A stretch of DNA of 35,292 bases, from the NCBI GenBank assembly GCA_017509255.1, contig JAFWQA010000057.1:1-35292 (forward strand). The letters are read 5' to 3'. Under the pieces are notes generated by a model, which was not told the DNA's origin, did not search any database, and saw only the letters and a program-made list of their open reading frames with translations. Positions 1 to 35,292 of this stretch are shown in pieces. A program made the translations under genes and the position numbers. The DNA comes from Clostridia bacterium. GTDB taxonomy: Bacteria > Bacillota > Clostridia > Christensenellales > Aristaeellaceae. Position 1 is the first letter of the stretch; the number at the start of each line of letters is the position of its first letter.

Positions 1-807
1 AGCGCGAATTACATCGGCATCCTGTTCTGGGCCGTGATATTTGGCATTGCACTGAAGCTGGCCGCGCCAGCCACCAAGCAGATGATGGAAAACCTGGCCG
101 ACGCCGTTTCCACAGTGGTGCGCTGGGTGATCACCTGCGCGCCCTTCGGCATACTGGGTCTCATGTACACCGCGATCGCCACCAGCGGCTCGGAGATCTT
201 CGTTACCTACGGCCGGCTGGTTGCCCTGCTTGTGGGCACGATGCTGTTCACCTCGCTGGTGGTGAATCCGTTGATCGTGGGCCTGGCGCTGCGCCACAAT
301 CCCTTCCCGCTGGTGTTCCGCTGCCTGCGGCAGAGCGGCGTCACAGCCTTCTTCACCAGAAGCTCCGCGGCAAACATCCCCGTGAACATGGAGCTGTGTA
401 AGGATTTGGGATTGGACGAGGATCTGTATTCCGTGTCCATCCCGCTGGGCTCCACCATCAACATGGACGGCGCCGCGGTGACGATCACGATCTTCTCGCT
501 GGTGGCGGCCTTCACCACCGGCGTGCCCGTGACCATTCCCATGGCCATCTTCCTGAGCATCGTAGCCACCTTCTCCGCCTGCGGCACCTCCGGCGTGGAT
601 GGCGGTTCGCTGATGCTGGTGCCGCTGGGCTGCTCGCTATTCGGCATTTCCAATGACATCGCCATGCAGCTGGTGGGCGTCGGTTTCATCATCAGCGTGA
701 TTCAGGATTCCCTTGAGACCGCGCTCAACTCTTCCGGCGACGTGCTGTTCACGGCAACAGCGGAGTTCCACGAGTGGAAGAAGCAGGGCAGGAAACTGCC
801 GCTGTAA
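1..807 (+). CDS. sstT: Serine/threonine:sodium symporter, SstT-type (5' end outside window)
   Basis: C-terminal 268 residues of a DAACS-family transporter; the frame is open to base 1, so the start lies upstream. SstT imports L-serine and L-threonine with sodium across the cytoplasmic membrane. The recognisable core is the re-entrant loop with [14 protein letters not shown] (from about nt 352), followed by [14 protein letters not shown], the conserved substrate and sodium-binding segment, and several hydrophobic helices. The full family length is about 400 residues, so roughly one third is missing. Twelve bases downstream begins an L-serine dehydratase gene, so the pair looks like a serine uptake and deamination operon. 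Family assignment rests on motifs seen here; serine preference is inferred from the SstT-like motifs and the neighbour. Confidence 0.9.
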
Positions 808-819
808 GGAGGCATCGCC

Positions 820-1329
820 ATGAAAACCATCAAGAGTGTCTATAAGATCGGCAATGGACCGTCGTCATCCCATACCGTCGGTCCCTTCCGCGCCGCGCAG
901 CTCTTCGGCGCACGCCATCCCGAAGCCGATCGCTTCAAGGTGACGCTGTACGGCTCGCTGGCCTTTACCGGCGAGGGGCACGGCACCGGCAGGGCCATCA
1001 GGACCGGCCTGCCGGGGGCCGAAGTGGTGTTCAACCGCGAACAGACGGACCTGCCCCATCCGAATACCATGCTGTTTGAGGCTTTCAAAGATGGGGAACG
1101 GATCGGCATCAACCGCATTTTCTCCATCGGCGGCGGTTCCATCCGCATCGAGGGCGAGGATTCCGATGAGGAAATCGAGGTCTATCCCCAGAAAAACTTT
1201 ACGGATATCCTGAATATATGCAAGCAGCGCAGCATGAATCTCTCGCAGTTCATCGGCCGCATGGAGGATCCCTCCCTGCGGGAGAGCCTGCATACCGTGT
1301 GGGAGTCGAGAACGTCATCATCGAACTGA
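820..1329 (+). pseudogene. L-serine dehydratase, truncated at a junction near 1306
   Basis: The first 162 residues match the N-terminal (beta) domain of the iron-sulfur L-serine ammonia-lyase, which converts L-serine to pyruvate and ammonia. Visible motifs are SVYKIGNGPSSSHTVGPF near the start, LYGSLAFTGEGHGT, and LPHPNTM. A linker of the kind found in single-chain enzymes (DILNICKQRS...VWE) follows. The alpha domain with the Fe-S cysteines is absent. After VWE (nt 1305) the DNA becomes the interior of a different gene and the frame ends after seven unrelated residues. Start ATG 820 has GGAGG upstream. Single-chain enzymes are normally over 400 residues, so this product cannot be active. Either a genomic rearrangement or an assembly join is possible. 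Confidence 0.85.
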
Positions 1330-3002
1330 TCAAGGTGGACGCCGAGAGCGGCGCGACCAGCATCGTGTTCAAGACCATCCCCGAGGAGACTCCTGCTGAG
1401 ACTCCTGCGGAGACCCCCGCGGAGACTCCTGCGGAGACTCCCACTGAGGCCGCTGCGGAGACCCCCGTGGAGACTGCTGAGGCGACTGAGACCACCGATG
1501 CCCCCTCGATGGAGCTCATCGAAGGCTCTGGCGATGCCGAGGTGCAGGTGATCATGGGCTCCGAGGAGCTCATCGCGGAGCTCGCCAACGAGCCCGAGAC
1601 CGAGATCGACGAGACCGCGCGCGAAAAGTGCAACTACATCTTCGTGAACAAGACCGGTGAGGGCGTGACCGAGATCGTCCTCGAAAACAAGTTCAATGGT
1701 GAGAAGGCCACCAGCACCTTCTCCGAAGGCCCGCTGCCGGACGGCGATCAGGTTGGCATCGGCATGACTGCCGCGCCTGGTGAGACCGACAAGGAGCACT
1801 TCGAACTGATCCTGACCTTCAAGACCGAGAGCGGCTACGAAGGCAAGTTCGAGAAGCTGCACTTTGAGAACGTCATCATCGAGCTGATCAAGGTGGACGC
1901 CGAGAGCGGCGCGACCAGCATCGTGTTCAAGACGATCCCCGAGGAGGAAGTCAAGGAGACGGTCGAGGAAGTCAAGGAAACCGTCGGCGAAAAGGTTGAG
2001 GAAATCAAGGAAGCCGTCGGCGAGAAGGTCGAGGAAGTCAAGGAAGCCGTCGGAGAGAAGGTTGAGGAAGTCAAGGAAGCCGTCGGTGAAGTTAAGGAAG
2101 CCGTTGAGGAGAAGGCCGAGGGCATCGTGGAGCAGGCGCAGGAAGCTGTCGGTGACGCTGTGGAAGCTGTGACCGGATTTGTGGAAGGCCTGCTGGGCAC
2201 CGGTGAGGAAGCCGCCGAGACCGCTGAAGCCGCTGCCGAGGAGCCCGCTCCCGAGGAGATCACCCGGATCTACCGGATCTTCAATGCGACCGGTGAGAAC
2301 GTGGTGGAGATCCGCCTGGACAACAACGTGACCAATGAGGACGCCGGCAACAAGATCGAGGCGCCCCTGGCTGACGGCGAGATGGTGGAACTGACCCGCG
2401 TCGCGATGTCCAACGAGACCGACAGGGAATTCATCGAGCAGACGCTGTCGTTCAAGACCGAGAGCGGCTACGAGGGCGCGTTCAAGACCCTGCACTTCGA
2501 GAAGGCCGACACCGATATCTACCTGATCAAGGTGGATGCGGAGAGCGGCGCGACGACCGTCGCGTGGTTCCCGCCTGTGGTGGAGGAAGTCAAGGAGAGC
2601 GTTGAGGAGATCGTCGAGGAAGTCACCGAGGCCGTCGAGGAGAAGGTCGAGGGAGCTGCCGAGGCTGTCGAGGAGAAGGTCGAGGAGGCCATCGAGGCGG
2701 TTGCCGCTGAGGAGAAGACCCTCACGGTTCCCGGCTTCCAGGAAGGCGAGATCGCCGTGACCGTGACGCTGGATGAGAACGGCGCGATCGCGACGCTGGT
2801 TGTGGACGCTGCCTCCCAGACCCCCGGCCTGGGCCAGAAGTGCGCGGAGCCTGAATTCACCGAGCAGTTCATCGGCAAGGTCGCTCCCTTCGCGTTCAAG
2901 AGCGAAGAGAATCCCGAGGGCATCGACGCTGTCACGGGCGCGACGATCACCAGCCAGGCTGTGGTTGACGCGCTGAACCAGCTGCTGGTTCCCGCGGAGT
3001 AA
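1306..3002 (+). pseudogene. FMN-binding-domain repeat protein, 5'-truncated
   Basis: The frame is open from the junction at about 1306 with no start codon or signal peptide of its own. It begins inside a repeated domain. Order: partial repeat (1308-1388), a Thr/Pro/Glu-rich linker (about 1387-1500), a full repeat (about 1630-1947), a Glu/Lys/Val heptad-like segment (1948-2130), a third repeat (about 2262-2560), a second heptad segment (2578-2715), and a C-terminal domain of about 95 residues. That last domain resembles the FMN-binding family (RnfG/NqrC type, PF04205) and contains DAVTGATITS near 2930-2960, where the threonine is the known type of site for ApbE-mediated covalent FMN attachment. 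An extracytoplasmic electron-transfer role is inferred. The heptad segments may form coiled coils. Terminator at 3017-3062. Confidence 0.75.
1308..1388 (+). repeat. Intragenic domain repeat, near-identical to 1867-1947
   Basis: These 81 bases differ from 1867-1947 at only two positions, both synonymous. They encode the end of the repeated domain (ENVIIELIKVDAESGATS...). A third, more diverged version ends near 2560. The near identity suggests recent duplication or gene conversion, and such repeats also invite wrong assembly joins at the 1306 boundary. Confidence 0.85.
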
Positions 3003-3016
3003 TTCCAACAGGAGAC

Positions 3017-3062
3017 GGGCGCCGGCGAGCGTGTTTAAAAGACCCGCTCACCGGCGCCTTTT
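3017..3062 (+). terminator. Rho-independent terminator after the FMN-binding gene
   Basis: Left arm GGGCGCCGGCGAGCG at 3017-3031, right arm CGCTCACCGGCGCC at 3045-3058, then TTTT. It ends the upstream transcript. The GTG at 3031 lies in this hairpin, which argues against using it as the start of the next gene. Confidence 0.9.
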
Positions 3063-3093
3063 CCGGTCAATCGCCGAGAGGAGGGAAAGAAGC

Positions 3094-4122
3094 GTGTTCC
3101 GAAGGGCCATCTGTGCCTTGATGGCAGGACTGTTTCTTTTTGTATTGCACCCGGCGACGGCGGAGGAGCAGGAGGAGACGTTTGTCCCGGAGGGGTACCG
3201 CGCCTGCGCGTTTGACGACTATTTCCGGGAACTCGCGTTCATCTCCCAGCGGGAACTGCGATTCAATATCAAGGAATACCGCTATTTCGGCGACCGCTTT
3301 GTGATCAACGGCTGCGGACCGGCATCCGTCTATAACGGGTTTGCGGTCAGCTTCGGCATCACGGACGACGACTTCGCTGCAAAGGTGCTGCTGGAGATCA
3401 TGACCCTCCTGTCCAATTATCAGAAGCCGGAAAAGTACGCCAACGACTTCCGGCGCATGTCCCTGCTGACCAGCGAGCTGTGCGACAATTATCCGACGCT
3501 GACGGAGATGAAGTCGCTGGTGGACCAGGTGATCTGGATGGAGAAGAGGACGACGGCCAAGAACGTGAAAAAAGCGCTTGAGCCCGTCCAGGGGAGCGCG
3601 GTGCTGATCGGAAGAATCAATCTGAGTCAGAACTGGGGCGAGATCATTGACCTGGCGGAGGAACTGCACGCGCAGGGACGGGATGAGGCGATCTTAACCG
3701 TTACCAACCTCGCCACGGGCACCGACGACATGGGAACACCCTTCTGCCTGGGCGACAACGGACATTTTATCACGCTGACGATGCAGGTGGGGGAGTTCCT
3801 CGAGCATGGTACCATCTATGTGCTGGACTCCTACCCGCGGGCGGTGCGGGGGGAAAAACTGAAAGACCCCTATGACCTGAGGTACTATTTTGCGGCCAAC
3901 AACAAGCTGACGGGCTTCCGGACGCACTATTACGCCTACCATGTCAAGCCGGCGGTGGTGAAGTGCGAGCCCCGGGGGGAGATCCAGACGCAGCTGACCG
4001 AAAAGAAAGAGGCCGCCTCCCGAAGCAAGAAGGCGGCCGGAACCTATCGCTCTTTCCGGATCAAATTGGCAATCCGCATCAACACCTACGGAACGGGCAC
4101 CCTTCTGCTGCGCATCCCCTGA
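3094..4122 (+). CDS. Secreted C39-like cysteine peptidase, putative
   Basis: 342 residues from GTG 3094, chosen because AGGAGGG (3079-3085) sits 8 bases upstream and the hydrophobic signal peptide (ICALMAGLFLFVLHPATA) then starts at the N terminus. The mature part has INGCGPAS with Cys74, GDNGHFITL with His224, and VLDSYPR with Asp245. This order is that of the papain-like peptidase C39-like fold, so a cysteine peptidase or related amidase acting outside the membrane is likely; the substrate is unknown. The last 35 residues are basic and look unlike the rest of the protein. They are encoded over a hairpin (4011-4038) and end just before the repeat elements, so the 3' end may have been remodelled. 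The gene is convergent with the metallophosphoesterase gene. Confidence 0.7.
   Translation: MFRRAICALMAGLFLFVLHPATAEEQEETFVPEGYRACAFDDYFRELAFISQRELRFNIKEYRYFGDRFVINGCGPASVYNGFAVSFGITDDDFAAKVLLEIMTLLSNYQKPEKYANDFRRMSLLTSELCDNYPTLTEMKSLVDQVIWMEKRTTAKNVKKALEPVQGSAVLIGRINLSQNWGEIIDLAEELHAQGRDEAILTVTNLATGTDDMGTPFCLGDNGHFITLTMQVGEFLEHGTIYVLDSYPRAVRGEKLKDPYDLRYYFAANNKLTGFRTHYYAYHVKPAVVKCEPRGEIQTQLTEKKEAASRSKKAAGTYRSFRIKLAIRINTYGTGTLLLRIP
4001..4038 (-). terminator. Candidate minus-strand terminator inside the C39-like gene
   Basis: Perfect 8-bp arms GGCCGCCT (4011-4018) and AGGCGGCC (4031-4038). Read on the minus strand, the stem is followed by a T-rich tail (complement of 4001-4010). It could end transcripts arriving from the convergent metallophosphoesterase gene. 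It lies within the coding region of the opposite strand. Confidence 0.45.
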
Positions 4123-4135
4123 GGAGCATTCGGAT

Positions 4136-4286
4136 CTGATACCGTATAAGTCGTGTCTCCAAATCTCCAAATAGTAGTTGCCGGAGAACCAGAGCGATCG
4201 GAAAGCCCTGGTCGCGCCCGCAGGCGCGAAATCCCCTCCGGAAGATTACAGAATGCCATTGTTCAGCGATTCCGTATCGTGATCAG
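4136..4286 (+). repeat. Structured interspersed repeat, copy a
   Basis: First of a tandem pair. Core hairpin 1 at 4189-4211 (CCAGAGC / GCCCTGG, one mismatch); hairpin 2 at 4212-4229 (TCGCGCC CGCA GGCGCGA). The right part (4196-4286) matches copy b (4330-4420) with two differences in 91 bases. Ends CTGATACC.. and ..GTGATCAG are imperfect inverted repeats. The left boundary is approximate. Confidence 0.75.
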
Positions 4287-4420
4287 GAGGACAACAGGCC
4301 GAGTAAGTGCATTGCCGAAGGTCCAGGGCGATCGGAAAGCCCTGGTCGCGCCCGCGGGCGCGAAATCCCCTCCGGAAGATTACAGAATGCCATTGTTCAG
4401 CGATTCCGTATCGTAATCAG
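4287..4420 (+). repeat. Structured interspersed repeat, copy b
   Basis: Hairpin 1 at 4323-4345 (CCAGGGC / GCCCTGG) and hairpin 2 at 4346-4363 (TCGCGCCC / GGGCGCGA). The right end runs into the metallophosphoesterase gene and supplies its last codons and stop (4397-4420, minus strand). Confidence 0.8.
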
Positions 4421-5269
4421 ATGGACGGTGGGCGGACAGCCGATCCGGATGGGCAGACGGGAAGTACCGACACCGTTGCTGATCAGCATCGGAATGCGGT
4501 TCTCCTCCACCCATCCACGCTGGTGCTGCTCCGGAACCTCGTCCGCGATGTGCAGCCACTGCAGCCCGAAGGGCAGCTGGCCGGCGTGGGTATGACCGAA
4601 CAAACCGAGGTCAAACCAGCCGGTTTTATCATTCCTGTCCATCACGCGCAGGGCGTTGTCGATGATCTCCGGCGAGTGGCTGAGCAGAATCACGAAGTCC
4701 TCCCGGACAACGCGGCCGGCCAGCGCGTCCAGATCATAGCTGCTCTCCGAGAGCGGGTCCGCGCCCACCAGATAGAGATTCCGCTGTCCGACGCGCACCT
4801 CCTGGACCGCGTTGTTCAGCAGGGTGATGCCCTTGAGCTTGAGCGTCTGCAGCAGCGCGCGGCTGATTTCCGACTTGTGGTCCGCCTCGCCGAGCACAGC
4901 ATAGACGCCGTAGCTGGAGTGGATCGCGGGCAGCTCGCGGAAAAAGCGGACCAGGTTGTCCGGCCTGTCGGTGTAGTCCCCGCCGAGGAGGACGATATCC
5001 GGATTCAGTCCGTTGACGGTGCTGACCAGCGAGGCGGCGCGCCCCTGGGTGAACCAGGGAAACCCGCTGACGTGCAGGTCCGACACATAGGCAATCCGCA
5101 GCTGGCGAATGTCCTGTGGAAGGTCCGCGCTGGTCACTGTATGCTGCTCGACCTGGAGCAGATAGGGCTCGAAGAACGGATAGGCGAGCAGGACGACGAC
5201 CACCAGGATCAGTGCCAGATAGCCGAAGAGCCAGATGGGACGGTGCTTGATATGTTTGCCGCGCAGCAT
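4397..5269 (-). CDS. Membrane-anchored metallophosphoesterase, YkuE-like
   Basis: 290 residues. One N-terminal transmembrane segment (about residues 13-33, LFGYLALILVVVVLLAYPFF) places the catalytic domain outside the membrane. Calcineurin-like phosphoesterase motifs appear in order: VSDLHVSG, LGGDYTD, LSHSPE and FGHTHAGQ. The third motif, normally GNHD, reads GEAD here (within VLGEADHK), so a metal-bridging Asn and the adjacent His are replaced; activity may be altered. Known relatives hydrolyse phosphoester substrates at the cell surface; the substrate here is unknown. Start ATG 5269 has GGAGG close upstream. The last seven residues (LITIRNR) and the stop are encoded by repeat copy b, so the original C terminus was replaced. 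Divergent from the flavin reductase gene with a 40-base gap. Confidence 0.85.
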   Translation of the reverse strand: MLRGKHIKHRPIWLFGYLALILVVVVLLAYPFFEPYLLQVEQHTVTSADLPQDIRQLRIAYVSDLHVSGFPWFTQGRAASLVSTVNGLNPDIVLLGGDYTDRPDNLVRFFRELPAIHSSYGVYAVLGEADHKSEISRALLQTLKLKGITLLNNAVQEVRVGQRNLYLVGADPLSESSYDLDALAGRVVREDFVILLSHSPEIIDNALRVMDRNDKTGWFDLGLFGHTHAGQLPFGLQWLHIADEVPEQHQRGWVEENRIPMLISNGVGTSRLPIRIGCPPTVHLITIRNR

Positions 5270-5309
5270 AATGCCTCCAACAATAAGCGGGAATGGGTGG
5301 GAGAGAAAT

Positions 5310-5927
5310 ATGAAGGAAACGAATGAGACCTACCGCGGACTGCAGCCGACGGTGCTGCTGTCGCCGGTGCCGGTGGTGCTTGTCTCCTGCGCCGGGGAGC
5401 GCCCCAACGCGCTGACGGTCGCCTGGGCCGGGACCGTCTGCAGCCATCCGCCCATGGTCTCGATCAGCCTGCGCCGGGAGCGCTTCTCCTATGAGCTGAT
5501 CCGTTCAAGCGGCGAGTTCGTCATCAACCTGGCGGACGAGGTGCACAGCCGGGCTGTGGATTACTGCGGGATCCGCAGCGGGCGCAAGGAGGACAAGCTC
5601 GCGGCCTGCGGACTGCAAACCGTACCCATGGAACAGATGGCAATCGCGCCGGCGGTGCAGGGCTTCCCGGTCCATATGGGCTGCCGGGTGCGCCAGGTGG
5701 TGCCGCTGGGGAGCCACGACCTTTTCCTGGCGGAGGTGGTCAGCGTGCGCGTGCGGGAGGACCTGTTTGATCCGGACGGTTCCCTGCACCTGGAGCGGGC
5801 GTCGCTGCTGTGCTACAACCACGGCGTCTACCAGCGCGCGGAGCAGGTGATCGGCTTCTTCGGCTGGTCTGTTGCGAGGAAGGACGTTTACGAACGGCGG
5901 ATGCTCAGCCTGCGGGGGAGGCGCTGA
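5310..5927 (+). CDS. Flavin reductase-like, FMN-binding split-barrel protein
   Basis: 205 residues from ATG 5310, preceded by GGGAGAG; a longer frame upstream is out of keeping with family starts and overlaps the divergent gene. The family pattern is clear: PVPVVLVSCAGERPNALTVAWAG near residue 20, then SHPPMVSISLRRERFSYELI, FVINLADE, and a C-terminal LCYNHGVY. Members of the flavin reductase-like domain family bind FMN and reduce flavin or act as small flavoenzymes in the cytoplasm; the partner is unknown. The 3' end overlaps the convergent GNAT gene by 23 bases. Confidence 0.85.
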   Translation: MKETNETYRGLQPTVLLSPVPVVLVSCAGERPNALTVAWAGTVCSHPPMVSISLRRERFSYELIRSSGEFVINLADEVHSRAVDYCGIRSGRKEDKLAACGLQTVPMEQMAIAPAVQGFPVHMGCRVRQVVPLGSHDLFLAEVVSVRVREDLFDPDGSLHLERASLLCYNHGVYQRAEQVIGFFGWSVARKDVYERRMLSLRGRR

Positions 5928-6528
5928 CCCACTCCTCCGCGAGGATCGCGTAGAGACAGACGTCCTTCCATGCGCCTTTGTTGCGGATGCGGCCGCGGAG
6001 AACGCCCTCCCTGCGCATGCCGCAGTGCTCCATCACCCGGCCGCTGGCGGGATTGTCCAGCTCGTGCATGCCCTCCACCCGGTGAAGGCCCATCCGGTCG
6101 AAGCACAGCCCGAGCAGCGCCCGGAGCGCCTCCGTAGCCAGCCCCTGATGCCAGAACTCCCGGGCGAGGCTGTAGCCGACTTCCGCAGAGAGGTGCTCCT
6201 CGTCCCAGGCGTTGAAGCCGATCGTTCCGATCATCCGTCCGCTGCTCCGGAGCACGATCGCGTAGAGCGAGGGCTCGGCGTTCCAGTACTGGCGGCGGAT
6301 CATGCGGATCACCGCGCGGGTCTCCGAGAGGGAGCGGTGCGCGCGCCAGAGCACATGCCGCGCCACCTCCGGGTCGCTGGCGTAAGCGTAAAAATCCGCG
6401 GCGTCTCCCCGGCGGACCGGGCGCAGCAGGAGACGCTCCGTCTCCAGCGGCGGGAGAGAGGCGAAAAAGCCGCGGACATCCTCGGGCTCCTCAGGCAGCA
6501 GACGGGACAGACACGCACGGATCCCCAT
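5905..6528 (-). CDS. GNAT-family N-acetyltransferase, RimJ/RimL type
   Basis: 207 residues; ATG 6528 has GGAGG nearby upstream. Typical RimJ/RimL pattern: LETERLLLRPVRRGDAADFY, then AIVLRSSGRMIGTIGF, then VGYSLAREFWHQGLATEAL, which carries the acetyl-CoA pyrophosphate-binding loop, then ELDNPASGRVMEHCGM. The enzyme would transfer acetyl from acetyl-CoA to an amine, often a protein N terminus or small molecule; the substrate cannot be read from sequence. A 37-residue extension precedes the domain. Its 3' end overlaps the flavin reductase gene (convergent), and the Nudix gene lies upstream on the same strand with a 69-base gap, so the two are probably co-transcribed. Confidence 0.85.
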   Translation of the reverse strand: MGIRACLSRLLPEEPEDVRGFFASLPPLETERLLLRPVRRGDAADFYAYASDPEVARHVLWRAHRSLSETRAVIRMIRRQYWNAEPSLYAIVLRSSGRMIGTIGFNAWDEEHLSAEVGYSLAREFWHQGLATEALRALLGLCFDRMGLHRVEGMHELDNPASGRVMEHCGMRREGVLRGRIRNKGAWKDVCLYAILAEEWVSASPAG

Positions 6529-6597
6529 CAGCGGAAAATCCTCCGAATGAAAACGTTTGGACCGACCGGGAAGAAAAAGACAAGACGTTTCGTTGAA

Positions 6598-7149
6598 TCA
6601 ATGGGACGCGACATACTGCGCGGCCATCAGGATGCCCAGACTGGTCTTGCCGTCGCGGAAGGTACCGTCCATCACCCGGGCGACAGCCTCCTGCAGCGGC
6701 ATCCAGGCGGCGTCCACGAACTCGTCCTCATCCGGGTGGGAAGCACCCTTGTGCAGCCCGGTGGCGAGATAGAGGTGGATGCGCTCGGTCAGGCAGCCCG
6801 GTGAGGTCTCCAGACAGGTCAGCTCATGCCACTGATCCGCCTGATAGCCGGTCTCCTCGGAGAGCTCACGCTGGGCGCACAGGAGCGGATCCTCGTCCGG
6901 CGCGTCCAGCTTGCCGGCCGGGATCTCCTGGGTGATCCGCCCCACGGCGATCCGCATCTGCCGGACCAGCAGCACCCGCTGCTGCTCATCCAGGGCGACG
7001 ACCGCGGACGCGCCGATATGGCAGGCGACCTCCCGCAGCGCCTGGTGGCCGTTGGGCAGACGGACCTGCCAGTGCTCCAGGCGGAGGATGACGCCGGGAT
7101 AGACAACTTCCTTGCTCAGGATGGTTTCGGTCAGACGGTCTTCACACAT
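6598..7149 (-). CDS. Nudix hydrolase, ADP-ribose pyrophosphatase-like
   Basis: 183 residues from ATG 7149, chosen because TGGAGG sits 8 bases upstream; a longer start 15 bases earlier lacks this spacing. The Nudix box reads GKLDAPDEDP followed by LLCAQRELSEETGY and keeps the REL-x-EE-x-G core that binds magnesium; there is one extra residue before the first Glu. The preceding ITQEIPAGKLD and following ETSPGCLTERIHLYLA match the ADP-ribose pyrophosphatase subgroup, which hydrolyses ADP-ribose to AMP and ribose 5-phosphate. The substrate is inferred from the subgroup. Confidence 0.85.
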   Translation of the reverse strand: MCEDRLTETILSKEVVYPGVILRLEHWQVRLPNGHQALREVACHIGASAVVALDEQQRVLLVRQMRIAVGRITQEIPAGKLDAPDEDPLLCAQRELSEETGYQADQWHELTCLETSPGCLTERIHLYLATGLHKGASHPDEDEFVDAAWMPLQEAVARVMDGTFRDGKTSLGILMAAQYVASH

Positions 7150-7236
7150 CGTGAACGCCTCCAAAAGATTTGATCAAAAAAGAGCATTCGACAGTCCACA
7201 GCGATTTCCTGCCTGGCGATGGAACGAACTGTTGAA

Positions 7237-7265
7237 TTGACAAGGCCGGGCACCGGGTTTACAAT
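7237..7265 (+). promoter_or_regulatory. Sigma-A type promoter for the large surface protein
   Basis: TTGACA at 7237-7242 and TACAAT at 7260-7265 with a 17-base spacer. The ribosome-binding site AAGGAGG (7288-7294) and ATG 7302 follow. Confidence 0.85.
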
Positions 7266-7301
7266 AGGAAGCGGGACATCGTCCGCAAAGGAGGAGACAG
7301 A

Positions 7302-10300
7302 ATGAAGTGCTTGCAGGGGAAGCTTCGCAGGGTCACGGCGTGGGCGCTGGCGCTCATGCTGACGTTGACCGGCATCGCGGCGTTTGGAGAGGAGCTGCAG
7401 AAGCCCTTCCTGACGGTCTACTGCGAGGGCGCGGAGGGGATCAATGCCCTTCCCATGACGGCGGAGGGCTCAGACTACTGGGCGCAGCTGCCGCCGGAGG
7501 CCTTCGGGAGCCGGGTGATTGTCCAGATCACAGACCCGTACGGCTGGACATGGAGCTCGCTGCAGGGCGCGGAACCCATCGCGCAGGGGCAGTGGGCTTT
7601 TGAGAGCGTCCAGAATACCGGCGCCTTCGCGAACCCGGACTGCGCGCTGGCCTTTGAGGCCACCGACCCGGTGGGCGACTGGGTTGTGCAGGCGCTGCTC
7701 TATCTCTCCAGCGAGCCGATGCCCGCGGCGGAGACGGAGGAACCTTTTGCCGAGCCGGAACCCACGGAGGAGCCGATCCCGGAGTATACCGCGGAGCAGA
7801 TTCCGGAGTATACCGAGGAGCCGACCCCGGAACCCACGGAGGAGCCGATTCCGGAGGATGTTGTAGAACCGACTCCGGAGCCCACGGAAGAGCCGACTCC
7901 GGAACCCACCGAGGAGCCGATTCCCGAGTACATCGCGGAGCCGGCCCCGGAGTACGCCGTGGAGACCACCCCAGAACCCACGGTGGAGCCCGCCCCGGTC
8001 TATGACGAGGAGCCGGTCTATGATCTCGCGGGCCTGACGGACGAGGAGCCCGCCATGGCGCAGGCGGGGAGCGCCTTTGTCTATGTGAATTACTGGAATG
8101 TCGAGGACTATACGCCCATCGACTCCGATATGATCGAGATCCCCGCCGGTGCCACCCAGCAGGTGACTGCCAAGGAGATCGGCGGCTATGAGCTCGCAGG
8201 CGGCCAGGAGCCCTACGCCACGGTGACGGTTTCCGCGTCGGGCGAGGCGCTGCCGGGAAACATCAACTTCTGGATGAAGCGGCTGCCGGAGACGGTCAAA
8301 GTGCCGGTGTATTACCTGAATGCGAAGGACGGCACCCAGCTCGGTGAGATCCAGGAGGAGGTCATGCAGCCGGGCACCAGCCGCACCGTGCAGGCCCGTG
8401 CCATGGAAGGCTACGAGGTGATGGCGGGCCAGGAGAGTTCCGTGCAGATCACGGTCGACGAGGAAGGCCGCTGGAACCCGGAGCAGATCGTCTTCTGGAT
8501 GACGGAGAAGCCCTGGCCGATCCAGGTGATCGTCAACTATCTGGACGAGGCCGGAGACCTGATCCAGACCCGCGAGCAGTCCATCCTGAGCAGCGAGAGA
8601 AGCACGCCCGTGGTGGTGGAGAAGCTGGAGGGCTACACGCTCCTCAGCGCGGAGCCCCAGCGGCGGGAGGTGCAGGACGAGCAGGGACGGACGGTCCAGA
8701 TCCTGATCAGCTATGTGTTCCGCATGAATCCCCAGGACGCGGTGATCACGGTGAACTACCTCCTCCGGGACGGGACCCCGCTGCGGGAACCCGCGGAGAC
8801 GGTGGTGAAGGTCGGCCTGACCCAGAAGATCTACGCGGAGTCCATCCAGGGCTATCTGCTGGAGGACGGCCAACCGACGGAGGTGGAGGTCAGCGTCGAC
8901 AGCGAGGGCCACGCCAGCCGGAGCACCGTCGAATTCTATTACAAGCCGCTGCCCAAGAGCGCCATGGTGACCGTGCAGTATGTCCTGATCGAGGACGACG
9001 GCAGCCAGACGGTCCGGGAGAGCGAAACCATCGAGATCTTTGAGAACGAGTCCCGGACGCTTCAGGCGAAGGCGATCGAGGGCCTCCTCCTGGTGGAGGG
9101 GCAGCCCACGGAAGTCACGGTGGCGGTGGACGGGAACGGCGTCAGCAGCCTGCCGGACGACATTCAGAAGTTCTACTATCAGCTGCCGCCGCCGGTGGAC
9201 GCCGCGGTATGGGTGCACTACTGCAGCGTGGGCGGCAAGGAGATCACGGCGCCTGTGCAGATCACCCTGCCCGGCAACGCCTCCACGACCGTGGAGCCGG
9301 ATCCCTCGCTCGTGCCCGAAGGCTTTGACGCCGCGAGCGCGGAGGGCCAGGTGGTGCAGGTGACCCGCGCCGGCGCTGCGACGCCCGCGGAGGTGACCTT
9401 TAAGCTGAGCCGGATCGTCTCGCCGCTGGAGACGCCGATCCCCCAGGGGATGGTGATCGACCGCTGGGCGGTGACGACCGACAAGGGCGTCAACCAGCGC
9501 AAGACCCCCAAGCGGAACGGCCACCAGGTGACCAACATCGGCAAGACCGGCACCTATGTCTGGGCGGTCCGCGAGGAACTCAATGAGGCGGGCGAGCCTT
9601 GGACGCTGGTGATCTACAAGGGCAAGTCCGGCTATGTGCACTCCTCGCTCCTGCGGGTGCTGAGCCAGGCGGAGAGCGACGATTACCAGGAGCTGCAGCC
9701 CACGCCGGTCCCGACGACCTATGTGGAATTCACCCCGGAGGTGACTCCGGCGCCCGTCCCCGAGAGCACGCCTGTGCCGGAGATCCCGGAGGCTGTGGAG
9801 AGCCCCGCTGAGAACCCGGTGGAGCAGGCGGAGGCGGCCCCCGACGCCGTCGAGGCCGGGGAGGTCCCCGCCCAGGAGGCGGTGGAGGTTCCCGGGGAGG
9901 AGCCCGGCGCGGTGCCCGCGGCGGAGGAGACACCCACGGAACAGCCTGCGATCACGCTGGCGCCCACCGAGATCCCGGCCATCCCGACGCCGGCGGTGGA
10001 GTCCACCCCGGTGCCGCCCTCCTACACGGGCTACGCGATCGCCGAGCGCGACACGACGCTCTGGTATGAGATCGGCGCCAACGGCTCCCAGACCGTGCAC
10101 ACGGGCGACGTGCTGAAGGTGGACGGACAGTACTACGCCAGCCAGAATGTGGCCTGGAGCATTGTCACGACCCAGGACGCGATCAGCGGCTATGTGCAGG
10201 ACGCGGATCTCCGCCGGATCTCTGACGAGGAGGCTGACGCGATTCTGCATCCCGCGCCGGTGGAGACCCCGGTTCCCACGGCGGTGCCGATGCAATTCGG

Positions 10301-13103
10301 CGGCCCGGCGACCGTCCTCGGCGACCATGTGATGCTGCGCGCAATCCCGGACGCCCGCGGCGCCATCACGGCGGAGCTGAAGAAGGACGCGGCGGTCACC
10401 GTCACAGGACAGGTGTACAACCCGGTGGACGGCTGGATCTGGCACAGCGTGCAGGCGGACGGCAAAGACGGCTATATCCGCTCCGATATGCTCCGGATGC
10501 CGGCGGACACGGCGTCCGCGGACGGCCATGTCTCCCTGCAGGAGCCGGATCAGAGCGGCGCCTCCAGCTACGGAACGATCTATTCCAAGAACAACGGTTA
10601 CGTCAATCTGCGCAGCGGCGCCTCCGGCAAGGGCACCCGGGTCGTGAAGAAACTGCACCCGAAGGACCTGTGCCTGATTCTGCAGAAGGTCCAGGGCGAC
10701 GACGGAACCGTCTGGTATGAAATCGAATTCGAGGGAACCCGCGGCTTTGTAAAGGGCGAGTTCTTCAAGCCCCTGACCCTGGCGGAGTACGGCGAACTCT
10801 TCGCGGACGGCAAGAAGGAAGAGCCGATCCTGGTGGAGGACGCCAATGCCAACCTCTGGACCGCCGCGGGCAGTACCGTCGAGTACGCGGTCTGGTCCCC
10901 GGAGAATCTGATGCCTGCCTCGGAGGTGACCCCGGAGGCGGCGGAGGAGCTCCCCGCGACGCCCGAACCCGTACAGACCGAGGCGGTGCCGCTGGGGGAG
11001 ATTGAGACGGCCGATCCCGCGGACGCGCAGGAGCCGGAAGCCGTACAGACCCAGGAACCCCCGCAGTATTTCGGATACGCGGTAACCACACAGGCCGTTT
11101 TCGCCCGGAACAGCGTCTACGGCGGCGAGGAGCACGAGGTGCCGGCGGACACGCTGGTGGTCGTCTCCGGCGGCCAGGTCTATGACGGCCGGGGTATCGC
11201 CTGGAGCGTCGTCACCGAGACGGACGGAACGCACAGCTATATTGAGGACAGCTTTCTACGCCGGATCACCGAGAACGCGGCCCTGCGCTATATGACCGCG
11301 GGGCAGGAGAGCACGCCCTCTGATCTGCCCGTGGTGACCCCGACGCCGGAACCTTACAGTGGCTACGCACTGACCCAGGATATCACGCCGGTCTATTTCG
11401 AGGTCGGCGGGACGAACCCGCTGCGCCGCGAGCCGGGCAACATCCTGATGCAGATCGACAGCCAGATGTACGACAGCCAGGGCCGTCTGTGGAGCAGCAT
11501 CCGGGACCTGGACGGCAATCCCGGCTTTGTCCTGGACAGCCAGCTGATCCATATCCACGACAGCGAGGCGGAGCCCTACATCCAGGCGTATCGCGAGATG
11601 AATCAGCCGGAGACGGCGGCGGCCGAGGCGACCCCGGAGCCGGTTCAGTATACGGGCTATGCCTGCGCGGTAGGCAACGACGTCATGCTCCGCTCCGCGG
11701 CCAACGACCGCAGCGTGATCCTCCGGGTGCTGACCCAGGATACGCCGGTGTTTGTGTCCGGACAGCTCTATGATACCGAGGACGGCTGGCCCTGGCACAG
11801 CGTGCAGTACGACGGCCAGTGGGGCTATATCCGCTCCGACCAGCTGCGCATGATGAGCAATCGGGAGCTGAACAACTATCTGAACAGCGGCTCGGCGATC
11901 CCGGAATCCGAGGCGCCCGCGAGCCAGACGGCGTCCTACACCATGGACAGTCTGTCCAGCTACGGCTATATCTACTCCCAGAAGGGCGGCAAGGTGAACA
12001 TCCGCAGCGCCCCCTCCACCTCCGGAACCAAGATCGTCCGCAGTGCCTTCCCCTACGCGCTGTGCCTGGTGCTGGGCAAGCAGACGGTGGACAAGACAGA
12101 TTGGTTCTATGTCGACTATGACGGCGCCAGGGGCTATGTGCGGGAGGATTTCTTCCGCCAGATGACGCTCCTGGAGATGGAGGAATTCCTGCAGAGCCCC
12201 GAGTATCAGGAGGGGCTGAACAAGAATGCCAATGTCCAGGCCGGAGCGACCGCGGCGCCGTACCAGGCTCCGATCTCGGTGGAGGAACACAACGCGCAGA
12301 CCTGGTCCAACCCGGAGAGCGCTGGCACGGTGGCCTACGCCACCTGGGTGCCGATCGCCACAACGCCGCCCCTGACAATGGCGACCTCCACGCCGACGGC
12401 CAATCCTTACGCGGCCGCACAGGAGCTTCCGGACGTCTCCTATGAGCCGCTCCCGACACCCGCGCCCACGGAGGAGGGGCCGGTGCCGATCGGAACCCGG
12501 GCGCCGGAAACCCACAAGGGCGGCGGCTCCCTCGGATGGATCCTCCTGCTGCTGGCGCTTCTGCTGCTCTCCGGCGGCGGATATGCCTACTACCTGCACA
12601 CCAAGAACAAGCGGAGCGCGGCGCAGCGCGCAGCCCAGCGCCGGGCACAGGCCCAGCAGGGTACCCGGGGCGGCACCGGCCGGCCGGTGAACCCCAGCGC
12701 TTCCAATCCCTACAAGCAGCAGTTCAGCCACCCGGAGACGCCTGCCACGCCCAAGCCGACCCCCGTTCCCGCTCCTGTCCCGGCTCCCAAGCCGGCTGAG
12801 GAGCCCGTGAAGCCCGAGCCGGAGCAGAAGCCGGAGACGTTCCAGTGGAAAACCCCGGCGGAGCTGGCGGGTACCCCCGCGAAGCCGCGCGTGAGCGTGG
12901 ACCCGGTGGACGCTGAGATTCCGGGTGCCGGGCAGCAGCTGTTTGAAGACACCCTGAAGCCGCATCCGGACCTGCAGCAGCAGCTCCGCGACGAGGCGGC
13001 CTCCATCGTCGCCCAGGCGATGTCCGCCCTGCAGCAGAAGAAAGCGCAGGAGGAAACCGCGGAGACCAGCGGCGACAAGCCCACGGACGAAACAAAAGCC
13101 TGA
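7302..13103 (+). CDS. Giant membrane-anchored surface protein with MucBP-like and SH3-like repeats
   Basis: 1933 residues. A signal peptide (about residues 1-29, AWALALMLTLTGIAAFGEE) is followed by a short beta-rich part. Residues 143-243 are a Pro/Glu/Thr-rich spacer with the period EPTPEPTEEPIPE. About residues 260-705 hold six repeats of about 75 residues resembling MucBP-type beta domains (VNYLLRDGTPL, VQYVLIEDDGS). From about 720 to 1630 are eight SH3-like repeats separated by Pro-rich linkers. Several read NLRSGAS or NIRSAPS, typical of bacterial SH3b wall-binding domains. A single transmembrane helix lies near 1743-1760 (LGWILLLLALLLLSGG), then a basic stop and a Pro-rich cytoplasmic tail of about 165 residues. 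It likely spans the envelope, binding cell wall or an extracellular glycan; no catalytic domain was seen. Own promoter and terminator. Confidence 0.85.
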   Translation: MKCLQGKLRRVTAWALALMLTLTGIAAFGEELQKPFLTVYCEGAEGINALPMTAEGSDYWAQLPPEAFGSRVIVQITDPYGWTWSSLQGAEPIAQGQWAFESVQNTGAFANPDCALAFEATDPVGDWVVQALLYLSSEPMPAAETEEPFAEPEPTEEPIPEYTAEQIPEYTEEPTPEPTEEPIPEDVVEPTPEPTEEPTPEPTEEPIPEYIAEPAPEYAVETTPEPTVEPAPVYDEEPVYDLAGLTDEEPAMAQAGSAFVYVNYWNVEDYTPIDSDMIEIPAGATQQVTAKEIGGYELAGGQEPYATVTVSASGEALPGNINFWMKRLPETVKVPVYYLNAKDGTQLGEIQEEVMQPGTSRTVQARAMEGYEVMAGQESSVQITVDEEGRWNPEQIVFWMTEKPWPIQVIVNYLDEAGDLIQTREQSILSSERSTPVVVEKLEGYTLLSAEPQRREVQDEQGRTVQILISYVFRMNPQDAVITVNYLLRDGTPLREPAETVVKVGLTQKIYAESIQGYLLEDGQPTEVEVSVDSEGHASRSTVEFYYKPLPKSAMVTVQYVLIEDDGSQTVRESETIEIFENESRTLQAKAIEGLLLVEGQPTEVTVAVDGNGVSSLPDDIQKFYYQLPPPVDAAVWVHYCSVGGKEITAPVQITLPGNASTTVEPDPSLVPEGFDAASAEGQVVQVTRAGAATPAEVTFKLSRIVSPLETPIPQGMVIDRWAVTTDKGVNQRKTPKRNGHQVTNIGKTGTYVWAVREELNEAGEPWTLVIYKGKSGYVHSSLLRVLSQAESDDYQELQPTPVPTTYVEFTPEVTPAPVPESTPVPEIPEAVESPAENPVEQAEAAPDAVEAGEVPAQEAVEVPGEEPGAVPAAEETPTEQPAITLAPTEIPAIPTPAVESTPVPPSYTGYAIAERDTTLWYEIGANGSQTVHTGDVLKVDGQYYASQNVAWSIVTTQDAISGYVQDADLRRISDEEADAILHPAPVETPVPTAVPMQFGGPATVLGDHVMLRAIPDARGAITAELKKDAAVTVTGQVYNPVDGWIWHSVQADGKDGYIRSDMLRMPADTASADGHVSLQEPDQSGASSYGTIYSKNNGYVNLRSGASGKGTRVVKKLHPKDLCLILQKVQGDDGTVWYEIEFEGTRGFVKGEFFKPLTLAEYGELFADGKKEEPILVEDANANLWTAAGSTVEYAVWSPENLMPASEVTPEAAEELPATPEPVQTEAVPLGEIETADPADAQEPEAVQTQEPPQYFGYAVTTQAVFARNSVYGGEEHEVPADTLVVVSGGQVYDGRGIAWSVVTETDGTHSYIEDSFLRRITENAALRYMTAGQESTPSDLPVVTPTPEPYSGYALTQDITPVYFEVGGTNPLRREPGNILMQIDSQMYDSQGRLWSSIRDLDGNPGFVLDSQLIHIHDSEAEPYIQAYREMNQPETAAAEATPEPVQYTGYACAVGNDVMLRSAANDRSVILRVLTQDTPVFVSGQLYDTEDGWPWHSVQYDGQWGYIRSDQLRMMSNRELNNYLNSGSAIPESEAPASQTASYTMDSLSSYGYIYSQKGGKVNIRSAPSTSGTKIVRSAFPYALCLVLGKQTVDKTDWFYVDYDGARGYVREDFFRQMTLLEMEEFLQSPEYQEGLNKNANVQAGATAAPYQAPISVEEHNAQTWSNPESAGTVAYATWVPIATTPPLTMATSTPTANPYAAAQELPDVSYEPLPTPAPTEEGPVPIGTRAPETHKGGGSLGWILLLLALLLLSGGGYAYYLHTKNKRSAAQRAAQRRAQAQQGTRGGTGRPVNPSASNPYKQQFSHPETPATPKPTPVPAPVPAPKPAEEPVKPEPEQKPETFQWKTPAELAGTPAKPRVSVDPVDAEIPGAGQQLFEDTLKPHPDLQQQLRDEAASIVAQAMSALQQKKAQEETAETSGDKPTDETKA

Positions 13104-13116
13104 ACCCATCACAAAA

Positions 13117-13153
13117 GGGGTACAGCCCGCAATCGGCTGTACCCCGGTTTTTC
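13117..13153 (+). terminator. Rho-independent terminator after the large surface protein gene
   Basis: Perfect 11-bp stem GGGGTACAGCC (13117-13127) / GGCTGTACCCC (13134-13144), then GGTTTTTCT. Confidence 0.95.
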
Positions 13154-13189
13154 TGTTCTGAATTCGGAATGCGGAATTCTGAGTGCGTG

Positions 13190-13325
13190 ATACCAATCTC
13201 AAGCAAGAACTGCAAATCAGTAACAGCATGTGGCCGAAGGTCCAGGGCGATCGGAAAGCCCTGGTCGCGCCCGCAGGCGCGAAATCCTTCTGTTGACAAT
13301 AAGCATTCTAAACTGAGATTAGTAT
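13190..13325 (+). repeat. Structured interspersed repeat, copy c (cleanest copy)
   Basis: 136 bp. The left end ATACCAATCTCA and right end CTGAGATTAGTAT are imperfect inverted repeats, and weaker complementarity reaches about 40 bases inward. Hairpin 1 is at 13242-13264 (CCAGGGC / GCCCTGG), hairpin 2 at 13265-13282 (TCGCGCC CGCA GGCGCGA). It is flanked on both sides by GAGTGCGTG (13181-13189 and 13326-13334). Confidence 0.85.
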
Positions 13326-13334
13326 GAGTGCGTG

Positions 13335-13435
13335 ATACCAATCTCAAGCATGAACTGCAAATCAGTAACAGCATGTGGCCGAAGGTCCAGGGCGATCGGA
13401 AAGCCCTGGTCGCGGCCCGCAGGCCGCGAAACCCT
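13335..13435 (+). repeat. Structured interspersed repeat, copy d (right end lost)
   Basis: The left end ATACCAATCTCAAG at 13335 follows copy c after nine bases. Hairpin 1 is 13387-13409, hairpin 2 13410-13429 with the longer arms TCGCGGCC / GGCCGCGA. Past 13432 the sequence no longer matches the other copies, so the right end is truncated or diverged. It lies between the 3' ends of the surface protein gene and ileS. Confidence 0.8.
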
Positions 13436-13470
13436 TTGCAAGAATTCCAGTATACCGGAAGTTAACAGAA

Positions 13471-16400
13471 TCAGTTGTTCGGAACCACGCGGATGGCCAG
13501 AGTGGCCTGCTCTCCGTTGATGTCCCAGTCGGCCGTGAAGGAGCTGTCCGCCTCGCCGGCGGCCAGGCTGACGGCGAGGGTGCCCTTCATGATCATTTCA
13601 CGGCGCTTCGCGATCGCCTGTGCCAGCCGCTCCGAGCAGCGGAAGAACACCTCGATGCGGTCGGTCACCTCATAGCCGGCGTCCTTGCGCATATTCTGCA
13701 GCTTGCTGATCACCTCGCGGGCAAAGCCCTCCTGGATCAGTTCCTCCGTCAGGTTGGTGTCCAGCACGACGGTTACGCCCTTGTCCTCCTGGGCGACGAA
13801 GCCGGGCTTCTGCATCGGCTCGGTGAGCACATCGCTCTCCGCGAGGGTCACCGGGGTGCCTTCCACCTCGAAGGAGACGGTCTCGCCGCGCTTGAAGGCG
13901 TCCACCACGTCGTTGCCGTCCATGCCGGCGAGCGCCTGGCCGATCTTGCCGAGCAGCTTGCCGTACTTCGGGCCCAGAGTGCGCATCTGCGGCTTCAGCT
14001 TGTAGGTGGTGAAGGCGCGGGCGTCGTCGACAAAGTGGATCTCCTTGACGTTCAGCTCGTCACGGCACAGCGCCTGGTAGGCCTCCTCAAAGTCTGCTCC
14101 CTTGACGTACATCCGCTGCAGCGGCTGGCGCACCTTCAGGCTGGCCAGGTTGCGGCAGGAGAGACCCAGCGCTTTGACCTCGATCAGCGCGGCCATCTGC
14201 CGCTCCATCTCGGGATCGATGCGGCTGGGATCGGCGGTGGGGAAGGCGCAGAAATGCACGGACTCCTCCGCGCCCGGCAGGTTGTTCACCGCCAGGTTCT
14301 GCCAGATCTCCTCCGCCATGAAGGGGATGAAGGGTGCGCAGACTTTCGCCAGGGTCAGCAGCACGTGGTACAGAGTCGCGAAGGCGGCTTCCTTGTCGCC
14401 GGCCATGCCCTTGCCCCAGAAGCGCTCGCGGCTGCGGCGCACATACCAGTTGCTCAGGTCGTCCACAAAGGACTCGATCGCGGTGGCCGGCTCGGTCACG
14501 CGGTAGTGGGTCAGATCGTCATCCACGCGGAGAATCAGCGAGTTCAGCCGGGAGAGAATCCAGCGGTCCATCAGGCTGAGCTCCACGCCGTCCAGCGGAT
14601 GCGCTGTCGGGTCAAAGCCGTCGATCTGCGCGTACATGGCGAAGAAGGCGTACACGTTCTGCAGGGTTGCCAGGAAACGCAGGGGCCCTTCCTGCACGCC
14701 CTTGTCCGAGAAGCGGGTGGGCAGCCAGGGCGCGCTGGTGGCGTAGAAATACCAGCGCAGGGCGTCGGCACCGTACTTGTCCAGCGCGTCGAAGGGGTCA
14801 ACCACGTTGCCAAGGTGCTTGGACATTTTCTTGCCCTCGGCGTCCTGGACATGGCCCATCACGATGCAGTTCTCGAAAGGCGCGCGGTCGAACAGCAGCG
14901 TGGAGATGGCCTCCAGCGTGTAGAACCAGCCGCGGGTCTGGTCGATGGCCTCGGAGATGAACTGCGCGGGGAAGTTGGCCTCGAAGATCCCCTTGTTCTC
15001 AAAGGGGTAATGCCACTGGGCGAAGGGCATGGAGCCGGAGTCGTACCAGCAGTCGATGACCTCCTTGACGCGGTGCATGTTCCTGCCGCACTCCGGGCAG
15101 CGGATCTCCACCGCGTCGATGTAGGGACGGTGCAGCTCGATGTCCGGGCCGGGATCGGAGACGGCCATCTCCCGCAGCTCGGCGATGGAGCCGATGACGT
15201 GCAGGTGGCCTACCGGGCAGCGCCAGACCGGCAGGGGAGTGCCCCAGTAGCGCTCGCGGGAGAGGCCCCAGTCGATGACATTCTCCAGGAAGTTGCCCAT
15301 GCGGCCTTCCTTGATGTGATCCGGCAGCCAGTTGATGGTCCGGTTGTTGCGCACGAGATTGTCCCGAAGCGCGGTCATCCGGATGAACCAGGTGGGCCGG
15401 GCATAATACAGCAGCGGCGTGTCGCAGCGCCAGCAGAACGGATAGTCGTGGGCGAAGGGAACCGCCGCGAAGAGCAGCCCGCGCTGCTTCAGATCCTCAA
15501 GGATCAGCTTGTCCGCGTCCTTGACGAAGACGCCGGGCCAGTCGGTCTCTTTGGTCATGCAGCCCTTGGTGTCCACCAGACAGATGAAGGGGAAGCCGTT
15601 GTCCCGGCAGACGCGGTTGTCGTCCTCGCCGAAGGCCGGCGCGATATGCACGATGCCGCTGCCGTCCGTCATGGTGACGTAGTTGTCCGCAATGACATGC
15701 CAGGCCTTGGTGTCCTCAGGCAGAAGGCCGCGCTGGAAATCGAAGAGGGGCTCATAGGCCATGCCCACCAGCGCGCTGCCGGGCATCTCCTCCAGAATCT
15801 CCACGGGCTTGCCCTGGAAGACGGCTTCGATCAGCGCCTTGGCCATGATGTAGGTGCCGTCCTCGGCCTTGAAGCGCGCGTAGATATCCGTCGGGTTCAC
15901 GCACAGGCCCAGGTTGGAGGGCAGCGTCCAGGGCGTGGTCGTCCAGGCCATCAGGTAAGTGTTCTCCTCGCCGCGCACCTGGAAACGGACGAACGCGGAG
16001 GTCTCCTTCACGTTCTTGTAGCCCTGGGCGACCTCGTGGCTGGAGAGCGCGGTGCCGCAGCGGGGGCAGTAGGGGACGATCTTGTGCCCCTCGTAGAGCA
16101 GCCCCTTCTCCCAGATCTTCTTCAGCGACCACCATTCACTCTCGATATAGCTGTTCTGATAAGTGATGTAGGGATGCTCCATGTCGACCCAGTAGCCGAC
16201 CTGGTCGCTCATCCGCTCCCACTCATGGAGATACTTCCAGACGCTCTCCTTGCAGCGGGCGACGAAGGGCTCGATGCCGTAGGCCTCGATCTGGTCCTTG
16301 CCGTCCAGACCGAGCTGCTTTTCGACTTCCAGCTCCACCGGAAGACCGTGGGTGTCCCAGCCGGCCTTGCGGGTAACGTTATAGCCCTTCATGGTCCAGA

Positions 16401-16611
16401 AGCGGGGGATCAGATCCTTGATAACCCGGGTCTCGATATGGCCGATGTGCGGCTTGCCGTTGGCCGTGGGCGGTCCGTCGAAGAACGTCCAGGTGGGCGC
16501 GCCGTCCCGGAGATGGAAATAGCGGCGGACCGTGTCCCGCTGCTTCCACAGCGCCATGACCTCCCGCTCACGGGCGACGAACTTCATGTCCGTAGCTACT
16601 TTCTGATACAT
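13471..16611 (-). CDS. ileS: Isoleucyl-tRNA synthetase
   Basis: 1046 residues. Charges tRNA-Ile with isoleucine in the cytoplasm. ATG 16611 is chosen because AAGGAGG lies nine bases upstream and the T-box leader precedes it. HIGH motif at residues 55-58 (KPHIGH) and a KMSKS-type motif reading KMSKH at 595-599 (KKMSKHLGN). The CP1 editing region lies between them (WTTTPWTLPSNLGL). Length and the KMSKHLGN form fit the longer, eukaryote-like IleS class rather than the roughly 930-residue common bacterial class; that class is known to include mupirocin-insensitive enzymes, but resistance is not shown here. Regulated by the T-box at 16647-16900. Confidence 0.97.
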   Translation of the reverse strand: MYQKVATDMKFVAREREVMALWKQRDTVRRYFHLRDGAPTWTFFDGPPTANGKPHIGHIETRVIKDLIPRFWTMKGYNVTRKAGWDTHGLPVELEVEKQLGLDGKDQIEAYGIEPFVARCKESVWKYLHEWERMSDQVGYWVDMEHPYITYQNSYIESEWWSLKKIWEKGLLYEGHKIVPYCPRCGTALSSHEVAQGYKNVKETSAFVRFQVRGEENTYLMAWTTTPWTLPSNLGLCVNPTDIYARFKAEDGTYIMAKALIEAVFQGKPVEILEEMPGSALVGMAYEPLFDFQRGLLPEDTKAWHVIADNYVTMTDGSGIVHIAPAFGEDDNRVCRDNGFPFICLVDTKGCMTKETDWPGVFVKDADKLILEDLKQRGLLFAAVPFAHDYPFCWRCDTPLLYYARPTWFIRMTALRDNLVRNNRTINWLPDHIKEGRMGNFLENVIDWGLSRERYWGTPLPVWRCPVGHLHVIGSIAELREMAVSDPGPDIELHRPYIDAVEIRCPECGRNMHRVKEVIDCWYDSGSMPFAQWHYPFENKGIFEANFPAQFISEAIDQTRGWFYTLEAISTLLFDRAPFENCIVMGHVQDAEGKKMSKHLGNVVDPFDALDKYGADALRWYFYATSAPWLPTRFSDKGVQEGPLRFLATLQNVYAFFAMYAQIDGFDPTAHPLDGVELSLMDRWILSRLNSLILRVDDDLTHYRVTEPATAIESFVDDLSNWYVRRSRERFWGKGMAGDKEAAFATLYHVLLTLAKVCAPFIPFMAEEIWQNLAVNNLPGAEESVHFCAFPTADPSRIDPEMERQMAALIEVKALGLSCRNLASLKVRQPLQRMYVKGADFEEAYQALCRDELNVKEIHFVDDARAFTTYKLKPQMRTLGPKYGKLLGKIGQALAGMDGNDVVDAFKRGETVSFEVEGTPVTLAESDVLTEPMQKPGFVAQEDKGVTVVLDTNLTEELIQEGFAREVISKLQNMRKDAGYEVTDRIEVFFRCSERLAQAIAKRREMIMKGTLAVSLAAGEADSSFTADWDINGEQATLAIRVVPNN

Positions 16612-16646
16612 GCGCAACAACCTCCTTCTGCTGTCCGCCGGAACAG

Positions 16647-16900
16647 AAAACGTCCCGGCCTTTTGATTGGCCGGGACGGATGTGCTCTTCATCCGCGGTA
16701 CCACCCGCCTTGGCAGCCGACGGCTGCCCGCTCTGCAAGCCCTGTATCGGGAGCACCCGGACAGCCCTCAGCGGTTTTTCTTCGGGCTGTCTCGCTCCAG
16801 GGTGATCCGCGGTACGGGTTTCACCGCCGGGCTTGCACTCTCCCCGGCTCGCTCTGGCTTCCACCGTACGCCGTCCCTCTCATCGCGAACGTCGGGTTTC
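16647..16900 (-). promoter_or_regulatory. T-box riboswitch, isoleucine-specific, controlling ileS
   Basis: Read on the minus strand: a stem I region with GGTGGAAGCC-like and AGAGGGACGG segments, then a candidate specifier AUC (codon at 16804-16806, within GGATCACC). The conserved T-box GGGTGGTACCGCGG (16693-16706) follows, and finally a terminator hairpin CGTCCCGGCC / GGCCGGGACG (16651-16678) with a U-run (16647-16650). Uncharged tRNA-Ile would pair with specifier and T-box and stabilise the antiterminator, allowing ileS transcription. Confidence 0.93.
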
Positions 16901-16928
16901 ATTATAGGCCTTTTCGGGAAAAAAGCAA
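16901..16928 (-). promoter_or_regulatory. Promoter for the T-box-ileS transcript
   Basis: On the minus strand, TATAAT (16901-16906) and TTGCTT (16923-16928) with a 16-base spacer, directly ahead of the T-box leader. Confidence 0.75.
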
Positions 16929-17003
16929 GACCCGGATGCGGGAAAGAAGGAATTGTCTCCCCGGGAAACCTCAAAAAGTTCGCGAAAAAGCGCAAAATCA
17001 GCC

Positions 17004-17032
17004 TTGACAAGCGGCTGAATCTTTAGTATTAT
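17004..17032 (+). promoter_or_regulatory. Promoter for rplM-rpsI
   Basis: TTGACA (17004-17009) and TATTAT (17027-17032), 17-base spacer. About 108 bases of leader follow before rplM. A ribosomal-protein leader regulating this operon is known in Firmicutes; I could not confirm one here. Confidence 0.85.
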
Positions 17033-17147
17033 CATCGTTGGTATCAAATCTCCGCCAGCCCCGGCAAGAGATTGAGACACATCGTGCCGCATGCGACCAT
17101 CATGCTGGTACAACCCGCTGGAACAACAGTCCGAGGAGGAATTTCCT

Positions 17148-17579
17148 TTGAATACTTTCATGCCGAAGGCCGCTGACATCGAGCGCAAGTGGTATGTCGT
17201 GGATGCTGAGGGCCAGGTGCTGGGCCGCGTCGCCAGCCAGGTCGCGAACATCCTGCGCGGCAAGAACAAGCCCATCTACACCCCTCACACCGATACCGGT
17301 GACTTTGTCATCGTCATCAACGCCGCTAAGCTGGTGCTGACCGGAAAGAAACTGGATCAGAAGAAATACTATCATCACAGCGGCTACGCGGGTGGACTGA
17401 AGGAGACCAAGTATCGCAGACTGATGGCCGAGAAGCCGGAGTTTGCGCTCCGCCACGCGGTGGTCGGAATGCTGCCGAAGGGGCCCCTGGGCCGGCAGAT
17501 GGCGAAGAAGCTGAAGGTCTATGCCGGTGCCGAGCACGAGCATGAGGCCCAGAAGCCTGAGAAGTACGAGCTGATCTGA
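17148..17579 (+). CDS. rplM: 50S ribosomal protein L13
   Basis: 143 residues from TTG 17148, chosen because GAGGAGG (17133-17139) is eight bases upstream and the protein then begins MNTFMPKA as in Firmicutes L13. Family signatures visible: [35 protein letters not shown], and the C-terminal [16 protein letters not shown]13 is an early-assembling protein of the large subunit. It is followed after 28 bases by rpsI, the classic two-gene operon. Normal length for the family. Confidence 0.97.
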
Positions 17580-17607
17580 TTGATATCCGGAAAGGAGAGC
17601 GACAAAC

Positions 17608-17997
17608 ATGGCGAAGGTTGAATACAGCGCGGTCGGCCGCCGGAAGAAGGCAGTAGCTCGCGTGCGTCTCGTTCCCGGCGACGGCAAGGTTGTTGTGAAC
17701 AAGCGCGATATCGATGACTATTTCGGGCTGGAGACTCTGAAGATGACGATCCGTCAGCCCCTGAACGTGACCAACACGACGAACTTCGACGTGATGGTGA
17801 ACGTCAACGGCGGCGGCATTGCCGGCCAAGCCGGTGCCATCCGGCACGGCATCTCCCGCGCCCTGTGCAAGGCGAACCCCGAGTTGCGCGAGGTCCTCAA
17901 GAAGAACGGCTTCCTGACCCGCGATCCGCGCATGAAGGAGCGCAAGAAGTACGGCCTCAAAGCTGCGAGACGTGCTCCTCAGTTCAGCAAGCGCTGA
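17608..17997 (+). CDS. rpsI: 30S ribosomal protein S9
   Basis: 129 residues; ATG 17608 with GGAAAGGAG upstream. S9 signatures: [16 protein letters not shown] at the N terminus, [18 protein letters not shown] in the middle, and the basic tail ending in APQFSKR that reaches the ribosomal P site. The product looks complete. The last 16 codons (from 17950) use AGA, CGT, CCT and AGC, whereas a second copy of the same coding tail at 19454-19503 uses CGC, CCC and TCG. This suggests the present 3' end was supplied by an integrated element and the original end displaced. Terminator at 18017-18054. Confidence 0.97.
17948..17957 (+). other. Candidate left attachment core in rpsI
   Basis: AGTACGGCCT occurs here and again at 19454-19463. 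It marks the upstream limit of similarity between the rpsI 3' end and its downstream duplicate. Assignment as a recombination core is inference. Confidence 0.45.
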
Positions 17998-18016
17998 TCG
18001 GAATATCAGAATAGTC

Positions 18017-18054
18017 AAAAGTCCCGGAAACTCAACAGTTTCCGGGACTTTTCT
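18017..18054 (+). terminator. Rho-independent terminator after rpsI
   Basis: 16-bp perfect stem AAAAGTCCCGGAAACT (18017-18032) / AGTTTCCGGGACTTTT (18037-18052). Symmetric, so it may work in both directions. Confidence 0.93.
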
Positions 18055-18055
18055 G

Positions 18056-18084
18056 TTGACAGGGGACGGCGGGTGTGGTATCTT
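18056..18084 (+). promoter_or_regulatory. Promoter for the alpha/beta hydrolase leader
   Basis: TTGACA (18056-18061) and TATCTT (18079-18084), 17-base spacer, starting immediately after the rpsI terminator. Confidence 0.7.
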
Positions 18085-18096
18085 GCATGTGGAAAT

Positions 18097-18290
18097 GATC
18101 TGCGCAAGCAGATCGGAAAGGATCAAAACCGATGATTCAGAAATCTATCGTCAGATAACTGAATAGAGGCACAGAGCATGTTGGAGGGGCGTGCCTCTCG
18201 GGTTTTGTGCACCGTTTTTGAGTAACTTTCGAATAGTGGGAACCGCAGGACGCAGCCACAGACGGGAGCTGCTTCGCTGCGGTATTTTTA
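18097..18290 (+). promoter_or_regulatory. Structured 5' leader of unknown class (possible attenuator or riboswitch)
   Basis: About 280 transcribed bases precede the coding start. Four consecutive hairpins can be read. First, GATCTGC-GCAA-GCAGATC (18097-18114) with a GNRA tetraloop. Second, ATTCAG..CTGAAT (18135-18164) enclosing ATCT/AGAT. Third, AGAGGCAC (18165-18172) / GTGCCTCT (18191-18198). Fourth, ACCGCAG (18242-18248) / CTGCGGT (18277-18283) with an inner GCAGC/GCTGC stem, followed by a T-rich tract as in a terminator. No known riboswitch consensus was recognised by eye. Confidence 0.5.
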
Positions 18291-18368
18291 TGCTCTTTTT
18301 CGGAAACAGACTGATTTCGAAACTGCGATGAAAATACATTCAAACAACTAACATTAGGAGAAAAAATC

Positions 18369-19349
18369 ATGAAAGAAGAAATCAAGGAAAAACTGGAAAC
18401 CGCCGCTGTGGTCGTCTTCTCCCCGGTCCTGGCGCTGGCCAATGGTGTCGTGACGGCGATCAACCGGAAATATATTAAAAAACCGCTGGGGCAGTTTATC
18501 GAAGTCGATGGACACAGAATGAGCGTCCTGGTGACCGGCCAGGGGGACCGCACGATCGTGTTCCTGCCGGGACTGAGCCGGACCTGCCCGATCCTGGATT
18601 TTAAGCCGCTGTTCACCCAACTGAAGGATCGGTTCAAAATCGTGGTCCCCGAAAAGTTTGGATATGGTCAGAGCGACGTTGTGAGAGAAAACCGGGATTA
18701 TGAGACCATCGTGGAACAGTACCGGAAAGCGCTGTCTGTCCTGCAGATCAAGCCGCCGTACATCCTGTGCGCCCATTCGCTGAGCGGACACGACGTGGAG
18801 ATCTGGGCGCAGAAGTATCCGGAAGAAGTGGAGGCGTTTATCGGGATCGACGCGAACATAGCCAACTGCCCGGAGATCAATTTCAATTATGATCGACTGT
18901 GGTGGGAGGATAGATTCCTCGAGCGGTTTTACAGCATCACGGGATACGTCCGTACCGCCGACCTGTACGGACTCGACAAAGCGCTTACCAAAAAAGAGGT
19001 GCGCATCCTGAAAGAGCTGGAGGTCAGAAACACCGGCAACTATGACGTCTACAGTGAAGAAAAAAATTACCTGGCGGCGCATGCGCTGATCAACAGCAGG
19101 CCGATGCCGACCCAGCCGACCCTGCAGTTCGTAGACACGCCCGAATGGTATAAAGACGGCGTTGCCCAACCCCATGAAAAGGGCGAGTGGGATGATTACG
19201 AGATCGCCTGGGTCAAAGCCCATGAGGATTTTGCCGCCGCCTCGCTCAACGGGAAAGTGCTCTACTACACCAGCGGCCATGTCATGCATCACTACGACTA
19301 CGTCAAAATGGCAGGAGAGATCAAAGAATTCTTAAACGCGGAGAAATGA
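18369..19349 (+). CDS. Alpha/beta hydrolase, membrane-associated
   Basis: 326 residues; ATG 18369 with AGGAG upstream. A hydrophobic N-terminal stretch (AAVVVFSPVLALANGVV) could anchor the protein. Alpha/beta hydrolase features: an oxyanion region with FLPGLSRT, a KFGYGQSD turn, and the nucleophile elbow AHSLSG with Ser, where the usual first Gly of G-x-S-x-G is Ala and the last is Ser followed by Gly. A late histidine lies in SGHVMHHYD. Substrate unknown. The gene stands alone between two copies of the rpsI 3' end, behind its own promoter and leader, so it is likely cargo of an integrated element. Slightly lower GC and more AAA/GAA codons than the ribosomal genes nearby support transfer. Confidence 0.8.
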   Translation: MKEEIKEKLETAAVVVFSPVLALANGVVTAINRKYIKKPLGQFIEVDGHRMSVLVTGQGDRTIVFLPGLSRTCPILDFKPLFTQLKDRFKIVVPEKFGYGQSDVVRENRDYETIVEQYRKALSVLQIKPPYILCAHSLSGHDVEIWAQKYPEEVEAFIGIDANIANCPEINFNYDRLWWEDRFLERFYSITGYVRTADLYGLDKALTKKEVRILKELEVRNTGNYDVYSEEKNYLAAHALINSRPMPTQPTLQFVDTPEWYKDGVAQPHEKGEWDDYEIAWVKAHEDFAAASLNGKVLYYTSGHVMHHYDYVKMAGEIKEFLNAEK

Positions 19350-19453
19350 AGGGTAAAAACAAGATTTCGTCAGTAGTTAATGAGTGAGGGAACTGAGGAT
19401 GTCTAAGTTCGAAAACTAAGTAAATACAAGGGTTTCGGGCAACAAGGCGGGAG

Positions 19454-19503
19454 AGTACGGCCTGAAGGCTGCCCGCCGCGCGCCCCAGTTCTCGAAGCGC
19501 TGA
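19454..19503 (+). pseudogene. Displaced rpsI 3'-end fragment (candidate right att site)
   Basis: Encodes [15 protein letters not shown] and a stop, exactly the S9 C terminus, with no ribosomal sequence before the Tyr codon. Over the last 48 bases it differs from the intact rpsI at 11 positions, all synonymous. The G/C-ending codons match the rest of the chromosome better than the present rpsI tail does. A terminator follows at 19531. Confidence 0.8.
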
Positions 19504-19530
19504 GAACCCGCATTTTACAAGGCTTTTCGA

Positions 19531-19563
19531 CCCCTGGCTGTTGCAGCAGCCAGGGGTTTTCAG
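19531..19563 (+). terminator. Terminator after the rpsI fragment
   Basis: CCCCTGGCTG (19531-19540) / CAGCCAGGGG (19547-19556), then TTTTCAGTTCT. Probably the original rpsI operon terminator. Confidence 0.9.
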
Positions 19564-19624
19564 TTCTATGCATCCGGATCGTTGCAAAACGATTTGCTTG
19601 GTCTTTCTGCTGAAAATCCTTGTG

Positions 19625-20242
19625 TCACAAGGGTTGTGACGTTTTTTCAGCCTTGCAAATCCTGCAAAAACGCATTGACTGCGTTATGCATGTTTGCTTA
19701 TGTTTACCCTGCCATTTGTCATAGGTCTGTGCTTTTTCTTTTGGAACTTGTATAACTGATAATCCATGCTTTCTGCAGATTTCATCGCTGAGCCGTGCGA
19801 GATCTTTTCCGGATCCCTTCACATCGCGATATTTATGCCGGCCTTCCAGGTCGGTGGAACATATGAGGATGTGATTGTGGACATGATGCTTATCAATGTG
19901 TGTGGCGACGACGTAGGCATAACGATCACCAGTGATGCCCCTTGCCAGTTCCATTCCGACTGCGTTCGCTTCTTCCGGAGTAATCTCTCCGGGTTTGAAA
20001 GCCTGCCGGACATGATAGGCGATCACCTCATTTGCGTTTGACCGGCCTGTCCTGCTCTGGTATTCACTGCGACAGAGCATGAATTCATCCGCAGCGGCCT
20101 GTGGCGAGCAGGCGTGGGATGAAATCAGTAATCCATGGTCGGTCTTATCCGGATTCGTGATGTAATCCAGGCGTGCTGTGATGCACTGTCGCGCCGTTTT
20201 TCCTTTGTTGATGTGAATGGACATGATTCTTGTTGTTGCCAA
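19625..20242 (-). pseudogene. Relaxase (MobA/VirD2-like), C-terminally truncated
   Basis: 205 residues from TTG 20242, chosen because GGAGG lies eight bases upstream and the protein then begins ATTRIMSIHINKGKT as in Firmicutes relaxases. The relaxase nicks oriT and pilots DNA in conjugal mobilisation. Visible: LDYITNPDKT with candidate catalytic Tyr27, and the metal-binding histidine cluster THIDKHHVHNHIL (His115, 120, 122, 124). The match ends at about residue 180. The last 25 residues (CITQSMRFCRICKAEKTSQP...) are encoded by the 75-bp repeat at 19628-19702. Full-length relatives are usually over 400 residues, so the linker and C-terminal part are missing. It is downstream of mobC on the same strand and convergent with the alpha/beta hydrolase gene. 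Confidence 0.88.
19628..19702 (+). repeat. 75-bp interspersed repeat, copy 1
   Basis: Begins CAAGGGTTGTGACG and matches 33834-33908 at about nine of every ten positions, in the same orientation. It replaces the distal part of the relaxase gene. Confidence 0.85.
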
Positions 20243-20274
20243 TGCTATTTCCTCCAAGGCGTTTTGCTACAAAG

Positions 20275-20301
20275 CGGCAGCCTGGATTGGACAGGCTGCC
20301 G
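20275..20301. other. Hairpin between mobC and the relaxase gene
   Basis: Perfect 10-bp inverted repeat CGGCAGCCTG (20275-20284) / CAGGCTGCCG (20292-20301) with a seven-base loop. The position fits either an attenuator or an oriT inverted repeat; no nick-site consensus was confirmed. Confidence 0.5.
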
Positions 20302-20314
20302 CCGGAGATCGTTG

Positions 20315-20656
20315 CTAGTTCATACGGTTCAGACTTTGGAGAATCTGAGTCAAGGTTTTTTGAATCTCGTTCTGTTTTTCGAGTATTTCATCTATCTCTG
20401 TATCATAGATGGATCCCCGTCTGTGAAGGCGTTCTGCGATCTGATTTACGTTGTTCCCCAGGTATCCAATCAGCCGTGTGGCCTGACGCAGCTCTGGCAA
20501 ATCCAATTTCAGGATGTACCCGTTCAGCGCCATTGTGCGGACATATGCCGATCGGTTCGTCATACCCGCTTTTTGCATCTTGTTGTGAATCAGGACGTCT
20601 TCTGCAGGCGACGCCTTGAAACCATAGAAAACGGTCTTCTTTTCTTTCCTGGACAT
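20315..20656 (-). CDS. mobC: Mobilisation relaxosome protein MobC
   Basis: 113 residues from ATG 20656, with AGGAGC upstream. The N-terminal half is ribbon-helix-helix-like (ASPAEDVLIHNKMQKAG, then TNRSAYVRTMALNG). The family hallmark LGNNVNQIAER (about residues 68-78) and a C-terminal amphipathic helix follow. MobC proteins bind near oriT and help the relaxase reach the nick site. It lies 72 bases upstream of the truncated relaxase gene, with a hairpin between them. Complete and of normal length, but without a working relaxase the module could only serve another element in trans. Confidence 0.87.
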   Translation of the reverse strand: MSRKEKKTVFYGFKASPAEDVLIHNKMQKAGMTNRSAYVRTMALNGYILKLDLPELRQATRLIGYLGNNVNQIAERLHRRGSIYDTEIDEILEKQNEIQKTLTQILQSLNRMN

Positions 20657-20722
20657 TTTTCTTTGCTCCTGACGATGCGGTTCGTGATAACAATCCTAAT
20701 AATCCTAAAAAGTGCGAAGAAA

Positions 20723-22240
20723 TCATTCGTCTTCCAATGCCAACGGATTGAAATAGATCAAACTTGTTGGTGGTCTGCCGGTGCCGCTGTATGGGGTTGC
20801 TTCGATTCGGATATACCCATGACATTCAAGCAAATCCAGCACCGGATCCAGTTCCCTCACGTCGCGGAAGTACCGTCCTCTGCATCTTTGATACAAGTCT
20901 GACCTGCTGATACGGGAAATCCTGCCTCTTCGAAGCCTGGAGACTACGTGCATGGCTTTCTCGACCGTTTCATCGGCGCCAAGTACCGAATACGCGTACT
21001 GAGCCTGCGCAAAGGCATATACACCGATTTGGATTGCATTCTCGATCATACGCTGATCGATATGTTCTGCCTCACTGCAGGAAGCATGAAGCAATCCGGC
21101 AATTCGCAGGATCAGGCCGATGAATTTGCTTCCCCACTCCCTCATATCCCGATGGTCTTTCTGAAGAACGGTTTCCAGGTCCCGGCAGAATTTTTCCATT
21201 CGCTTGACAGCTTCCGGAGAAAGATGCAGGGTGACGGGCTGATTTGCCGGACGATTCAGGAGACCGGTGATCAGACTACGATACGCTTCTTTGATTCCTT
21301 CCGGGATGGGTTCTGACTGGAATGCCTTCGGAATCCCCGTTCCGGAAACATTGATGTAAAGAAGTCTGGCCAGAAACCCCCTTCCGTCCAGCATTCCATC
21401 CCGCATAATCTCACCCAGGACACTGGGCTGGGCGCTGATGATCATGGAGAGAGCGGGATGCCGGATGTAGTCAGGTTCACGGTTGATGCGGTCCACGCGG
21501 ATCGTATCACCGCAGATGCCCTTCAGCCACACGTCCAGATTGGGTTTCTTGCTGTAGCGCCCGACGATATTGTCAAACGCACCTCCTTCCGCGGAAATCA
21601 GCGCCATCCGCCCGCCGTTCTCCCGAAGCAGGCGGATCATGGATTCGCTGGTGCAGTCATCGGTGAAGATTTGCATCGGACGAAGGTCCGGTACATCGGC
21701 GAGGTTGTCCTGTGCATGCTGCAGCTCCAGCTCAGTCATCTTGTCATACTTGGTCTCCAACTGTTTTGTCAGACGGTTGATATCCCGCTGGAGCGATTCT
21801 CTCTTCTGACGGGTCTTGCGGATTGTCGGCTTCATTTTCTCGTTGTATTGCTGCTCATAATCTTCAATTGGTGCTGTCATTTCTCGGATTATTGCTGATT
21901 TTCGCGAGCCCGGCGGTGCAATCAGGAATATATAGAGGCTGGTCTGTTCATAGTGACCGATGTTTCCTTCCACCTGAACCTTTCCTTGCAGACAGGCCGC
22001 AAGAACTCCCAGTGTGATGCCGGCGGCCATATCCACCGGAGTTTGGGTGTGAGTAGCTACCGCCTCGACGTAATCCCGAAGCTTCGGCGGAAGGCATTCA
22101 ACTGGAAACGATGGAAGCATGTCAGCAGATGGTTTCAACGGGATGAACGGTTGGAACGGATCATATTGCATAACGGTGTGCGGTGGATATCCTGAGTTGT
22201 TAGCGTTTTTAGCGTTGTTGGTAAGGATATTGGTTGCCAT
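20723..22240 (-). CDS. DUF3987 (YfjI-like) helicase/primase-associated protein
   Basis: 505 residues from ATG 22240, with AAAGGA upstream. A P-loop-like motif LIAPPGSRKSA lies near residues 107-116. The Arg-Lys-Ser form is characteristic of the DUF3987 family, found in plasmids, ICEs and phages and thought to be a RecA/DnaB-like ATPase. A long charged helical segment (about residues 126-180) is followed by LISAEGGAFDNIVGRYS, a Walker-B-like strand, and a winged-helix-like C terminus (SRSDLYQRCRGRYFRDVRELDPVLDLL). A role in element replication or maintenance is inferred. It is upstream of mobC on the same strand with a 66-base gap, probably one mobilisation operon. Confidence 0.8.
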   Translation of the reverse strand: MATNILTNNAKNANNSGYPPHTVMQYDPFQPFIPLKPSADMLPSFPVECLPPKLRDYVEAVATHTQTPVDMAAGITLGVLAACLQGKVQVEGNIGHYEQTSLYIFLIAPPGSRKSAIIREMTAPIEDYEQQYNEKMKPTIRKTRQKRESLQRDINRLTKQLETKYDKMTELELQHAQDNLADVPDLRPMQIFTDDCTSESMIRLLRENGGRMALISAEGGAFDNIVGRYSKKPNLDVWLKGICGDTIRVDRINREPDYIRHPALSMIISAQPSVLGEIMRDGMLDGRGFLARLLYINVSGTGIPKAFQSEPIPEGIKEAYRSLITGLLNRPANQPVTLHLSPEAVKRMEKFCRDLETVLQKDHRDMREWGSKFIGLILRIAGLLHASCSEAEHIDQRMIENAIQIGVYAFAQAQYAYSVLGADETVEKAMHVVSRLRRGRISRISRSDLYQRCRGRYFRDVRELDPVLDLLECHGYIRIEATPYSGTGRPPTSLIYFNPLALEDE

Positions 22241-22534
22241 TGTGATTTCCTTTCTTGATTGTGAACATTGGTGTGTGCTGCGGATCAGGCAGATGAATCC
22301 CCATTGGGATGATTCTTGCTTTTCTCTCCTCCTATGCCCTTTTCCCAGATAGAAACCTTGTCTGGCTCACATCCAGTCCCCGGTGGGGCGCTTGCTTCCG
22401 ACGCGGTAAGGTGCTCCGGAATTCAGAAATCCGTTGGTCGGAAGGTCTTGGCGGTGTATATCAGGCAAAGGAGTCAGCTCGATTGTCAAGGTGCTGTGCC
22501 GACCGGTGCTCCTGCCGGCACCTTCACAGTACCG
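22241..22534. other. Non-coding stretch upstream of the DUF3987 gene
   Basis: Contains the ribosome-binding site of the DUF3987 gene and a GC-rich imperfect inverted repeat near 22483-22524 (AAGGTGC..GCACCTT). No convincing coding region was seen. A replication or transfer origin is possible but unsupported. Confidence 0.3.
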
Positions 22535-22586
22535 CAAAAGAAAAAGGCCCGCTTTCATTTGCGCAAGATTGCAATGGAAGCGGGCC
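22535..22586 (-). terminator. Minus-strand terminator without a visible upstream gene
   Basis: GGCCCGCTTTCAT (22546-22558) pairs with ATGGAAGCGGGCC (22574-22586) with one G-T type mismatch. On the minus strand it is followed by a T-rich tract (complement of 22535-22545). No coding gene lies between it and the divergent Xre promoter. Confidence 0.75.
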
Positions 22587-22645
22587 ACTGTGCAGATTCT
22601 TTCAAATATGAAAGCAAAAACGGATGATAAATTGTCGGTGTTCGC

Positions 22646-22674
22646 TTGTAATAGGGAACAATTGTTCGTATAAT
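22646..22674 (+). promoter_or_regulatory. Promoter with embedded palindromic operator for the Xre gene
   Basis: TTGTAA (22646-22651) and TATAAT (22669-22674), 17-base spacer. The spacer holds the perfect 12-bp palindrome GAACAATTGTTC (22656-22667), well placed for repression, most simply by the Xre product itself. Confidence 0.8.
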
Positions 22675-22708
22675 GGCCGTGATGATAACCGAAAAGGAGG
22701 GGCTGCGC

Positions 22709-23535
22709 ATGCATACGTATCTGGGCGGCACGACGGGGGAGCGAATCACGGACCTGATCCTGGAGAACAAAACGTCACAGGCCCGGCTGGCGAAGGCCTT
22801 GCATATCTCCGAGGCAACCATGAGCCGATATATCAGCGGAGCTTCCGAAATCCCCGGCAGCACGCTGATGGCCATCGCCGCGCACTTCGGCGTGACAACC
22901 GATTTTCTGCTGGGCGCGACGGATATTCCTTTCAGAACCAATTATGACCTGGACAGGCTGGGACTGTCGAAAGAGGCGGCGGAGAAGATGCTTGCGGGAG
23001 AGCTGGACATGCATGTTCTGAATACGCTGCTGGCCAACGAGGATTTTGCCATCCTGACGCATCAGATCGCAGCCTATGTGAAGGATACCAACAACGAGTG
23101 CCTCGCCGTGATGAACAAGGTCATGGAAATCGCCGGCGGCGTTGTACAGAAGCACGCGAAGACGCATCCTCTCGACAAGGTAACGCCATTCGGGCTTACC
23201 GGGAGATCCGCGCGCACATGGTCGATCCCAAACTGCCGGATACCGCGGCGATGGAATCCAGCTGGGCCAGGATCCTTTCATATCTCCGGGAAGGCGCTGA
23301 AGACCGGGCCAGGAGGAGCACAAAACTGACCTCAGAAATCATGGAAGGCATTGTTGAGGTGCTGGAAGCGCGCAAGGGAACCTTTGAGCCTCACAGCGTG
23401 ACGCTTCGGGACATTTCCGGTGCGATTGTTAATGTCATAGGGGGGTCTGATTTTCCGGAGGAAGACAAGAAGCAGATTGAAACAATGCTGTGTGAATTAC
23501 TGGAAAAATGTGCCAATGCGAGCGGCAAAGCGTGA
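22709..23535 (+). pseudogene. Xre-family transcriptional regulator, frameshifted near 23180
   Basis: The start is ATG 22709, with AAAGGAGGGG upstream; an upstream ATG overlaps the -10 box. The N-terminal helix-turn-helix is clear: ITDLILENKTSQARLAKALHIS, then SEATMSRYISGASEIPG and LMAIAAHFGVTTDFLLGATD. The first frame reads sensibly to about 23178 and then turns into proline- and arginine-rich noise, ending at 23329. A second frame carries on with NAIRAYREIRAHMVDP to a stop at 23535. One missing base near 23178-23182 explains this; intact length would be about 275 residues. It may be a real inactivation, since the adjoining relaxase is also broken, or a sequencing error. The DNA-binding half is intact and could still repress. 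Confidence 0.75.
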
Positions 23536-23794
23536 TTTCATTCTTCAGGCTTGTCGGATTCTGAACTGGCTGCCTGTTTTGTGCGTGAGTTTCATTGCAA
23601 CATCAGCAGGGATTTGCAAGCCACGAAACGAATTAATTATGGATTGACGGCTGTCGTTTGATCGGACTTTGCGCCAGATACAGATTATTGGAACAAATCG
23701 CTGTGCTGCATCGTCATATTTTATGTAACTTTTTGCCTCCGGACAGTGCCGTTTCCGGTTTTGGGGACATATAGCAGATGAGGGGATGATCTGA

Positions 23795-24299
23795 ATGAAA
23801 CGCAGATGGGCCATTATGCTGGCCGTTGAGATCGCAATTGCGGCTGCAATTCGGCATATGGCGCTGGATTGACCAGAGGAATGAAAGACAAGTGGCTGAA
23901 AGAATGCTCGCTGCTGTGGATCTCGGAGGGCACTCTGAATTGCATGTTTCAGGATCCAGCAGCTGGACGGATCCGCTGAAATACAAGGACGGATATGAGA
24001 TCATGCTGTTCAGTCCAAGCCCCGAACATGAGCAGGATTGGACGCTGCCGGCTTCCTGGGTGCGGGAAAGCCTGCCCGTCGAAGAACTGGCGGAAAGACT
24101 CCAGATACGGCTCGACCCAGAAGATGTGTGGCAAGCCGGTTATTCATCCATGGGAGGAGACCACTGCGACGCCTGGTTTTTCCTGGATTGCCGGGACCCG
24201 GAACTGCCGTTTGAAGAGCGGGAGTATTATCTTGGTTACTGGGATGAATCACGCAAGATGATCTATGTTTACCACGGACATCATCTGTGGGGGATTTGA
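23795..24299 (+). pseudogene. Short exported or anchored protein of unknown family, frameshifted near 23850
   Basis: ATG 23795, with GAGGGG upstream, starts MKRRWAIMLAVEIAIAAAI, a signal-anchor-like segment, but this frame stops at once (ending HMALD). A frame offset by one base continues with WRWIDQRNERQVAERML and runs to 24299. Joining them gives one protein of about 168 residues. An alternative is a shorter protein from an internal ATG near 23904, which would lack the export signal. The C-terminal part (DCRDPELPF, YYLGYWDES, VYHGHHLWGI) is acidic and aromatic; I do not recognise the family. Next gene 20 bases downstream on the same strand, so it may be the first member of the exported-protein array. 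Confidence 0.5.
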
Positions 24300-24318
24300 T
24301 GCGGAAGGAGCGATGACC

Positions 24319-25359
24319 ATGAAACGCCGGATGATGGTATGCGCAATGATCCTATGTATGATCGTTTCGGCATTCACCTGCGCCGCAGGAGAGAACCCAA
24401 CCGATTCCGACATATCGGTGTCCGGGAATGGTGAAGGCCAGCGTTATTTCGTGCGGCCGTCTTCCCGTGAGGGTGTGGATGAATTCCTCTCGATGATTGG
24501 CGGGATTCGCGGTGACGGCCTTCTGAACGGCGCAGATTTCAGCCCGGAGACTTGCTATAACGTAACTCCCGAACGCGTTGCCGCGGAATCGGACATCCGG
24601 ATTTTTCAATTCAGCAAGACAGCCGCATCCTTTGCACTGGTAGATGGCGAAGTATATGAGATCTGCCGCTGGTTCGGCGGGTGGGGATTCTTTGACGCTT
24701 ACCCATGGGATTATGACGGTGACGGTCAGACCGATTTGCTGATTGCTTCCTCCTGGGGATCCGGTCTGCACAGAGCGGAACTGTCGGTATTCAACAGGGC
24801 CACCAAAGAAATCACCGTGATCCACGATACAACAGAAGATGGGTTGTGTTATCGCGGAATGTATGACCTGTGTTTCAGCGATACCGTCATCATAGACCCG
24901 TATGAAGGCAATGAAATCACTGCTGTCGGCGTCGACTGTGTCCAGCTCGTCATCACCGAAAACGATGACGATCCTTACCATTTTGAAAACTGTGGACCTT
25001 ACGGGGCGATCCAGTTGGAAATGGATGCTCCTGTATTTCGGAGCACGTCTCAAATTGTTGGGGATTGGCGATTGAGCACAATAACTGACTGCGAGGAAAC
25101 GATTGATGTTCTGGCAAACGGCCCTGATCATTGCAGTGTTCTCTATGAATTCCGCGACGACGGCACGTATCATTATCATTGCGACACTTGGTTTGGCCGC
25201 GAACGCAATGATGACCGGACAGGCACATACGTTGTGTGCGGAAACTGGCTGGTGCTGGACGATAACGAAACGATCTGGATCAACCCATCAGATGACGGAC
25301 TGGCACTGGATTATACACAATATGAAACTCTTATTGATACGCTGGTTCCGGTCACTTGA
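24319..25359 (+). CDS. Exported protein with an FG-GAP-like calcium loop and lipocalin-like C terminus
   Basis: 346 residues from ATG 24319; GGAAGGAG is correctly spaced for this ATG, while the ATG six bases earlier is too close. Signal peptide MKRRMMVCAMILC.. ends near residue 24. The middle has YPWDYDGDGQTDLLIASSWG (about residues 129-148), an Asp-rich calcium-binding loop as in FG-GAP/VCBS repeats. The last 100 residues (VGDWRLSTI, YEFRDDGTYHYHCDT, GTYVVCGNWLVLDD) resemble small lipocalin-like beta-barrel domains in Firmicutes exoproteins. Function unknown. The next gene starts 23 bases later, so co-transcription and translational coupling are likely. Confidence 0.7.
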   Translation: MKRRMMVCAMILCMIVSAFTCAAGENPTDSDISVSGNGEGQRYFVRPSSREGVDEFLSMIGGIRGDGLLNGADFSPETCYNVTPERVAAESDIRIFQFSKTAASFALVDGEVYEICRWFGGWGFFDAYPWDYDGDGQTDLLIASSWGSGLHRAELSVFNRATKEITVIHDTTEDGLCYRGMYDLCFSDTVIIDPYEGNEITAVGVDCVQLVITENDDDPYHFENCGPYGAIQLEMDAPVFRSTSQIVGDWRLSTITDCEETIDVLANGPDHCSVLYEFRDDGTYHYHCDTWFGRERNDDRTGTYVVCGNWLVLDDNETIWINPSDDGLALDYTQYETLIDTLVPVT

Positions 25360-25382
25360 TGATGATGAGAGGAGCGATGAAC

Positions 25383-27194
25383 ATGAAACGCATGATGCTG
25401 GTTTGGGTGATGATTCTGTGTCTGGTGCCGCTGGGCGGATGGGCGGAGACGCCTGCGGATCAACCGCTTGTCTGCGGAGACTTTCAGTATATCCTGCTGG
25501 AGGACGGCAGTGCGGAAATCACGAATTATACCGGCACTGAAACGGATGTCGAGGTGCCGGCCGCCCTGGACGGACACCCGGTGTCCGCGATCGGCGACCA
25601 TGCGCTCCAGTTCCGGCCGGGACGGATCAGGCTCACCGGTGTGGCATTGCCTGACGGCATCCGGAGGATCGGTGATTTTGCCTTTGCGGCATGCAGGCTT
25701 TCTTCCGTTGATTTGCCGGAGGGGCTTGAAACCATCGGTAAGATGGCCTTCAACAGCTGCGGTCTCACAGCGGTCGACCTGCCGGAGTCGCTGATCTCCA
25801 TCGGCGAGAGTGCGTTTTCCGGTACGGGCCTCACCGATATCACCCTGCCCCGAAACCTTGCGGAACTGGGCGGTCCCAACTGCTTCGGCTCGTCTCTGAT
25901 AAGTATCGCCGTATCCCCGGACAACCCTTACTGGCATGTCATTGACGGGTTCCTGTACCGGAAGGAAGACGCCTGCCTGTTCCTCTGTCCGGGCGGACTT
26001 GAACAGACCGCGTGCGAGATCCCAGCCGGCACAGCTGTCATCGGGGAGAGCGCCTTTGCGGGAAACAGAAACCTTACGTCGGTCGTCGTGCCGGAAGGTG
26101 TAACCGTGATCGGGGAATCCGCTTTCTCCGGATGCCGGAAGCTTTCCGACATCACCCTGCCCGGAAGCCTCCGGGAAATCGGAGCGGGAGCCTTCCGGAA
26201 CTGCTCCCTGATATCACTGGCCCTGCCCGAAGGCCTGCTCTGTCTCGGTGACTATGCGTTTAAATACTGCAGCAGCCTGACGAGCGTCTCTCTGCCTGTC
26301 ACCCTGACAGATGTCGGCGCAAACCCGTTCTGTGAATGCAAGGCACTGTATGAGATCCCGGTGCCGGAGGATCATCCGGCGCTTCGGTTCGAACATGGCC
26401 TGCTCTTCGACCGGAGCAGGGGCGTCCTGATCTGCTTCGCCCCGGGTTCTCCGGAAACCGACTGCACCATCCCGGACGGGATCACCATGATCGGCGCATG
26501 CGCTTTCTATATGACCCTAGTTGAGACGGTGACCATTCCGGATGGCGTTGAGGAACTCGGAGACGAGGCGTTTGTGGAATGCCACTGTCTTGAAAGCATC
26601 GTATTGCCCGAAAGCATGCGCAGGCTTGGTGTCGAATGCTTTTTGGGCTGCCCGTTTGCCGGTATTGTTCTGCCCGAGGGCCTGATCACGATTGGTGAGG
26701 GCGCGTTCCTCGGATGCGAATTGAACTCCGTCCACATCTCCTCCACCGTCCGGGAAATCGAAGGCAATCCGTTTCAGTGTTGCGCCGATCTCGTCCGGAT
26801 CACGGTTTCCCCGGAAAGTCCCCATTTTGAGGCAATGAACGGAGCGCTGGTTGCAAAGGCGGACAAACGGCTGATCTGCTATCCGGAGGGACTTCGCCGT
26901 TCACACTTTGAAATCCCGGAAGGGGTGCGAGTCATCGGCTACGAAGCATGCGCAATGACAGAAGAGCCGTGTGAGATCATCGTTCCGGAAGGTGTGACGA
27001 CCCTCGAAGACCGCTGCTTCTGCTATTGCACCGATGTGGACATCTGCCTGCCCGCAAGCGTGGCTGCCATTTCGCCGAGCGCCTTCTATGACCAGGGAGG
27101 CCGGGGGCCGATCCTGCATGTCATGCCGGGCAGTGTCGCAGAGGCTTTCGGCAATGAGAAAGGATTCCGCTGTGTTCCGCAGGAAGCGGAATAA
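25383..27194 (+). CDS. Exported leucine-rich-repeat protein, BspA type (LRR_5)
   Basis: 603 residues from ATG 25383; AGGAG is 8 bases upstream, whereas it is only 2 bases from the ATG at 25377. Signal peptide MKRMMLVWVMILC..GGWAE. The mature part is almost entirely 23-residue LRR_5 units of the form LPEGLETIGKMAFNSCGL, from about residue 55 to 590. They are interrupted three times by the family's island segment (for example VSPDNPYWHVIDGFLY). The C-terminal capping stretch is MPGSVAEAFGNEKGF. No sortase motif or wall-binding domain was seen, so it is probably secreted free. BspA-like LRR proteins are linked with adhesion and protein binding in other species; that role is inferred. Confidence 0.88.
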   Translation: MKRMMLVWVMILCLVPLGGWAETPADQPLVCGDFQYILLEDGSAEITNYTGTETDVEVPAALDGHPVSAIGDHALQFRPGRIRLTGVALPDGIRRIGDFAFAACRLSSVDLPEGLETIGKMAFNSCGLTAVDLPESLISIGESAFSGTGLTDITLPRNLAELGGPNCFGSSLISIAVSPDNPYWHVIDGFLYRKEDACLFLCPGGLEQTACEIPAGTAVIGESAFAGNRNLTSVVVPEGVTVIGESAFSGCRKLSDITLPGSLREIGAGAFRNCSLISLALPEGLLCLGDYAFKYCSSLTSVSLPVTLTDVGANPFCECKALYEIPVPEDHPALRFEHGLLFDRSRGVLICFAPGSPETDCTIPDGITMIGACAFYMTLVETVTIPDGVEELGDEAFVECHCLESIVLPESMRRLGVECFLGCPFAGIVLPEGLITIGEGAFLGCELNSVHISSTVREIEGNPFQCCADLVRITVSPESPHFEAMNGALVAKADKRLICYPEGLRRSHFEIPEGVRVIGYEACAMTEEPCEIIVPEGVTTLEDRCFCYCTDVDICLPASVAAISPSAFYDQGGRGPILHVMPGSVAEAFGNEKGFRCVPQEAE

Positions 27195-27314
27195 CCGCGG
27201 CTGTTTGAAACGCCCGGAGGAAAACCGTCCGTCATGGTCACCGGACCGGGAAAGCGACGGTCACGGATGAAAACGGCATGACAATGATGCATGGCTCAGA
27301 AAGCATATACATCG

Positions 27315-27351
27315 ACCACAGCGGGGCTGTGGTGTGGGAGGAACGGTGACC
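27315..27351 (+). promoter_or_regulatory. Conserved leader module with hairpin, copy 1
   Basis: Hairpin ACCACAGC-GGG-GCTGTGGT (27315-27333) directly ahead of GGGAGGA and the ATG at 27352. Nearly identical to 28837-28873. The same bases encode HSGAVVWEER plus stop at the end of a mini-frame starting at ATG 27278. Confidence 0.6.
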
Positions 27352-28821
27352 ATGAAACGCATGATGCTGGTTTGGGTGATGATCCTGTGTCTGGTGCCGC
27401 TGGGCGGATGGGCAGAAAGCGCCGCACCGACCCAGCCGCCTCCTCCGCCGGAATGGATGCCTGTGGTGACCCCGGAGCCGGACAACCTGAAGACTTGCGG
27501 GGATTATCAGTATGTGATCCAAGAGGACGGTACGGCCGCGATCCTGAAGTACAACGGCAGTGACAGGGAGCTGGTCGTTCCATCCGCACTGGATGGCGTG
27601 CCTGTCACTGTCATCGGGGAATGCGTCTTTGCCTATACATGGTACAAATCGGTTTCTCTTCCCGACGGACTCCTCGAAATCGGAGACAGTGCTTTCTATA
27701 TGAGCGCATTCGACAAGGATTTCGAGATCCCGTCCTCTGTTCGTCGGATCGGCAATGCGGCTTTCTATCGTTCGGGCATTCAGCATGTCAACCTTACGAA
27801 TGGTCTGACAGAGCTTGGTATCAATGCATTCGCCTTCTGCAAGATGCTCACTGAAGTGAACCTGCCGGAAGGTATGACCAAGATCAGCGACGGAGCCTTC
27901 CAATGCTGCACAAGCCTGGAAAGCATCATACTGCCGGATTCGCTCACAGAGATCGGTCATTTTGCGTTCTACTACACGCCGTTAAAAGAGATCCGACTCC
28001 CTGATGGCATTCAAAGGCTGGGCATCGCTGCCTTTGAGGATTGCGAAGAGCTTACTTCCATCCATCTGCCCGACAGCATCGCATCGGTTAGAGGCAGCCC
28101 CTTCTCCCTGTGCCCCGCGCTGACGGAGATCACAGTGTCAGACAGCCATCCGTATCTGGAACTGCGGGACGGTGTGCTGTTCTCAAAGCCGGACCACCGC
28201 CTGCTCTGTTATCCGTCCGCCCTGACCGCAACCGAATACAGTGTGCCGGAGGACGTGCGGGAAATTGCTGAACATGCCTTCCGCGGGAATGAAAACCTCG
28301 TGAAGCTGTGGATTCCTGACGGCGTTACGCGGATGGGTGAAGTGGCCTTCTCGTCGTGCTATGCCATGGAGGAGGTCCGCCTGCCGGACGCGCTGGAGGC
28401 CATCCCGGAGCGTGCTTTTGCAGAATGCGAAAGCCTCCGCGTGATCAATATGCCTTCTGCGCTGAAGTCGCTGGGCAGTGATGCGTTCATCGGCTGCGCT
28501 TCCCTGACGGAGATCGACATCCCCGCCGGTGTCACAGATCTTCCGCGGACGATCTTCTATGCTTGCAGAAGTCTCACCCGGGTGACACTGCCGGACGGGC
28601 TGCGGACGATTGCGATCCATAACTTTTACGGATGCAAAAACCTCACTTCTGTCAATCTGCCTGCCAGTATTGAGTTTATCGAAGACCACGAGTTCAGGAT
28701 GTATGACAGCAACCTCGGGGAAAACATCGTCATACCCGGCCTCACGGTGATCGTCACGCCCGGGACCTATGCCGAGCAGTATTGTCAGGAGCAGGGGATC
28801 CCTTATGAATACACAGAGTGA
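27352..28821 (+). CDS. Exported leucine-rich-repeat protein, BspA type (LRR_5)
   Basis: 489 residues from ATG 27352, with GGGAGGA upstream. The signal peptide is identical in sequence to that of the gene at 25383 (MKRMMLVWVMILC..). A short Pro-rich linker (about residues 25-45, TQPPPPPEWMPVVTPEP) leads to a strand-forming repeat-entry region (YQYVIQEDGTAAILKYNG), then LRR_5 units from about residue 75. One island segment (VSDSHPYLELRDGVLF) and a C-terminal cap (TPGTYAEQYCQEQG) follow. It differs from the 25383 protein by the linker and fewer islands. Secreted, probably binding host or microbial ligands (inference). Preceded by leader module 1. Confidence 0.88.
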   Translation: MKRMMLVWVMILCLVPLGGWAESAAPTQPPPPPEWMPVVTPEPDNLKTCGDYQYVIQEDGTAAILKYNGSDRELVVPSALDGVPVTVIGECVFAYTWYKSVSLPDGLLEIGDSAFYMSAFDKDFEIPSSVRRIGNAAFYRSGIQHVNLTNGLTELGINAFAFCKMLTEVNLPEGMTKISDGAFQCCTSLESIILPDSLTEIGHFAFYYTPLKEIRLPDGIQRLGIAAFEDCEELTSIHLPDSIASVRGSPFSLCPALTEITVSDSHPYLELRDGVLFSKPDHRLLCYPSALTATEYSVPEDVREIAEHAFRGNENLVKLWIPDGVTRMGEVAFSSCYAMEEVRLPDALEAIPERAFAECESLRVINMPSALKSLGSDAFIGCASLTEIDIPAGVTDLPRTIFYACRSLTRVTLPDGLRTIAIHNFYGCKNLTSVNLPASIEFIEDHEFRMYDSNLGENIVIPGLTVIVTPGTYAEQYCQEQGIPYEYTE

Positions 28822-28836
28822 AATGGATGAGTATTA

Positions 28837-28873
28837 ATCACAGCGGGGCTGTGGTGTGGGAGGAGCGATGACC
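28837..28873 (+). promoter_or_regulatory. Conserved leader module with hairpin, copy 2
   Basis: ATCACAGC-GGG-GCTGTGGT (28837-28855), then GGGAGGAG, 16 bases after the stop of the preceding gene. The 5' arm differs from copy 1 but still pairs with one G-T wobble. The same stretch contains a 14-codon frame from ATG 28827 (MSINHSGAVVWEER). Confidence 0.6.
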
Positions 28874-29746
28874 ATGAAACGTATGATGCTGGTTTGGGTG
28901 ATGATCCTGTGCCTGATGCCGCTGGGCGGGTGGGCGGAGAGAACTGCGCCGACCCAGCCCCCGACACCGCCGCCCGAGATGCCCGCGTCGACGCCCAGAT
29001 CCATCGGACTGGATGAAGGCTCATCGGCACACTACGATTTTCCGACGGCAGTGGACGGATATGTCTTTGTATCTTTCGCCGGTGAAACTGAGATCCTGAA
29101 CGATTACACCGATGCGGATTCGTTAATGCTGCTGGTTGTCTGTCGGTACTTTGAAGAAGTCTATCCGGGCTGTACGCTTGAACAGCTGAAAGATTTTGCA
29201 GTCTTATCCCCTGACTATGGATGGTCGGCTAACAGAAGGTTTTACGAGCGTGCGGGGAACGGCAAAGAATACCGTTTTTTCGCCATGAGCTTCAAGCATC
29301 CATATGTTTATGGGGTGTCCTTTGATGTTCTTCTGTCCATGGGATACCAGTGTGCTTTTTTCACAGAGCAGGATCCCTATATGGCTGACCGGCTGGAGCA
29401 ATATCAACGTGCGCCAATCAGGTGCGAGGATGCGGTCGACCTGGCCTGGAAGGAGTTCGCTTCTCAGCAGGCGGCTGCTGGGTATCCTCCGATGAATGAG
29501 GAAACACGTCCAGATTATCTGATCAATGTCAGTTTTTTGGTTTCCTACAACGAGGAAACCACATGCTGGACTGTCGACTTTTATGAGCGGCAAGCGCCAT
29601 ACAACGATGAAAAGAGTGAGGGAAGCATTGTGTTTGAGGCGGAGTTCGATGCTTTTACCGGAGAGCTTTTGTACTCGCAGGTTTTCCACAATACGCAGCA
29701 CGGGGAGCTACAGCGAATGGTCGATCAACGGATCCAGACCCGATGA
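28874..29746 (+). CDS. Exported protein with PepSY-like end, unknown family
   Basis: 290 residues from ATG 28874, with GGGAGGAG upstream. The signal peptide is almost the same as in the two LRR proteins before it (one Met for Val), followed by a Pro-rich linker (TAPTQPPTPPPEMPAS). The mature part is not LRR. It contains EDAVDLAWKEFASQQAAAG and ends with EAEFDAFTGELLYSQVF, a pattern like PepSY-type domains where DAxTGExL closes the fold. Tandem domains of this kind often modulate peptidases or bind polymers outside the cell; no specific function can be assigned. Overlaps the next small reading frame by four bases (ATGA). Confidence 0.7.
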   Translation: MKRMMLVWVMILCLMPLGGWAERTAPTQPPTPPPEMPASTPRSIGLDEGSSAHYDFPTAVDGYVFVSFAGETEILNDYTDADSLMLLVVCRYFEEVYPGCTLEQLKDFAVLSPDYGWSANRRFYERAGNGKEYRFFAMSFKHPYVYGVSFDVLLSMGYQCAFFTEQDPYMADRLEQYQRAPIRCEDAVDLAWKEFASQQAAAGYPPMNEETRPDYLINVSFLVSYNEETTCWTVDFYERQAPYNDEKSEGSIVFEAEFDAFTGELLYSQVFHNTQHGELQRMVDQRIQTR

Positions 29747-29991
29747 CAGAAGCTTTTGCAGTTTGCAGATGGATGAGCGCTGCTGTTTATGAGCGCCGAC
29801 TGAACTACTACGGGGACTGGTTTGACTCGTCGGCTATCGACTGGATCAACGAGGTACTGGCCGCAGAGGGCTTTGACGGCCGGCTGTGCGCGTTTTCCGA
29901 CGGCGGGCAGGGGCTGATCCTGTTCTATGGAGACGATGCCCGCATCGAACAGCTGCGGCAAGTCATCCCCCAGCCGGCCTGGGGCTTTTGA
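29743..29991 (+). CDS. Small hypothetical protein
   Basis: 82 residues starting at ATG 29743, which overlaps the preceding stop as ATGA. An internal ATG at 29773 is an alternative start; neither has a strong ribosome-binding site, so coupling to the previous gene would be needed. The sequence (WFDSSAIDWINEVLAAEGF, then LCAFSDGGQGLILFYGDD) reads like a folded alpha/beta domain, with good codon bias. No signal peptide and no family recognised. It may be a remnant of a longer gene. Confidence 0.45.
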   Translation: MTEAFAVCRWMSAAVYERRLNYYGDWFDSSAIDWINEVLAAEGFDGRLCAFSDGGQGLILFYGDDARIEQLRQVIPQPAWGF

Positions 29992-30064
29992 CCTGCTGCC
30001 CGGCGCATGGGGCCAATGGATTCCCGACCGGAGAGAATGACAACTGACAGGAGGAGAATTTGAC

Positions 30065-31678
30065 ATGAAACGCATGATCGCTGTTTGGATGATGATCCTG
30101 TGCATATCTTTTCTGCAGGGAGCTGCTGAGACGGCCGGTAGCGACGCCCTGTCCGGTGCGGCTGAATCCCTGATCGGCATCTGGGAGTTTGAAAGAACGG
30201 ACAGCCTAGACATTGTGTTCACTGCTTATGCGGAATTCACCCCGGATGGCCTCTATATCCATCACCATGTTGGAGAATCAGAAGACGGCTCCTACATCAA
30301 CTGCAGCATAGACACCTATGAAGTGCAGGGCAGCATGCTGGACGGCAATTCCAGCTTTGTCATCGAGGGTGACACCCTGACGATCACAACGGCAGGGTTT
30401 TGGGAGGAGCAAAAGAGCACATACCATCGGGTGACGCAGCGGCCTCCGGAGCTGTATGTGATTGAACGGACCGGTGATTATTGCTACACGGTGGAGGCCA
30501 ACGGTCAGGCAACGATCATGCGGTACGTCGGGGATTATGATGCGGCACAGGAGCGCCTCGTGATCCCTGCTGACTTGAACGGCTACCCCGTCACGGGCAT
30601 CGGACCGAACGCATTTGAACGCTGTCCCGTCGGAATCGTTGAACTGCCGGATTCGATCACCGCGATTGGCCGCTTGGCGTTTTCCAACGCGCAGATTCAT
30701 GACATTCTCATTCCCGACAGCGTCACGGAAATCGGCGCGTCGGCGTTTTCTGAGAACCTGTTCGAATCCGTTACGATCCCCGCCAGTGTCAGAAGCATCG
30801 GAGATTCCGCCTTCGACCACTGCTTTGATCTGAAGGAAGTGCACCTCCCGGAGGGACTGGAGAGCATGGGCGAGTGTGTCTTTTCCGGCTGCGGCAGCCT
30901 GGAACAGATCGTCCTCCCGGACAGTCTTGCCAGGCTTGATGCGAATCCCTTTGATCGCTGCGAGGCTCTCACGGACATCGTCATCTCCGACAGCCATCCG
31001 TATCTGTACATGAAGGACGGCGCCCTGTTCACAAAGGCAGACAGGAAGCTGATCAGCTTTCCGTGCAAGTCTCCGGCGGAACACTACGCCATCCCGGAGG
31101 GCACCACGGCCATCGCGAATCATGCGTTCGAGGGGAATCGCTATCTGGTGTCCGTCACCATTCCCGATTCTGTGTCGGAGATCGGCGAATTCGCGTTTGC
31201 CGACACCTGGTCTCTTGAGTCAATCCGCATTCCTCAAGGTGTGACGGAAATCCGCCGGAATACCTTTTATAACGCTATTTCGCTGCGGGAAGTCCGGCTT
31301 CCGGATGGGCTCACGGACATTGGCTATCAAGCCTTCTGGCAATGCGGCACCCTTTCCGAGATCAATATTCCCAGCAGCGTCATCCGGATTGATCATGAAG
31401 CCTTCCGCCAATGCTACTCTCTGACAGACCTGACCCTCCCCGAGGGAATCCAGACCATCGGCAGCTGGGCATTCGAAGATTGTAAGGGACTGACCGACAT
31501 CCATTTGCCGGCCAGCCTGACAGAGATCGGGGATCGGGCCTTCACCTATTATAATGCTTACTCTGTACCGAATCATGTGCCGCCGAAAGCCACCTTCACC
31601 GTTGTAGCGGGAAACTACGCGGAGCAGTACTGCATTGAGAACGGCCTGAACTATGTTTCCCGGGATACCGCCAACTGA
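30065..31678 (+). CDS. Exported protein: lipocalin-like N-terminal domain fused to LRR_5 repeats
   Basis: 537 residues from ATG 30065, with AGGAGG upstream. Signal peptide MKRMIAVWMMILC, a diverged relative of the neighbours' peptide. Residues about 30-125 form a lipocalin-like beta domain (LIGIWEFERTDSLD, FTPDGLYIHHHVGES, FVIEGDTLTITTAG), comparable to the C-terminal domain of the 24319 protein. An entry strand (YCYTVEANGQATIMRY) leads to LRR_5 units from about residue 175. One island segment (ISDSHPYLYMKDGALF) and the cap VAGNYAEQYCIENG follow. This joins two domain types found separately in the array, which suggests domain shuffling. Secreted; function inferred as ligand binding. Confidence 0.85.
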   Translation: MKRMIAVWMMILCISFLQGAAETAGSDALSGAAESLIGIWEFERTDSLDIVFTAYAEFTPDGLYIHHHVGESEDGSYINCSIDTYEVQGSMLDGNSSFVIEGDTLTITTAGFWEEQKSTYHRVTQRPPELYVIERTGDYCYTVEANGQATIMRYVGDYDAAQERLVIPADLNGYPVTGIGPNAFERCPVGIVELPDSITAIGRLAFSNAQIHDILIPDSVTEIGASAFSENLFESVTIPASVRSIGDSAFDHCFDLKEVHLPEGLESMGECVFSGCGSLEQIVLPDSLARLDANPFDRCEALTDIVISDSHPYLYMKDGALFTKADRKLISFPCKSPAEHYAIPEGTTAIANHAFEGNRYLVSVTIPDSVSEIGEFAFADTWSLESIRIPQGVTEIRRNTFYNAISLREVRLPDGLTDIGYQAFWQCGTLSEINIPSSVIRIDHEAFRQCYSLTDLTLPEGIQTIGSWAFEDCKGLTDIHLPASLTEIGDRAFTYYNAYSVPNHVPPKATFTVVAGNYAEQYCIENGLNYVSRDTAN

Positions 31679-31747
31679 AGCGATAAAATGCCGGGCACGG
31701 GGTGAAACTGTTTCCAATCAACGCAAGATCCGAAGGAGGTCTCCCCT

Positions 31748-33700
31748 ATGAAACGCATTCTGTTGGTGATCGTCGCCCTTGCCGCGGCCATGCTTCTGTG
31801 CCTGCCCGCGTCCATGGCCGACGAGCCCCTGCCGCTCCGGGATTTTGTCGGGCAGGTTCTTGCACCCATGGCCCTGGCCAACGACTACGAATGGCGGATC
31901 GTGCAGGAGTTTTCCAACGAGGAGCTCGGCGCCCTGATCGAAGCCTGCGAAGCGAACGGGATCGTCCTGCCGGAGGACGGGTATCTGATGCGGCATTATC
32001 GCAGCGGGGAATCCTATAGTGAGGAGTCTGCCATCTCAGACGTCTGCGATACGGTCTTCGGCTGTGATTTCTGGGAATGGCGGATTGCGGACAGGGCCTG
32101 GCTGCGCGGCGTCATGGCGGATATCGGCTATGACGACTGGGAGCAGGAGGCCGTTCCGGGTCCGGATGACCTGACGGAGGATGAGGCCCGGGCTCTCCTG
32201 TTTGCCGCGCTGCACGAGAAATTCGGTGCGGACATCCCCTTTGAGGACCCGGAGCGCTTCAGAATCCATGTCTCTTATGAGCCGGATCAGGAGTGGGATG
32301 AGGACGGCACAAGGTTTGAAGACGGCTGGTCCTGGGCGCTCTCATGCATGTCAAGAGAAGGCGGGTCGCATTATACCGCTCACATGAACCATGAGGGGAA
32401 GAATGCTCATGCCTATGAGACGAACAGCGGAAGTCCGCGCTTTACAGCCACACCGCCGGAGGCCTATGCGCTGACCCGCGAAGAGGCCATCCATCTGGCA
32501 GCCGAGGCCATCCGCTCCGAGAGCGGCACTGACGCGCCGCTGGAGGACCCGGATGTGTATTCCGCAGGCGCTGCCCAACTGACTGCGACGAAGGATGGCC
32601 TGCTGTACTGGGACGTAACCTTTCCGAGCCATTCCAAGGATTGGGGATATTGCAGGGCAACCGTGGAGGACGTTTCCTGCGTGGTGCGCGTCAAGGAAGC
32701 CGACGTCGGCCCCATCACCGCGGACAACATCCTGCGCCGCTATCAGAACGCATATGGGTTCTGGAGAGACTGGCCGCTGGAGACCTGGGCCCGGCTCTCA
32801 CAGGAGGCGGACGGCCTTCCGGCGGAAACGCTGGAGGGAAGGATCATCAGCGGCACCCGCTATATCCTGCCGCGGGACGGACTGCTGACGCAGCTGCAGG
32901 CGGACGAGATCGCCTTCCGTGCCGCGGGGCTGACCAAAGCCGACATCTACTGCATGGTGCTGATCGACGCCGATCCGCATCCGGTGTGGAAGTTCTGCCT
33001 GTACGGCGATTACGTGCCAGACGAAATTACGTCAGTCGAGATTGACGCGGTGACCGGCGAGGTGCTGCACTTGACGCAATGGAAGTATGACGTAGATCCG
33101 AGCTATTGCGTGTATAGCCTGGACAGCACCTGGCGAAGGCTGACGTTAGCGGAAGAGGGCCCGCTGCCGCTGGCGGCGCTTGCTGTTCATCACACATACG
33201 ACGACCGGCGCTATGTGGAGGGCTGGCTTGACGATGAGGAGTTTTGGAAGCCGGTGGTCCGGGGCCTGTATGTGGATTACGTGGGCCAGAAGCCCGGCCT
33301 GCCGGACTTTGCGGTCGGGCTGGCAGAAGACGGCTTTCCGAATTTCATCACGGCATCCGTCGACATGGAGGAAGTCCGATACACCGAGGTGAACCTGGGC
33401 CTGTTCCAGGCCGGCGACGGTCCGTCGGTGCTTCCCGATCTCATCCGCCCGGAAGACATCGGTTCCTTCTCGGCCTGGACGAATATCGTCGCCACCGGCG
33501 AAGCGATGCTGGCGCGCTGCCGGGAGAACGGGCGACTGACAGACTGCTCCCTGCTTTCTGTCACGCAGTACGTTCCGGAGCATATCTGGGTCTTTGAATA
33601 TGGCATGGCAGATGAAGACCCCGATCCGGACGGCGGCAGCTGCTTCGTTGCGATCGACAGCAAAACCCGGAGCATTGTGACCGCATGGGCTGAAGAGTAA
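31748..33700 (+). CDS. Large exported protein with PepSY-like repeats
   Basis: 650 residues from ATG 31748, with GGAGGT upstream. Signal peptide MKRILLVIVALAAAMLLCLP..MAD. The mature part has several alternating segments: helices of the form TEDEARALLFAALHEKFG and TREEAIHLAAEAIRSESG, each followed by beta strands, and a strand ending EIDAVTGEVLHLTQW that matches the PepSY signature. The end of the protein (CFVAIDSKTRSIVTAWAEE) has a similar form. At least three such units seem present. PepSY domains are often inhibitory or binding modules; the role here is unknown. Last gene of the array; after it comes the repeat-rich convergent region. Confidence 0.72.
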   Translation: MKRILLVIVALAAAMLLCLPASMADEPLPLRDFVGQVLAPMALANDYEWRIVQEFSNEELGALIEACEANGIVLPEDGYLMRHYRSGESYSEESAISDVCDTVFGCDFWEWRIADRAWLRGVMADIGYDDWEQEAVPGPDDLTEDEARALLFAALHEKFGADIPFEDPERFRIHVSYEPDQEWDEDGTRFEDGWSWALSCMSREGGSHYTAHMNHEGKNAHAYETNSGSPRFTATPPEAYALTREEAIHLAAEAIRSESGTDAPLEDPDVYSAGAAQLTATKDGLLYWDVTFPSHSKDWGYCRATVEDVSCVVRVKEADVGPITADNILRRYQNAYGFWRDWPLETWARLSQEADGLPAETLEGRIISGTRYILPRDGLLTQLQADEIAFRAAGLTKADIYCMVLIDADPHPVWKFCLYGDYVPDEITSVEIDAVTGEVLHLTQWKYDVDPSYCVYSLDSTWRRLTLAEEGPLPLAALAVHHTYDDRRYVEGWLDDEEFWKPVVRGLYVDYVGQKPGLPDFAVGLAEDGFPNFITASVDMEEVRYTEVNLGLFQAGDGPSVLPDLIRPEDIGSFSAWTNIVATGEAMLARCRENGRLTDCSLLSVTQYVPEHIWVFEYGMADEDPDPDGGSCFVAIDSKTRSIVTAWAEE

Positions 33701-33833
33701 GAAAAGAGAGCGCCTGGCTGTTATCGGGCATGATCGGCTTTCCGCAGAGGGACTGGCGTGGTTCGCCGGAGCGGTACGGTTTCCGACTTTGTTGTGTCGA
33801 GGTGTGATGATTAGTTCCTTATGAAAATGAATG

Positions 33834-33908
33834 CAAGGGTTGTGACGTTTTTTCATCCTTGCAAATCTTGCAAAATCGTATTGACTGCGTTATGCATTCT
33901 TGCTTTTG
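33834..33908 (+). repeat. 75-bp interspersed repeat, copy 2
   Basis: Same orientation as copy 1 (19628-19702), starting CAAGGGTTGTGACG, with about six or seven differences. Here it is intergenic, 31 bases before structured repeat copy e. Confidence 0.85.
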
Positions 33909-33939
33909 CTTATGCAATCATGACCGAATGTACCATCTC

Positions 33940-34078
33940 ATACCAATCTCAAGTAAGAACTGCAAATTCAGCAACGGCATGTGGCCGAAGGTCCAGGGCG
34001 ATCGGAAAGCCCTGGTCGCGGCCCGCAGGCCGCGAAATCTTACTGATGACAATGAGCACTTTAAATTGAGATCAGTAT
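33940..34078 (+). repeat. Structured interspersed repeat, copy e
   Basis: 139 bp. Ends ATACCAATCTCA and TTGAGATCAGTAT. Hairpin 1 is 33993-34015 (CCAGGGC / GCCCTGG), hairpin 2 34016-34035 (TCGCGGCC CGCA GGCCGCGA). Compared with copy c, each arm of hairpin 2 has one extra base, and pairing is kept. Confidence 0.85.
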
Positions 34079-34246
34079 CAGACGATGTGACTTGTATTGA
34101 ATTCGGTGCTTTTGCCTATTCCCTTCATCCCGACCGGCATAATCGAATAACCCGGATTGAATTTCCCAGTCTCCCTCTGCTTTGTGGGGGAGATTTCTCT
34201 CTTGTACTGTGGGCGAGAAAAAAGGTTTTGAAAACAAAACGAAAGT
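34079..34246. other. Non-coding stretch between repeat copies e and f
   Basis: No coding region, promoter or further repeat was recognised. A minus-strand frame here lacks a ribosome-binding site and any family signature. Confidence 0.4.
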
Positions 34247-34295
34247 AAAGAAGGACTCAACTGAGCTGGAGAGCTCGGCCGAGTCCTTCTTTCTA
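34247..34295. terminator. Bidirectional terminator between convergent genes
   Basis: AAAGAAGGACTC (34247-34258) pairs with GAGTCCTTCTTT (34281-34292), enclosing a smaller GAGCT stem. There are T-rich or A-rich flanks on both sides, suited to stopping transcription from either direction. Confidence 0.9.
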
Positions 34296-34304
34296 TTCTG
34301 CTAT

Positions 34305-34460
34305 AAACCAATCTCAAGGATAAACTGCAAATTTATTAAACAGCATGCACCCGAAAACCCAGGGCGATCGGAAAGCTGCCAGTCAGGCTGCGGACATGGT
34401 TGTGGTCCGCAGGCCGCGAAATCCGCTGGTGATAATAAGCATATGAAAATGAGATCACTA
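34305..34460 (+). repeat. Structured interspersed repeat, copy f (rearranged core)
   Basis: The left end AAACCAATCTCAAG and right end ATGAGATCACTAC keep the family ends. The core GGGCGATCGGAAAGC is kept but the two usual hairpins are replaced by one 8-bp perfect hairpin CTGCGGAC / GTCCGCAG at 34388-34412. The right end overlaps the stop codon of the kinase gene (34458-34460). Confidence 0.75.
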
Positions 34461-35292
34461 CGACAGCCTTGCCTCGACCTCCGTCATCTCCGGCACGCTC
34501 GTGATGCCGCCGTGCTTCTGGGTGGAGAGGCTGGCGGCGGTGCAGGCGAAGCGGACGATCCGGGTCAGGTCCTCCGCCGTCAGGTCGGCGGGGTCTTTTT
34601 TGGTTTTGAGGAACTGGCTCATGGCGCTGCCACCGAAGATGTCGCCCGCACCGGTGGTGTCCACCACATGGATGCCCGTGGGGCTCGATACCGTGACCGC
34701 GGCGTTCCGCGTGACCGCGTGGCAGCCCTTGGGGCCCAGGGTCGCGTACACCAGGGAGACGTCGTATTCCTCCAACAGCTTCTTGGCCCCTTCCTCCGGA
34801 GAAATGCCCCACAGCCAGGCGATCTCTTCGTCGCTGATCTTCACGATGTCCGCCTGGCGCAGGCTCCAATCGATCGCGGCCTTGGCGCCCTCCTCCCGCT
34901 TCCACAGGGGCTTGCGGAGGTTGGGGTCCAGGCTGATCAGCAGGCCGTGCTTCTTCGCCAGCTCAATCGCTCTGCGGGTGGCGGAGGCGGCGGGCTCGTC
35001 CGTCAGGGACAGGGTGCCGAAGTGGAACACTTTCGCGTCCGCAATCAGGGCCTCGTCGATCTCCTCCGGGCGCAGGCAGGTGTCTGCGCCGGGCTTGCGG
35101 GCGAAGGAGAAGTCCCGGTTGCCGGAGGCATCCAGGGAGACGAAAGCCAGCGTGGTGAACACGTCGGGGTCCAGCAGGACGCCCTTTGTCCCGATGCCGG
35201 CAGCCTCCAGGGTCTTCACCAGCAGGCGGCCGAAGGCGTCGTCGCCCACCTTGCCGACCATGGCGGTCTCGCAGCCGTACTTTGTCAGGGCG
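34458..35292 (-). CDS. PfkB-family sugar kinase, fructokinase-like (5' end outside window)
   Basis: C-terminal 277 residues; the frame is open through base 35292, where ALTKYGCETAMVGKVGDDAFG is the usual early region of the family, so only a short N terminus is missing. These enzymes phosphorylate sugars with ATP in the cytoplasm. Visible: the AMVGKVGDDAFGRLL motif, FGTLSLTDEPAASA, SLDPNLRKPLW typical of fructokinases, KISDEEIAWLWG, and the signature DTTGAGDIFGGS with the catalytic Asp. Fructokinase is the best guess; other furanose or nucleoside substrates are possible. The stop codon lies in the end of repeat copy f. Confidence 0.9.
   Translation of the reverse strand, partial: ALTKYGCETAMVGKVGDDAFGRLLVKTLEAAGIGTKGVLLDPDVFTTLAFVSLDASGNRDFSFARKPGADTCLRPEEIDEALIADAKVFHFGTLSLTDEPAASATRRAIELAKKHGLLISLDPNLRKPLWKREEGAKAAIDWSLRQADIVKISDEEIAWLWGISPEEGAKKLLEEYDVSLVYATLGPKGCHAVTRNAAVTVSSPTGIHVVDTTGAGDIFGGSAMSQFLKTKKDPADLTAEDLTRIVRFACTAASLSTQKHGGITSVPEMTEVEARLS

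Follow-up and report, generated by a model that had tools for sequence, protein, structure and literature searches.

What are the short structured repeats that lie between converging genes in a 35,292-nt contig of a Clostridia bacterium (JAFWQA010000057.1, analysed over its whole length and hereafter called the window), and do they belong to the DNA as mobile repeats or to the messages that end there?

Six copies at three convergent gene ends

The six predicted copies with a shared core were recovered at positions 4136, 4287, 13190, 13335, 33940 and 34305 (copies a to f), all in one orientation, and GGGCGATCGGAAAGC was exact in five of the six, copy a carrying one mismatch. Matches of the whole 136-nt element within the window had E values from 3e-66 to 5e-11, whereas the 15-base core string by itself was weak (allowing up to three mismatches, it had 7 matches where 2.4 were expected; 1 of 100 shuffles scored equally high). 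Gene borders set with a home-made gene caller confirmed that every pair lies between the 3′-ends of convergent genes: a and b between 3121-4122 (+) and 4397-5269 (−), c and d between 7302-13103 (+) and 13471-16611 (−), and e and f between 31748-33700 (+) and 34458-35291 (−). Taking the minus strand as the sense strand, the genes upstream of and in sense with the copies are a calcineurin-like phosphoesterase gene (PF00149; 4397-5269, −) for b and a, a gene that we take from its sequence to encode isoleucyl-tRNA synthetase (IleRS; 13471-16611, −) for d and c, and a partial gene read as a pfkB-family kinase (34458-35291, −) for f and e. Within the domain-scanned gene set, tRNA-synt_1 had one match and PfkB two members.

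On the minus strand, the core of copy a (4177-4235) includes the mismatch in the conserved string, while that of copy b (4314-4369) lies ∼31 nt downstream of the phosphoesterase stop codon. Copy c (13190-13325, −; core 13233-13288) is a 136-bp MITE-like unit with inverted ends and GAGTGCGTG on both flanks, and copy e (33940-34078, −; core 33984-34041) is a complete 139-bp unit. Copy d (13335-13436, −) consists of the left half of the unit and a core (13378-13435) with the long hairpin 2, ∼38 nt behind the IleRS stop. Copy f (34305-34455, −) is divergent, starts just behind the pfkB stop and carries an insertion behind the first hairpin loop; its hairpin 2 is degenerate. The short and long forms of hairpin 2 were as first described, and two adjacent hairpins are present in most window copies, although copy f lacks an intact second one. 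The imperfect terminal inverted repeats attributed to the family hold for c and e; the ATACCAATCTCA end is unrecognisable in a and b, and only the left one is found in d.

A covarying core with a pseudoknot

The conserved unit is a core of 35-60 nt, probably read on the strand opposite to that of the original prediction. On this strand an optional hairpin with a UGCG loop (hairpin 2) is followed by a hairpin with the loop UUUCCGAUC, closed by GC/GC, and by CCUUCGG, whose UCGG pairs with the CCGA within the loop to form an H-type pseudoknot. In an alignment (A2) of 52 of the 70 sequences picked, 18 with odd second hairpins being excluded, 96.9% of the cells were paired and both-side changes occurred in 38 cells compared to 7.3 in shuffles. 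The selection on structure that had been proposed is therefore borne out by compensatory changes far above those of shuffles. Among 76 unique sequences, pseudoknot pair 1 was C-G 68 times, G-C 8 times and never broken (shuffles, at most 66), and it alone was close to free in the search string, which fixed pair 2 and restricted pairs 3 and 4; stem counts among these 76 sequences are partly built in, since stems were a collection requirement.

Two features favour the opposite strand: pseudoknot pair 4, which in 14 of the 76 sequences is A-C on the strand first proposed and G-U on the other, and the loop of hairpin 2, which reads cUGCGg in 143 of 167 cases. Folding energy speaks against this choice, the opposite strand being the more stable one in just 13 of 89 cases, and internal G-U pairs in stem 1 stand at 2 to 0 in favour of the original strand. 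We infer that the RNA is the functional form. An outer stem P1 beyond the core is not claimed, as its score (13.3) was barely above that of shuffled partners (12.2-12.8). Rfam 15 gave no match in the window at the gathering score, and a lax search of 13180-13480 returned four matches, the best with an E value of 1.3, all far under the cut-off. The pseudoknot and the probable sense strand, like the gene-tail duplications and viral contigs described below, were missing from the original prediction.

Most copies lie in sense behind genes in hosts and phage-like contigs

The family is common to a group of gut bacteria and phage-like contigs. Its exact pattern was present in 26 of 45 genus genomes and absent from 19, with the highest counts per genome at 127 (G034) and 43 (G029). 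Among 19 loci judged to be outside the group that contained the exact 18-mer, 18 had no CCGAAGG context and were rejected as chance hits; one locus (L058, Ruminococcus) is a likely true copy. Likewise, 15 viral matches with stems shorter than 4 bp were counted as chance hits; four of these (L183, L190, L210 and L211) nevertheless look true, apart from a mismatch next to the loop.

Host copies came from the listed matches of an exact-string scan and from search loci; this sample is biased towards the CCAGG stem type and genome RGIG5986, and its copies are not independent. The 152 listed copies with both neighbours called occupied 42 convergent, 99 tandem and 11 divergent gaps; the proposed restriction to convergent ends was thus not upheld, although convergent gaps were enriched (P = 0.002), and divergent gaps were depleted (11/152 listed copies compared to 87/403 gaps, P = 3e-5). 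In sense behind a gene were 102 of these 152 copies (P = 3e-5), the other 50 not, and the upstream stop codon was at a median of 53 nt among the copies listed. Only 3 of 175 listed host copies fell inside called genes. Nor was pairing obligatory, as 97 of the 175 stood without a second copy inside 400 nt, 31 had neighbours in the same orientation only and 47 had an opposite one, counts in which locus ends hide some neighbours.

On viral contigs, 43 of 55 copies lay downstream of a gene in sense orientation (P = 3e-5; the other 12 did not), with the stop codon at a median of 2 nt. When contig edges were included, 35 of 45 copies with a sense gene upstream lay within 13 nt of the stop or overlapped the gene, and of the 26 short forms in sense, 22 were no further than 11 nt from the stop codon or overlapped the called gene end. 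Nine of the 30 viral upstream genes scanned singly, some of them near relatives of one another, encode major head proteins; exclusion of upstream genes of ∼200 nt or less removed 3 of 40 from the viral set and 3 of 98 from the host set, and 72 of the 95 host genes left were scanned.

Gene-tail duplications

Directly upstream of copy b lies the tail of the metallophosphoesterase gene with its spacer (4364-4426, −), and a second copy of this tail (4230-4292, −) immediately precedes copy a and follows copy b at a distance of 22 nt. Both are identical at 60 of 63 positions, and this duplication explains the a/b pair. Several copies of the family sit between a gene tail and its decaying duplicate. 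Of 190 elements outside arrays, 29 exceeded the 95% level of shuffled pairs (∼10 expected) and 14 the 99% level (∼2 expected); for most copies a gene-tail repeat was undetectable in this comparison, and some of the repeats detected were MITE shell or intergenic DNA.

Orthologous sites behind kduI are in part occupied and in part empty: 6 of 27 carry the element, and 12 have only 12-21 nt between the genes. Stems at this site differ among genomes with pairing kept, except for single bulges, as judged by eye. Occupied sites need four changes on the best tree; well-supported branches force only one, so that one origin followed by losses is possible.

We consider that these copies represent a mobile structured 3′-UTR element, in some lineages inside a MITE, a reading to which we give a probability slightly above one half. 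The small element, as RNA read on the opposite strand, would fold into the optional UGCG-loop hairpin, the UUUCCGAUC-loop hairpin and the pseudoknot, with a U-rich patch ∼9-13 nt further on. It would enter directly behind stop codons and duplicate the gene tail (∼40-70 nt, including the stop codon and any spacer), giving the order tail, element, decaying tail; because insertion would leave the tail in two copies, the gene would stay whole. Tandem copies such as a and b would arise by repeated events or by slippage between tail repeats. In the lineage of the window some copies (c and e) would be enclosed in a 137-bp MITE that is bounded by inverted ends and spreads as a unit of its own, and the core itself, rather than the MITE carrier alone, would probably be mobile. 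The element would become part of the mRNA end, where it may protect or define the 3′-end of the message from the preceding gene.

The MITE shell and a possible selfish repeat

Both inverted ends (up to 3 mismatches each) were found in 25 of 235 copies, including c and e; the MITE-like character first suggested therefore applies to the outer shell of a minority. A candidate target-site duplication, the 9-nt GAGTGCGTG repeat, was seen at copy c only. This repeat may also have arisen from the arrangement of c and d in tandem. By eye, the 25 two-ended copies showed no common duplication, and the bases just outside their ends often agree. No mobilising enzyme was found among the candidates covered, Y1 transposase/RAYT and reverse transcriptase. 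The 20 Y1 regions (12 in motif genomes, several cut by contig ends) held no stemmed copy, and among these incomplete genomes Y1_Tnp was unlinked to the motif (12/21 with it compared to 11/16 without). RVT_1 likewise showed no link to the motif in these incomplete genomes (9/26 compared to 5/19, P = 0.75; 1 of the 14 positive genomes under the family's cut-off).

A purely selfish REP/MITE-like repeat, whose hairpins would be recognition sites for a single-stranded DNA transposase and whose structure would be kept for mobility, is in our view a minor but serious possibility. High copy number in few genomes and the inverted ends of 25 copies suit it, and the site behind genes would be merely where insertion is tolerated, the depletion of divergent gaps being expected under promoter avoidance. 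The Y1 results, however, count against it, the viral sense bias and 2-nt median spacing are unexpected for neutral insertion, and stems at the shared kduI site, judged by eye, differ with pairing kept.

A U-rich patch and a possible role in transcription termination

Behind CCUUCGG, the sense strand shows a T peak at +11/+12 (0.70/0.68 in long and 0.50/0.53 in short forms, compared to 0.21 further on), and five T in seven positions within +1 to +15 occurred in 43 of 213 copies, whereas two control stretches gave 8 and 9. Since this patch follows the core, a terminator role is conceivable, and we rate a non-canonical terminator or processing site, made of folded core, 8-nt gap and U-rich patch, as rather unlikely. 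The position behind stop codons fits such a site, as does the frequency of canonical terminators at convergent ends, 7/34 with a sense copy compared to 29/77 without a copy in raw counts. But the patch is centred at +11/+12 instead of adjoining the stem, and its frequency is no lower behind host copies not in sense (13/48) than behind those in sense (18/107), so that it may reflect a target preference or a part of the element. Moreover, tandem genes have canonical terminators equally often with (14/55) and without (51/209) a copy, giving no clear result for substitution across convergent and tandem ends, and behind kduI the element lies between co-directed genes, so that complete termination would switch off the downstream gene. 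The idea that these bacteria need special terminators because they lack Rho was rejected: a rho model matched 39 of 41 genomes at E ≤ 0.001, of which only 10 exceeded the model cut-off and some weak ones, including that of the window's own genome, may be ATP-synthase relatives. Of the role at transcription ends originally suggested, a likely tie to RNA 3′-ends is supported.

A more speculative idea, which we regard as improbable, is a bacterial SINE-like element, in which target-primed synthesis would place copies of a pseudoknotted mRNA 3′-end at new gene ends, with target duplications of variable length (∼40-70 nt) whose edges abut the element, and which phages would adopt downstream of their capsid genes as a stabiliser of late messages. 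The long direct repeats, which vary in length, would fit copying through RNA; RVT_1 presence is unlinked to the motif in these incomplete genomes. Pseudoknots closely behind stop codons stimulate read-through in some viruses, and the spacing of the viral short forms is of this kind, but with host copies at a median of 53 nt a read-through or translation-coupling signal acting on the ribosome is very improbable.

Relation to known elements

REP/BIME elements are short imperfect palindromes with more than 100 copies per genome, intergenic and with complementary stem changes (PMC2817692). The present family resembles them as a short, intergenic, high-copy palindrome (up to 127 exact pattern matches per genome) with stems kept by complementary change, and departs from them in having no RAYT beside the motif in the 20 Y1 regions and in its conserved loop, pseudoknot and gene-tail duplications. 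ERIC/IRU, Correia/NEMIS and RUP are bacterial MITEs of ∼105-155 bp with inverted ends and intergenic location, ERIC and NEMIS RNA being linked to mRNA decay (PMC2229807). Size and location are alike here, and a minority of copies has inverted ends, but the conserved unit is the 35-60-nt core and most copies have no recognisable inverted ends. Rickettsia palindromic elements are likewise small and enter genes without killing them; they can sit in frame within genes, whereas the element described here lies behind the stop codon with a duplicated tail. Mitochondrial double-hairpin elements likewise consist of two adjacent GC-rich hairpins, are interspersed and are thought to be mobile, but belong to organelle genomes, and we know of no pseudoknot or gene-tail duplication in them. 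The stable UNCG-loop CUUCGG hairpins just behind phage T4 genes share no common core, whereas here CUUCGG belongs to a covarying pseudoknot.

A spreading repeat and an mRNA 3′-end structure with a covarying pseudoknot, usually separate, appear joined in one element that occurs in a single bacterial family as well as in phage-like contigs. If our reading is correct, insertion just after the stop codon, with the tail duplicated, would make the element a 3′-UTR at once while leaving the protein unharmed, and the origin of regulatory 3′-ends would become directly testable.

Copies of the repeat and origin of the window contig

The six window copies, which form the pairs a/b, c/d and e/f, were found in the predicted places and in a common direction, and a hexamer-based gene caller written for this analysis put each pair between a plus-strand and a minus-strand gene. 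The 136-nt unit had six matches in the window's own genome, every one on the window contig. A covariance model (R1) recovered all six copies and, elsewhere in the assembly, gave four weaker hits on other contigs: a full short form by reading on C26 (E = 7.5e-5); a slightly decayed short form on C4 (E = 0.0017), ∼8 nt past a reading frame whose end we take to resemble GroEL; a copy on C12 (E = 0.006), decayed by reading; and a match without the loop on C47 (E = 0.026), probably due to chance.

The window contig is probably misbinned, because contig C4 of the assembly carries a second full-length IleRS, 78% identical to that of the window (77% by tblastn), and across 842 bp, window positions 34451-35292 share 97.0% identity with a contig (locus L131) of RGIG5986, the genome with most stretches among the matches listed for the core string. 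G+C gave no separation between the window contig and the other contigs. Past pfkB, the window and L131 diverge a few bases after the stop codon, at the start of copy f; since the next gene differs too, this comparison provides no clean empty site for copy f. Named records among the matches listed were mostly Clostridia from rumen or omasum.

Two other window regions were noted. Positions 25377-31678 encode secreted-looking proteins one after another, of which several begin almost identically (KRMMLVWVMILCLVPLGGWAE...) and some resemble, by reading, BspA-type leucine-rich repeat proteins; judged from sequence, they are a lineage-specific tandem family. At 19625-23535, reading frames that look relaxase-like and regulator-like by eye perhaps belong to a small integrated mobile element.

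A conserved fold with a pseudoknot

In the orientation of the window's plus strand, used in the original prediction, the element runs from CCGAAGG through hairpin 1 (loop GCGATCGGAAAGC) to an optional hairpin 2 (loop CGCA). Its stems occurred as CCAGG, CCAGAG, CCAAAGG, GTCAGGG and CCGGAGG, and as GCGGCC, GCGGTC, GCGCTC and GCCGCC, with pairing kept. In an alignment of 52 sequences out of 70 picked, 96.9% of the cells were paired, falling to 40-43% when partners were slid by one column, and the proposed statistical check of covariation found seven pairs changed on both sides, compared with 2.9 in shuffles.

The prediction had not foreseen a pseudoknot, in which TCGG of the hairpin 1 loop pairs with CCGA ahead of hairpin 1. 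It was scored in 76 unique sequences required to have stems of at least 4 bp, so that the number of intact stems partly reflects this requirement; the search string also fixed pair 2, limited pairs 3 and 4 and admitted only C or G on the upstream side of pair 1. Within this set, pair 1 was C-G in 68 sequences and G-C in 8 and was never broken (at most 66 paired in shuffles), pair 3 was broken once, and pair 4 was A-T in 62 and A-C in 14 in the orientation of the original prediction. Among 269 matches collected with no stem requirement, pair 1 was broken in four.

Distribution among bacteria and viral contigs

The pattern CGAAGG-N(2-12)-GCGATCGNAAAGC was present in 28 of 100 relatives, namely 26 of the 45 genus members (own genome counted), 2 of 15 in the family's other genera and none of 40 in the order beyond the family. 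Of 398 genomes sampled from the phylum, one had a closely similar pattern, namely the own genome, and a reversed-pattern control matched nothing in either set. The viral collection IMG/VR, whose own label defines contigs as viral here, yielded 60 stretches; 15 viral matches had stems shorter than 4 bp and are mostly chance.

Two variants were also seen. G058, from another genus of the family, gave 17 BLAST matches to the core and zero exact pattern matches, and on this count its copies form a separate variant family. In viral contigs L187, L209, L211 and L228, the stem is of the CCAAAGG type and hairpin 2 is replaced by a following GGGGC..GCCCC; their hosts perhaps lie outside this family.

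Strand, gene context and upstream genes

The RNA is likelier read on the strand opposite to that of the original prediction, where the core ends in CCUUCGG. On this strand, the A-C cases of pseudoknot pair 4 become G-U, and the hairpin 2 loop reads cUGCGg in 143 of 167 cases. Viral copies lay in sense behind a gene in 43 of the 55 with both neighbours called, and host copies in 102 of 152, at a median of 53 nt from the stop (p ∼3e-5 in each case, the copies not being independent). For the 45 viral copies with an upstream sense gene, contig edges included, the median distance was 2 nt, and 35 lay at most 13 nt from the stop or overlapped it; some negative distances in viral short forms stem from spurious second hairpins. 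However, folding was more stable on this strand in just 13 of 89 unique cores, and stem-1 wobbles favoured the strand of the original prediction by 2 to 0.

On the sense strand, GATT preceded 76 of 137 long forms and none of 76 short forms. A T-rich patch (+9 to +13, 213 copies) follows CCUUCGG, peaking at +11/+12 (0.70/0.68 in the 137 long and 0.50/0.53 in the 76 short forms; 0.21 farther on). It is alike in sense and antisense copies and may be part of the element, of the target or of a terminator.

Restriction to convergent gene ends did not hold as a rule: 175 host copies comprised 99 in tandem gaps (60 in sense, 39 not), 42 convergent, 11 divergent, 20 at edges and 3 within genes. Enrichment at convergent ends did stand. 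Host loci contained 252 tandem, 87 divergent and 64 convergent gaps of at least 100 nt (177 copies under a slightly different rule, copy-bearing gaps included), and copies were over-represented in convergent (p = 0.002) and under-represented in divergent gaps (p = 3e-5). Similarly, same-orientation pairing applies to the window's three pairs and not generally, as 97 of the 175 copies had no neighbour within 400 nt, 31 had neighbours of the same orientation only and 47 had some opposite. Given these counts, the window's convergent same-way pairs do not represent a general rule.

Many upstream genes on IMG/VR contigs matched head, packaging or tail families. Pfam assigned, among 37 genes and with overlaps unresolved, Phage_capsid to 8, Phage_capsid_4 to 3, Phage_cap_E to 2 and Phage_capsid_3 to 1. 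A one-by-one PHROGs scan of 30 of these (7 left out) gave 9 major head proteins, some closely related and hence not nine independent cases, 2 large terminases, 2 portals, 2 major tail proteins, and one each of head protease, baseplate protein, HNH endonuclease and a family of unknown function; 11 had no match at 1e-8. For host upstream genes (72 of 95 scanned), every listed family was matched by at most two members; those in low-copy genomes include iPGM, RNase Y, KduI, aconitase, ATP synthase b and DAP dehydrogenase.

Orthologous sites and gene-tail duplication

The kduI gene was found in 26 genus genomes and, with G040, 27 sites were compared. Six carry the core string past the stop, 12 have an intergenic distance of just 12-21 nt, and 9 have other spacers or neighbours, including G009 with an opposite-orientation copy. 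On the best gene tree, occupancy requires four changes, a number as low as that being reached in 26 of 500 shuffles; well-supported branches force just one, so a single old insertion with later losses is compatible and may account for it. Stems at these sites vary between genomes (CCAGGG, AAGGGGG, CCGGGAGGG) with pairing kept except for single bulges, which points to a fold maintained in place or replaced by conversion. In G015 (L262), a long insertion separates hairpin 1 from the retained CCTTCGG tail. For a permease gene, G003 and G035 were occupied, and no copy was seen by eye within 190 nt in 13 other fetched orthologs.

Several copies read, on the sense strand, as gene tail, element and degenerate second tail. 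By eye, the CATC-started sequence after CCTTCGG resembles the kduI gene's own CATCTGGG in G004, G040, G021 and G015; the likeness is weak in G003, and G020 lacks an intact CCTTCGG. In window pair a/b, 63 nt of 4364-4426 are repeated at 4230-4292 (60/63 identical), and in L260 the tail-plus-element unit forms decaying tandem repeats. With the search anchored at the element's 5′ edge, 14 of 190 elements outside arrays scored above the 99% level set by 426 shuffled pairs, and 29 scored above the 95% level; gene tails are only part of this list, which includes MITE-shell and intergenic repeats (e.g. L176). Only the G040 copy among kduI sites was within the best listed repeats. Repeats abutting or nearly abutting both edges were found in L176 (46 nt), L260 (50/52), L250 (70/72), L030 (38/41), L008 (53/54) and L010 (44, 13 nt off).

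Possible movement and significance of the element

The MITE form has inverted ends, and inspection by eye showed no short target duplication that was consistent among its copies. Direct repeats that are long, vary in length and abut the element would be compatible with staggered nicks followed by end-joining, with target-primed synthesis or with template switching. Neither Y1 transposases nor reverse transcriptases were associated with the motif, in two tests weakened by incomplete genomes. At L156, L157, L171, L172 and L174, the genus's Y1_Tnp genes lie near long palindromes of their own (GGGGACGGTTCC-like and GGACAGTCC-like), which are perhaps the REP sequences proper of this group.

Literature searches by combined terms returned no recognisable description of such an element, and the exact 15-base core string was not found, a weak result as most subscription papers lay outside the search. 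The unit, strand and placement rule of the original prediction need revision. We conclude that this is a real, structured, mobile-looking 3′-UTR element with a pseudoknot, restricted to the family so far as searched, which may act in protection or termination, or may have no function.
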